From contig JAFCMP010000007.1 of NCBI GenBank assembly GCA_017506865.1, positions 372,001 through 436,000 of the forward strand: a DNA stretch of 64,000 bases. The letters are read 5' to 3'. The position numbers and the translations under genes were made by a program. How positions within the stretch are numbered: position 1 is the stretch's first letter; each line of letters opens with the position of its first letter. Under the pieces are notes generated by a model, which worked only from the letters and a program-made list of their open reading frames with translations, searched no databases and was not told where the DNA came from. Below are positions 1-64,000 of this stretch, piece by piece. This stretch comes from Tribonema minus. Its lineage: Eukaryota; Sar; Xanthophyceae; Tribonematales; Tribonemataceae.

Positions 1-926
1 TTGCGTGTTGCTCGCACCAGGCATGGTACAAGGACCCTCAGCGAGGCCTGGTGCCGTGGTCTCTTGCCACGGTTGTGTTACCCAAGGGCAAGGGCGTAAT
101 TCTTGTGCCCGAGCACCATAATGGAGGCCACGGTAAGTGGTGGCAAGTTGCTGCCCTGTTCATGGTGCTCTGATATGCACAACAGTAATCACACTAGCCA
201 TACAGCACGTGTAGACGAGCTTCACGAAGGTGCACATGTGTAACTCATGTTGGAGCTTGAGGGGGATTCGAGGCACTTTGTCCTACCTCAACGTTCAAGC
301 TGTGACAGTTATAGCAGCGCGTGACGCGACTGCCAATCATGAAATGCAGCACCTCGTCACAGTGCGCCTTGAGGTCTTCAGTCAAGCAAATACCAGCTTT
401 GGTCCATGATGCGTGCTGCCATTGGAACTTGATGTCATGGTGCTGCTGACTGCAACATGGAGGTGTTCAAAAGGACGGACGCTCAGCTTGGGTCAGTGAA
501 TGTGTCAGTGCCGCAGCGCTTGTGACGTTTCGCAGGCTGTGCATTAGACTACTGACTACAACAATATTTCAACAACAACAAAAAAAAGCATAGCCCCCGC
601 CAGGTCCTCGGAGTCAGCGCTCAGCCCATGTTATCATGACTTTGTACTTTGAAGCTCACTGGATCTTGAAGCGTTGTATGCGCAGAGAGTCAGCCGTGTC
701 TCACAAACTGTGTGCAAGCATTCAATGTTCATCACCAAAGGACGCGAGTGAACTACGCTGCTGAGATCATGGTCAAGTCTGTGCAGCTGCTAGGACGTGC
801 CTATGGCGCATGTCTCCTTGGAGGCCACTGGTATGGCATGCAGTACAAACCCTTCAGGAGGCTTGAGGGATCTCCAATTGCTCTTGCAGCTGCACTGGGG
901 GTAGCAGCTACTGTCACAGTGCATCA

Positions 927-951
927 TAGGGTTAGCTAACCCTAACCCTAT
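927..951. repeat. Telomere-like palindrome
   Basis: TAGGGTTAG is followed directly by CTAACCCTA, a perfect 18-bp palindrome, and then by one more CCCTA unit. The motif matches the TTAGGG telomere family in head-to-head orientation. It may be a small fusion or insertion scar, or chance in a genome rich in this motif. Confidence 0.7.
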
Positions 952-1499
952 TCTGGCCCCAGGGCATCTACGCCCCCATGGTTGCCAATGGGCAAATTGA
1001 ATGCGCACTAAACAAGTCTTCCATTGCACTACTGCTAGACCTGGGCTCATGCAAATAAAGCTACACCGACAATGCCGTCGACGCTCAGTGACATTGCGTA
1101 TGTAACCGTCAAGGCTTATGCTACTGCAGTAGTAGTACTGGCTAGTGTGACACGTGCTGCGGCGCGGAACAGCACCCACAGCTGTTAACACGTTAGCACG
1201 TTTTATATGCTGACCGCTGCTGAGTGCAATCGCTGCCACTGACTGCTGGTGGCTCCAAAATCAACATGACATCACCCCTCGCACACAGCCTGCAGGTCTA
1301 TATCCCTACACCGATCTTGGAGCGTAGCCCACTGGCACTCCCCGCCGCTGCGTCGCACTGTCAGTACTTGGCTATCATAACGGAAGTCACTATGTGGCGC
1401 CGTTTGAGTTGTATGTAACATTCATCCCAGAGTTTTTGCCGCAGAAAACAGCAGCCATTGCCCAACATAGCAATAACCAATATCCTCTGCCCGCAGCCT

Positions 1500-1832
1500 T
1501 CCTATTACAGTGGCCTTGGCCATGGAGGTCAGCACTTTTTTGACTGGTATGTAACACGAGTCATGCACAGTTCTTGCTGCAGGCAACCGTGTCCATCGCC
1601 CAGCACAACAGCTACAACGCATGCACAGTTCCAACTCAGACTCCCTCTGCCCGCCGCTTTCCTGTCACAGAGGGCGTAGCTATGGAGGTCGGACCGGGCC
1701 CCCAGGGCTACGCCATGGCCTTCCTGACATAGACTAGGTCATTCAAACTATTTGCTGCAGGTAACAGTGACCATCGCCAAGCACAATTACAACAATTACA
1801 GATTTTTTCCACTTGCCGCCTTCGTATCACAG
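1500..1832 (+). repeat. Tandem copies upstream of PAP2 exon 1
   Basis: A unit of about 165 bp recurs. Positions 1682-1720 repeat almost exactly the exon start at 1844-1882 (ATGGAGGTCGGACCGGGCCC). The copy then runs into a TAG stop. A more decayed copy lies near 1521. Each unit carries its own CAG acceptor-like site, so the working exon is the last copy in the row. Confidence 0.75.
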
Positions 1833-4800
1833 AGGCCTTAGCCATGGAGGTCGGACCGGGCCCCCAGGGCTACGCCATGACATTCCTGACTCACATCAAG
1901 GTCGCCACGTCGCGCGTCGCACAATTCGTGGGGCCCACGCACCTCGTGACGGTGCGCGGCCCCGTGACGCCGCGACTTGAAGATGCGGTTGAAGATTGGC
2001 GCCGGCGCATGCCGAACAACGCGCTGGTGGTCTTTGCGCAGGGCGCGACGACGGCGTCGGACGTCGTGATACCGTTTCAGAAGCGCATCTTCGAACTGCA
2101 GCGCGACAAGTGAGTTCTGGGGGGGTGTTCACTGGAGTACAGTGCACAGTGCACCCCACTACAATACGGTACAGTGAACTGGTCTTTGCGCAGGGCGTGA
2201 CGACGGCGTCGGACGTCGTGATATATTCTGGAGAAGCGGATCTTCGAACTGCAGCGCGACAAGTGAGTCGTAGGTCGTTGGTGGTCATGGCGGTGTAGCA
2301 TGCCATGTCACACACACGGTGGTAGCACTTGTTGCCTGTTGACTCTGATACTACCTACTTGGCTATCTGCAAACCGCTGTGACAGAGGAAGTGATGCTTG
2401 CTTGCTTAGTATGCTAGTGTCTATTAGTAGTAGTAGACCCTTCAATATGGCGGCAACACAAATTCTGGTTCCGGCTGACACGCTGTGATGATCCAACCGG
2501 AGACCTGGTCACCCAACTGCCAAGTCCCCAGCACAGCCTGTGACTTGGGTGCACCAAACTTCAAGCTGCGGTGTGCGGACTTTGCGCATCTTCTCATAGC
2601 AGCACCTCCATCTTGTGGTCCTCAACCTCTTGTTGCACTGTGTGCATCACACAGCAGCTTGCAGTGTGGCGAGGCCTCCATGGTGCCACCACGTCAATTC
2701 GTTGGCTGCAACTGCCTGTGCGGTGCTGCTGCAAGGCCGCCACCTATTTTGCAGTACTTCAACTCGACCTCTGCAACCACATTGCACACATGTGGTCGCG
2801 GCACCACGCCCCAGCCTCTGAGCACGCCAACTCCACATGCGAAATCTTTTCTATGCTGAAGTTGCACATGGCCGCTGCACCGCCGCCGCCTCGGGAGCGT
2901 CTTCCGCCCGGTGGCGATGGACCACTGGTCCCCGCTGCCGACCCACTCGCACCCAACTCCACATGCGCAATCCTATCAATGAACTTCAAGTTGATGTTGA
3001 GCGTTGCCGCTGCACCGCCGCCCCCGCGTCAGGAGCGTCTTCCTCCCGGTGGCGATGGACCACTGGTGCCCGCTGCCGTTCCACTCGCGCACCGCGACGG
3101 GAACGTTCCTCGGCGACGTTCTCGTCTCGCTCTTTATACCGTGGAGCGTGAGCACTGTCACGCTGTGCGCGCCGCTGAAGCGGGCGGCGCCGCAGGCGAT
3201 GGCCGACGCGTGCTTCGAGGCCGTGCTGGCGGCGAGCACTATCCCCAAGGTCGGCAGCTCACGTGAGTGCCGCAACGGCTGTTGCCGCAGAGTGTCGCTT
3301 GTTCTACTTGCGTTTAGAGCGCGAAAGAGGCCCCGGTGGAGGCGAGCATTGCCAGCCAGCCCACGCGAGTGACGCGACAGCTGTTGCACAGAGCGTCACT
3401 TGTGATGATGGCTGACTCGTGCTTCGAGGCGGTGCTGGAGGCGAGCACTGTCCCCAAGGTCGCCAGCTCACGTGAGTGCCGCGCCAATTGAAGTTGCACA
3501 GTTCCGCGCCAGTTGAAGTTGCATAGAGTGTCACCTGTTTGTAATGTCTTCGTTCGGAGTGTGAGAGAGGCGGTGCCTGGAGGCGAGCACTGCCCGCAAG
3601 GTCGCCATGCCAGCTCACGTGAGTTTTCAGCGCAAGTTGAAATTGCACAGAGTGTCACTCTGAATCAAATTGACTTTCGCAAGCTAGAGGCACGAAAAAG
3701 CCTGGATGATCACGCATTGCTACCAGGTACCAGAGCTCACTCAGCTGAACGGCACTGCATGGCTCAGTTTTATTGGAACTTGCTGTGTATTGAAAGTGCA
3801 AGTAGATTGTTACTTGACATTTTTTGTATTCGTATCAGGTAAGCAGACCATCATGTGCAGGGGGGCATTGACAAACGCGAGTGAGAAAAGAGCCGTGTGG
3901 CAATGATGCTCTGCAGCGCACTGAGGCTGCACCCAGCATCGCACCATATGGCAGAAAAGAAACCAAAACAGGAGAGATTTGATGACTGGCGCTGGCGTGC
4001 ATGATTTACATAGCGCTTGCCCTTTTTCCAGCGCCACAGATGTGGTCTGCAGAGCACTGACGAATCTTCAACTTTGCGTGCGCCCAATAGTGTAGTATAC
4101 CCTGAACACATATTCACGTATCTGTGCACTCACCGCGTGGTTAACAATAGCTCAACTGCGCGGTTAGCAATAGCTCATACCCCCCCGCCCCCCCGCCCCC
4201 CGCACTGCTCGAACTTCATCTTCGTGCAGTGACGCTCTTCGACAAGGCGCAGTGGGTGGGGCGCATCTCCGCGGGCCAGTACCCCGGGCACCGCACACTT
4301 GAACTTCGCATCTCGGAGGTTCTACAGTCCCTGCCGTGCCGCTGGCTGCTGCTGCGCGTTTCGCTGGCGATGCACTTTGCGCTGCAAGAGGCCTTTATTC
4401 TGATGGTCGGCGCAGTGGCGTTCTTCGCACAAGTTTCGCCGCTGGTGCTGACCTCCGTCGCCAGGTGCGTGCCGAACTTCAAGTTTTCTGCCCTCAAAGT
4501 TCAAGACTTGTAGCCACACGCAGGTGTCGCCGCTCGTCCTGACATCCGTCGCCAGGCCGCCCTCTCTGAACTTCAAGTTTTCTGCCCTCAAGTTCAAGAT
4601 TTTGTAGCCACAAGCAGGTGTCGCAGCTCGGCCTTACACTCTGTCGCCAGGTGCGATGGGACGCGCCCGCCAGCATTGCGGACACGTGTGCAGCAGTGGT
4701 AGCTGCAGTTGGGTGGGGGGAGGATGCGCTTAGGCGTGCCCTGTGTGTGCCCTGGGAGTTGTGGTATATGCGAAGGTGTCGCCGCTGGTACTGACCTCCG

Positions 4801-7800
4801 TCGCCAGGTGCGCTCTGGACTTCAAGTTTTCTGGCCACAACTGCCAGACTTGCAGCCACAAGGCAGCGTCCAATGCGTCAGCTCCATGGCCTGTTTGTTT
4901 GCATGTCGGCATGAATATGCCTCATGCTGTCATATATACATACGTATACTGACGTGTGTTGCCATGTACGATGGGCTGCGCTCAGGGGCAACCCTGTTTG
5001 TGCTGGGATAAAGGTGTGTACTGCACATGCTCTATGTGATGCAGTGTTTTTTGCCCTTCTAATACACTTCTATAAGTACGGTGGCCCTCAAGTGCAAGAC
5101 TTGTAGCCAGAAGGCAGCGTCTAATGCGTCAGCTCCATGGACTGCTTGTGGTAAATGCGCTTTGTGCATGTATGCATGTATGAATGAAAGCGAATCAAAA
5201 GATCGTAGAGCTCTAGGTGTATACGTATGTACCGCATGCATACTCATCTTGACATCTATTCGTATGTGTGGGGTTATTCCAACGGAATGTGCGACTGCCT
5301 TCCAGTTTGCACAGGGTACGGCCACCCTCTCCTGTTGCGCCTTTTGAAGCTCATCATAACTTCAGCATCACTCGTGCACTGCCTGCTTGCGCACAGGGCC
5401 GCAACACTGGTGCTGCTCTTCAACCACATCTTGAAGTTGTACTTCAAGATGCCGCGGCCGGCGTGGTCCCACCTCACCAAGCTGCGCATCAACCCCTACG
5501 CGCTAAAGCTGCACCAGTACGACTACACCTTCCCATCGGGACATAGCTCTTTCATGGTGTGCCTTTGGACAAGTCTGGCTGGTGCCAATGACGCATTTGG
5601 CTATGGCAACCCTGTGTACTTCCACGTCATCATGGCGGCGCTGACGCTGCTTACGGGCTTCACGTGAGTGCTTCTTTTCAACTTCGACTGTGGGTTTTCA
5701 ACTTCAACTGCAGGTGTTGACTGCTCTGTGTTTTCGCGAGCAAGCCGACGACGATGCGTTGGTTTTGGCAACCCTGTGTTTTTGCATGTCATTATGGCAA
5801 CGCTGATGCTCCCTGCGGGCTTTACGCAAGTTTTCCTTTCATTTAGGGCTGCAGATACGAATGCTGCTGTTGTGTGCTTGCTTGGCTTTGAAGCCTGCTG
5901 GCCCTGCAAACCATGCATACACATGGCAGCACTGGCGCTGCTAATCGGCGTCACGGTAAGTTCACTTACAGCTGGCAAAACTTCAAGCATCACGAGAAGT
6001 TTCTGGCGACTGAGCGCTGTTGCTCCACAGCGCTTCTTCATTGAAGTGGTCAAATGATGTCTTGCACTCTGAACTTCAGCTCTACATGGCGAGTGTACAC
6101 TGGCTGCATCATGGGCGTACGCATTGCGCTTTGATGGAGCAATGTTGCACGGTCATGATCAGCGTCACTTCACACAGCAGCGCTCATCCACCTGCCACCC
6201 CTTCTCTTCCCCCCTCCTCAAAGCCATTCACAGCAGCACACGCTATCTCGATCTTTGAGGGCATCCAACTTATATACCCCCCATGCCCCCCCCCCCCCCC
6301 CCTGCGCAGGCGCATGTACCTCTCCCTACACTTTGCCGGCGACGTCCTGGGCGGCTGGCTCACAGGCGCCTTAATAGGCTGGTTCTGGACGCACGATCTC
6401 AACGCCAAGTGGCTAGCGCTGGCGCCGTCTGTGCAACTCGGCTACGCCATCGGCTCGACAGCGCTGGCTGGCCTCATCTGTGTGGGGCTGGTGGTGTCGG
6501 GCATTGCTGCGGAGCGCAAGCGCATCGCCGCGTGGCGCAAGCTCGTGGGGGACGCCCTGCTGGACCCCCTCAAAGCGAGCCAGGTGCGTCAATGTTATAT
6601 AATACTTGAAGTATGAAGTTGAAGTATTAGTACGCCTCGGTGTACGTTGCATCAATATGTTATCAGCAGTTGCTGTCATCATGGACCACAATCTGTTTGC
6701 GTTCGTACATGGCCTTTGCGGTACAAATGTGGCCAATGCATGCATTGGTTCAAAGCTATCAGTAGGGTCAGGGCTGGGTGACTCAGGGTTGCTAGGGTTA
6801 GAGTTTGTGCGGGTCCTTGTCGGCTGCTTATCTGAACATATACTTTGATGCGCATTCAGTTGAAGTTTGTCACTTGGCGAACCCGCCGTGCTAGCGCCTG
6901 TCGTGCTGCTTCAGCCAGACCTGTGATGCACTGCACGCGATGGCCAGGTAGTTAGACCCAGGTGTACGCGGCGTGATATATATAAGACGCGGCATGATAT
7001 ACGCATGCCATTGATAGCGCGCTCATGTGCTGGCGTCGACATTTTCGCTCTGACGAAGCTCATCTGCTATGTGGAAGACTTGATTCGCGATGAAGAGGTG
7101 CAGTCATTGGGTGGATCCGTAAGCCTCACAGTGTGGTCAAATCAATCACGGTCTTGGCAAAAACGTGAACGTGTGAGGGCAGCTACCTAGCTGGTCAAGT
7201 TGCTAGGGCATTGGTGCAAGGCGCTAGCTGCAGACGAATAAACTGGGATGAGGGCTAGGGTGAGATTACTCTGCAGGTGTTATTTCATCATATGCTACCC
7301 AATCCGTTTCCTCACCACTTCTGTTTAGCCTCGTCTTTGCGCACGTCATGTAACCCTAACCCTAATCTCAACCCTAATGTACACCTAACCCTAAGCCCAA
7401 CATCGTGCATTCGACCTCTTTCTCTCCTGCGGCGGTACCTCGCAGATGGCTGCGGTACCTTGCAGATGGCTTTGGCGTACCCGCCCCAAACCCTAAGCCT
7501 ACCTTTTTCTAGCTATGAAGTACCAATACATACTCATACCCTCGTGCCCGCTGCCCTCCGCGCGCGCAGTGGCTGCTGCCGCTGGGCACGTCTTTGCCAG
7601 TGCGCCGCAGTACACATGCATCGCCACGTGTAGTAAAGCATCGTACTCAACATATCCTCCTGCCTGCCTGCTGCTGCGTCGCGCGCGAAGTGGCTGCTGC
7701 CGCTGGGTATGTACGTACGGCGACGTCTTCGCCAGCGCGCCACAGTACACATGCATCGCCACGTGTAACAAAGTATCGTACTCAACATACGCTCATGCCT

Positions 7801-9662
7801 GCTGCTGCACCCTAACCCTAACCCTGCCCCTTTCTATCTACGAAGTACCATACGCAACATACCTTCCTGCCTGCTGCTGCACCGTGCTCGTAGTGGCTGC
7901 TGCCGCTGGGCATGTACGGCGGCGTCTTTGCCAGTGCGATGCAGTACACATGCATTCTGCCATTGCGCCGCAGTACACATGGATCGCCACGTGTAATAAA
8001 GCATCGTTTTCAACACGTACCCTCGTGCCTGCTGCTGCACCGCGCGCGCAGTGGCTGCTGCCGCTGGGCATGTACGGCGGCGTCTTCGCCAGTGCGCCGC
8101 AGTACACCTGGATCGCCACCGACTTAAAGATCTACTTCCAGCCGCAGCCAGAGTATCTGCGCATATTGTACGTGGCCGTGGGCCTCATAGGGCTCGTTCT
8201 CGTCGCAGCGATATTCCTCGTGATTCCCAGGAACATTCTGCTGCGGCGCTGGCTCGTTGCTGCGACCGCGCGTCAGCAGCAGCAGCAGCAGTCCTTTGCG
8301 CGCCGGCGAGAAGAGCGCCAGCAGGCACCGGTGACCACGCTCGAAATAAGGTGAGCATTGCTCAGCAGAGTCTCAACGCAATGAGTTCAGTTCAAACACA
8401 TGCGCAGGTGGCTTTAGAAGTCGGCTCATGCAGCCTAGGTTACACCAAAAGTGGTGCACTGAGCGGCAGCGGCCGCTGGTGACCACGCTCGAAATACGGC
8501 GGGCATTGCTCAACACAGAATCGTCTCCATGTGCAATGCATGTGAACATTTGGCAGCTGACGCCAGTTTTGCAGGTGGCTTTCAAAGTTGGCTCATGCAC
8601 CCTAGTTGACACCGAACCGGCTCCATACGCAATGCATGCAAAAAAATGGCAGGTCACGTCAAAAATGTTGATGGCTTTGGAGTTCTCACACCGAAAGTGG
8701 CTGTGCTGTCATTTCAGCCCTCTCCGTTTGACGAGAGGATCCGTGCAGAAGCGGCAAGGTTCATTGCCACCACCATCAGTCGGCAGTACTTGCGCCACAC
8801 AACATAATATTTTCACTGTCGTGCTCGACATGGATACTGTCGATTATTTTGAGTCAATGTCTATTGCACAACTGAAATCATAGGTCCCCCTTTGCACCAA
8901 CGACCCTGGAATGTTCAAGTTGGTCAGGGGGTCACCGCCAGTGCGATCACCGCCGTTCTATTCAGTCTGAGCAGCATGCTGCTGTGGAACGCTGCTTGAT
9001 AGCCTACTGAGTGCATTGCTCGCCAACCTTGACAGCACCCTTGGCATCTGTGCCACATTCAGAAATCTACACCGATACCTACACACCCTCATCGCAGCAC
9101 GCTACGCTGCAAACCTACCTTATGTGCAGCACGTCGGCGCAGCCCACGGAGCAGATGAAGGCCATTGCGCAACCTTACACACCAGTGAACTGCCATCACG
9201 ATTCCGCATATCGTGCACCGATACCTAGTTACATACCCTCATTGCACGCCATTACATACCTACCCTATGTGCACCACGCCGGCGCAGCCCACGCAGCAGA
9301 TGAAGGCAACCTCACACACCAGTCAACTGGCATCATGTTTCCGCATATCGTGCACCGATGCTTACATACCCTCATCGCAACACGTGCATACCTACCCTAT
9401 GTGCAGTACGCCGGCGCAGCCCACGGAGCAGATGAAGGCCGTCGTCGACGACAGCCTGGCCATGCAAGAGGAGGGCAAGGTCCATGCCCTCGTCGCCACG
9501 GAGAGTCTGCGCGGCCGCACCTACAAGCCTGTGCGCGGCCTCAAGCGCGCCAAGGTGTTGGACGGCGCGCTGTTCTTCTTTGGCATCGCGTGCGTGCTCG
9601 AGTGGATCTTCGTCGTCTCGCCCATTGTGTTCTGGCAGATCAACAAGGTGTGGGCGCTCTAG
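1833..9662 (+). CDS. PAP2-type membrane phosphatase, 5' end not found
   Basis: Type 2 phosphatidic acid phosphatase superfamily, whose members dephosphorylate lipid phosphates in membranes; the exact substrate cannot be told. Proposed exons are 1833-2109, 3033-3262, 4230-4464, 5397-5664, 6310-6583, 8052-8350 and 9407-9662. All junctions are GT-AG and every phase joins without a frame break, giving about 612 codons before the TAG at 9660. The three PAP2 motifs are visible: K-x6-RP (KLYFKMPRP) at the start of exon 4, PSGH (FPSGHSSF) later in exon 4, and R-x5-H-x3-D (RMYLSLHFAGD) across the exon 4/5 junction, with Thr instead of Ser before the Arg. Hydrophobic segments surround the motifs, and further membrane segments lie in exon 6 (near LVLVAAIFLVI) and at the C-terminus. 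The roughly 250-residue N-terminal region has no domain I recognise. The true start may be upstream of 1833. Introns are crowded with decayed copies of neighbouring exon edges. Confidence 0.85.
2179..2264 (+). repeat. Decayed copy of PAP2 exon 1 3' end with donor
   Basis: This stretch repeats 2032-2117 (GTCTTTGCGCAGGGCG through CGCGACAAGTGAGT) with substitutions and small indels. The donor is kept. The working exon is the upstream copy. Confidence 0.85.
2893..2955 (+). repeat. Decayed copy of PAP2 exon 2 5' end
   Basis: It repeats 3033-3095 (GAGCGTCTTCCTCCCGGTGG and what follows) with point changes and stops aligning in the middle of the exon. It lies upstream of the working exon. Confidence 0.8.
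3339..3626 (+). repeat. Three decayed copies of PAP2 exon 2 3' end with donor
   Basis: Copies at about 3339-3374, 3420-3476 and 3571-3626 repeat the end of exon 2 (GAGGCCGTGCTGGCGGCGAG through CTCACGTGAGT). Two of them keep a perfect GTGAGT donor. The intronic sequence after each copy also recurs, including GCACAGAGTGTCACTTGT-like text and TTGAAGTTGCA. Confidence 0.85.
4523..5149 (+). repeat. Copies of PAP2 exon 3 3' end and adjoining intron
   Basis: The exon 3 end (TCGCCGCTGGTGCTGACCTC, then CGTCGCCAG) recurs at about 4523-4556, 4616-4652 and 4775-4815. The last copy is nearly perfect, including a GTGCG donor. Intron text beginning ACTTGTAGCCACA also recurs, and 4829-4896 is repeated at 5082-5149. 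Confidence 0.85.
5758..5960 (+). repeat. Two decayed copies of PAP2 exon 4 3' end
   Basis: 5758-5830 repeats the exon 4 end (GGCTATGGCAACCCTGTGTA onward). Many differences look like C to T or G to A changes at CG or CA sites, for example CACGTC to CATGTC. A second, more decayed copy lies at about 5886-5960 and ends in a GTAAGT-like donor. Confidence 0.75.
7350..7395 (+). repeat. Telomere-like CCCTAA run in a PAP2 intron
   Basis: Several CCCTAA units with variant spacing lie in the 3' half of the intron between 6583 and 8052. Further units lie at 7488-7500 and 7806-7826. The 5' half of the same intron has the opposite orientation (TAGGGT, AGGGTTAG) at about 6760-6805. Confidence 0.7.
7560..8000 (+). 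repeat. Three or four copies of PAP2 exon 6 5' end with acceptor
   Basis: The exon 6 start (TGGCTGCTGCCGCTGGGCAT and on to CGCCGCAGTACAC) is repeated at about 7568-7640, 7687-7770 and 7889-8000; the last holds a second partial unit. Each copy follows a CGCGCAG- or GTAG-like acceptor and then turns into the same ATCGCCACGTGTAA text, which differs from the working exon (ATCGCCACCGAC). The working exon is the last copy. Confidence 0.9.
8479..8625 (+). repeat. Copy of PAP2 exon 6 3' end and intron start
   Basis: GGTGACCACGCTCGAAATA from the exon 6 end recurs at 8479. The following intronic block GTGGCTTTAGAAGTCGGCTC (8408) recurs in diverged form at 8575. This is a donor-side copy. Confidence 0.75.
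9117..9308 (+). repeat. Two copies of PAP2 exon 7 5' end
   Basis: The last-exon start (CGGCGCAGCCCACGGAGCAG then ATGAAGGC), with its preceding ACCTACCCTATGTGCAG, is repeated at about 9117-9167 and 9258-9308. The first copy keeps CAG. In the second the acceptor has become CAC. The working copy is at 9407. Confidence 0.88.
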
Positions 9663-11874
9663 GGCGGGGCCTGCTGGCCTAACCCTAGTCCCAACCCTAG
9701 CACAACCCTAGCCCTGATGGCGTGCAGCAGTCGCGCGCCGCTGGCGGCTGCTGATTTAGTTGCTCCCAGTACCTACTAATAGGGACTGGGCGTAGTAATT
9801 GCTGGTAGACGCTGGGGGTAACTACATTACACCAACTGCCGCGCGATCTGCTCATGCATTTCCGACATGGGTCGTTTTGTGACCAATGGGTGAGCCCGGC
9901 GTCGGCTGGGCGGTGCTGAGTTCTAACGAGTAGATCAAGGATTGCAGGTCCCTTTGGATCTGGATGGGAGTCGCGAGTCGGGGCTTCATGCTTTACAGGC
10001 ACAAGGCGTGCCGCTTCGGAGATACTTAGTGTGTTGGTGGTGCCCGCAGGTTCTTAGTTGACAGGTCATCATGACATTGAGTGCCAGGCAGTAACTCAGG
10101 CATACCATATGTACATGGTGTGTCAGGCCAGTTGTACGATACTCTCTGGGTCCACAAGTGGCACCAACAGCTGCGCAGAGGACGCAGTGCAACGGCTGCA
10201 TTCCCTGCTTCAACAATCGTCGTGTTCACGCCATGCCCCTGAAGGGCAGATGGGCAAATGTCGACTTTTTGAGAGTCTGAAATGCGCCACGGTCTTTGAC
10301 GATGCACCGATTTTGTCGCCGCATACTTCATTGCACTGTCTTGATCTAGCTTCTCGATGGGATCTGTAGCTTCAAGTGTTCAATGCATGTAGTTGATGTT
10401 TTGTGTACATACTCTTCAGATCTGCGCCTGCGCAGCGCACATGTGACCAGCTGCACTTGAAGTTCCTCTGTAGTACCACAGTGGGCTGTGCTGTCAATTG
10501 CAGTGTCCATTTTGTGCTCCCTGCTGTCAGCTTTGTGCGCCTCAAGCATTGTTTGAGAGAGAGCTCATGTAGTTGTACTGTAGCCACGAGATCAGGGTAC
10601 TTGATTGCCAGACTATGTACAGCACTTCAAGTTTCCTTGGCATGCATTGGCGGCCTCAATGCGATCCTACTAGGCTGTTGCAATGCTGTAGCAATGCAGC
10701 GCTGTGAGATGTGATGCTGAATCACCACAACATGCACTAATCCCTTGTGTCAGCAGCGTTGGTGTTCAAACAAGGCGGTGACACCCTTGTCCCTAGCCTT
10801 GATATTACGGGGCTGACCGAGTCAGACCGACCCATGCAAAACCCTTGGCCACATGTTTCCCAAGGGAGGAACGTGCGTGCGTATGTACATTTTGCATTTT
10901 CACTACTTTTTGGCTGCTGCATGCGACCGCCAGCTCTAATATTTTAACATGTAAGACACATGGTGCAGCAGTACAGTATACCTACTCTGGAGCAGTCTAT
11001 GTAGTGGGTAATACGTCAGCAATTACATGTGACCTGGATATTCCGATACATGTGATGTGCGTAGATTACATGCACGGCCGAGGCGCCAAATTGGAGCAGC
11101 TCAGAACGAACTTGGTTGTGCACTTTAGCACCGATGACGTATGTTGAACTATGTTCAGGCTTGAAGTATATTTGCAACTATTAAAATATTTGTAGAAACC
11201 ATGCCATCAATGCAAAAGCATGCCTAGCGGACGCCACCACAGCGCTCGACGAATAAGCTCGGTGAGATCAAACCCGTCACATGTTGACATGTGTCTTGCA
11301 CATTGAAACATGCACTAGAAGCAGCACTGCCAGCAGAAATCCGCAGAGCACAGTCATGAAAAAGCCACAAAGCACCATCAACGCACCTTCCAAATATGAA
11401 GCAGGAACAGGGTTGGCACCATACAGGCAACTTCTTGAAAATAACAGACAACTCCGTCAATGACCGCCACTCCAATTGAATGCGCAGTCAGGGTATGGCT
11501 GACAAGCAGGTGCCAGTGCCCGCAGTTCATGTGCAAATCTACGACCAGCCACCAGTGGCCCACCACTCGCAGTTCGTGACCCATTTTCAAAGCATTGCCA
11601 CCATCAGCTTGAGCGCGAACAAGTCGATTCCGGTGTTGCCATCGTGTATGCACAAGGCAGGCGTTGTGGTGCGCTACTGTCCTCAGTGACATGCATTATG
11701 TGTGGCTTCTTGCATTGTGACCTGCTCATTGACTGCGAGACAGCATGCTTTGCCGGAATAAATTCAATATAAGCAAGCTTTGTCAAGTTGGGGTTGACAC
11801 ATGACGGGGGGAGAAACACATGAACTACACCACCTGCACAAAAAACGACAACGTCGTGTATTTAAAATGTTCAG
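9663..11874. other. Spacer with no supported gene
   Basis: After the PAP2 stop there is a CCCTAA-like run at about 9679-9713 (CCTAACCCTAGTCCCAACCC). The rest is short ORFs without recognisable domains. A small ORF near 11494-11689 (starting MADKQVPVPAV) could belong to the candidate at 11875, but I cannot connect them. Confidence 0.5.
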
Positions 11875-12001
11875 GCCACCGTACTGAACCAACAGAAACT
11901 GCGCGCCGCGTATACCGAAATGGAGCAGGCCACCGTACTGAACCAACAGAAACTGCGCGCCGCGTATACCGAAATGGAGCAGGCAACAAAGTTCATGCCA
12001 C
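11875..12001 (+). CDS. Candidate exon with in-frame 54-bp tandem duplication
   Basis: A putative exon begins after the acceptor TTCAG at 11874. It reads ATVLNQQKLRAAYTEMEQ twice in a row, then ATKFMPQ, with a possible GTCACC donor. The 54-bp repeat (11875-11928 and 11929-11982) is perfect and multiple-of-three, so it would add 18 residues without breaking the frame. Reading on without splicing gives a C-x2-C motif soon after. The gene it belongs to is not recognised. This could be a helical segment of a small zinc-binding or transposon-derived protein. Confidence 0.3.
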
Positions 12002-13274
12002 AGGTCACCTTGTCTTGCACCAACTGCAAATATGGCAGCTCACGCACCAAACCGTCACGACATGGCTGCTGCTGCACTTGATGCATGCATGCACTTGCGG
12101 CTGGCGGTGCCCGCCGCTCGTGGTTGCAGAAATGCCTGATGTGGACACTGCTGCAGTCCCATGGTGCAAGATGTAGCACGACCGCCATATGCTTGCTGAC
12201 ATGCGTGTTTGTCATATCATTGCAGTCACGAACACTAAGAGCCGCCACTGCGGTCAACCTGCGCGGTGTGCACCAAGCCTGATTGCAATGGTAACACTAC
12301 ATCAGCATTGGCATCAGATCCTGGCGTCCTGGCTGGTCCCTCCATGAAGAAAATCACCAAGAATTATGCGCAAGCGCTCCGTGCATTGTGTTGTATGGGA
12401 AGTGCTGCACCAAGCTGCCGAATGCTTTGACAATGTCACAGTTGTTGCAAGCTGTCCATGGATCAGCAATTGTGCAATCGTCATGCGCCTCCCCTTGCAT
12501 ACTGTGACCGCTTGACTGCTACACGCTGTACACGCTACGGTTCAAAGTCTACAAGAGGCAAAGTGATGCTCCAGCAGAGAACACCATCGAGCATAGCTGC
12601 ATGCCATACATCCAAGTCGCCGGCCCCGGGGCGCCCCTCGGCTGAGCTCACCGCATTTTAGACACAATAATATTGGTTCACAGCTTCATGCAACAGCGCG
12701 TGGTCCCACGCAGAGATCAAGCGAGGTGCGTGGGCTTGCTAAGTACCTGATTGAAGGCTTGCTTGCCTTCTTACAGGTCGCCGCAGTGCCTCACTCCACA
12801 CGGTAGCGCCGCCGCCCCCGCCCGGTTCCCCTCCTCATGCGGGCTGCGCCACGCCCTTACCGCCAAGCGACGACACCACATTCAGTTGTCGAACGTTCAA
12901 TGATGAGCCAGGAACATTGCGGCAGCCAGAGACAGCCTAGCGCTCGGAGCGCTCGACTGCCGCGCAGTTTGTTTGGTTGAATTAATTGGAACGCAGTTCC
13001 CCTTCCCGGGGGGTCAGTACGCACTTCTCGTCTGATCAAAGCGAGCGGCATGTGCATGCACGTATCTAAGGGCGACAGCATGCATTGTGCCCGCCCCGGC
13101 TTGCGCGACGCACGTCGTTGGCGTTGGCGAACGTATTCATGGCGCGCAGGAAGGAGAGCCGTCACCGGCTGAGCACCAACGCCTCGGTTCATGACAGTTG
13201 TGCCATTGTGCAGACTGGCCTGATGCTGCTGGCTAGCCAAGCTGCCAGCACGTCGGCGGAGCCCTGCGTTTTGC
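12002..13274. other. Spacer with no supported gene
   Basis: A short cysteine-containing reading frame occurs at about 12256-12430 (starting STCAVCTKPDCNGN) and could be part of the same unknown locus as 11875. No splice model convinced me. The rest shows nothing I can name. Confidence 0.4.
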
Positions 13275-14491
13275 ATGGCATGGACAACACGGCCACTCAC
13301 CCTGCTGCTCGTCGGCGGTGGTGTGTCAGCTGCAGTCGTTCCCGGCACAGCGATGTCGATCGCATCGCCGATCCTGTTCGCATCCGCTGGCCTGCGGCTT
13401 TGCGTCATGCCGATACGCCTCTCAGCCTCCTGCACCAGCACCACCATCACACACACGTGTGGGAGGCACCCCAGGGCGTCGGGCAGGGAGGGCGTACCTG
13501 GGGCAAAATGGGGCTCGAAATACGCCTCGAACTATAACGACTCTGGAGGAGTTTGAACAGCAGAAAGCAACTGACTCTGTATACAGGAGGCAACCTGGAG
13601 CACGCGAAAGCACAGGTGAGCAGTGGCTGTGTTGCTCTAGCATGTTGATGCCACGCCCTCCGCTTTGCCGTGCAACTGAGAGCCTGCTGTGCCTCTCTAG
13701 TGCTTTCGACGTTTGGCTCAGTCGTTCGCTCAGTACGGTGGATAAAGTGCTGCCTAGCCAGCACACACCAGCCAGGGAGAGCGGTTTCTTGCCTACAGTT
13801 TAGTATCACCAGTCTGGCTGCTCGTGCAGCTTGCCACAAGATGTGCCGTCACCAGTTGGCGACGAACTACGGAAAATCAGTGTACAGCCAAATCAGTGAC
13901 CTGGGGGCTCTTGTTGAAGGGCAGTGAGAGAGCTGAGAGTGCCTCTGTCTTACTGGCTTTGCCTAGCAAAGGGCAGAACTAGGCTACATTGTCCCTCTGT
14001 GTCGTGCCCTCTCAGTGCTTTTGTCTGTTACACACAGGCAACTGCCTTTCCTCCAAGTACTACCACCAGTCAAAACCATGCATCACATGAAGACACCAGG
14101 CCTCTCTCATTGAGCCATGCAAACTGCTTTCATGTACTCACCGCATACCTTGTCTATGCTGCTTGCTGCCTACAGGCCTCCTCAGAACCGACTTGCAAAC
14201 ACCCAAGCTCCAACGCTTCTGGTGACACCAACTCTCCGGAGTGACACTTCCAACACTACTTTTCACGAGAGTGGCAACATGCTGGGCGACGCCCTCAACA
14301 TGTTTGCTGCTCTTTTCACCCTATTTTTCTTCTTCTGTGCGGCGATGATGCCCGTGGGTGCTGCTGTGGCACGGCTCATCATCGTCTGCATCGGCGGCTT
14401 TGTGACGAGTGTGTGGAGGGAGATCCGCATGCTGTACAAGAGCCTGGCGGTTGCGCGGTGGGCGTGGGGACGCATGCGCAGCCACGTGTGA
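13275..14491 (+). CDS. Candidate small membrane protein gene, exon structure incomplete
   Basis: Three pieces look coding. A hydrophobic N-terminus starts at 13275 (MAWTTRPLTLLLVGGG...). A hydrophilic stretch reads through about 13463-13615, including TLEEFEQQKATDSVYRR, and ends at a GTGAGC donor. The C-terminal piece from about 14190 to the TGA at 14489 contains two likely membrane helices (MFAALFTLFFFFCAAMMPVG, then RLIIVCIGGFV) and an Arg/Lys-rich tail. The pieces are in different frames and I could not find phase-consistent joins, so one exon may be missing. The 13615-14180 region contains diverged tandem copies, as in other introns here. Function unknown. Confidence 0.35.
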
Positions 14492-16877
14492 CGAGTTGCT
14501 TACGAAGGTGCGCCAGGCAGTTGAAGTACGTGCGCTGTACATTACAGTATAGGCTGAGCATAGGATGCGGAACTGTACTGCAATTGCACAGCATGTGATC
14601 TCATTGTTGAAAGTACAGTTGTCACAATTCGACTGTTGACATAGCCGCTGCTGATGCTGGAGGGTACCTACAGTGATGTGGTTTGTTGTTAGCAAAAGTG
14701 ACTTGATGGCAGTCACAACTGCGCGACTGTGTAGCGCACATGGGGAAGGTACAGATAGCTAGCAGCTGTTCACTTTGTAGCCTGCACGGCAAGAATGAAC
14801 GAAGCCATCTGCTATCTGCAAGTGCTTTGGTACAACACCCCAACTGTCCGGCTTTGCAGAATGAGATTACAGCTCATTGGCGCAGTCCAATGAGGTATGC
14901 TTAAGCCATGTCGTCACGTACTGCTCACGCATTCGAGTGCAGCACAAGTAATACACAGCGCCACATGGCCATGCTTTGCCAACGAGGACCAGCTTGCGGT
15001 CTGCGCGACATGAAACTGAATGGCCTTCACCTCTCTACATACGCTGCCTGCAGGTGCGGGGACCAGGTTGAAGATTGGGAACTCAACTTGCGCAAGGGCA
15101 AGGCGGGCATCTCGCTGCTGTACAAGGGCCCTCGCACTGTTACTGGGACCACTCCTAGGGGCGCGCCCGTGGACAGTTCACGCGCTGGACTCGTGGAGTC
15201 AGAGTCCAACGGTGTACTGGCGCAGGGCGCGCGCGCCGAAACGGCTGTGGCGATAAAGCCGGCGGTATCTACCAGAGGCTGGTGAGCGATGTGCACTTGC
15301 TGAATAGTGGTGGTGACAAGTAGGAGCACAATTCTCGAAAGATTCGACGGGGGTTGTTAGCGTGTGCCCGACTTTGGTAAAGCTTGTGCATGCACGAAGT
15401 GGTGATGCAGATGTTGTTGTTTGCGGTGACTTGACTGATTGCAGCGAGCTGCGTCTCACACATGGCAGTGGTGGGAATGGGTCATTATTTAGTATACTTC
15501 CGCCAGCAGTGTGAGGAAAGTAATAGGGTACTTGCAATACATTCGGCATAAAGTAAAACAAGCAAGTAGCCAGGCCTGTCTCTGAATGGACACCCAACAA
15601 CTTCAACGCCGTATCTGCAACACTAGTATCCCTGAACTTATGCACGCCTCAATGCGTTGCCATTACCTCTGCCCATCTGCGTTTGATCAGAACACTGCTT
15701 TTGGTGTCATGTTGCAGATCGGCCAAGGTTTCCACGGTCAGCATTGACAACTGCAGACTTCATGTTTGAGCTGAACAGGAACAGGATGAACTGCTCGTGA
15801 AGTGCCACATGGCTGTGGTGAACAGTAGACGTATTTACGTCCTCAGCACAAATGTGATGTCGGTCTGCACCATGATGCGGAGCATGGAAGCCTTGGACCA
15901 AATGGTTGGTGGTACTATGCCTATTTTTTTGTGTAGCGCGTCATGCCGACACACGATAGATGGCACACACGAGCTGCACCTCTCGCCACTGTACACAGGG
16001 GCACTGTATGCTTGGACGCTGGTTTCCTCACACCTTACGCAAAATGATTGTTCCTCCAAAGCACTCGCAATGGCGACGGCAGCAAGTTCACTCACCATGC
16101 GAATGCCGTTTGCTCTGGCTCGCGTGCACAAAGGTGCACACCATCGGTTGAGCACTACAGCCATCTGCTTGAAATGCGCTCCTGTACGCCACGCTGCCAA
16201 CTCGCCGCCCGCAGCCTCGAGCGCAGCGCAGTATCTGTTTGTGACAAAACACACACTCTCTCTTCTGCTTCTTGTTGTGAGAATACGATTCTCACAGTCC
16301 CATACACACAAGCCACACACGATCCGGTTCTCACATCGCGAACCGAGCCTTTCTGATAAGGCGACGACACAGTGGAATGGGAAGATGGGCCACACCAGCC
16401 AGCCCCATCTTCACACAATGTTCAACACGAAAGTTGAAGTCGGTGCCTTGAAGTTGCTAGATCCGGTGCCCCCGCCAACAGTCTTGACTATGTGGATCTT
16501 GTTGGTAAATTTCTTCAAACACTCTGGATTATCACCTTCTTTCTTCGTTGCCGTATAACAATCCGACTGCAATGGCCCTCGTGCTGATCATATTAGCCCC
16601 GAACGCCAGCAACACGAGAGAGGGGGTCACGCGACGTGTGCGCAGCAGCTGTCGTCACAAGCCTGGCAAAACGCTCTCGGGCCACAAGGAAACATCCACC
16701 TACGCATCATTGACTATATGACTGTAAAGTACACATGTACAGAATATGGCACGACAGTAGGCCAGTCCTGTTCTGAGTGGCATTCCTCAACGCCTCCAAC
16801 TGCTGCAGGCGCACATTCCTCAACTCATGCCATGCCGCACTGCATTTCTGCCATTTCTGCCGCTATCGTGTGTGCAG
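14492..16877. other. Spacer or intron with a possible exon and exon-edge copies
   Basis: A stretch at 15054-15283 after a CTGCAG acceptor reads as a plausible exon (starting CGDQVEDWELNLRKGKAG). It could be an upstream exon of the coiled-coil gene, but I cannot join it. Fragments related to the exon at 16878-16968 occur in direct orientation near 15721-15760 and in inverted orientation at about 15835-15920 (VQTDITF on the minus strand). Nothing else is recognisable. Confidence 0.4.
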
Positions 16878-19800
16878 GACGCTGACCCTGGTGTCATACC
16901 GCCCTCCGGCAAGGGTTACGATGGTCAGCATGGCGGTGCAGACCGACATAACCTTTCTGCCGGGCAAGGTATGCATTTGAAAGGCATTGAAGTTGAAGTT
17001 GAGTCGCCTGCAGCACACTTCGCGTCAGCGCGCCGGCTGCAATGTGACCGCTGAAGGAGAGTGAAGAACACGCAGAAGCAGCAGCGCTCTTCGGTGATGC
17101 CAATTGTGAACTTGAAGTTCTCAGGCGCACGACTTGACATACAGAGCATGCAAATGCTGCGAAGGAGACACCACTGAGTGGAATATGAGCGTTCCTGTAT
17201 GACTTGACATGCCATACATCCATACATACATACATACATACTTCGAAGTATGTGCGCACACCCTCTCAGCGCGTGTGCACAGCACAGCACGAGAGGGAGC
17301 CGGTGTAGTCAGCACAACTACAACTGCTGATTATCACCATTGTGTCTGCGGACCGAGCCGTTCAAGCATGTCCACAATGGCACAGCCCGAGCAATTATTA
17401 CATCTGGGAGCGCAGAGTGTTGATGTCTTGTACCGCACAATGCACTTCCCATAGGTACTTGTGTCACTGCGTCCGAAACGCCGCCAGCTGGCACTGTGGG
17501 CAGACAACCGCGCAGTTGAAGTACTGAATATTAGATAAACGTGTCCTTCTACATGGTTATCCAAGCATTTCCATAAGCAGAGATATGCGGCTTGAGCTGC
17601 TGAACTTCTACTCTTGCACTGAACAAAAAACATGGATCTGTACATCTCAGCTCAGATGTACACCTACTGCATTGCAACTGCATGCTGAGCCCTGCCTTCC
17701 ACCGCATACTTCATCATTGAAGTTGATGAACTTCCTAACAAAAGATGTACCTGACCACATAATGCCAGCGCATGCAACAAATTGGTCATCGCACGAGTTG
17801 AGAAACTGCGCACCGGTGGCAGCTGCGGCTTGGGTGCAACAACTGCTGATATCATGTGACATTATTTCTATTCATTTTTGCTCAGGGCGCGAAAGAGCCC
17901 AGATAGTGGATGTCCATGGACTTGCAACCATAATCTACACGTGCTCTCTGTGAACACCTTGCAAGTGTCTCAATGCGCATGTAATGTACTTCCACTTCCA
18001 TTTCAACTCGCTGCTGTTTCCAGAGGTACGTGACGGTATGCCAGCGGGCACGGACGCCCGGCTGCCTGGGAGACAGTGGCAAGCCTTACCAGCGTCAGGA
18101 GGTACATACAGTATGTAATACATGTGCAGGTATTTGTAGATTGTGGTAGCCAGCTTGACGTGTGCACCACTCTGGGCTTTTCGCGCCTCCACTATGCGAG
18201 ATTTTAAATGTAACCTTCACCTGCGGAGCGCATGGCTGTGTGAAGCTATATGTGCAAAGGACAGGGGTCGAATGATTGAGTTTAGCTCAGCCTGAGCTAT
18301 GTAGCTTCACATAGCTGTCGATGAGCAGATTCATTTTTTGACACCAAATTCATTTTTTGACACCCCTGCATATCAGAGCCACGTCACACTGAATCTGAAT
18401 GCTACGGTGGTAGCTTGCCGTTATGATGTGTGCTGTACTGCATCCTGTGATGCCCAACTCAACGCATGGTCATGCCAAGGCCGTTCAAGTACGCTAGGTG
18501 TGTATCCAAGCCAAGAGTACGAACCGCTGAAACAGTCGTTCGCAATGTACATGAACAGGGCAGCGACACACACACCACACAGGTTGTGCAGTTCATGCGC
18601 CTTTCACATTGCACATAGCTCAGCAAACACTATACCTGTAAATCATCATATGTGGTACTTGCTGACATAATGTACGTGCCCTTCACATCGCGCATCACTC
18701 AGAAAACATTACACCTGTGGATCACATGTAACAGTTGCTGACATTGTGTACGCACATTCGCTGTATCATCCAGAGCTGCTGCGGCCTGTGTTCTCAGCGG
18801 ACTCACATTGCTCAGCACATACTACTACTGTGAACTTCATGTCATGGTTGCTGACGTGATGCATGCACTCTTGCTGTTTCGTGCAGAGCTGCTGCGGCCG
18901 GTGTTCTCATTCGACTCTACGCCTGTGGGTGAGAAGCTGCCTGGGACTGAATCGGCGCAACAAGACTCAGGTATAAAGGCGATGCAAAGCAAATGGTGTA
19001 GTTCAAATTTGAAGTCTCTCAATGCAACACTGATACCTACATAGGTCCTCTGACAGCGGTTGCGATCAAACTGGATGCAGAGCACATGGTGTACTTCAAG
19101 TTTGAAGTCTCTCCAAGCTCAACATTGAGACTAATGTCCTCTGATTGCAATCATATACAAAGTGCCCATGTCACCATTGCGATTGTATGGCTCCAAGGAA
19201 CCAAGCAAGCAATCAGGTTTGAGATTTGGAGAAGAAGTTCCAGTGTAAGCACTGGGGTCATAGCATTTGCAACAGCTCCGGTTATGTGTGTAGTCGATGT
19301 TCAGATTCAAGAGCAAAGCTTTCAGCTGATAAGTATGTGCAAGAAATGATTTGAAATGCATCATGGCCTGCGCTTGCCCACCAGTTCTGTGCATGATGTA
19401 GGAGTCTGCAGAGAAGTTGTATCATAATCGTGAAGAGTCCTACAAACATGCCGTGCAAGTGTACTCCCAGGCAATGGTAGCATCAGCATGCTTACATGCG
19501 TACACCTAGGTTGTGCGGTACTGTGGTGTGATGTGCTTTCATGCAGGCAAGTACGTATGCCTTGTGTATGAAGCTGCTGATGCACCTCCAACCGTGTTCG
19601 TGTAGAGCTGGTGCGAGCGCGTCCACTCAGCTTGTCACCGAGCAAACCTTATGCACTGTCCTATAAGTTCACATGCACACGACTTGCTCTCAGGTACCCA
19701 TAGAGTTCTACATCTGCAGAGCCATGTACATGTCACACGTGCACTCATATGCATGGTATCTGCAGCACCACGAACAAGTCACACGTGCACTCATACGCAT

Positions 19801-22800
19801 ACCCTTGAAATGCGTTTGCATACATTACCCCATCACAACCGCAATCATGACCTCCAACTGCCATGCTACCTCTGTCTGCTTTATACCTACCCTGCCCTGC
19901 CGTTGCATACATACCCTCAGGACTGTAACTGCCGGCCGTCGTGCCCCTGCTACGACCCCAACCGCGCCATGACGCTCATGCCTGCCTTCTGCCGCAACTG
20001 CGATCACGGCATAGAGACGAATGGTAAGTTTGTCTTGGTGTACAACAGGTGCAGTTGGACTTGCGTTGCCGCAGTGACCCATTGGACATGTTTGTATTGC
20101 AATGCTAGCGCACAACAGTGGCAGAGTGATGCGTGCAAGGCGCCGTTGAATACATGATAATATACATGCGTGGCAGTTTGGTGATCACAACGGGGCGCAT
20201 GTACATACATGCAGCTGTGATCACGTGGCCCGTATGACCCAGAAATACGGCTGATGTATACACTCAATTGTGGCCTGCTTCTGTGCGTTTGATGCTGCGG
20301 CCTTGCAACTGCTGCCTTTGCTGAGCACACAGTCACCTACTCTTCAAGGCTCAACTTCAAGCTAATCATCAACATCTATGGGTGCTTAGGCATCACGGCT
20401 TCACCATCACTAACCAGGCTCATGACAGCATGCCCCCCCCCCCTCCCCCCCCCGCAAACATATACCACCCTTGCGCCCTTTGTCGCCGTCAGAAGAACCA
20501 GCTACTATCAGAACAATCGCCCACTCTTCAACCTGTGACTCCCCTACACTCTCTCCACTGCCGCAGTGAGGAGACACATCGAGGCCCGCCCATACTACCA
20601 GAAGCTGGAGGGTGAGCTGCAACGCCTGAAGACCGCCAGCGCCGCAGACATCGCTGACCTCACGCAGCAGCTGTCGAGCGTTGAGGCGCAGCGCGACACG
20701 GCTCAGCAGCAGTGACTGAGCGTGAAGGCGCAGCGCGACACAGCTCAGCAGCAGCGCGACACGGCTCAGCAGCAGCGCGCCGCGACCGCGTCCGCGCTGT
20801 CGGCTCTCTCCAGCAGCGCTCAGCTCGGCATGGCGGGCAGCGCGCGCTGCGCCGCGCCGCGGGGCGCGCTGCTGCAGCGGCGGTGCGCCACTCGGACGAG
20901 CGAGTAGAGGTCATTACGGCGGCGGCGCAGGCGCACTACCGGCAGCACGCGCGGCGCATCGCAGAGCTCGAGGCGCAGGCGGCGGCGGCGGCGCAGCAGC
21001 AGCGCGCAGCTGCGGCGGCGGCGGGGAAGGACGCGGTGGCAGGCGCTGTGGCGCGCGACAACAAGCGGCTCGTCGCGCGCAACGCGAAGCTGGAGGCGGA
21101 GAACGCGCAGCTGAGGGCGGCGGTCGCGGCGGCGGCGGCGCCTGACGTCAGCGCTCAGCTCGCGGGACTGGCCACGCGTCTCGCGGCGTGCGAGGCGTCG
21201 GCGGCAGCGGCGGCAGAGGGGGAGGCTGCAGAAGTGGCGAAGCTCAAGGCCGAGCTGGCGGCGAGCGAGCGGCAGCGCGCGGCGCTGGCGGCGGATCTCG
21301 AGGCCTCGGCGGTAGCGACAGCGGCGGCGGCGGCGGCGCAGATCAAGGAGGCCAAGGAGGAGCACGCGGCGGCGCTCGATGCGCGCGAGCAGCAGCACGC
21401 GGCGGCGCTGGCGGAGCTGCAGGGCAAGCTGGAGGCGGCGGAGGGCGAGCGCGCGGCAGCAGCGCTCTGCTCACAGCAGCTTCGCAAGGAGCGTCGCCAG
21501 CTGCAGTTGAAGCTGGGAACGGAGGAGGCGCTCGCTGCCGAGCTGGGCGATGTGAAGAGCCAGCTGGGGAGAGTCACCAGCCGCTGCGACAGCGTCTCTG
21601 CGCAGCTGCTGCAGCTGCGAGGCGTGTACGGCGCGGTGATTGCCGCACGGAGCAAGGAAGCGGAGGGCGCGCGTGCGCAGGCGGAGGCTGCCGCGGCGGC
21701 GCGCGACGCGCTCGCGACGCAGGTGACGCAGCAGCAGGTGAGCGCTGTCACAGGTTGAGCGCTGCTGCCACAAGCTGATGGTCGAGTGCTGCTTTGCGTG
21801 AGTTAATCACTATGTACATGCAGCGCAAGTTTCGTTGTGCAAGCTGGTGAGTCACCGGTGACGAGTGCCACACACGCGCATGCGGCCACCGTTATGTACG
21901 TTTCAGCGTTGCTCGCATTCATGAGGCTGCTACGCGTGTCGTCTTCACCAAGCACAAACTGCTGAGCACTGAGCAGTCTCATTGTATGTACATACCTACC
22001 CGCCGTCCACAGGCGCAGCTGGCTGCGGCCAAGGCGGAGGGCGCGCGACAGGCGACCGCCGCCGCCGCCGCTGCGCACGAGCGGGAGCTGACGCAGCTGC
22101 GCGTGCAGTTGGGATCACTCACGACGATCTGCAGCGAGGCAGCGGCGGAGCACGCGGCGCTCGCGGCGGCGTTCACGACGACGCGCCGCGAGGTGGAGGC
22201 GCAGCACGCGACGGAGCTGAGCGCTGCCGCCGCCGCGCACGCCGTGGCGCTGGCGCGCGTGCGCGGCGACCTGGCGGCGGCGCGCGCTGCGGCGGCGGCG
22301 GCGGCGGCGCAGCACGAGGCCGCGCGCGCCGCGCAGCAGCAGGAGCAGCGCCGCGAGCGCGCGGAGCGGGAGCGCGCGGAGCGGGAGCGCGCGGCCGGCA
22401 GCAGCGCTCAGCTTCGTAAGGAGAAGAGCTCGCTGGAGACCGTGCTGGCGACGGCGCGTGCTGCGCAGGCGGCGGTGGCGGCGGAGCGCAAGGAGGCTGC
22501 GGCGGCGCACGCTGCGGCGATGAAGGCAGTCGCCGACAGCAGTGCTCAGCTTCGTAAGGACAAGAGCGCGCTGGAGGCCGCGCTGGCGGCGGCGGCGGCG
22601 GAGCGCAAGGAGGCGGCGGCGGCGCACGCCGCGGAGGTGAAGACAGCTGTCGCTGCGCAGCAGGCGGCGGAGGGCGCTGCGGCGCAGCTGACCTCTGCGC
22701 TTGCTGCAGTGACCGAGGAAATGCAAGAACTGAAGCAGATAACCAAGGAGGAGGTGGCGGCGGCAGCGGCGGAGATGAAGGAGGCGGTGGTGGCGCGGCA

Positions 22801-25800
22801 GGCGGCAGAGGCCGCTGCGGCGCAGCGGACCTCTGCGCTTGCTGCAGCGCGCGTTGAGATAAACAAGTTCAAGGAGACGGCGAAGGTGGCGGCGGCGGCA
22901 CACGCCGCGGAGCTGGCGAAGTCGGCGCAGGACGCGGTCGAGGCGGCCAAGGCGGCGCTCGCGCAGCAGCAGCAGCAGCAGCAGCAGCTGGAGGCCGCAT
23001 TGCGCGGCGCCGCGGTGCTGCATGGCAGGATCGCGGGCCTCGAGACGGAGCTCGCCGCGGCGCACGCGAAGGTTGCTATTCTGAGCACTGAGGCAGCATC
23101 CGCGCGTCGCGCGTGCGAGGACGACAGGGCGCAGCACATGCGCGTCGTGGCGGACCTGCACGCGCAGCTGGCGGCGGCGCAGCGCGACAGCGGCGGCGGC
23201 GGCGCGAGCGGGCACGCGCAGCAGCACTGCGCGCGCAGATAACGGACCTGATGGCGCAGTGCCACTCGCTGACGGAGGCGCACGCCGCTGCCGCCGCGCA
23301 GTGCGCTGCTGCTGCCGCGCAGCACGCCGCTCAGGTTAATGAGTTGGAGGCAAAGCTCGCGGAGGTGCGGAGGGAGGGGGAGCAGGCGGCGGCGGCGGGA
23401 GCGCGCAGCGATGACGCTCAGCTGCAGGAGTTGTGGGAGAGCAACGAGTCGCTGCGGGAGAAGGTGAGTTTGAGGGATTGCGCTGCATTGGCATAGGGTT
23501 AGGGTTAGGGTCAGAGTTAGGGTTAGGGTTAGGGTTAGGGTGAGCCGAGACGACACGATCTGCAGAAATCGTGTGGCATGCGTTGTGCCACACGGGACCG
23601 TGTGTTGTTTGCTGCACAGCTTCTGTGACACCTTGACATACCTGGTACAGGCTTGAGGCAGCATTACAGATGTGTTGAAATGTGGCCAAATCAACACACA
23701 CACTCCCTCTGCATGCCTAAGCCGCACAACTGTCGTTCCCCAACTTCTGCAGGTGACGTCCCTGGGCAGAAGATGGCGGCGGCGCACGCAGAGATCGCAT
23801 CTTACAAGGAGCACATTCAACGCCAGAGCACTGCTACCGATTCGGGGGCAGCGCTCAGCGCCGCTGCCGACGCGGCAGCGCGCGCGGCGGGCGAGATTGC
23901 TGAGCTGAATCAGCGTCTCGGAGTGATGGAAGGGGCGTGCAATGAAGCATGGGAGAAGATTGGCGACCTGGAGCTGGATAAGAAACTCCTGCAAGAGGAG
24001 GCCGACTCGTTGTTCCGGGAGAAGCTTGACCTGCAGGATGCGGCGGAGAATCTGACGCGCCAGTTACGCGCTGCCAACAACGCCCAGATGCTGGCTATTG
24101 AGTCTGTACAAGTGCGAGCTGAGCGCTGCTGCAGACAACTACTGTGCATACCTCTGCAAAATGTCCGCTTGCAAGAGTGCTCAACTGGGCAAATCGCCTC
24201 AGAGACCCAACCTGTGGCGCAGCCATGCCAGAGCAACTGCAATACTTGAAGAACAGCCACCGCCACTACTACCGTCATGCTGTTCAGCTCCTCACGCATG
24301 TTGTGCTGCATCACTATCTTGCCAGCTGCACTGTAACCCTAACCCTCATTGTGTAACCGGCGTCGCGCCGCAGGACGACATGATCGGCCGCGGCCACAAG
24401 GCGCAGAAGCAGATCGATGTGCTGCAGCAGCAGCTCAGCGGCGCGACCTCACAGCTGCACATCGCGCAGCGCTGGCTCAAGGAGCTGGCCGAGAAGCTGT
24501 GCGCGCAGATTGGAACTGCCAACTTTGCGGGGGTACAGGCAGCGGCGACGCAGAGGTTCGGCGGCGTGGACACTTTGGGGTGGCAGCTGGTGTCGAGCGC
24601 TGCTGCTTCTGGTGTCTCCGCGATTGTGCCATCTGGGGGGGCATCGTTCGGTGAGTTCGTTGTGGCTGCGGGATGTGTGTGTTGGTTGTGCGGCTGTACC
24701 AATCTTGTCGCGTGTTGAAGTGCGCATACGTACATGCATACGTACACGCCAGCAACAAGTAGTAGTGCTGCTGGCGGCACTGTAACGCTGTACCAGAGCA
24801 AGGTAGGTGATGTGTACGGCACTGAATTGCTGCGTGCACACCTCTACTTTCAAGCGGCAGTTGAAGTCTTGCAGACTTACACGTGTAATGGATTCCAATG
24901 TATCGTGGGACCTCATGTGGCCTGCCCCCTCTTGCCGTGCAGCACACAACCTCAACATCAGTTGGCAAGTCAACTGCTGGGCGCTGCTTGCTCAAACCTG
25001 CGAAGTGTCCACTAGCATCTCGTGCACTGCCGCTTGCCACTTGTGCCCACCCCTTGTGGTTTTTGACACTACGCGTCAGGTGGCGCCCCCTCCTTTGGGG
25101 GTTTCAGTGCGGGGGGCGACAGGGGCAACACAGGAGCGTCATCACCGCCGATATCCACTTGCGCCTTCGGTTCTCCGCAGCCGCCACCGGCGCTCGCGGC
25201 ACCATCGCAGCCTTCTACTGCTGGCCAGGTATCGCCAAAGTGCATTCTTCTACCAACGGCATGCGTTTTCGACATCAGTTGTGGAGTAATGCATGCATCA
25301 GGTCACAAAGTGTATGTTTGCTGTTCGCTGTCGAGGGTGCGCTCGGCAGTGTCATTGTCATGCAGGAGCGCACTCTCTCTGTTCAACAACGCATCATTCA
25401 CTGGTGGGAGAATCGGCACATGATCTGAGTGTAGGGAGCGGTGAGCTATGTAGACCTTGGTGGCAGAGTATTCATACGACACACTGGGGTGTTGACACGG
25501 CAAACGTAAATATCTGTAGTCGTATACATCACATCTGGAACTGAATTGCTGAGGGCTTGCGTTGAAGCAGCCAATCTCTTGTCACGTTTCGTTTTATGTA
25601 GCTTCTTGGCTCCCAGGGTCACTGCCACTCTCATTTTGGTAGCTGCAGGGGGGAACTGCAATACGCACGACAGAGAGGCAGGGTGGACACCCCCGTGTGT
25701 CGAGCCATGAGCGCTTGTGATTGTAATCGATGTAATCATGTGTTCATGGGTAACGGTATGTCAAAACATGTAGGGTGTCCTGTCAGCTCCTTGACTGAAG

Positions 25801-25941
25801 GCGGTAGCTGGTAACTGCACTGCTGATCGCGGTAGCTGATATTTGCATTGCTGATCACTGCTGCAGAAACACGGCGTTGGTGATGACACGGGTGGCCCTT
25901 CCTCAGCACCTGAGGGTACCAAGAAGGCTCGCACGTCATAA
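16878..25941 (+). CDS. Large Ala-rich coiled-coil protein with FG-like tail; frame breaks
   Basis: The 3' part is phase-consistent: exons 19921-20023, 20567-21737, 22013-23463, 23770-24111, 24374-24660, 24753-24806, 25080-25228 and 25867-25941 (TAA). Less certain upstream exons are 16878-16968 (contains VQTDITFLPGK) and 18887-18970 (ELLRPVFSFDSTPVGEKL). Exon 19921 encodes a cysteine cluster (CNCRPSCPCYD, then CRNC). About 1,000 residues of Ala/Glu/Gln/Arg-rich coiled coil follow, with repeated modules such as SSAQLRKEKS. The tail has FG-type text (SFGGFSAGG, AFGSPQPPP) and ends in KKARTS. Two frame breaks interrupt the coiled coil. One is a TGA at 20713-20715, with the frame changing before about 20905. 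The other is a shift within about 23180-23235. Both lie in GC-rich repeats, so assembly or read error is likely; pseudogene or small introns are alternatives. A structural or scaffold role, possibly nuclear-basket-like, is only a guess. Confidence 0.6.
18598..18880 (+). repeat. Tandem intron units with a copy of an exon 5' edge
   Basis: A unit of about 80-110 bp (CACATTGCACATAGCTCAGC, then CACTATACCTGT and TTGCTGACATAATGTACG) recurs three times between 18598 and 18880. The third unit starts with AGAGCTGCTGCGGCCTGTGT at 18772, a copy of the exon start at 18887. The working exon is again the last copy. Confidence 0.75.
18985..19165 (+). repeat. Tandem duplication of about 93 bp
   Basis: AAATGGTGTAGTTCAAATTT at 18992 recurs as ACATGGTGTACTTCAAGTTT at 19084, and GTCCTCTGA recurs at 19046 and 19136. 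The second unit has an open frame (GPLTAVAIKLDAEHM and onward) that could be an exon of the coiled-coil gene. Confidence 0.6.
23496..23543 (+). repeat. TTAGGG telomere-like array in an intron
   Basis: About seven TTAGGG units, one with a TCAGAG variant, lie some 33 bp downstream of the donor at 23464. This is the cleanest telomere-like array in the window. It sits inside a gene, so it is interstitial. G-quadruplex formation in the pre-mRNA is possible. Confidence 0.9.
24332..24345 (+). promoter_or_regulatory. CCCTAA motif as possible splice branch site
   Basis: GTAACCCTAACCCTC lies about 30-40 nt upstream of the acceptor at 24373. CTAAC fits the usual eukaryotic branch-point pattern and the spacing is right, so the telomere-like motif may serve as the branch site. 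This is inference. Confidence 0.35.
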
Positions 25942-28450
25942 AGGTGAGCTGCGAGCTATTTAGTGTGTTTCCGCCGACACAATCGGCGCCCCATCTGAAC
26001 GACCACAGTACTACTGCTGCTTTGTGGTATTATACCAGCATGCAGCATGGGAGCTGCCAGGGGACAGAGATCTGTTTCAACTTCAACCAGTGACTCTCCA
26101 CTTTGGCCCGTCACCCGACAAATCTGGGCTGAATGTAACCAAAAGTCAAGTGCGAGGATTGTCAACAGTGGCTCATATAACCAGGTTTTGATAACATCAT
26201 GAATTGTATCCTTGCGCAGCATTCCTGAATTCTGTCTTGAACCCCACGAACGCCGTTGTTGATGACTCGACCAAGCCCTACAGCCAACTGTTGCAAGGTC
26301 ATACTGTGATAGAACACATGACTCTGAAAGGTCAGCGCATGACACTTGATACCACCCCTGTCGAGTGTCACATGAAAGCCGACGGCTAAGCCAGTTGCTT
26401 GCCTCGATCTTTGAGAGTGTGTGTGTGATGCTGCAAGCCGAAGTGGTCACATTGGGCATATGTTGGAGGGTGCAGTTTGACGCTTGGAGTCTCCATAGTC
26501 GTGGGTTTCGTGCATGTTTGTTGAGTTGACACACCAAGTGTGAATTCCTAGGCCTGCAATGTACACACACACACCCCTTGGCCCGCCACCTTCAAACTGT
26601 AATTTGCAAGGACAGCCAGACAAGGGCGTGCTTGTGGTTGCTCAAACAGTGTAAGAATGTCATGTTGTAACAACGGGCTTTGCTTTTCGACTGTGTGCTG
26701 GTGCCGTATGCAGGCAGACCATCGCTACGCCGGTGCACCAACACCGTGCGTAGCAACGCAGCAGCTTCAGCCACCACGTGTGGCGGAATAGATGGCCTGC
26801 GTCGCAGCCAATGCGAAACGACCGACCGGCTTGAATGAGGGCACGCAGGCGGCCGATGCCACTTGATGGCGGGCATGCGTATAAGTTGCGCTCCTTACAT
26901 GTGTTGTTGATTCGTTGCCGTAAGTGCGAACATTCAATTGTTGCCATCTGCCCAGGGACCTGGTTGAGTACCTGAGGTTGAGATTTCTTACCATAATGCT
27001 GCACGAGTGGCCATTTGACGCGGAACAGGCTACCTGGCAGTGCCTTACTTCTGCTGCTGCTGTGTGCTATTGGCGTTTGTGTTACACTCCTTGTGGTGCA
27101 TTGTGCACTTTGGCTGATGTCCATTCAATCACAAACTGTTTGAGCAGGATTATTTGTCAATTGGCCAGTGGCGGTGCCAACACGATTTTCTCGGCTACAA
27201 AGTTGTCAAGCGTGCTGCACCGCAAGGTGGGTGGGCCAGTGGTGCGCGTGACAATTGCACTCGTGACCTGCATGCACGCGAACAGTGAGTCGCACTGCGT
27301 GACGCAGCGCCACTGCCGCTTGAGAAGATACAATGCAATCGAAGTAGCTCACCGCCACGTCATTGCAACTTCATGTGCAAGCCTTGCAGCGCCTGGCGCA
27401 TTTGCACAGAGCACTGCAGTATGTTGTGTCATGAGACTTTATTGTCATGCACATGAGTAACTATGCTTGCAAACTGGTCGCTGAGGGTTGAGGCTGGGCC
27501 GAGGTGCCCTTGCATACCTTCTTTTTAAAAGCACACTCACTTGGACGTAATCTCAAAATAAGCTACAGTACCATGCATGCCATCTTCATCAGCAGGTACA
27601 AAAGCAAATCTTGGCGCCGTGCTGCGGGTACAAACTGACCCTGGAAGTCGGCCATATTTCTGTTATCATAGGGCTGACTTGCAGCAGGTGGTGTCTGTGC
27701 ACATCTCTGAGTCGTAGTGGCAAGGTCATCAGCACTCACCTGTACCCCACTTCAAGTGGCAGTTGGCAACGCTACTGTAACCTCAGGTCTTGGTGTATCG
27801 GGTAGCATATGCACACACTCTGTTCAACACCCCCATTTCTCCAAAAACCCGTCACAGCGCACAGCAAACCTCACAAAGCATCTCCTGTACTCAGGACTCT
27901 ATGGTGGTATGCACCCTTGCCAACCAAGGTGCATACTTAAAACGCAACATGTTAAAACAATCTTGTGTAGAGTCTGGCTTCTAGGCAATCCTCCACAGCA
28001 ACATGATCCTCAGTGAGAACATGGTTAACTCGCTGGAAAGCCAAAGACAGCCTAAGGCAAGAAATTTGCGAATGTCTTGAGTCGTGCAAGCTGAAAATGT
28101 AGCACGAGGGGAGAGTCACCTGCCGTGCAACCTTACACAAGAAGTGAACGAGCGTTGCACGGCATCCGGTGGTGCCTGCAAGGCCAGTGGGCCGCTTAGC
28201 CTTGAGATTCGACAGTACGTTAGCTGTGAATATGATTGTCTAGTTGCTGGTAGTGGAGCGAGACAGTCAGGACCAAAATACGGGGGCAGGCAGGGATCTA
28301 CCGAAATGAAAAAAAGACCGATGCACATCTCTCGATCACTGCCAAATATTGACGCGGGGGGCTCGTGTTAGGCTCGCAAGCAAGCGGACGCACACACATA
28401 CGCAGCGACCCAGGGCGTCGCCTACACCCTAGGCCCGGGCCTTCCTAAAC
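25942..28450. other. Spacer with no supported gene
   Basis: Short ORFs on both strands lack recognisable domains. A frame at about 26213-26389 (starting AAFLNSVLNPTNAVVDDS) looks somewhat protein-like but stands alone without a splice model. I found no RNA gene or clear repeat here. Confidence 0.5.
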
Positions 28451-31400
28451 ATGTTGGCGCGAGCGCAGCAAGTCTCTTTGCTTCTGGCGACGATCACGTG
28501 GCTCTGCTTCCTGCACTCGTCGCAGTCCTTGGACTTTCCGATGCGACAGGTGGGTGCTATAAGCACGCTGCGATCCATTTTAACGCCGCGACATGCCAGC
28601 ACCTGCCAGTGTGTGTCAGTCTCATGATCATGAACACCAACTTTGAACCTGCACATGCACATGCTCAACGCGCTCGCCCCCCTTGTGGACTTCCTTCCGA
28701 CCTTGCAACTGGCAAAACAGCGCAGTCATTGTGCTGCTGTACATTGCAGTCAAAGCTTTACGTGGACATAGTTGTTCTAAAGTTCAAGCCTAATTATTCC
28801 GCTCCGCGCCCCGCTGGCTGCGGCGGCAGGGCGATTTGGACAGTGACTTAATTAGTGAAATAAGAAACAAATCAAAAGATCGTTGAGCTCTAGTTGATAA
28901 GGAACGGTGAGCCGCAAGTGCCTTCCACCAATAACCGTGGTCGACGCTGCTGTTATTAGTATGATATTCAGTGAGTAATCAACTTCAGGTGCTCGATGCT
29001 ACTACATATGTTGTCTACTGCACAAAATTATCACCTAAAAAAAACCAGTGCCACGCTTGTTTTTGTTACAGTATGCTTCATCCACTGCACATCTCTTTAA
29101 AGCATAGTACGCGTAGTATGCAGACTTGACTTGTAGACTCTGCGAGTTGGAGCCAGCTGAAGTTCAACAACCATCCAAGTTCCTGGGATGGGCCCGTACG
29201 TTCAAATTTGCGTCCTGACACAAAATGTGCCATTTACTTGTGACTCCAGCACAACTGTTACAGAGTGTATAATTGAGGTCAGACTTAGAGTCTGCCACAA
29301 TTTAGGCATCTACAGTGTCATGCAATTATGTTCTGTAATCAAGTAACTATGGTATGTGTTACTGAACATTATGTATAAGTAGTCTAGTGTAAAAGTAGTC
29401 TAGTGTGATATATCAGAGTTTAGGTTGCTCACGACTCCCCCTCCGGAATGGGATTTGTACTTATGACTCAATTCTCAGGGCTGCAGTCTCGCTGGCTGCC
29501 GGACAGGTGCGCACTTCAAAAAACTTCAAGTTGTCAGTGAATGTGCGATCGTAACTGGAGTCAGTGACATGGTGACATGTCAACACATGGGTGATTGTCC
29601 TCAGCCGCAGGCTGGAGTCTTTGATTCCCCTGACAACCAAACAATTACTCAGCGAGTCATACTTCGAAGTGTCAGACATGACGTCAGGCTTTAACTAGTT
29701 GCCATAGCAGTGAACTTATCACCAAGGATTGAGCTTGAGGTTTGAGCCGAGGCTTCACTTAAGTTGGCAATTGGCAACAGGTTTGCAGCAGCAGTTCCTC
29801 TAGTTTGCATGGGCGATGTCCAGTCACGGTGCTCTGGTGCTCAGTGACGGTTCATTTAGCACCTGGTTCAGCTGCAGTGCTGCAGCTGCGGATTGCAGCA
29901 GCTGCCACTGCCAGACTGAGTGGGAGACTGAGGGCGGCAGGTGTCACAGTAATGCTGACGCATTCAGTTCGCACACTGCCGCTCACCTGGCAGGAGGTCA
30001 GCAACGTGAAGGGGGCGCAACCGCCGGCGGCGCGTGCTGAAGCAACTCCAGGTGACTCTGAGTCTGACTCGTTGGAGACAAGGCGCCAGCTGACCTATGC
30101 AGCCCCCACATGCAAGCCCACGACCCGAAGGCCAACAACGCGTAAGCCAACCCGCAAGCCATCCTCAAAGCCGACAACGCGCAGGCCAACTTCGCGAAAG
30201 CCGACCTCGAAGCCAACTCACAAGCCCATGCCAAAACCTAGCGTCACGTGCGCTGCTGCTGGCGGCATCTGCACGGACAATTGTGGCTCCGGATCTGACG
30301 GATGCAAACAGGTCTGTGACCAGCTTGGCATCCCGTTCGATGGCGCCTGTCAGTGTAGCAGCACCGCTGCGGGGAATGCGTACTGCGGCAGCGGCGCTGT
30401 GTGCTGCAGGTGAGCGTTAACTTCAAGGCGAAGGTTGTCCTCCTACTACAACTTCGGAAGTATGATAATTTGGCCGGCCATATCCGGTCTGCTTTTGCCA
30501 CAATGCACACAAAGCTCGAAGTCGTTGCAATTTGAGTCATGTGGCCGTGCCGGCAAGCACATGCCACTGGGCGCAGCGGATGACACGTGGACTTGTGAAA
30601 TGAGAGTGGGTCCTTGTAGGGTTGGCGCACTGGTAATGATAGTACTGCTGGTATACCTATATGCGTAACAGTGAGCTCCAATGTGCAACTGGCCAACCTG
30701 CGCACAACGATAGTCAAGTGGCCTTATGTGCTCTTTGCAGTAATTCAGGTATGCCTGCACACAGTTGCTCCGTCACGCTGGTTCAACAAGTTTTTGCCTA
30801 CTGCAAGAGCATCAGTGCTTTTCTGTCGCGCACTGCAAGTCCTAGCTTACTGATCGGATCCATTGGTGCATCAGGTTTTGGTGAAAAGGCCATCTCTGGA
30901 GCGGCGGCGCTTCATGGACATGCCTCAGTCTGTTAACATCAGCATTCGCAACCAATCAAACATAATTGATGAATTGCTTAAGTGTCAATTCATCAATCTG
31001 CAAAGTAGTTGCTGCCCAACATCGATCTCACATCTGCAGAAGGTGTTGACAACGCAGGTGCCTGACACCTGCAACATTGTCTTGTATCAGTGCGCGCTCC
31101 TTACCTCCTTCAATACCGGCACAATATTTGTCATTGACATTCATATAATTTCAGCACTAATTCACGTTCGCCATACTTCAAGTTGCCATCCACACATGCG
31201 CATCAATGTTGTCACACGTTGAATGCGTGTACACACGCTGAGCGCGGCCGCGTCTTGACCCCTGCTTAAACGCGCGTTGAGCGTTGACACAGGTGCAAGG
31301 GGACGCCCCGCCCCACTCCAACACCCACTGCGTACCCTACTGCGAAGCCAACTGCCACGCCCACAGCTGATCCAACTGCGGAGCCCACAGCTGAGCCCAC

Positions 31401-31782
31401 CGCCGAGCCCACTTCTGAGCCCACTTCTGAGCCGACTGCCGAGCCAACTGCCGACCCTACTGCTGTGCCTACTGCCAAGCCAACTGCAAAACCCACACTG
31501 GAACCCACTCCTCAGCCGGTCTCGTGCACGCCTGCAGGCGGGCCTTGCACTCTCCCCCGCCCCGACCTCTGCTGCAACTTCATCTGTAAGTGGCGCCTGC
31601 ATGCTATAGGTTTGCATTGGAGGCCGCTGACTCCAATGTCGCGAGTGCAGGAAGCAATGCACGGAAATGACTGCAATATTGAGTCGTGTGTTCGACGGTG
31701 CCCGTACATGCTACCGTGGTTTTTTGACAGGGTTGCCTTAGAAATCGGCGCAGTGATGGCTGTATTATGTACTTTTTATTAA
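28451..31782 (+). CDS. Secreted Cys-rich protein with K-P-T and P-T-A linkers
   Basis: Three phase-consistent exons: 28451-28549, 29994-30409 and 31293-31782 (TAA), about 334 aa. Exon 1 encodes a classic signal peptide (MLARAQQVSLLLATITWLCF, cleavage probably near HSSQS-L). Exon 2 has a short acidic stretch, then a Lys/Arg-Pro-Thr linker (repeated KPT, RPT), then a Cys-rich domain starting CAAAGGICTDNC and ending AVCCRC across the junction. Exon 3 has a second linker of PTA-K/E/D-PT units and a second, shorter cysteine cluster (CTPAGGPC ... LCCNFIC). The shared C-x2-AGG-x-C start suggests related small disulfide domains. A GTAAGT at 31586 could be a further donor, but the frame stays open to 31782. 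The role is probably in the cell wall, mucilage or extracellular matrix. Such PT-rich spacers are common in stramenopile secreted proteins. No enzyme domain is seen. Confidence 0.75.
28550..29993 (+). other. Intron of the secreted-protein gene
   Basis: This 1.44-kb intron starts with GTGGGT and ends CACCTGGCAG. It is more AT-rich than the exons and shows no embedded gene. A poorly supported open stretch at about 29860-29990 precedes the acceptor. Confidence 0.6.
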
Positions 31783-31886
31783 TTCTTGCTCAGGGCGCGA
31801 AAAAGCCCAGATGATGGTCTAACTTGATGCTGCTGTACGGAATCTGCATGTCGTGTGACTTCTGAACGTGTCTCAACGACAACCAC

Positions 31887-32390
31887 TCAAACGCCGCTGC
31901 CGCCAAATGGCATCTCGGGATCCTCCCCTACGTCCTCCTCCATGTGCCCCCCCCCCCTGGATTCTGCCATGTGTGTCATGACACGGCCAGAGCACGCCAT
32001 GTAGAGCGCTGCCGACAGTGCCGAGCGTAAGCGCGCCAGGGCGATGCCCTTAAGAGCTTTAGGGTGCGCTCCTCCGGGCACTGACATCCTGCTGGCATAT
32101 TCCGTCGCCACAGCCTCCAGCAGCTTCCGCCCCTGCTCCCCGATGCTGCCAAAAGACCCAATTGTCAAAGTGGCAAGTTTGTAGCAATTCTGGTCATAAT
32201 GACCAGAATAGTGGGATAATTTGGCGGCCTCTTGGTCGCGGCAGCAGCGCTCGGGGTCTGCTGCAGTCTTCGCCGCCTGCGACGCCACCTGTGCCTCGAA
32301 GCAGGTGACGTCCACCATGAGCGGTAGGTGACGTGTCGGGTCGTCGTAGCCGGTCACCGGGAAGGCGTCGGCAGGCAGCACGATGTCCAT
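31887..32390 (-). pseudogene. Retroelement-like protein C-terminal fragment
   Basis: An open minus-strand frame of 167 aa carries a run (YKLATLTIGSFGSIGEQG, followed by ARLRSALSAALYMACSGRV) that has the layout of the C-terminal region of reverse-transcriptase-type proteins common in algal and other protist genomes. It aligns by eye with the fragment at 34282-34614 and lacks the polymerase core. I assign it to a non-LTR-like element on pattern only. It is a remnant, probably not functional. The frame ends in Gly-rich text over a poly-C tract at about 31950. Confidence 0.5.
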
Positions 32391-34198
32391 CCTGCGACTC
32401 CCCGGCGGCCCGGCGGATCCCAGAAATTATGTACTTTCGATTGACGGGCTGTTGGCAAAAGTCACTCTGGTACTGCCATGTGATCAACAGCGTCAGCGCC
32501 AGGGACCTCTCTTTGAGTGCTGTATCTTCAGTGTTGAAGTAGCGTGTTTTCCAAGTTACGTACTTCTACATAGCTTACATCACACGATGTCAAGGGGAAT
32601 GTCCAGACAGCCATCGTCACAGCAGGTTCCTTGTTTGAAGGACACAGGGAAATCTTCATTTGCTGATTGGGTCTGACAATGCTGTTTCATGATGATCAAT
32701 TAATCAGGTGCGCCCAGGCTGCTGAATCATGGGACAGCATCCGCTGCCGCGCAAGTTATGTCCTATTCACTGCACCTGACAGCCGCTTTGTTTCAGTCCT
32801 GGGCAAATGCGAGCTCGTGAGTACATGTGAGTACTAACATCAGTTGCGCACGTGTCATGTGGTGTCTTCTCGTTCTGCCGCAGGCTTCAACAGCGACCCA
32901 ACACCCTACTGTGGTTGATAGGTGAGCGGTTTTGAAGCTCGTGTTCAGCATGCAAAATTGGTTTGATGTCGCTCTGCCTACATCTGCCACATGACTCGTG
33001 AGCTTGTTGACGAGCCCCTTCATAAGTTACTTCCCTCATATATGCTTGCAGTCACCATGCACCTTGTATCGAATGGCATCAATTTTTGGTAGGCTGGACA
33101 TGTGCCTGATGTACAAGCCAGCATATGCAGCCCCGCATCGTGAACAATCAACAACTGAAAGTCCAGGGACGTCTGGCTTTGTTTGTACTGATTGTCAGCT
33201 CAGCAGCTGCACAACAGCAAATGGCTCGGAAACGGCTCGAAAAGTTATCATAGTACTCATGCCCTGTTACCTGGCAAACCGCCTGCTGAGGACGCACCTA
33301 GGCGGTGATATTAGTAACGGGGCAGCCAAGGCAGTTACCATATAGATGAGAAAGCAATGTAGATAACAGACCAAGCCTGCGAGTGCAACTTCATGGTTTC
33401 AATGGCTGCCTGAATTGGAGACTTCAAGTGCACACCAAAGTCCCTTCCTCAGTCGCGCGTGCTGTCAAGTGCGCGCTCAGAGACTAGCATGACATGAGCC
33501 GCGGAGCTGCTTTCACTAATCTCTGCAGGCTCTTGGACTTACCAGCTATTCAGGGTCCAGTGACTGTCGTAGTCTTGGCTCGATCTTTGCAGGGACAGAG
33601 GTCAGTGCTTTTGACTCAATATTTGCCGGACCATATATGACCATGTTGACCCATTTGCACCAATTTTACGGCAGCCTGAGTCCCAGAGTTGCTGTGGTTT
33701 TCACAAGTACCGTACCTGATGTACTTGTCCTTTTCACGCAATTAATACTGCGTGTCATACAGTCAGCAAACAGTCAGGGTGTGCATCAGACGCCAATTTG
33801 AATAGCTGGCAGGCTTCAACGACTGGCTCTGCCAGTGCACCATGGTTGATTATTGGCAGTGCTAGCTCATGTTGGAGGTATTGCTGAGCTGCTGTGCTGA
33901 ACTCAGCTGTCACAGTGTGTACACTGTCTTGCGTGTCACATTGCTGCCATCTGCAGGTACTGAGCGACAGTTTGCCAGGTTTGCCGAAGAACAGCCCCCA
34001 CTGTCCCCTGACCAAACACAATCCCCAACGCAAGCTCTATTGCGAATCGCCTGGTCTGGATACAACTATCCCCAACGCCCACTCATTCGTCAATGCGCAT
34101 GGCTCTGCGACTCCCGCACGCATATTACAAAGCCCCCCGTCATTGCTGTGGCGTAGTTAAGACTGCGGTTATTCCTGGCTGCAGCCATACATACCCCG
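32391..34198. other. Spacer between transposon remnants
   Basis: No recognisable gene. Short open frames on both strands have no motif I can name, and no tandem copies stood out. Confidence 0.5.
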
Positions 34199-34614
34199 GG
34201 TACGTATGGACTTGTATTTATAAAGGCCCAAGGGAGGCCGGGTTGCCTATGCAATCGAAAAGCTTGCGTCAACGCAGCAGCCTAGTCTGCGCTGTGCCCT
34301 AGGAGTTTGGATACCGGCGCCGCAACACAGCCCAGCATTCGCGCTCCACGTGTGTATGCCATGACGCGCTCCGCCAACTCCCGCGCCAGCGATATGCTCA
34401 GCTCAATGTGGATCTGACGCTTAGCTAACCCGGCCTTGCGTAACACATCTGCCTTCCCCCCCCCTGAGCACAGTGCTGAGTGCATTGCCAACTCCTTAAC
34501 AAAAAGGCTTGTCTGCTTGCCCAGCCGTCCGTACGACTCCTGCACGAATGGCACAAAAGCCCAAGATGACGTCAAGGTGCCGGTGTGGTGCTTGACCTTC
34601 GCGTCCTCCCCCAC
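34199..34614 (-). pseudogene. Second retroelement-like C-terminal fragment
   Basis: The minus-strand ORF 34614-34282 (110 aa) contains SWAFVPFVQESYGRLGKQTS and then IELSISLARELAERVMAYTR. This is the same C-terminal pattern as 31887-32390 but a different lineage member. Its 3' flank 34199-34353 is about 85-90% identical by eye to 45835-45983, showing a dispersed family. No polymerase core is nearby. Confidence 0.6.
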
Positions 34615-34956
34615 CCCAGCAGCATAGCCGTCCGTGTTCGAGGCATTTGTTTTGCCTGTCAGGTACGAGCTCGCTTGTTACATGCGTTTACGACTCCCGC
34701 GCTTGGTACGGAGGCCAGCGGTGACATGCCACGATGCAATACCCAGAAGCGGCAGTTAGAAAGGAGTGCCCCTTACACAACAGGACGAGATGTTGCGCTC
34801 ACAATGGTTTGAAATGAATGAAGCTAGAGAGATCGGTAGATCGTTTGTCTGTGCTTTCTGTGGCTTTTGCTTTTGCTGCTTCACTTTGCGACCACGACTG
34901 TACATTTGGCGTAAAGCAGCTGCCTGAGCTGTATGCATCTGGCCATGACATATCAC

Positions 34957-36359
34957 TGAGGGTTGGCAAAATCCGTATTTCTGAAAACCATATACTGATA
35001 AAATACCGTATTTTGCCGTATTTTCCGTATATACGTATTTCTAAACCGTATCTGACAAACGCATATCACCAGTACAGGCATTTAAACTTCAACTTCAACT
35101 TCAAAAGTGAATCATGCTAAACCAGACACTTGTAAAACATACACACAAGCAAACACACTTGAAAATAACATCATGTATGTGCATAATTAGCCTAGTGTAG
35201 ATATTGCCCTACTCCTTCATCCCCCCATCTGCATGTTACATGTTGACAACCTCTTCCTCCGCCGCCTCCATCACTGTAAGCATGACTTCCTCATCTGTCT
35301 TGCGCTCAGCAGCCTTATCATTGCCTTTAATGAACACTAGCTTCTCACCACGCTCAAGTGCAAGCCTGCTGCGGCACTTAGGGTACACATTGCCCCACAG
35401 GGACCAGTTGCGCTCGGTTGCACATGCAGTCACGTGGAACGCCTTCTTCGCCCACCGCATGTGCAGCTCCTCGATCCACTCCGCATTCTTGCAAATGCCT
35501 CGCGCTGGCTCCGTTGTCACGAAGTAGGAACCGCCCTTTGGCAACAGTGCGCAAAGGTTAACCAGCGGAGTGCCGTCTCCGCAATGCTTGCGCCTCCACC
35601 CATCGCTGGCAAGCTGGACAAGGTGCAAGGCATCGATCGCTTCCCAGACGTCGCGGCTGACGCGGTCGTGCTCCTTGTTCAGCATTGTCCCGGCCAAGGC
35701 TTTGCGGTTAGGCAGGTCGGCGCCAAGGGCAGCGAATGCTGCAACCAAGTCCTCCTGCTCAATCAGGTGGAACGCTACCCCGGACTTGTAGAAGAAGCGG
35801 GCAAGGCTGTTCCGTGCTTGAGTTATCTGGCCTGATGTAGCCATGTAAGGTGTAATGCCAGCAGCACCGCGGTGGCGTTTAGTGCCAGTCACCTCTACTT
35901 CCTCCTCGCCATCGCCAGCAGCAGCAGCAGCAGCGGCTGCTGCTTCGGCAGCAGCAGCAGCTGCTGCACTGGCAGCAGTCGCTCTGAGGCATGCCTTGCT
36001 CTTAAGATGGTCGTTCGCTGCGCGCGAAGGGTTGCTGGCACCTAGCTTGGCTGAACAACGAAGGCAAACAAGCCGCACCTCGTGCTTCACTGAGTCCAGC
36101 TCGACACTGAAGGACCCCCACCAGCCCGCCTGACCTTGGCGCTTTTGATCACAACGCTTTTGATACAATGCTCTGGCCTGCTTGGCCAGGTCCGGGCCAG
36201 GATCGATGGCATCCGCCATGCTGCACTGCTTTGTGTGATTTAAAAGAGGGAAATACGGCAAAATACGAATTTTGGCGCGCCAGAAATTGACATACGGCGT
36301 AGATACGGCGTATATACGGATATACGGTGTATCTACGGAATACGGTGTTGCCAACCCTA
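34957..36359 (-). mobile_element. Internally deleted hAT DNA transposon, about 1.4 kb
   Basis: The ends are inverted repeats, GAGGGTTGGCAA at the left and TAGGGTTGGCAA on the opposite strand at the right. They are flanked by an 8-bp direct repeat with one mismatch (CATATCAC at 34949-34956, CATATCAG at 36360-36367), the target-site length typical of hAT. Both ends have arrays of CCGTAT-type subterminal repeats in inverted orientation to each other. One minus-strand ORF lies inside. The single TSD mismatch and similar ends suggest a fairly recent insertion. Confidence 0.85.
35236..36219 (-). CDS. hAT-type transposase remnant (BED finger, DUF659, C-terminus)
   Basis: I place the start at the ATG of MADAIDPGPD (36219), because the longer frame runs out into the terminal repeat. 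That gives about 327 aa. In order: a BED-like zinc finger (VCLRCSAKLG ... NDHLKSKAC), an Ala run, a DUF659-like block (FFYKSGVAFHLIEQEDLVAA ... SDGWRRKHCGDGTPLVN), and then, directly, the C-terminal dimerisation motif (ACATERNWSLWGNVYPKCRS and EKLVFIKGN). The catalytic RNase H-like core that should lie between the last two is missing, so the protein should not transpose by itself. It may act as a DNA-binding repressor or simply be decaying. Full-length relatives would be roughly twice as long. Confidence 0.8.
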   Translation of the reverse strand: MADAIDPGPDLAKQARALYQKRCDQKRQGQAGWWGSFSVELDSVKHEVRLVCLRCSAKLGASNPSRAANDHLKSKACLRATAASAAAAAAAEAAAAAAAAAGDGEEEVEVTGTKRHRGAAGITPYMATSGQITQARNSLARFFYKSGVAFHLIEQEDLVAAFAALGADLPNRKALAGTMLNKEHDRVSRDVWEAIDALHLVQLASDGWRRKHCGDGTPLVNLCALLPKGGSYFVTTEPARGICKNAEWIEELHMRWAKKAFHVTACATERNWSLWGNVYPKCRSRLALERGEKLVFIKGNDKAAERKTDEEVMLTVMEAAEEEVVNM

Positions 36360-36367
36360 CATATCAG

Positions 36368-37284
36368 CGCGCTACATGCAGGAAGTGATTGATGTGACAT
36401 GCGGCATTATGTATGCAACATAGCGACGCTGTAGCCTGAGGCTGACCTCTATTGCTGCCTAAGCGTTTGTGCAAGATGCGAGCAGCAATCCTGTAGGTCC
36501 ACATACACTCTCGTCTCTCGGGGTTGACTTTCATGTGGACAGAACCTTCCCCTGCCTGAGAAGGCAACTTACTTTCACTTCATCTATGAGGATGGTGACC
36601 TCATGTGCTCTTGCTCTGACAAAAGTCTAAGCCCCTCATGTATGCTCGCGCATGTATACTGCAATTCACCATCATGTCGTACCAGCAGGCGATGTCCATG
36701 TCGGTCCCAGGATATTCACAAGTCTCGCTGTTGCTCAATGCCAAAATCGTGACATTTTCAAAAACTCGTTTTGCTATGCAGGAGACAGTTGGGTGAAGGT
36801 GTCAGTTTAACAGACGGTGAAGGTGTCTGTTGCCGCTGCTGATCATGTCTCGCCTCCATGCTGCATGCACCGAATACCCGGCTCAAAGCAGCTCATCGCG
36901 TTTGCAACAGTGCGGCCTGTGGCGGCATTTATTAGCGGCCCTTGCCACCTGAACGCGCTGTAAGCTTCTCACCAGCGGCATCATGACGCATCTGATCATT
37001 TGATCATCTGATCACTGATCATCATCAGCGTCGAGGAATAAAGTCCAAGTTCAACATTGACAACTCGGACTTGGAGAGCAGGTGAGTAGAGTCATATGTG
37101 ACCTCTCTCCTGGACGTTGCCAACTTTGCGACCAGCACACCCAGGTCCGTCGTGTGTGCCCAGAGCACCAACTGTGGCGCACGTGCACCTTGCGAGGTGC
37201 TGCACCACTGGCGACGGCGGCATGCATCGTACGTGTGCGTAGTTGGCACGCCACACCGGCTTCAGAGCTCGTTTTTTTGCAACG
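36368..37284. other. Spacer upstream of the RIIa-guanylate kinase gene
   Basis: A short open piece at about 37030-37081 (GIKSKFNIDNSDLESR) is bounded by CATCAG and GTGAGT and may be an exon of an undetected gene or of the downstream gene. Otherwise there is nothing recognisable. Confidence 0.4.
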
Positions 37285-40200
37285 ATGGCGATCAGGGTGG
37301 CGGGCGCGTTGCGGGTGGAGAGCAAGGAACCGGCGGACGCGAGCATGCAGGAGCTGGAGCGGCTGAATGACAGGAGGGCGCTGCTGAAGGCGGACCACAC
37401 ACGCTACCTGAAACAACATCCGGAGCTCACATCCATTCTCAACGACTTTCTCACCGAAGTACTCGCGAGGAAACCGGACGACGTGCAAGGTGTGTGTGCA
37501 GTGTGTAGTAGGGCTAGGCTATCATGCGCCATGCCGACCCTCGCAGTCTTTGAGCGCAAGAGAGACGGTGGACCTCGTCATCGCGCGGTCCGAGCGCAAA
37601 TTCAAAACTATTGCAGCGGAGGGTGCGCGCCACCAACGCAGCAGGCGATGCCGGTGTACCGCCGCTTTGAACTGGGCGGTGTGTGCCACTCTTCATCCCG
37701 TGTTGGTGATGTTCATGCTAGTGTCTGACTGTGTGCATGCGCCAAGTGTGAGCTGCGTGCCGTTGTTACGCGGCAGTTGTGCTGACGGACTCGAGCTCTG
37801 CCCCACTCCGTAGGAGCAGCTTGTTTCTTCGCAACAGTGATTGACGTGCTGAACCATAGTTGCGCAGGTTGTGGTCACGAACTTGACGCTTTCAATTCGC
37901 TGGTGTCATCTGCCGCTATTTGCGCCCCATTAGTTGGCACTGCGCCATTACCAACACAAAGGGCTTTTGCAAGCGCCGTCTGCTGTTTCAGATGATACTC
38001 ACCATGCTGTCAATACCAGGGACGCAATTTCTACCCATTGCGTTCCAAGTCCAGAAAACCTTGTATTCGAATGTGTAGCGCACAGTTTTGTGTTGTAGGA
38101 AGTGTGATGCAAAACACCTGTCATCAATGTGGGTGCTGTATTGGGACTGCTGCGGCAGCACTGCATGCTTGGCTGCGCACGGCGTGACTGCAGTTGCCTT
38201 TTTCAAGAGTCATGTACAGATTAATACTTCCTGCAGGTAGTCCAAAGCAGCTTGGATGCTATGTGTGTGACCCGTTGCTGCAGTGAGCCTGCTCTTGATT
38301 CATGTATGTGCTGTGTGTCGCATAACATCATGCACGCCAGAACTCACAATTCTCAGGGCACTAAAGAACATGCTGGCTGATGATTGCTGGTGCGTGTGGT
38401 CACTGACATGCTGCAGCGCTCATACAGACGGCCAATCCCGTACGCGCCAACTGCTGCGTGTCCACTCGGGCGTGTGTGGTATATCGCCATGGTGGTCACT
38501 GATGTACACGTGCATCAGTGCTCTGCATCCTGGCAACCTTCATAGGCTGCACGACGCCTGCAGTTACGCCATCACGCGCACATCAGACCATCCTTGCACC
38601 TGCGACGACGGCTTCAGACGCAGTCAACATGAACCCCCCCATACTCCAACCTATACATATCATCGCACCCGCGTTGTGAGCCCCCCCCCCCACCACCAGT
38701 TTCATTACTCAAGTGCGTCAGTTCTCGGCAGTCTGCTCTCGCTGTTGCCGCATGCAGTGTTCACCCCCCGCCCCCTCCTCCCCCTTTTTTATCACTGATG
38801 CCCATCAACCCCCACAATCTGCGCCGTCGCCGCGCGCAGAGTTTGTGCGCAAACACTTCAGCCTGCCTGCATCCCTCCCGGCACTGTGCAGGGCCTGAGG
38901 CTATGGTGCCAGCAGAGTAGTGCGGTTACTCGCAGTTCATGCGTCACCCATGCGGCCGCAGCTCATCACCTCCCCCCCCCCCCATTTGTGACAATTAATG
39001 TACATGATCGCTCAGCACTCTGCTCTCGCCGCCATTTCCCGCAGCGTTCGCGCGCGCGCACTTCAGCGTGCGCCCCCATCCCTGGCACCGCGCAGGGCCT
39101 GAGGCCATGGCCAACACATTCCAGAAAACTAGCACGTTCATGCGTCACCCATGCGGCAGCTGCTCATCACAGCCCCCCTTTCGGACAACTCATGTGCATC
39201 GTCGCTCAGCACTCTGCTCTCGCCGCCATTTTGTTTTGCGCAGCGTTCGCGCGCGCGCACTTCAGCCTGCGCCCCATCCCCGGCACTGCGCAGGGCCTGA
39301 GGTCATGCTGAACGCAGGCCAAAAACCTAGTGTGGTCACGCAGACCTAATGCGTCACCCATGCGGCCGCTGCTCACCGCAAGGACACTTCATGTGCATCA
39401 TCGCTCAGCACTCTGCTCTCGCCACCGCTTTGCGCAGCGTTCGCGCGCGCGCACTTTAGCCTGCGCCCCATCCCCGGCACCGTCAAGGGGCTGCGGCCGC
39501 TGCTCATAGCGGGCCCTTCCGGCGTCGGAAAGGGCACTATTATCAAGAGAATCTTCGAGCGCTTTCCGGATCAGCTGGGTTTTAGTGTTTCGCACACGAC
39601 GCGCAAGCCGCGCCCCGGGGAGGTGGGGGGCGTTCACTATCACTTTTCGACGGTGGATGGTATGAAGGCGGCGATTGGCGAGGGCAAGTTTATAGAGCAC
39701 GCGGTTGTGCACGGAAATTACTACGGGACGTCCGCGGAGGCGGTGGCGCAGGTGTCGCACGCTGGCAAAGGTGAGGGAGGGGAGGCAGCGCTCAGCGTGC
39801 ATTTTGAAGTTGACATGTCATATGAGAGTGGTGACGTGCCGCCTCAGCGCTCAGCACGATGTCGTTCCTGATCTGCTTCATGTTGTTCTAGTCACACATA
39901 CCAGTTGTGCCCAATACGCGACTGGTCATCCACGTCTAGCACAATGGCGGCGGTGTCACGAGGCGGGTGGGGGGCACATACATGCGTACGCGCTGGCACT
40001 ACGTGCACTGCCATCACGTCATCTGCTGCTCAGTCACCGCTTGTCAACGCCGGGCTTCGTAAAGCTCAGCCACCCCCCCCCTCTCCCTCCTCACGCAATC
40101 TCCCGTCTCGACATTGACACTACTCCCCCCGCCCCCCCCCCTCCCCCTCCTCTCCCCCCTCGCGCAGTCTGCTGCCTCGACATCGACATCGCGGGCGTGA

Positions 40201-40538
40201 AGCTCGTCAAGCAAACCGCGCTAGACCCGCACTACGTCTTCGTCGCGCCGCCGAGCTTCGCGACCCTCGAGGCGCGCCTGCGCGGCCGCCAGACGGAGAG
40301 CGAGGCCGACATCCTCAAGCGCCTGAGCGCTGCTGCCGCGGAGATGGAGTATGGCGCGCAGCCGGGCGCGTTTGACGTGGTGCTCGTGAATGATGACCTC
40401 GAGCGCGCGGTCGACGCGCTGTGCGCGCAGCTGCGCCAGTGGTACCCGTCGCTGCGGGAGGCGGCGGCGGCGGCGGCGCGGGGGGAGGGGGAGGGGGAAT
40501 GTACAGAAGAAGGGGGAGGGGGCGGCGGGGACACGTGA
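37285..40538 (+). CDS. RIIa (Dpy-30-like) domain fused to guanylate kinase
   Basis: Guanylate kinase converts GMP and ATP to GDP and ADP. Three exons join with consistent phases: 37285-37489, 39438-39770 and 40168-40538 (TGA), 302 aa. Residues about 35-75 form an RIIa-type docking domain (YLKQHPELTSILNDFLTEVL, KPDDV, then AFARAHF across the first junction), the module used to anchor proteins in flagella and to AKAP-like partners. The kinase follows from about residue 85: P-loop AGPSGVGKGT, the GMP-binding block SVSHTTRKPRPGE and YHF, the HGNYYGTS block, LDIDIAGVK, VFVAPPS, RLRGRQTES and VLVNDDLE. All key blocks are present, so it should be active. The C-terminus is Ala/Gly/Glu-rich. I chose the second ATG (37285) because the upstream one at 37243 adds only a short tail; both are possible. 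The architecture suggests nucleotide supply in the flagellum, which is inference. The first intron contains three decayed copies of the exon 2 start. Confidence 0.88.
38838..39310 (+). repeat. Three copies of guanylate kinase exon 2 5' end with acceptor
   Basis: The exon 2 start (acceptor GCGCAG, then TTCGCGCGCGCGCACTTTAG and CCTGCGCCCCATCCCCGGCA) is repeated at about 38838-38898, 39052-39111 and 39239-39305 ahead of the working copy at 39438. All keep an AG acceptor. The third copy stays in frame (FARAHFSLRPIPG) until a stop soon after GLRSC. Each copy is followed by GGCCTGAGG and a similar intronic block including CATGCGTCACCCATGCGG. Confidence 0.92.
40092..40123 (+). repeat. Decayed copy of guanylate kinase exon 3 5' end
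   Basis: CGCAATCTCCCGTCTCGACA followed by TTGACAC matches the exon 3 start CGCAGTCTGCTGCCTCGACA followed by TCGACATC. The acceptor G is mutated (CAATCT). It lies between poly-C tracts 45-75 bp upstream of the working site. Confidence 0.7.
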
Positions 40539-41108
40539 GGAGTAGTATGTGACCGAGCGCTGCTGCTGCTGCTGGCGGCGGCGGCGATATCACAGCAGGC
40601 AATTTTGAATGAGTGCGCGCTAATGGTGGTGCCGACTTACTTTTGTCGCCGGCTCCGTCTGCGCTTATGGCCGGCGTGCCCCCGTGTAGTTTTTCTCTCG
40701 TGGTTTGGCCTCACACGCGCGGCGGCGCCCCGTGTGTGGGGAAGGGGGGGGCAACGCACTGGCGCTGTTGCAGTGCGCGCGCTGCACACGCTGCAGTGCC
40801 CCCCCCGTCGGCGCATTGGGCACAAGGCAATGCAGATCGTTCGTTTCACGCCCGGTGTGACGCGCTTCATTCTGGGGCTTTGGATGTGTTGCTTCTGCGG
40901 TCGGCATAGAGTGCATGCACGCCTTTTGCTGCAGCCTGGCTTCTATGTATGCTAGCATTGCTGCATGGAAGCTGGCCCCGTGCAATGATTGTGTGGTAGT
41001 GGTACGCAGTGCAGCTGGTACTCCGATCCGAGCTGCATAGAACGCTTGCACTGGGTCAGAGGCATTGCAGGTGCAAGTCACCGGATGTTGACGACTGCAA
41101 CTTGGGCT
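40539..41108. other. Spacer without a supported gene
   Basis: Downstream of the guanylate kinase stop. Short GC-rich ORFs on both strands have no recognisable domain. Confidence 0.5.
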
Positions 41109-41550
41109 CTCTTGTGTATGATGACGTCACTGCTTGAAAGCGTGATATGCATAGCACAGGTGGAGAGTTGGCCATTGGCTGCAAATGGTACCTATAAGGT
41201 TTTCAAAACTTACGAAGTAGTGAACCCACGACGCCATGGCGTGCATCAGGCGCGCTACACGCTAGCTCCTGCAACTCCAGCAGTGCTCATCTACCTCCAT
41301 AGTATATATCTCACTTGAAGTAGAGGATCATACTCTTGTGTATGATGACTTCACTGCTTGAAAGCGTGATATGCATAGCACAGGTGGAGAGTTGGCCATT
41401 GGCTGCAAATGGTACCTATAAGGTTTTCAAAACTTACGAAGTAGTGAACCCACGACGCCATGGCGTGCATCAGGCGCGCTACGCGCTAGCTCCTGCAACT
41501 CCAGCAGTGCTCATCTACCTCCATAGTATATTTCTCACTTGAAGTAGAGG
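41109..41550 (+). repeat. 224-bp direct tandem duplication carrying a small ORF
   Basis: 41109-41326 and 41333-41550 are nearly identical, with three differences noticed. Each copy has an open frame of about 66 codons (MMTSLLESVICIAQVESWPL, then NGTYKVFKTYEVVNPRRHGV) ending TGA. The block NGTYKVFKTYEV looks like part of a beta-sandwich domain. Further open pieces follow (41572-41727, starting VSIEAGILYLLDSIWHV, and 41730-41957, starting DGTYSNISFWHC). They could be exons of one extracellular protein or a decayed gene. Confidence 0.8.
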
Positions 41551-42461
41551 TCTCTCACCCTCTCAAGCAGGTGTCCATCGAAGCGGGCATTTTGTATTTA
41601 CTCGATAGTATTTGGCATGTTGACAAGCAACATGAAATAGTGGTGACCATCACTTCACCAGCACCATATCAAAACGCAAGAAACTACATGTTGCTGTATG
41701 ACGTTACAGTTGAAGGCAAGGATGGCCCATGATGGCACCTACAGCAACATCAGCTTTTGGCATTGCGATTGGAAAGTCCATTGCATGGTCATACAAACAT
41801 CCACTACAAACGAGGTGACAACGTGCAATCACACAACAATTGTGACATACGCCAGTGCAACAAAACACAACAGAAAAGGCCCTCAAGACACCAAGCACGA
41901 TGTGGTGCAAATCTTTCATTTGCCGGTTCCACGCTCATCATCTTCTTCTCGCTCCTAACAGCTTTGCTCAAGTTGTTGTTGTGATGTCGACGGCTGGGCA
42001 CGATGTAGAGGACAATTCGCGCTGTGTGCCAACCAACCAGAGGAGCGAGAGCTACTGCCCCGCAATCTATACAAGGGAGGGGTATGCACTTGCGCATACC
42101 ACCATACCCCCTACACGCCCCCCCCCCCCCTGCACCCCAGCAGGGGGCGGAGGGCGCGTCAAAAATGCACTACGCAAGTGCTGACCTGACCCCCAGCAGA
42201 CGCCTCAAAATGGGACCGTCAAAACTGTACTGCTTTCTACTGTAGCCTACCCCCCTACCACATGGACAACTGCAACGACCAAACAAAGAACCGCGCGCGT
42301 ATGCGAACGCGAGCGCGCACGCGCGAGAGCGCGTAACCGCCGCCATCCCGCCCTGCTGCGGCAGCTGCGGCGGCGCGGAACACACAGGGGGGCTTAGCTG
42401 GTGGGAGCCTTCGCCGCCACCACCGCCGCCGCAGCGCGATACGAACAGTGCAGAGAGCCAC
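41551..42461. other. Spacer with possible pseudoexons and a poly-C tract
   Basis: Open pieces continue from the tandem duplication to about 41957 but in different frames without clear splice sites. A poly-C tract is at about 42118-42130. From 42242 the sequence runs into the 3' flank of the minus-strand kinase. Confidence 0.45.
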
Positions 42462-44019
42462 TCACGCTGCCGCGGCGTGCGCCTCCGCGACCGCCGCCGC
42501 CGGCGACGGCGCCGTGCGCTGCTGCTGCACCCACGGGTGCGCGAGCATCGCGGACGCCGTGGGGCGCGCGGACGGCGCCTTGGAGAGCGCGCGGCGCACG
42601 AGGTCGCGCGCTGCGGCGTCCACGTCGCCCCACGCGGCGTCGCTAAAGTCGGGCTCGTCGCTGACGATGCGCGCGAGCACGTCCTCCTCGCTCGCGTCGC
42701 CGCTCGGGTCGAAGGGGTGGCGCCCCGTGAGCAGAATGTACGCGACGACGCCGAGGGAGAAGACGTCCGCCGCCTCCGTCGCCGCCGCGGCGCCGCTCAC
42801 GACCTCCGGCGGCGAGTACGCGGCGGTGGTGGTGTAGTCCTTGCGGCGCGGGACGCCGGCGCGCGTGCGGAACGCGGAGCCGAAGTCCGCGAGCTTGACG
42901 GTGAGGCCGCCATTGCTGTCGTCGTCATCATTGACGATGATATTCTCCGGCTTGATGTCGCCGTGCGTGATGCCGCAGCGGTGGAGGTAGACGAGGGCGT
43001 CGAGGAGTTGCTTGAGGAGCGCCGAAGACTGCGCCTGCGAGAGCATGCCCCTGGTGACGAGCCTGTCGTAGAGCTCCACGCCGCGCGCAAGCTCCATGAC
43101 GATGTACCAGGAGGACTGGTCGCCGCCGACTGCGCGCAGCTGGATGATGTTTTTGTGCGCGGTTGCCTGCAGTGTCAAGCAAGCATAGGAGGACGCAAGG
43201 CAGGAAGCGGTGAGTAAGGCATGCTTTTCCTTTGTGGTGGACAATTGTATGTGTAGGACAGAGCTGCCAAGACTCTACAGCAATGTTTAGTGTGGACCGC
43301 TGAAGCTAAGCTGAAAAGGTGGACGAATGTATACATACATGACAGCTGCTATGGCTCTGCGGCATTAAGCCACGTGGAGAACGACTGGAGCTATACAACT
43401 CTGAAGCTGTTGATGGCAAGCAAACAAACCCCTACAGGCAAGCACGAATTGCATAACCTCCTTTTGCTGGAATACACAATCTACATGGCAAGCCATACTG
43501 CCAAACAGGTTTGTTGCCATGCTGCTAAATGAGCGGACTGAATCAGCAAACTGCCACCATCGAGGCTGCCAGACAACTGGCGTGTATATTCACCTGGAGG
43601 ATGCTGGTCTCGTCCTGGATTGCAGCCTCGCTCGACTTGCTCTTAGGCACCCTCTTGACGGCAACCAGCTCGCCAGTAGCCTGGTCCACCGCCTTGAAAA
43701 CGCTGCCGTAGTTGCCACCCCCCAGACATTCGCCATGGATGCTGTACCTCAGGGCGATGCTGTCGCTGAAATTGGGGGATACAAGTGCCGCCCGACACTG
43801 AGGCCGGGTCTTGACCTGCTCCTGCTGCTGGCTGTGGATGCCGAGGCCGACGAGGGCAGCGCCGATGGGTGCTGCTGCAGCGCCAAACAGCTTGCTGCTG
43901 CTGCCGCCGCTGTGTTGGTGGTTGTGCTGAAAGCGAGGGATGGCTGGCAGCCGAAGCCTGCCTCCCCTCTTGCCGAGCCTTGCCAGCGCCCTGACTGTTG
44001 CTGCTGCTGGTGTTGCCAT
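42462..44019 (-). CDS. Serine/threonine protein kinase, possibly organelle-targeted
   Basis: Two exons on the minus strand, 44019-43594 and 43166-42462, join in phase 0 and give 376 aa. The kinase domain starts near residue 98: P-loop GGGNYGSVFKAV, the VAIK-type lysine in VAVKRV, the alphaC glutamate in QDETSIL, catalytic loop HGDIKPEN, LADFG, SPPE in the APE position, ADVFSLGVVAYILLTGRHPF, and the RPTASAMLAHPWV end block. The arrangement resembles the CAMK/CDPK group. The usual HRD arginine is glycine (HGD), which removes the contact for activation-loop phosphate but is found in active kinases. The N-terminal 90 residues are Ala/Arg/Ser-rich with almost no acidic residues at the very start, then a hydrophobic stretch (AAAAPIGAALVGLGI); this could be a transit peptide or membrane anchor. 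No EF hands are seen. The promoter and first exon are duplicated at 48183-49403. Confidence 0.88.
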
Positions 44020-45040
44020 GGTATTGGCTTTGGAACCTGAGGTTTCCAGATGCGTGTGTCGTCGAATGAGTGTATGGTTCCGCTTATCACTGAATGCGCG
44101 CCTCGCTTGTGCTGTCTAGCTCTGTGTCAGCTGAGACTAGGGTGGCTGTGTGTCTGCCGCTTGCTTTGCTGCTGCTGTTGAGTGTCTGTGTGTGTGTGTG
44201 TGTGTGAATGGAGAGCAGTGTGCTGTGCTGTGCGAATGCGAGGTCACTAGAGGGTGTCATCGGAATCTGAGACGTCACGCGTGAGAATCAGCCAGGAATG
44301 ACTTCTGGGGCGCCGGAAAGACCCGAGAAGACGCGCAAGCAAGTCAGTGATGCATGAGATCAATTGAAGTTCGGTGATCGTTTCGCCGCAGAGCGCCTTA
44401 GTTGGTTACCTTTCGGGTGGCGATCACCGGGCGCTCGTCACCTGACGTACACGGAAACGCACGCGAGGGTCTGACCTCAGATTTAATCCCGTGGTCTTGA
44501 ATTTCCTACGCACGGCGCGAACTGAATTAGTGACCGACAGCTGCTTGCTGACTCAAGTTGCTGACGGCAAGTTGACGATAGTGTGCATGCGTACGCGAAG
44601 GTCCGTGCGCTGGTGTATCTATTGGATCTTTGGATATGGCCGCCATGAGCACTCATGTTTCAGTGTCTGAAGATGGGCAACGCCAGCCACCACATGACCG
44701 ACCAGCAATGGAGTGCGTATGCGTCAAAAAGGTTGGGGTGGCCAAACCATCCAACTTGAACTGGCTGAGCCGGAGTGCACTTGACTGGTGAGAGGCAGTA
44801 GTGCACCAACTGCTGCAACGATATGCGGATGAACAAGGCAGCGATTAACATGACGACGATCCCAGACATTGAGAGGAGTGGTGAAGAGGGGCAGCTGGGG
44901 AGGACACACTACCCTGTCCTTCCTCTGCATCTTAGCCAGCTGCAGCTTACAAGTTATTTTGCTGCGGTCGAAATTTCTCACTCAGCAGCATGTTGCAGCG
45001 TGTTGAGTGTATACGACAGACGCTGCTAGAGGGGAAATGA
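43822..45040 (-). repeat. Segmental duplication, parent copy (kinase exon 1 and promoter)
   Basis: This block matches 48183-49403 over about 1.2 kb at very high identity by eye, including exon 1 codons 1-66, the 5' flank, a (TG)n run near 44187-44205 and more than 800 bp of upstream sequence. Similarity falls off near 44900, with a short final match at about 45009-45035. Confidence 0.9.
44020..44999 (-). promoter_or_regulatory. Presumed 5' flank and promoter region of the kinase
   Basis: The region lies directly upstream of the kinase ATG and contains a (TG)n microsatellite. I could not identify a specific promoter element. It is conserved between both copies of the duplication, mainly because the duplication looks young. 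Confidence 0.35.
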
Positions 45041-45834
45041 CGGATCTGCTGAAGCTTGCCAAGTTCTTGCTTCAGCATTCCTCAACATATCTGAGAATAC
45101 AATGACCTTCCCCCCTCCTACACCTTCTGGCCTGAATTAAATTGCCATCACTGTGGGAGGGCAGCATGACCGACTATTTGTGTGTAGTGTCGGACCACAG
45201 CGTTGCATGCAATCATTGATTCTTCATCACTGAACTGAAAACACTGCGTGCTTGTGGTATGATTTACTTGCGAGTGCACTTGCTGATCAAGTGCGGCAAA
45301 CGATGGGCTTTCGTGCGCAACTCTAACAAGCCGCTGGCACACCTAGGGGCCAATCCATGGGGTGAATGCGGAAATGCCGAATGGTGATGTCATGTCGGGC
45401 TGTTGTCAGTTTGGCAATGAGCATTGAGACAAATTGCTCTTGATGCTGGTAGCCAGCTTGATGCTGAGCATCGGGCGTGCATCGGGCTTGTTTCCTTTGC
45501 GCCACGAGAATATACAAAAGTGCACCTTGGTCATGCATGGCTGCAGTAGTATGGTTCACTTTCGGTTCAGATTTCCTTGAACATCCCGCAGGGCAGTGCC
45601 ACAGCGCGGGCATGCTGTCAGCAGCTGGTAGAGTATACTGCAGTAACTGCATGCAGGCTGCCATAACCCGCCTTCTGCACCTCTGCCATTGCTGCAGTTG
45701 TGGCTGTGTACCAAAACCGTATTTAAAAAAAAAATTGATGCTTCGCAGCATGTGAAACAGCTGCTGCTGCAGTGTTCGCTGATGGCCATGTACGCGTGGC
45801 ATGTGCTGCTGCAAATTTGAGTCATATGCCGTTT
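45041..45834. other. Spacer without a supported gene
   Basis: Short ORFs only; the longest minus-strand frame (45323-45853) has no recognisable domain. A poly-A run of about ten bases lies at about 45725-45736. Confidence 0.5.
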
Positions 45835-45983
45835 GGTACGTATGGACTTGCATTTATGAAGGCCCAAGGAAGGCGGGTTGCCTATGCAATCGAAAGTTTG
45901 CGTCAACGTAGCCGACTAGTCTGCGCTGTGCCCTCGGAGCTTGGATACCGGCACTGCAACACAGCCCAGCATTCGCGCGCCGT
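45835..45983 (-). pseudogene. Third retroelement-like remnant
   Basis: The sequence is homologous to 34199-34353, with shared blocks GTACGTATGGACTTG, GGTTGCCTATGCAATCGAAA and GCAACACAGCCCAGCATTCG. It covers only the distal end of the element and the last codons of the ORF seen at 34282. Confidence 0.8.
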
Positions 45984-48182
45984 TTGGTACTGTAACCTCA
46001 TCATGCAGACAGCTTAAGTGAATATTGTGCTATTTCCAATGACTTCTGCACGCTCTTTCAACGTTTTTTCAGTTGCCAGGGCAGAGGGGTATGTATGCTC
46101 ACGCTGTTGTGCTATACAGGTGCAACGAAGACCCGCGCGCACAGCTACAAAAGTGAACCAGGGAGCGTCTGAACTCCAGAACCGCCCTGCTGTCTGAAAA
46201 TATAGCTCGTACATGACATTGGGCACGCTGATAAGGGGGCATTGTGTAAGGTTTGCAAGCTCTACGGTACCAGGCCACTTTGTGCATACACATTCATGTT
46301 GCAGTAGTGACATACCTTTTAATAATGTTGTTTGGACTATTCGTCTGTGGTAATGAAACGAACATGCTTTTTCGTTGGCCAACATGCGCATATGTATGCA
46401 CCGTTCGACCACACATGCAGCAGCCGGTGCATCAGAGGTTGAAGTTCGAGCATCAACGTATGATCGCGCAGCATGGGTCTGTGGTGTTTCATTTAGAGTG
46501 CTGTTCGCTGGCTGATACAAGCATGCATTGTTTGACCATGCATGCAGAACGTGGTGCGTCATAAGTTGAGATTGTGGGCATCAGTGTAAATGCGCAGCAG
46601 CACCACTCAACTGCCAGTGACACCATATACCTGCCGGTTTTTAAGGTCAAACTTTGAGCCGCTTGTGCTCGCTACTGGTGCGCTCTTTGCCAATCCGCGC
46701 AGAAACCTAAGCAATCAGTTTGAACCTGACGTGATGATGGCTGGACATCTGGCCCAGGCATTGCTGCAGGCGCATTCTCTGAAGAATCAAACAATTGCTG
46801 TCTGCAGATCTGGAATGCGGGGTGGGCTGAAGAGATTGTTAGGGTTTGAGTGGCTTACTTAACTCGAATTTGAGATGGAGCATCTCCCAGAGTGGCATAT
46901 AAGTCGGAAGAGGGCTACCCTTACTCGCCTAGGCCTGGCTGTTGACGCCGTCAGTGACAGAATAAGAATCCATGGCAAGTGAATCTGTAGTACAACTTGA
47001 GCTTTCACGTTATCTGGCAGTGCTGCAATATGCTGAAGCCGCACATCCGATGAAGCCTATCATGTCTCCCAAATGCTGACCATGCTGAGGCCACCAAGCC
47101 TACATTGCTGACCAGGCTAAACATAATATGCTGACCATGCATGCATGCACATATCATAGTATGTTACAGTGTGCACCATGCCCATGGGTGCACCAAAAGG
47201 TCCCCAACTTGAATGCCATGATGGCATGTTGACCTGCCAGCAGTGCAGGCCAACGTGAACCGTATGGCCCACGACGGTTTACAGTAACTTAGTTGAACCA
47301 TCAAGCCTACAATGCTGACCAGGTTCAACATATGCTGACCATGCACATATGTCACGGTGTGCACCATGACAGCCATAAGATCCCCAATGGCATGCTGACC
47401 TGCCAGCAGTGTAGGCCAACTTGAACCATATGGCCCAAGACGGTTTACAGTATCTTCCAATGAATTCGTACCACACCGACGGTCTGACTGTCAGTGATCA
47501 ATAGCACATGCTGACCATCATGGCAGGCAGTGCCTACTGAGCACTGATAGCCTAGGCAAACCACATGCAGTCTTGAAGAATGCTGGCTACCCGGGGCTGG
47601 AGTCAGTGAGCTCTCACAACTCGGAACAGCGGGCCAAATCGAATGGCATGCAGATCAGATCAGACTCCGAGTCACAATGCCCATGCTTGTTGAACTTCAC
47701 GATGGTCAGCATAGCTCATTCAAGCTGTCAATGTGGTCGCCTGAGCATGGCCGGCGCCGTGGTGCACCTCAGGCTACACGTGAGCACCTGCCCGCGAGTC
47801 CACAGATCTTATGCACCTCCATCACTCACTGCTGGCAGCTGTGCTGCAGCCAGCAAACAGCTGCGATGCTGCAGGCAGCATGTCACGTGGCACGGTCACG
47901 GTGTTGAGGCTGAGGTGCTGTCACACGGTGGTGACGAAGGCCTCAGGCTGCCATTGGCAGTTCATCATGATGCTGACCTCAGAATCAGCGGTGCCACCTG
48001 CAGGCATGCCAGTGGTCGGCCGTACGGGTCAGCATGAGGTTGATGTCGGACCCGGAGTCCTATGGCCTACTACTTAGTACCCACCAGACTCAGTCTCGAA
48101 ATCCAGGATGCCATGCATGATGTCACTAAGTCTGGCAGCCATACTCCATAACCACGAGCCTTGAGCTGAGAATGCCGGCACG
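45984..48182. other. Spacer with a non-coding tandem duplication
   Basis: No gene is supported. A plus-strand frame at about 46626-46862 (contains FEPLVLATGALFANPRRNLS) looks protein-like but is isolated. A diverged tandem repeat lies at 47092-47455. Confidence 0.5.
47092..47455. repeat. Diverged tandem repeat, about 180-210 bp unit
   Basis: The blocks CAAGCCTACATTGCTGACCA, TGTGCACCATG, TTGACCTGCCAGCAGTGCAG and CGACGGTTTACAGTA recur in the same order in two units (about 47092-47285 and 47301-47455). Neither unit has a convincing ORF. CTGACCATGC recurs many times. Confidence 0.8.
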
Positions 48183-49403
48183 CTGCTGCTGGCTGTAGAT
48201 GCCGAGGCCAACAAGGGCAGCGCCGATGGGTGCTGCTGCAGCGCGAAACAGCTTGCTGCTGCTGCGGCCGCTGTGTTGGTGGTTGTGCTGAAAGCGAGGG
48301 ATGGCTGGCAGCCGAAGCCTGCCTCCCCTCTTGCCGAGCCTTGCCAGCGCCCTGACTGTTGCTGCTGCTGACTGTTGCTGCTGCTGGTGTTGCCATGGTA
48401 TTGGCTTTGGAACCTGAGGTTTCCAGATGCGTGTGTCGTCCAATGAGTGTATGGTTGCGCTTATCACTGAATGCGCGCCTCGCTTGTGCTGTCTAGCTCT
48501 GTGTCAGCTGAGACTAGGGTGGCTGTGTGTCTGCCGCTTGCTTTGCTGCTGCTGTTGAGTGTCTGTGTGTGTGTGTGTGTGTGAATGGAGAGCAGTGTGC
48601 TGTGCTGTGCGAATGCGAGGTCACTGGAGGTGTCATCGGAATCTGAGACGTCACGCGTGAGAACCAGCCAGGAATGACTTCTGGGGCGCCGGAAAGACCC
48701 GAGAAGACGCGCAAGCAAGTCAGTGATGCATGAGATCAATTGAAGTTCGGTGATCGTTTCGCCGCAGAGCGCCTTAGTTGGTTACCTAACGGGTGGCGAT
48801 CACCGGGTGCTCGTCACCTGACGTACACGGAAACGCACGCGAGGGTCTGACCTCAGATTTAATCCCGTGGTCTTGAATTTCCTACGCACGGCGCTAACTG
48901 AATTAGTGACCGACAGCTGCTTGCTGACTCAAGTTGCTGACGGCAAGTTGACGATAGTGTGCATGCGTACGCGAAGGTCCGTGCGCTGGTGTATCTATTG
49001 GATCTTTGGATATGGCCGCCATGAGCACTCATGTTTCAGTGTCTGAAGATGGGCAACGCCAGCCACCACATGACCGACCAGCAATGGAGTGCGTATGCGT
49101 CAAAAAGGTTGGGGTGGCCAAACCATCCAACTTGAACTGGCTGAGCCGGAGTGCACTTGACTGGTGAGAGGCAGTAGTGCACCAACTGCTGCGACGATAT
49201 GCGGACACTGCGCCATGAACAAGGCAGCGATTAACATGACGATGTTTTCAGACATTGAGAGGAGTGGTGAAAGGGGCAGCTTGGACGACACACCATCATC
49301 TGACCCTGTGCCTACCAGTCATCTTTCGTACCCTGCTGCTCGCAAGCTTCTCAATCAGAAGGATGATGTTGTGTACCGACAGACGCTGCTAGAGGGGAGA
49401 GGG
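48183..49403 (-). pseudogene. Duplicated kinase promoter and first-exon fragment
   Basis: This is a copy of 43822-45040. The ATG at 48396 and the first nine codons (MATPAAATV) are intact. A 16-bp tandem insertion (GACTGTTGCTGCTGCT repeated) then shifts the frame, and the copy ends within exon 1 before the kinase domain, so no kinase can be made. It faces away from the Smr gene that starts at 49689, placing a second copy of the kinase promoter just upstream of Smr. It could act as a bidirectional promoter or make a non-coding transcript. High identity points to a recent event. Confidence 0.88.
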
Positions 49404-49688
49404 AAACACACACTTAGATGTATATTCAGACATTGAACTTGCGGGGCAATGGGAGGAGTCCTGTGGGTCATGGCAGTGGGTGTCTTGCCTTGAATGTATG
49501 TATAGGTCTCGTCCGATTTGGTCTCGTGTGATTTGTGCAGCTCGGGCCCTCGCGGTTGTCTTGTCCGTTGTCTTGTCCAGCTCTTGGCTTTTGGAATCGG
49601 ACCCCCGAGACAGACTCCGGGAGCTGAACGCGGGGCCGGGGTTATATTTTTGGGGTGGGGCTTCAAAGCTTGCTCGCGGAACGGAGCC

Positions 49689-52600
49689 ATGGACGCTTTC
49701 ATCAAGGGCCTGCGCTTCGTGGTCAAGACCCTGCTGGAGTGCACATCGTCCACCAACGTCGCAGAGCCGCAGGACCAGCAGCAGCAACAGCAGAGTGGTA
49801 AAACTTATGATCCACAGCAGGATTACAAAGCGCCAGATTCAGAGGAGCAGGAGCAGTATAAGCCAGTGCGGCCAACTAGCACCGGCGATGTGGAGATCGG
49901 CAGGTTGACTCGCTACGACAGCAACATATGTGACTTCAAGCAGGTGCGCTGCAGCAACGATCAAATTTCCAACCCTACGGCATGACTTTGTATGCCGCTG
50001 CGTGAGCTGCAATACGATGTGCGAAGCTGCTCACACCCGGCCTGGACTTATTTTTCACAATGATGGAGCCTTAGACAAGATAATAACTTCCATATATGCG
50101 GTTGTGAAGGAGAAACTCTGCAGGTCATCTTGGCAGAAAGCAAAGGAGCAGCAGCAGCTGATGCCCTGTGAAACTTGTGAAACTCGCAAGCATTCACGCA
50201 GGGTTATGTAACATATGTTATGCTCCTGTGTCAATGCTGTATGGCTTTTGCTAGGCGCTCAGCACTCCACAGCCGCATTGATTCAGGGCGAAGGAGCTAA
50301 GCTTGATGTTTACACACTTGGCTCAGCTGTGTTGCGAGTTCAACTATTCGTCTGCAGAGTTGGTGTGCATGCCACGCACATGAAACCGTAGCTGCCACCC
50401 TGCCAATGTACACGGCTCGCACATTTCACCATAGTTGCTTCCCACTAGATGTGAGTGCTGGCAACACAGTCTTCATCTTGCTTCTTCTCATTCATGAAGT
50501 CAGGCAGCCAATGACATGCAGCAGGTGCCATTCACCGAGCGATGGTAAATGCCACTCAGCGCTGCAGGCAGCACATGTGCCGAAACTGTGCTTGCATGGC
50601 CAATTCCAGCGCCATTGACAATAAGCACCAGCGCATGATCTGATTGAATAATAACAACCAGCGCATGATCTGTTGCGCTCTGTCAGCCAGCAATGCAAAC
50701 GCTGTCGGCCCGAATGGGATCTGTTGCGCAATTTGCGATGTGCGCACATCTGCACGCACACGGTGCAAGCGTGCATATACCCTTCTTCGCACAGCTGCTG
50801 ATACGGCAGCACTTGAATTGGCAGAGTCGCGATTGTGCAGTGCGCACTGCGCTCTGCTGCCGCGTGATTGAAGTGCCTTGAATAACTATCAGCGTCAAGG
50901 CAGCCACTGGTACTGAATGCCCGTGCCCTCCGCTTGTGCCTGTTGCACGCCGTGTTTGACAGTTTGACAGTCAAGGCAACCGCATTTTCCCGGAGGCTGA
51001 CGCGTGCCGGGAGGAGGCAGACAGGGAGGCCAAGCTGAGAGGGGAGTGCTATGACCAGTCACAGGTGCGTGACCGCGCATGAACTAATCCTAACTCAAAT
51101 CGTAAGTCAAACCCTCAGCTGCCTTGACTAGTCGTAGGTGACCTAAGCCTAAACCTATCACTCAGTGAGGCCATGACTGTGATTCGTGAAGCCTGGACGC
51201 ACATCAGTGGTGTTGGTGAGCGCGGTGGTAATATGTGATTGCTGCACACATGCAGGCAGTCCGAGTCTGAGAGCACCACGACCATGCAATGTGGTTTATT
51301 GCATTTAAGCTCAGGGTACATGGAGAGTTTCAATCACTGCACATGCATTTGCCCCTTTCCCTCTACACTTCATATGCTTAAATTCAAAACAGATGTGCCT
51401 AGCAACTGGCCACGCGTCAGAGCCTCAGCCAGTCAATGCAGGGTTCCTCAATGCGCAGCCGACTGCGATGTCGAGCGCATACTTAGTGCTCGGGGTTAGT
51501 GTTAGGCTTGGGGTTAGGATTAGGGCAGGGGTTAGCATAGAGGCAGCCCTCAAGTGTGGTGGTGGGCCTTGCAAGTTCGCCATCAACTGCTCACTGTGGT
51601 CAGAAGCAGGTGCTGATTCATTGAAGATTGCAACACGAGCTCTGATGGGCCAGTGGTGGCGAGCTCTTGGCCGCCTCTCATCACTCCTAACCCTCACGTA
51701 ATCCTAGGTCGCGTGGCACATCACATGCACGCGCAGTAGTGGTATGGTTGCTGTGGTCCTCCATGTTGTGGTTCCGCGAGCAGCTTACGCTTGTAAACGT
51801 TCAGCTCTCAGTAGCAGACCCTCATCAGGCTGCAGGCTCTCAGATCATGGCCCTAGGGAGGGCAAGCAACGGCGAACCGCGTTGACTTCTGAATATGATG
51901 TCTGGTTTGTTAGGTGTCACTGTGTTAGGATTCATTGCCCTCTCTTATATGGTGCGCATGTGCAGGAGGCGTACAACGCCGGCGATGGCGCCAAGGCCAA
52001 GGAGCTGTCAAATAAGGTGAGCTCCTCCCACCTCCTCCGCCCTCACCTCTCTGGACCTTTTCCCGTGCGCCTGAACCTCCTGTGTGGAGCATGCAACGGT
52101 ACAAGAGTGCGCCTCCCCTGTTGGTTGCAGCATCAAACATAAACTTCAACTGTTACTATTAGGGCGTGAGCGGTGACGCAACACTCTACCGGAAGTGTGA
52201 GGGCAGGCAACAGTTGAGGTAGGCATGGCCACTCCTTGGACAAACACAGGCCAGTTTTGCACTTGAAGTTACGCCCGCCCTGCCCTAGCAAGCCGTGTTC
52301 ATCTGCACAGTGGCTCCCTGCCTCCCTGCGCTGTGCATCAAATCGCATCACACCACCATCGCAGTCGGTTGCGCCCTCCCTTGAACCAATTGCGTGCCCT
52401 GCAAATATCAGCCACTAACGTTCTCACTGCGGCCAGTCACTCGAATCTTCACATCCGCCATGTCCATGCAACTCAATCTCAGTCATTTACACCTCCACTT
52501 CCACCAGCTGCCACGCATCCAGCACCCAATCATGATTACAAGAGCGCAGGGCAAGTACCACGCATGCACGTCGAGGACAAGTACGCGCGCGTGCAGTTTG

Positions 52601-54148
52601 CGCCTGCACTGCACTGCCACCAAACTGTATGCAGGTCCAATCAACTGCATTCATTCATTCATCCACTCGTTCATTCATTCACGCGCGAGCGCAGGGCAAG
52701 GACCACGGCAGGCGCATGGAGGAGGCGAACGCGCGCGCGGTGCGCGCCATCGTGGACCCGCAGCGCGCGGAGGAGACGGGCTGCCTGGACCTGCACGGGC
52801 TGCGCGTGGCGGAGGCGGAGGCGGTTACGCGTGATTTCCTGCTGGATCACAGGAACAGGGGGCAGTTTGAGGAGCTGGAGGTGATCACGGGGGCGGGCAA
52901 CCACAGCACCAACCACAAGGCCAAGATCAAGGTCAGTTGCCGTGTTCGTAAAGTTGAAGTTGGTGTGGGCAGAGGAGTGGAGTGATTAGGTGTGGGTTTA
53001 GAGGATTGGAATGATTGGGGGTGGGTGACCACAGCACCAACCACAAGGCCAAGATCAAGGTCAGTTGAGGTGTAGGGGGGGGGTCATTCGCCATCTTACC
53101 ACTCTTGAAATTGGTGTGGGGCCAAGTTCAAGGCGGGTTGTCGTGTGGAGGCTGTCATTTGCGAAGTTGCCGATGCTGTTGAAGTTGGTGTGGGCAGAGC
53201 TGGAGTGATATAGGGGCAGGTGACCACAGCACCAACCATAAGGCCAAGATCAAGGTGAGCTGTCGTGTTCGCAGTTTCCGCTGCTGTTGACGTTTGTTTT
53301 GGCAGCACGGGCGGGTAATCACAGCACCCAACCACAAGGCCAAGATCAAGGTGAGTTTGGTTGTGGAAGTTGCCAGTGTTGAAGATGGTGTTGGCAGGAG
53401 GTGGGAGGTGATCACGGGGAAGGGTAATCATAACACTGACCACAAGGCCCGGATCGAAGTCAGTTGTAGTGTTCGCGAAGTTGCCGCTGCTGTTGAAGTT
53501 TGTTTTGGCAGCACGGGCGGGTAATCACAGCACCCAACCACAAGGCCAAGATCAAGGTGAGTTTGGTTGTGGAAGTTGCCAGTGTTGAAGATGGTGTTGG
53601 CAGGAGGTGGGAGGTGCTCACGGGGAAGGGTAATCATAACACTGACCACAAGGCCCGGATCGAAGTCAGTTGTAGTGTTCGCGAAGTTGCCGCTGCTGTT
53701 GAAGTTGGTGTTGGCAGCGTCCCGGAGCGGGTAATCACGGCACTAACCACAGGGCCAAGATCAAGGTCGGTTGAGTGTAGAGACCTGTTATTGCAAGCTG
53801 CCGATGCCATTGAGGTTGGTGTGGGCAGGAGTTGGAGGCGATCACGGGGAAGGGTAATGATGGCATCAACCAAAGGGCCAAGGTCAGTTGGTGTGTAGGG
53901 GATGTGATGACAGCGCAGGAAAAAAATGCAGGGGTTCTCTTGGCTGCTTTTATCACATGTACTTCGAAGTGCGTATACTTTGAAGCATGGTCAAGCCTGA
54001 CGCACCGCTGCAATCCTTCAATCTCCCCCCCCCCCCCTCGTTCTCCCCCTTGCAGCCCATGGTGGAGGACATGCTGCGCGATATGCAGTTCAACTTCCAC
54101 AGCAAGAACGAGGGCGCTTACGTCATCACCCTCAGCAGCAGGCAGTAG
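49689..54148 (+). CDS. DUF1771-Smr domain protein
   Basis: Five exons join in phase 0: 49689-49943, 50996-51064, 51966-52016, 52695-52931 and 54056-54148 (TAG), giving 234 aa. Residues 1-80 are a Gln/Glu-rich lead after MDAFIKGLRF. DUF1771 spans exons 1-4 (YDSNICDFKQ, then ADACREEADREAKLRGECYD, SQEAYNAGDGAKAKELSNKG, KDHGRRMEEANARAV). The Smr domain follows, with DLHGLRVAEAEAV, EELEVITGAGNHS, NHKAKIK and a C-terminal PMVEDMLRDMQF. The DLHG motif and the TGxGxHS motif typical of Smr nucleases are present. Related eukaryotic proteins act on RNA in ribosome quality control or bind poly(A)-binding protein; which applies here is unknown. Introns hold exon-edge copies, most strikingly in the last intron. 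A TATATTTTT stretch about 40 bp upstream of the ATG is a possible TATA-like element. Confidence 0.9.
51489..51534 (+). repeat. TTAGGG-like run in an Smr intron
   Basis: Several GGTTAGG and TTAGGG variants lie in the third Smr intron. The opposite form CCTAACCC occurs nearer the acceptor at 51686-51693. Confidence 0.7.
52540..52600 (+). repeat. Decayed copy of Smr exon 4 5' end with acceptor
   Basis: GAGCGCAGGGCAAGTACCACG and what follows match the exon start at 52688 (GAGCGCAGGGCAAGGACCACG). The AG acceptor is kept. The working exon is the later copy. Confidence 0.8.
53018..53890 (+). repeat. Eight copies of Smr exon 4 3' end with donor
   Basis: The exon 4 end (AACCACAGCACCAACCACAA, then GGCCAAGATCAAG and the GTCAGT donor) is followed by copies at about 53025, 53222, 53316, 53420, 53522, 53626, 53727 and 53848. 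Most keep a donor (GTCAGT, GTGAGC, GTGAGT or GTCGGT). A higher-order unit of 206 bp holding two copies (about 53300-53505) is itself duplicated almost exactly at 53506-53711. Spacer text between copies, such as GAAGTTGCCGCTGCTGTTGA, also repeats. Several copies would encode Smr-like text (GKGNHNTDHKARIEV). Confidence 0.95.
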
Positions 54149-54916
54149 CTTCGTCGCACTATAACGGTGCAGCTGAAGACGAGTGCGCCGACATCAGCAG
54201 CAGCCAAGGTGTGCAACCGTGGTGTTGCCAGGATGACGCACTTCTGCCGCTTTCACGCACTTCAAGTTTCACTTGGAGTTTCGAGTCGAGAGTGATGACT
54301 CTCTGTCATTTGTCCTCGGTGTCCATGAGGACCAGCCGCTGCGTCGCAAGTGCTACACCACTCGAAAGCCTATCAGGTTGAGATGGTACCACTTTTAAGT
54401 CAGTAAGACCAAGCGCAAATGTTAACGCACCTCTGTGGAGTGTTGTGTGACACAAACACATGAAGATTGTAGTGCTTGATGATGCGTCTCCTCATGTACT
54501 TGCAAGTTCACGAGAGCATCATCACCAAAAGATACTTGAGGTTTCGGACGGAGAATTCGCCACTGGGGGCCATGCTCCTGCTCTGCGTGCTGAGGAAAGT
54601 CATTCAAAGATTAACAACTTGCCCCCACACACTGCTCTCTTCATCTTGACATTGTTCTGACTGCAGCTTAGGACATGTCTGCATGGTGTTGTTCTGCGAT
54701 TGATTGCGGTGGACCCATGTTTTACTGCAGCCTGTGGATTTGATAGGTTATGGTGTAGAGTTTACTGCATACGATGTTACCTGTACTCATCAACTCAATC
54801 TCTGTCGAAAGCGGCACCTCAACATCAACTGGAACCTCAACATCAACCGTCAACTCTTGAAGTTCTTTTGTGTGCGGTAAGCAGAAGAAAGGCTGTGGTA
54901 GTCTCAGTCACGAGCC
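54149..54916. other. Spacer between Smr and helicase genes
   Basis: No gene is seen in this 770-bp gap, which should hold the Smr terminator and the helicase promoter. I could not identify specific signals. CCTCAACATCAACTGG is repeated as CCTCAACATCAACCGT near 54830. Confidence 0.5.
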
Positions 54917-57900
54917 ATGAGCGGCGCCGCGTACCTAGATCAGGCCAAAACATTTGCGCAGCATGATTTCGGACTGGACAGGAGATTAATCAAAGCTTGC
55001 GCCAAGGCAGGCTTCATCTACCCCACCCTCGTGCAATCCAAGTGCATACCGCTAGCCCTCAAGGGCAAGGATTTGCTGGTGAGGGCTCGCACGGGCAGCG
55101 GCAAGACCGCTGCCTTCGGCCTGCCCCTGCTGCAGAAGCTGCTGGCGCGGAGAGAAGCCGAGCCCGATCTGGCTGCTGCGGTCAGGGCAGTGGTGCTGGT
55201 GCCAACGCGGGAGCTGTGTGAACAAGTAAGGGGGCAATTATGGGAGCTTATGGCGTATTGCCGGGATATTGTGGGGCTATTGGCACTGGTGGACGACAAC
55301 ATGAGCGCGCAGCAGGCGCAGCTCAGGGACAAGCCTGACATCGTGGTGGCGACGCCCGCACGTCTTGTGGCGCACCTGAAGGTATGTAGCGATAGTGAGG
55401 TCGCGTCAAGCAATGGTGCTTTCATGGCTACGTGTGAGCCTGCGACTGCCAACATCTGGCTGACCCACTCGTTGATGGCGTTGCAACTGGCAACGCCATG
55501 CACCATAGATGCATGCTAGTGGTCGTCAGCATTTGTGAATGCCTTCAGCTTTAAGATGCAGAGAAGCGGCACCGCAAGCCACGGCTTCGGAAAGGTAGGC
55601 TCGCACTCGTCTTTAACTCTTGGCACATGCTGCATGATTCATTGTTGTTCTGCAGTCCCACTCTGCAGCAAAGTCTTGAATGTATCCTGCACAACATATT
55701 TTGTAGCGGTTGCTTATTTTCTTATGATGGTTTCACCTCAATGCGGGCTTTGGCTGGATACCCAGGCAGGCCTTGGAGGCAGAACTGTTGAATTTGCAAC
55801 AGAAAGACTGGGGCACTTGATGATGCGGTGCGCTGTCTTATGATGCGGCAAGAGTGCAGCGCGGGCCTGCGGCCAGCACCGCACCTGCGCTGCTGCGCTG
55901 GATCTCAATGTGCAACTGTGTGGCCACCGCAGTAACAGCGGCATCTCAGCGCAAACTTCACGCATGCAATATGCCTCACCGCCATCCATGCAGCACCTAT
56001 ACCTACCCTCTACGGACGTCAGAGCTCACGACACCGCCGCGCGCCGCCGCCCGCTTCGCAACCCACTTTCATACCCGGCGAACTCTATGTATACCTCAGT
56101 GGCATGCATACCTATACCTTCCCCTCCAGTTTAGCAGCACAGCAACATCACGCTGAATGACGCAGTGGAGACGCTACCGTACACCTACCCTCTGTGATTA
56201 GCAGCGCTCCCCCCCCCCCCCCGCCCCCCGCAGGCCGGCAACATCACGCTGAAGGACGCGGTGGAGGCGCTGGTTGTCGACGAAGCGGACCTCGTGCTGT
56301 CGTACGGCTACCGCGACGACATCCGCCACGTCACCGAGATACCTTTTTGACGCTGTCATCAACCACCTATACCTACCCTATGTGGCTCAGCAGTGCTCAT
56401 GCCCCTACCCCTTTCCTCCAGGCGGGCAACATCACGCTGAAGGACGCCGTAGAGACGCTCGTCGTGGACGAAGCGGACCTCGTGCTGTCGTACGGCTACC
56501 GCGACGACATCCGCCACGTCACCGCGCACCTCCCCAAGGTGTGCCAGGGGTTCCTCATGTCAGCAACGCTCAGTGAGGAACTGGAGGAGCTGAAGCGCGT
56601 CATCCTGCACAGCCCCGCGATATTGAAGTTGGAGGAGGGGGACGCCTCGGGGGGGGGCGAGGGCGGAGCGCTGCTGCAGTTCTTTCTGGCGCTGCGCGAG
56701 CCCGCCGATAAGAACCTCGTTGTGTTTGCGTTCTTGAAGTTGGGGCTGCTGGAGGGGAAGGGGCTGTTCTTCGTGAACGCGACGGACGCATGCTACCGCC
56801 TCAAGCTGTTCCTCGAGCAGTTCCACATCCGCTCCGCGGTGCTCAACGCGGAGCTCCCGCTGGCGTCGCGCCTGCACATCCTGGAGGAGTTCAATCGCGG
56901 CATCTTCGACTACCTCATCGCGACGGACGAGTCCATGGACGTGGGCAGCGGCGGCGCCGGCGACTCCGACTCTGAGTCTGACTCTGATGAGGAGGAGGAG
57001 GATGAGGCGGATGCTCAGGAAGAAGAGGAGGAGCAGCAGCGGAAGCGGAAGAGGGGGCGGAAGCGGCCGCGCGCGGGGGGGCCCAAGGGGGACGCGGAGT
57101 ACGGCGTGGCGCGGGGGATCGACTTCAGGGGCGTGAAGTTTGTGATGAACGTGGACTTCCCGCCCAGCGCGCGCAGCTACACGCACAGGGTCGGGCGCAC
57201 GGCGCGCGGCGGCGCGAGCGGCACGGCATTGTCGCTGCTGTGCGAGCGGGCGCCGGCGGAGGTGGCAGCGCTCGCCGAGGTGCGTCAACCTCAAGAAGAA
57301 ATGTTTTGAAGTAGCAGAGTCCAGGCAGTTCGAGAACTGTGCCATGCTGCAGTGCGGCACCGTGCTTCTGCTGCTGCGCGACACCGGCATGCTTCAATGC
57401 CGTTATTGCAGTGCTCAGCAAGTGTAGGCGCTTAGATGACTACCACATTGCGGCAGCGCTGCGCGCAACATTGGGGGCATGCGCATGACACGCATGACAA
57501 TTGTAGCCAGCATTTGCTGCTGTTCTCAGAGGTCTTGGTGCAAGTAGCTGTACTCATGAAGCGTGTGCGCACCCGCCCGTCCGCACACGCCTTTTTGGGA
57601 CCTGTCACCCATCAACACAACAGAGGGCTGCACACATGACTGTCCGTGCGCAGTGTGGTGGTCACTATCGATACAGTATAGTGATATATATTCAATCAAT
57701 TATGTTCACATGCAGGTGCAAGCCAGCCAACCGGCGCTGCCGCTGACGGAGGCGGACACGCTGCTGGGAGCGATAGGTACGGCGACAGCGGACGATGGCG
57801 TCAGCGCTCAGCTCAGCCGTGCGCAGCCAGCGCCTCTGGCATTCGACCTGCGGGAGATTGAGCAGTTCCGTTACAGGGTAACTGATGTGGCTAAGAAGGT

Positions 57901-59383
57901 GAGCTCATGCCTTCAATATGATGCTTGCACTGCTGGTTACGGAGTGGTCAGGCCTCGCTTTTGTGGGTAGTGGGCAGGTGGCCTGCATGTTGAAGCTGAA
58001 GCTGCAGTTGAAGCGGGCAAGCGGATTTACATGTACGCAGCGACGATGACCTGGCCTACCTCCAACAGTGTCACTGAGTGCATCGTGTGTGCGTGAACAT
58101 CTCACTCCAGACATTACTGCAACGGGTGAAGCAACGCAGCGAGTGCGCTATGGGCGCATTACGCCCCACGTCGAAGACGTCGTGAGAAACGAGCGGCGTT
58201 TGCCTTAGCACTGGTGCAAGCTGCAAGCTCACTGCATGGGATCCCAGTCGCACTGGCGCTGGGGCGAGGTTTACACTTCCTGCAGGTCGTTCCCAAACTC
58301 TTGTGCAAGTTGCAAAATACGCATTCGTCTCTGTGAATCTGTGTATGTTCTCTGCAATCCGTGGCCAGCTCATGCGACACACCGCATGTACTGTGACGCA
58401 TCCTCACAATGAGCCAGTGCAGTATTCTATATTCACGCGTCAGCGCGTGCGCCGCCCCTCAACTTTAACTTCAACAGGGTGACACGTGTCATGGTGCGCG
58501 AGGCACGCATGTATAGTGACGCATGCACGATGAGCAAATGCGAGATGTGCCCGCGTTAACGCGCGCGTGCCTCCTGCCTCTTACTCCTGTACAACTGCAA
58601 CTTCAACAGGTGACGCGCGTCATGGTGCGCGAGGCGCGCGCGTCCGGGCTGCGGCGCGAGCTCATCAACTCGCCCGCGCTCGACGCGCACTTGACATATA
58701 TATACTGTCCGATCCGTGACCAGCTCTGCGACACTCTGCATACACCTTGACGCATTCACAAAATGAGCCGATGCAATACATAATGCGTCACCGCGCGCGC
58801 TGCACTTCAACTGCAACCTCAACAGGTGACGCGCGTCATGGTGCGCGAGGCGCGCGCGGCCGAGCTGCGGCGCGAGCTCATCAACTCGCACGCGCTCGAC
58901 GCGCACTTCAAGTCCCACCCCGACGACCTCAGGGTCCTGCGCCACGACAAGACAGCGCTCAACCCCGCGCTCCGCCTCGACCACCTCAAGCACATACCAT
59001 CCTACCTCATGCCAGCGGGGCTCGCTACGGGGGAGGACCCCACGGAGCGCCAGGCGAAGCGCAAGAAGCGGAGGGGGAAGTGGGAGGGGGGGGGCGGGGG
59101 CGGGGCGGGGGGCAGCGACCCCTCGCGCCGCAAGGACAATGACCCCCTGCAGAACTTTGGGGGAAGGGGAGGGGGGGGCAGCAGCAGCGCTCCGCGCGTC
59201 ATGCAGTCCAGCGAGTTCACGGGGAAGGGGATGGCGGGGCGGCGGCGCTGGCAGGAGAAGCACAAGAAGGGGAAGTTTGCGTCGACGCGCAAGGGGGGGC
59301 GGGGCGGGGGCGGGGGCCGCGAGGAAAAGGGGGGGCGGGGGAGGGGGAAGCGCGGCCCCTCGACGTTCGACGTCGGCTTCTAG
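54917..59383 (+). CDS. DDX56: DEAD-box RNA helicase DDX56/Dbp9
   Basis: ATP-dependent RNA helicase of the Dbp9/DDX56 family, which works in the nucleolus on large ribosomal subunit assembly. Four phase-0 exons: 54917-55381, 56422-57279, 57716-57898 and 58826-59383 (TAG), about 687 aa. The motifs run in order: Q-motif region (FIYPTLVQSKCIPLALKGKD), ARTGSGKT, PTREL, ATPARL, DEAD in VVDEADLVLSYGYRDD, SAT, YLIATDES, RGIDFRGVKFVMNVDFPPSA and HRVGRTARGG. The LVLSYGYRDD extension and the C-terminal FRYRVTDV ... VTRVMVREAR ... HFKSHPDDLRVLRHDK ... LKHIPSYLMP are family signatures that separate it from other DEAD-box proteins. An acidic/basic insert of about 50 residues sits before RGIDF, as in relatives. 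The C-terminus is Gly/Lys/Arg-rich and probably binds RNA or targets the nucleolus. Introns 1 and 3 hold decayed copies of the following exon start. Confidence 0.95.
56138..56340 (+). repeat. Two copies of helicase exon 2 5' end, including the DEAD motif
   Basis: The copy at 56234-56337 repeats exon 2 from GGCAACATCACGCTGAAGGA through the DEAD box to GACATCCGCCACGTCACC with few changes, and has its own poly-C tract and GCAG acceptor at 56233. It then reads EIPF and a stop. A shorter, more decayed copy (AGCAACATCACGCTGAATGA) lies at about 56140-56175. The working exon at 56422 is the last. Using the 56233 acceptor would give a truncated protein unless spliced onward. Confidence 0.95.
58478..58745 (+). 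repeat. Two copies of helicase exon 4 5' end with acceptor
   Basis: The exon 4 start (CTTCAACAG acceptor type, then GTGACGCGCGTCATGGTGCG) is repeated at about 58480-58520 (decayed) and 58612-58692 (nearly perfect, reading VTRVMVREARASGLRRELIN). The second copy stays open until TGA at about 58748. The order of decay again rises with distance from the working exon at 58826. Confidence 0.95.
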
Positions 59384-60484
59384 GTGGCGTGTTCGTTTGG
59401 TAGTCTAGCGCCGACGGTGCAGTTGGTAGTGTAGTCGTCGATGTCAAATGGTAATACTGCTGAGGCGTTTGACGTGTTCGGCAACGTTTGCGTGTCTGTC
59501 TGTTCTGCTCAGATGATACATTATTGTATGGTACGTAAACTGGGGCCCTTCAACCACAAGGGCCTGAAGACCCCTTCAACCTTGGCCAATTGGCTCATAG
59601 GAGCGTGCGATAACCCTGTGGCACTTGGTGATATGATTGAGGCTCAAGCTTCTGCATTGACAGTGCTGTGACGTCATCTTGCCTGTAGCATGAATCCGCA
59701 TGCGCAAGCACCTGCTAGCGCGCATCAAGTGTCCTGCATGTGTGTCATCGCCATTCTGGTTTGCACGAAACAGTGAGAGAGGTCCGACGTGCACACTGCA
59801 AGTGTAGTGCATGCACAATGCACAGAACAAGCAGCAGCACCGTCTGTGTGCCGGTGTGCAAGCGTCCAGGTCAGGTACGACCACGTCGCACATCATGGCA
59901 CATGAACTGCCCTCAGTGCAGGATGTGAGATCTTTCAAAAGCACACTCTGCCCACCATCAAGAAAGTTGGTCAAACACACGGCAATGATGGCACTGCTTG
60001 CCGCTTCTGTCCTGTCAGAGTCAGTGCTTGCTCCTGTGAAAATTCTGACAAGGCACCTGTATACTTGATTGAATGCACCCTGTGCTCTAAAACGCCTGGA
60101 GCTAAGGCAGCGGCGTTGAATGACCACAGGCACGACCACATCAGGCAAAAAGGCACGATGAAAAACTAGTTTTTTAAACTATCCTTGAGGCACAGGTCAA
60201 TACTGAATCTCCTCAATGATCAGCTTGCAAGCCTACGCAGCAGTCACAAGACCATGCAAGCAGCAGGCGCCGACCCCCTTGCGACGCTTCAACAGAGCTC
60301 CCAGCAGTGGATGTATTCACATGTACACGAAGATGTGATGGCGGCGCACCCCGTTTGATCACCTACGAAGCTGTCTGCCGTTTGATCACCTACGAAGCTG
60401 TCTGCCTCGATGTACTGCCGCTGCTACCCTGCAGTCCACCATCGCAAAGTACACTGTACCGCCCCCGTACTGCCCTGTACTGCG
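59384..60484. other. Spacer between helicase and holocytochrome c synthase genes
   Basis: No supported gene. Short ORFs on both strands lack recognisable domains. Any 5' exon of the SKA1-like gene might lie here or between 61439 and 61566, but I could not find a phase-consistent one. Confidence 0.45.
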
Positions 60485-61438
60485 TCACCGCGCAGGCGGC
60501 GGCCTGTCATCCGGGGGCTGCCCCCCATCCCGCGCCGCCGCCGCCGCCAACCCCCCCAGCGTCGGCACCCTCTCCACCCCCAGCCTCAGCTCCTCCTTGG
60601 CAAACATACATGCCCTATGGAGCGCGGCGTCGGCGCTGTCGAGCGCGGGGCGCACGTCGAGGTGGAGCGCGACCGGCCGCTCCGGGGTCCCCTTGCCGGC
60701 GTAGAAGTCGATGACGTAGCGCACCTCGCGCCCTGCGCTCTCCACGACCCAGTCGTGCCTGTCGAAGGGCGGCTTGTAGCCCAGGACATTGGTCTTGAAC
60801 CAGGCCTTGGGGCTGATGTCGTTGGGGCGCCCCCGGAACTCTTTGAGTTTCGGGTCGCCGCCGCGCATGGCCTCCCACTCTCTCACCTTGCTCCAGCCCT
60901 GCTCGTTGACGGCGTTGTGGATCGCCAGAACGATGGGGACGTCCTGCTCCTGCGCCTCCCACCCCTTGCGCTTCATGGCGTTGAAGTACTGCTGCTCCGA
61001 GGGGTACACCCACACGTTGGCTCCCTCCGGCTGGTGCTGCGGGGTCACCTCGCCTTTGGGTATCGTGCTGCACTGCCGGGCGGTGCTGAGCGGAACCGTC
61101 TGCTGCGGATGCGGGGCCTGACCGTACTTGTAATCGCCCACTAGAGGGTTATAAGCACCAGCAGCATCAGCTGCTTGGCCTTTGACAGGGCAACCACAGT
61201 CGTCGCCGCCGGCAGAAGGTCGTTGCGGCTCGTGCTGTTGATGCTGCTGCTGTTGCCGTATGGCGGAGGAAGGTGGACGCGTGGTATTGCCACTGCTGCT
61301 CCCAGGAAACCAGGCTGTAATTGATTGCAGCCATCCTGACTGACCGCCACTGCTGCTGCTGCCTGCATCTGTTTTACGATTTACCTTCACTGGACAGCCG
61401 CCGCCACTGACGCTCTCATCAGAGTTGGTCGACGCCAT
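60485..61438 (-). CDS. HCCS: Holocytochrome c synthase (cytochrome c heme lyase)
   Basis: System III enzyme of the mitochondrial intermembrane space that attaches heme to apocytochrome c. It is a single uninterrupted frame of 317 aa starting MASTNSDESVSGGGCPVKVN. Two CPV heme-binding motifs lie in the N-terminal third (residues about 15 and 82). The core family blocks follow in order: WVYPSEQQYFNAMKRKGWEA, IHNAVNEQGWSKVREWE, FRGRPNDISPKAWF, GYKPPFDRHDWVV (which holds a conserved histidine), REVRYVIDFYAGKG, and LDVRPALDSADAALHR. The length fits the family. It is the only clearly intronless conserved gene in the window. It lies head-to-head with the SKA1-like gene on the other strand. The long plus-strand frame across it is a shadow. 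Confidence 0.95.
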   Translation of the reverse strand: MASTNSDESVSGGGCPVKVNRKTDAGSSSSGGQSGWLQSITAWFPGSSSGNTTRPPSSAIRQQQQHQQHEPQRPSAGGDDCGCPVKGQAADAAGAYNPLVGDYKYGQAPHPQQTVPLSTARQCSTIPKGEVTPQHQPEGANVWVYPSEQQYFNAMKRKGWEAQEQDVPIVLAIHNAVNEQGWSKVREWEAMRGGDPKLKEFRGRPNDISPKAWFKTNVLGYKPPFDRHDWVVESAGREVRYVIDFYAGKGTPERPVALHLDVRPALDSADAALHRACMFAKEELRLGVERVPTLGGLAAAAARDGGQPPDDRPPPAR

Positions 61439-61566
61439 CGCTCCCTTTACTGATCAGGACACACACGTACACACCGGGCTCCGTTCGCGATGTATGTGTC
61501 ATGACAACTTCAAGGCCAAAACTTCAACAGCGCGTGAGCAATACAACTGACCAGCGTTTGCTACAG

Positions 61567-64000
61567 GGCTGGGAGTGATCAACGTCGAGCTGCTGGGACG
61601 GGCGTGCGTTAGACACGTCAGGGAACTCGAGTACCAGGCATTGGCGGACACTGCTGGCGGGTTTGCCAATTACCAACTGCCACTTTTGGGCCCCAGAGGC
61701 GCGAGCGTGCTACCACGTATCATGGACTCTGCGATACAGAACGTGGAGCTGGAGTTCAAACGTATAGCCAACAATCTGCAGTATGCATCACACAGGCTGG
61801 ACACAGCGATGGCCAAAGCCGCAGCCAGGTATGCGAAAAACCAGCGTCGTTGAAGGTCAAACATTGCCAGCGCTCTAGACGGCGCAAAAGCACTGAGAGC
61901 AGGTTTCCTATCATGTGCGAATGTAACAGCAAGTGTAGAACACCAGATCTGCAAAGCTGCGCCTGTTAATGCAACGCCGGCCCTAAAACGACACAGCTTC
62001 CTTCTTGGAGCACTTGGAGCACCAGACCAGGCAGCTGTCGGCCGTGTAGCGTGCGCGTTGCGTGCTGCAAGACGACGCAGACATGCCTGCTTGCCTGAGC
62101 GCCGAAGCATCACACCCAGCAAACCTTCTTGAAGTGACGCCCCAGCACACCTTCTTCAAGTGACACCCCAGTTGAGATTTAAAACTAACGCTCCAGCTTC
62201 CCTTATTCACACAGACCCCATACTCATCGCACCGATCTCCCTTCCACTTTCGCAACTCGTCACGACAGCGGCGGCGGCGTACCGGACGTGTACCGCCTGG
62301 TGCGGCGCCTGCGTGCGCTGCAGAGGACGGCGGCGCAGCTCGAGGAACAGTCCCAAAAGGAACGCGCGCGCTCCGAGGCGTGCGCCGCGGAACTTTCCGC
62401 GCTGCTGCTGAGCAGCGCTGACGGCATGGCAAAGGCGTACGCGCGGCTCGGCTGCGAGGTGGACGGGGAGTGGGCGGCGGCGGCGGACGCGGTGCGGATG
62501 CAGCTGCAGCAGCAGCAGCTGAGCGATGGTGACGGCGGCGGTGTTGATGACGCTCAGCAGCGAGGGGTGGACGCGTCTGCAGTTGTGAGTGTATACTGTG
62601 GGGCATGTAGTCTGCGTGCGTAGCTGAAAACTGAGATTGTTGTCTCAGTGTCGGCGGTGGCTCGCGGTAAACGACGAGATCTCCGCTGTGGCGCACCACG
62701 GCCGCCAGTGGCAACAAGGCACTGCATGCGCACCAGATTACGCGCATATGACTCCCCCGCCTTCAACTCGACCCGGAGTCATTGTGAACCACGGGTCTCA
62801 GCAGTGCTCATCGCTGCTTGGGTCTCTCAGACACATCTTTGGCCCTCTAGCGGAGCTCCTCTTTTCTTTCTTGCACAAGCGGCACACAGTCCCAATGATG
62901 CGCCCAACGGCAAACCCCAATCCTAGCACAATGCGGAAAGCCAGGGGTGAACACGCTACTCTCAGGGTGCGGCAAAATGTGACTCGTTTGCAGGTCCACC
63001 GCTGTCCCCTCGTGCGTTGCGGAATAGCTTCAACTTTATTTCAACTTCAACTGCCAAAGAAGGAAGCATGACAAAGCATGTAGAACTGCATCATCATTTC
63101 TTGGCGGCGGAAAGTTCCAGACCTGCCTCACCGTGTGCTCTGGCAGTGGCGCTGGTCCACGACACAGGATTCGTGATCTGCCGACAGCAGGCTGCAGGGT
63201 GTGCGCTTCAAAAATGACCTTATTAGTCAATTGTGTGCATCAAGGGCATGGCTCAGCTCTGTGCAGCAGCTCTTGTACAGCATGCGTGGTGTGCCCTGTG
63301 GCATGTTCAGACTCTGTGCTGTCTGACCCCCCCCCTACTCCCCCCCCCCCCCCCCCCCCCGCCTCTTCTGTGCATGTCGTGCGTGCCATTGCTGCAGGCA
63401 GCAGAAGGCGCATACGCGGAGGTTGGTGAGTGGTTTGTTCTTTGCCACAGTGCATGGTGTTTTGTCAGGGTTCTGCCACGGGGTATGATGAAGTCTCCTT
63501 CATTCACTGCAGCGCTTGTGGCTTTGGACAACCACTCGTAATTATGTTTGGCGCACGCTTTGTTGGGGTAGAACTTCAAGTACTTGAGAAGTTTTTCAAG
63601 AACGCAGGACGACGACGATGGCCTTGACAGCGCCTGCAGCAGGGGGCCACTAATACTGCATCAATCCCCCCATGTTTTGAATTGCATGGTCATATCAGTC
63701 ACTAGGTCGCAAATGTCAACGTGCATGCGTGCGCTGCGTCTGCACAGCACCAGCGGTGACGCACATTACAGCCGCAACGACAGTGCTAGCGCCGGCATTG
63801 CATGTTCCCAGTCAGCGCAGCAGAAAGAAACCCAAGCGCATTGTGCTGAGCATCCGCTGTGCCGCGCGTTCCGCAGGCGCCAGCCGCGAGAACGACTGCC
63901 GCCGCAACGGCAGCGGCGGCGGCGGCGTGGCGCAGGCGCAGTTTCTGGCGCTGCCGACGTCTATACGCGGCCGCTGCAGGCTCGACGACGTGCAGCACGC
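61567..64000 (+). CDS. SKA1-like kinetochore protein candidate, partial at both ends
   Basis: Four exons join with consistent phases: 61567-61828, 62269-62584, 63398-63425 (a 28-nt microexon) and 63877 to the window end. The first encodes a helical block (IMDSAIQNVELEFKRIANNL). The second is coiled-coil-like (VYRLVRRLRALQRTAAQLEE and on). The last carries QFLALPTSIRGRCRLDDVQH, which resembles the start of the microtubule-binding domain of SKA1 (pattern xEFxxIPxYMxGRLTxxxxN). SKA1 couples kinetochores to spindle microtubules. The match covers only about 20 residues, so the call is tentative. Without the splice at 61828 the first frame would stop at 61853. The 5' end is missing: only 128 bp separate the first exon from the divergent HCCS start, so upstream exons may lie on the other side of HCCS. 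Confidence 0.4.
63330..63362 (+). repeat. Long poly-C tract ahead of a microexon
   Basis: A run of C's broken only by TACT lies about 35-65 bp upstream of the 63397 acceptor. It is the longest of several such tracts (others near 4177-4201, 6285-6302, 20431-20453, 38681-38692, 38978-38989, 40070-40160, 54027-54037 and 56208-56228). Those at 4177, 6285, 54027 and 56208 also stand directly before an acceptor used or copied in my models. Confidence 0.8.

Follow-up and report, generated by a model that had tools for sequence, protein, structure and literature searches.

Tandem copies of splice junctions within introns of the alga Tribonema minus

In the yellow-green alga Tribonema minus, many introns contain decayed tandem copies of their own splice junctions, each direct copy made of an exon edge, the splice signal and the intron flank. 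When exon edges (up to 120 exon bases plus 9–12 intron bases) were searched against their own introns with a shuffle-based threshold, 68 copies could be identified at 31 of 90 edges; whole-exon copies lie outside the design of this search. The window, which is the whole 64-kb stretch of DNA analysed, contributed 28 edges from PAP2, RIIa-guanylate kinase (GUK), Smr and DDX56, and 13 of these carried one to eight diverged copies each. A genome set from outside the window comprised 31 introns (30 kinesin and one DEAD-helicase) with 62 edges, and 18 edges carried copies. Junctions in the genome set were fixed blind to the repeats, whereas those in the window were placed by eye with the repeats visible; only the genome set is therefore blind.

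The genome set was derived from 40 distinct neighbouring exon pairs. Of these, 31 were retained, and nine had no confident GT-AG pair (L019; one each in L070, L071 and L074, two in L072 and three in L073). The first-fragment pairs of L070 and L074 are outside the 40, and L029 coincides with an intron of L071. The main counts use 9406 as the last PAP2 acceptor and have the same totals with 9419, the position used for the divergence, codon-position, intron-length, telomere-like-insert, unit-position and spacer figures.

Junction copies in the window

The DDX56 gene model is 100% identical to the database protein P0121 (687/687), and the GUK model matches the transcriptome protein P0001 at 296/302 residues with both junctions exact. 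The PAP2 model equals its database protein apart from three mini-exons, and the Smr model has a clean open frame as its only basis. The copies are located as follows.

1484–1890, + strand: PAP2 first coding exon, repeated acceptor-edge copies (1560–1728 against 1738–1890), from pairwise alignment; outside the 28 tested edges and the 13
2110–2268, + strand: PAP2 working donor 2110, donor-edge copy 2180–2268 (self-comparison and edge search)
2883–3032, + strand: PAP2 acceptor-edge copy 2883–2950, working acceptor 3032; the annotated protein takes 2898–2927 as a mini-exon
3263–3624, + strand: PAP2 donor 3263, donor-edge copies 3407–3481 and 3567–3624
4465–4812, + strand: PAP2 working donor 4465, donor-edge copies 4521–4556 and 4776–4812
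5664–5826, + strand: PAP2 working donor 5664, donor-edge copy 5759–5826
7558–8051, + strand: PAP2, four acceptor-edge copies starting at 7558, 7680, 7882 and 7959, working acceptor 8051 downstream
8351–8508, + strand: PAP2 working donor 8351, donor-edge copy 8461–8508
9118–9406, + strand: PAP2 acceptor-edge copies 9118–9163 and 9263–9307, working acceptor 9406
38834–39437, + strand: GUK, three acceptor-edge copies starting at 38834, 39040 and 39235 (spacing about 200 bp), upstream of working acceptor 39437; junction agrees with P0001
40074–40167, + strand: GUK exon 3, one weaker acceptor-edge copy 40074–40119, 69 bp upstream (83% over 46 bp), from pairwise alignment and additional to the 13 edges; junction agrees with P0001
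52542–52694, + strand: Smr acceptor-edge copy 52542–52591, upstream of working acceptor 52694; open frame across the join
52932–53886, + strand: Smr working donor 52932, then eight donor-edge copies starting at 53017, 53197, 53309, 53396, 53515, 53602, 53724 and 53827; open frame across the join
56142–56421, + strand: DDX56 intron 1, acceptor-edge copies of exon 2 at 56142–56175 and 56231–56336, working acceptor ending at 56421; junction agrees with P0121
58467–58825, + strand: DDX56 intron 3, acceptor-edge copies of exon 4 at 58467–58508 and 58598–58692 (the second 96% identical), working acceptor ending at 58825; junction agrees with P0121

A preliminary description of this DNA had counted at least 13 edges with one to eight copies each, spread over five genes. 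The count was borne out, as was the composition of the copies (exon part, AG or GT, and intron part). Four of the genes stand; the fifth, a coiled-coil gene (20.3–25.95 kb), showed no junction copies, and its weak repeats lie within the coding-type stretch only. Tandem repeats with a 138-bp period were observed at 22394–22967 in change-tolerant coding-type sequence. A scan of the window for Rfam RNAs and tRNAs gave none.

The annotated DDX56 protein and the transcript-derived GUK protein use the outer copies only, with none of the inner copies included. The annotated PAP2 protein takes in pieces of three copies. Besides 2898–2927, it uses 7570–7599 of the copy starting at 7558, and it ends an exon at 3249, not 3263, and treats 3429–3471 of the first donor copy as exon. 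All three pieces have GT-AG ends, and they give three 10-residue insertions in the database protein. They represent new mini-exons or else errors in gene prediction, an alternative that matters for annotation; as annotated, they would imply new introns. The earlier view of the copies as decoy splice sites holds for DDX56 and GUK, but in view of these PAP2 pieces not every copy can safely be called an ignored decoy.

Junction excess and decay of the copies

Self-comparison of the window revealed 61 direct and two inverted nearby (<3 kb) repeat pairs, the majority of the direct pairs being within PAP2, GUK, Smr and DDX56. Inside the tested introns there were 132 direct and five inverted pairs, and the genome loci, several of which overlap so that some DNA is counted twice, gave 135 and eight. 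With the window and genome set pooled, a working junction lies in 32 of 38 direct-repeat families from introns (0.84). The best pair spanned a junction in 30 families where 8.6 were expected, and none of 20,000 random draws was as high. The blind genome set alone gave 17 of 23 (5.4 expected), and pairs at least 88% identical gave 11 of 16 (2.2 expected). Interior-only families in introns (six in 36.9 kb) are about as rare as the repeats of window DNA in which no exon is recognised (about 4–6 families in 24.5 kb).

Two controls were examined. Copies spanned none of 23 stop codons judged complete and two of 36 examined, whereas 31 of the 90 splice edges carried copies (P 0.0004 and 0.0006 for the two comparisons, respectively); most of these stops are from intron-poor genes, with only five in the window and four in copy-carrying genes. 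The 23 comprise five window ORFs and 18 others, out of 31 examined, whose completeness was judged in retrospect. Both spanned stops (L053 and L060) belong to genes in which an exon end interrupts the domain. Among kinase-domain ends, copies were seen at 4 of 15 that are cut by an exon end (three loci) and at none of 37 complete ends. The blind 31-intron sample and the exon-cut kinase-domain ends support the earlier proposal of a genome habit. Copy-bearing introns exceed the others in length (medians 935 bp, n=24, and 593 bp, n=21), consistent with growth by junction-crossing duplication. The rule that acceptor copies lie upstream and donor copies downstream, with the working copy outermost, was also seen, but it is not a separate finding, because tandem duplication with an unchanged mRNA forces the working copy to face the exon body. 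The junction bias is not a consequence of tandem duplication, and the sparing of intron interiors is the surprising part.

The copies recur at a spacing of approximately 150 bp with an exon part of about 54 bases. From one edge, the 68 copies reach 20–112 bp into the exon and include the adjoining intron. Donor and acceptor copies are alike in geometry, with exon parts of 58 and 51 bp and periods of 151 and 159 bp, respectively. Mismatches at codon positions 1, 2 and 3 amount to 8.6, 8.2 and 15.7% (1,988 sites in 15 introns with the phase set), and the intron part differs by 17–18%; this is the pattern of a constrained exon adjoining an unconstrained copy. Exon mismatches in the copies numbered 136 against 168 expected. 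These figures fit copies that decay near-neutrally, like pseudo-exons. The splice dinucleotides are intact at close to the neutral rate (GT 25/29, AG 27/32; 61 of the 68 copies), in a count that omits copies whose alignment ends at the junction and so favours intact ones. In a few cases the copy is better conserved than its own spacer. One in L069 (turned, at 4895) has 0/66 exon mismatches against 21% spacer divergence (P 8e-5), a difference that suggests gene conversion or re-copying. Pooled over all copies, the exon parts diverge from the working edge by 11% on average, and an assembly artefact is therefore unlikely as the main cause.

In 12 of 18 arrays the nearest copy is more similar than the farthest, so any age gradient is weak. 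Many young pairs do not form clean head-to-tail units; in 2028–2115 and 2180–2268, for example, the exon part is 97.5% identical and the following intron is unaligned. No breakpoint motif was established. The unit-position bias (KS 1e-5) was not used as evidence for centring on the junction, since it can also arise from a detection floor of about 20 exon bases together with an upper limit on the exon length that is tolerated. Telomere-like inserts are strongly enriched in introns, with no association with copies (6/24 copy-bearing introns, 4/21 others, P 0.73); the two possible signs of breakage are thus unlinked.

Origin of the copies

Recurrent tandem duplication of about 150 bp, straddling the introns' own splice junctions, has probably lengthened T. 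minus introns to a large part, and mostly neutrally. After a duplication across the junction, the spliceosome could go on using the outer copy; with that copy in use the mRNA stays as it was, which leaves the inner copy as a neutral decoy. The inner copy, with its exon edge and GT or AG, would then decay like a pseudogene, and arrays would expand through repeats of one unit. Exon definition would let splicing skip most decoys, and some may have been taken up as mini-exons, as annotated in PAP2. That the habit also makes introns through such mini-exons would be a further step, with one annotated protein (PAP2) as its basis. The junction excess would reflect a mutational bias focused on junctions, and the putative trigger is most likely staggered DNA breaks near exon–intron borders that are filled in and rejoined. 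We tentatively suggest that splice junctions could be mutational hot spots, where a lesion coupled to transcription or splicing is repaired by nucleosome-sized tandem duplication and leaves a series of fossil splice sites.

If duplications arose everywhere and those in exons were purged, conserved exon halves would inflate the apparent age and frequency of junction copies. Such a uniform background would make the position of the working copy automatic, and interior and exon-less repeats do occur at about 0.16–0.25 families per kb. A neutral simulation of this process (uniform duplication with purifying selection, mutation and deletion, at assumed rates) yielded junction fractions of 0.24–0.32 for all pairs and 0.20–0.44 for those at least 88% identical, well below the observed 0.84. 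The junction excess also remains among young pairs. Stop codons, at which a duplication reaching the 3′ flank should do no harm, were rarely spanned in the sample of mostly intron-poor genes. We consider this explanation unlikely, and it is disfavoured.

An equally unlikely origin is duplication that begins in GC-rich or transcribed exons, with selection leaving only the copies that cross junctions. The similar-sized 138-bp repeats in tolerant coding-type sequence agree with it. It predicts stop-spanning copies, and the stop control found none among complete stops and two in all, with only five stops from the window; the 37 complete kinase-domain ends without copies also argue against it.

Somewhat more doubtful still is the retention of extra edges by selection, for splicing help, regulation or use as mini-exons. 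The often intact GT and AG, the few copies that exceed their spacer in conservation and the three pieces in the annotated PAP2 protein are in its favour. The near-neutral divergence by codon position and from exon to intron, with 136 exon mismatches where 168 were expected, speaks against it, as do the annotated DDX56 and transcript-derived GUK proteins free of any copy; functional decoys were rejected as the main cause.

Mobile introns (introners), known across eukaryotes (PMC9860276), or a different dispersed element inserting at splice sites are very improbable as the main cause and were rejected: 4.2 kb of DDX56 matched itself and four short stretches in the whole genome, so that similar sequence in many unrelated genes was not found in this DDX56 search, the copies are local, and the window holds only three far repeat pairs. 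Beyond the four short matches, the genome held no second DDX56 copy, which had been sought for polymorphic duplications.

Comparison with known systems

Long introns are usually attributed to transposons or unexplained indels. Here, most of the local growth that can be recognised traces back to the edges of the intron itself. The system has a built-in clock in the divergence of the copies and a built-in control in the constrained working copy. This one alga could serve to test whether DNA is marked for breakage by splicing, and how the spliceosome skips several nearly perfect copies of a genuine site.

The human gene 6-16 (IFI6) has a minisatellite with multiple splice donors at an exon–intron border. 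Each tandem unit bears a splice donor, as in T. minus, but IFI6 is one locus, whereas the alga has units of about 150 bp in many genes, at donors and acceptors. Internal gene duplications with intron creation, some at exon–intron borders, were reportedly described by Gao and Lynch in 2009 for many eukaryotes. In T. minus, by contrast, the copies comprise only partial edges, cluster at junctions and, judging by two genes, are mostly absent from the mRNA.

That work is cited in PMC4974935, which describes one tandem duplication across an intron–exon boundary in the potato RdRp gene. The potato unit is similarly made of an intron's 3′ portion and the 5′ portion of the following exon, splice signals included, and the small exons beside new introns in annotated PAP2 resemble it. 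The potato case is a single event, whereas T. minus has tens of edges, donors and acceptors, often with multi-copy arrays, and DDX56 and GUK gained no new exon. In the model given in the review PMC3443670, tandem duplication of exon-only sequence creates a new intron. Local tandem duplication likewise yields copies bearing splice sites there, but the T. minus unit combines exon and intron. Our literature search listed no report of a pervasive junction-duplication habit; one boundary-crossing duplication is known, in potato.

Copies of splice junctions in the window and in a blind sample

The window, positions 372001–436000 of contig C7 in an assembly of 158 Mb in 554 contigs, belongs to the yellow-green alga Tribonema minus (Xanthophyceae). 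Its self-comparison gave 61 direct and 2 inverted nearby repeat pairs, and most of the direct pairs were located in introns of PAP2, RIIa-guanylate kinase, Smr and DDX56. Reading of the sequence confirmed the claim of the preliminary description that introns repeat their own exon edge together with its splice site: the acceptor edge of DDX56 exon 4 is repeated twice upstream, and the Smr donor edge has eight repeats. In a systematic search that used every exon edge as query, 13 of the 28 window edges had copies. The coiled-coil gene, named earlier as one example, was not confirmed: no junction copies were found when it was examined for repeats. The position of the working copy, described as always facing the exon body, is not independent evidence, because tandem duplication that keeps the mRNA the same requires it. 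What needs explanation is that junction-spanning duplications outnumber those in intron interiors.

For a blind sample, adjacent exons in genes for kinesins and DEAD helicases were found elsewhere in the genome by domain matches alone. The GT-AG junctions were set from frame, domain continuity and splice consensus, and the repeats were not viewed. We kept 31 of 40 distinct introns, of which 30 belong to kinesin genes and the other to a DEAD-helicase gene. Copies were present at 18 of 62 edges, and 39 of 75 direct pairs spanned a junction (11.5 expected); there were 2 inverted pairs. The finding is real and extends beyond the window, and the case for a genome habit is now stronger than when it was first made.

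Grouping linked repeats resulted in 38 families in 45 introns, 32 of them containing the working junction. The strongest pair of the family spans the junction in 30 of the 38 (8.6 expected). Since conserved exon halves stay recognisable for longer, the count was redone with pairs at least 88% identical, where 11 of 16 families span the junction (2.2 expected), and a neutral simulation was added in which duplications fell uniformly, exons were protected, and substitutions, indels and deletions accumulated. At the rates we assumed, the simulated junction fraction was 0.24–0.32 for all pairs and 0.20–0.44 for young pairs, compared with 0.84 and 0.81 observed. Interior-only families (6 in 36.9 kb of intron) are about as uncommon as the repeats in parts of the window that lack recognised exons (about 4 to 6 families in 24.5 kb), thus pointing to an ordinary background of tandem duplication plus a large junction excess. 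A 224-bp tandem duplication at 41109–41550, 98.6% identical and outside recognised exons, is a recent background event.

A third gene family, comprising 26 kinase loci, provided domain ends cut inside the gene, which we presumed to be exon ends. Copies were seen at 4 of 15 cut ends, from three loci, and at 0 of 37 complete ends (P 0.005). Stop codons served as a further control, as duplication into the 3′ flank is presumably harmless there. Splice edges had copies in 31 of 90 cases; among stops the count was 0 of the 23 judged complete (18 sampled ORFs and five window ORFs; P 0.0004) and 2 of all 36 examined (P 0.0006). This control is not fully matched, because most stops come from intron-poor genes.

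Other repeated sequences were also noted. Two copies of a 1.1-kb segment, at 43822–44909 and 48183–49293, lie 4.4 kb apart with 95.6% identity; the segment overlaps the protein kinase gene in its 5′ part. Near-identical protein kinase copies (loci L045, L047, L057 and L068, at 95–99.8%; contigs C144, C223 and C278) lie on different contigs and are possibly a dispersed segment or haplotigs. Approximately 650 bp is common to window 31768–32426 and the kinesin locus L018 (2794–3438) at 93% identity in opposite orientation, perhaps as a dispersed element. An open frame at 35236–36363 on the minus strand has weak hAT transposase similarity, under the curated cut-off. Words of the GTTGAA/TTCAAC type (e.g. 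TTGAAGTTG) are over-represented in both introns and exon-less DNA.

Anatomy, decay and splicing of the copies

The exon part of a copy measures 20–112 bp. In the copy nearest the working junction it averages 54 bp, at a distance of 91–264 bp (median 148), and donor and acceptor copies are similar in geometry. The exon-side end is often constant within a family to a few bases (66, 66, 66 or 52, 52, 51, 52), as expected if a single duplication was later multiplied. In the Smr donor array two ends (about 42 and 62) alternate; some families are more variable. Not all young copies are clean head-to-tail duplicates: in some, the exon parts are 97% identical, and the intron beyond the copy does not align.

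In 15 introns, copy and working exon differed at 8.6% of first, 8.2% of second and 15.7% of third codon positions; the intron parts differ by 17–18%. Change in the copy only at constrained positions, and in both at free ones, is characteristic of a neutral pseudo-edge that lies next to a functional one. Of the donor copies, 25 of 29 keep an intact splice dinucleotide, and of the acceptor copies 27 of 32; this count is somewhat biased towards intact ones, and survival is roughly what neutral decay permits. For the 29 pairs with enough intron sequence, 136 exon mismatches were observed and 168 expected. One copy at locus L069 (turned; 4362–4662 and 4895–5186) has 0 of 66 exon mismatches against 21% spacer divergence (P 8e-5), which suggests occasional gene conversion from the working exon to the copy.

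The spliced DDX56 model agrees at all 687 residues with a database DEAD box helicase of Tribonema minus, and this annotated protein uses outer copies only. A transcriptome guanylate kinase, identical at 296 of 302 residues with both junctions exact, likewise uses only outer copies. The window gene (37285–40538) encodes a guanylate kinase that carries an RIIa domain fused at its N-terminus; homologues with both domains, among the matches listed, include those of Pythium insidiosum and Nannochloropsis salina, and a second T. minus guanylate kinase lies on a contig of the same length as C23.

The outer-copy model of PAP2 has a clean frame of 608 residues. The annotated T. minus protein has 638, with three additional 10-residue stretches, and is reproduced exactly from the window by adding three small exons taken from copies.

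Small PAP2 exons from copies, with GT-AG neighbours, in the annotated protein (window coordinates)
2898–2927, + strand
3429–3471, + strand
7570–7599, + strand

Of the 12 junctions in the outer-copy model, 11 recur in the annotated structure, donor 3263 being replaced by 3250, and one of the donors it implies is poor (GTCCCC). Either copies are being captured as mini-exons, or similar-looking sites led the gene predictor astray.

Proposed mechanism and telomere-like stretches

We favour a mutational process that would be focused on exon–intron borders. Paired nicks or staggered breaks approximately one nucleosome apart may be followed by fill-in and joining; small tandem duplications are reported to form in this way at breaks with 3′ overhangs (PMC8355091). 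Exon definition would make most of the resulting duplications neutral.

Short telomere-like stretches, which are reported to indicate break repair in mammals (PMC2246262), are frequent in introns: 36.9 kb of intron held 23, on both strands. The exon-less part of the window (24.5 kb) had none, and 2 were seen in the 71.7 kb of 19 intron-poor loci. Introns with these stretches do not tend to be the ones with edge copies (P 0.73), so the stretches are not counted as support. The left end of contig C2 carries a long TTAGGG array.

Interstitial telomere-like stretches (TTAGGG/CCCTAA type)
Window 6792–7826
Window 23492–23544
Window 24332–24348
Window 51492–51697
Introns of sampled loci L018, L022, L070, L072 and L073

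Comparison with known systems

No report of pervasive junction-anchored duplication was among the matches listed, which covered titles and abstract openings of open-licence literature with few subscription journals. In the classical model of intron gain, exon-only sequence is duplicated (PMC3443670). In a potato gene, one duplication across an intron–exon boundary created an intron (PMC4974935). The annotated PAP2 copies, if captured as mini-exons, would resemble this case. Potato represents a single event, and the habit of T. minus is unusual in its prevalence and its junction preference.
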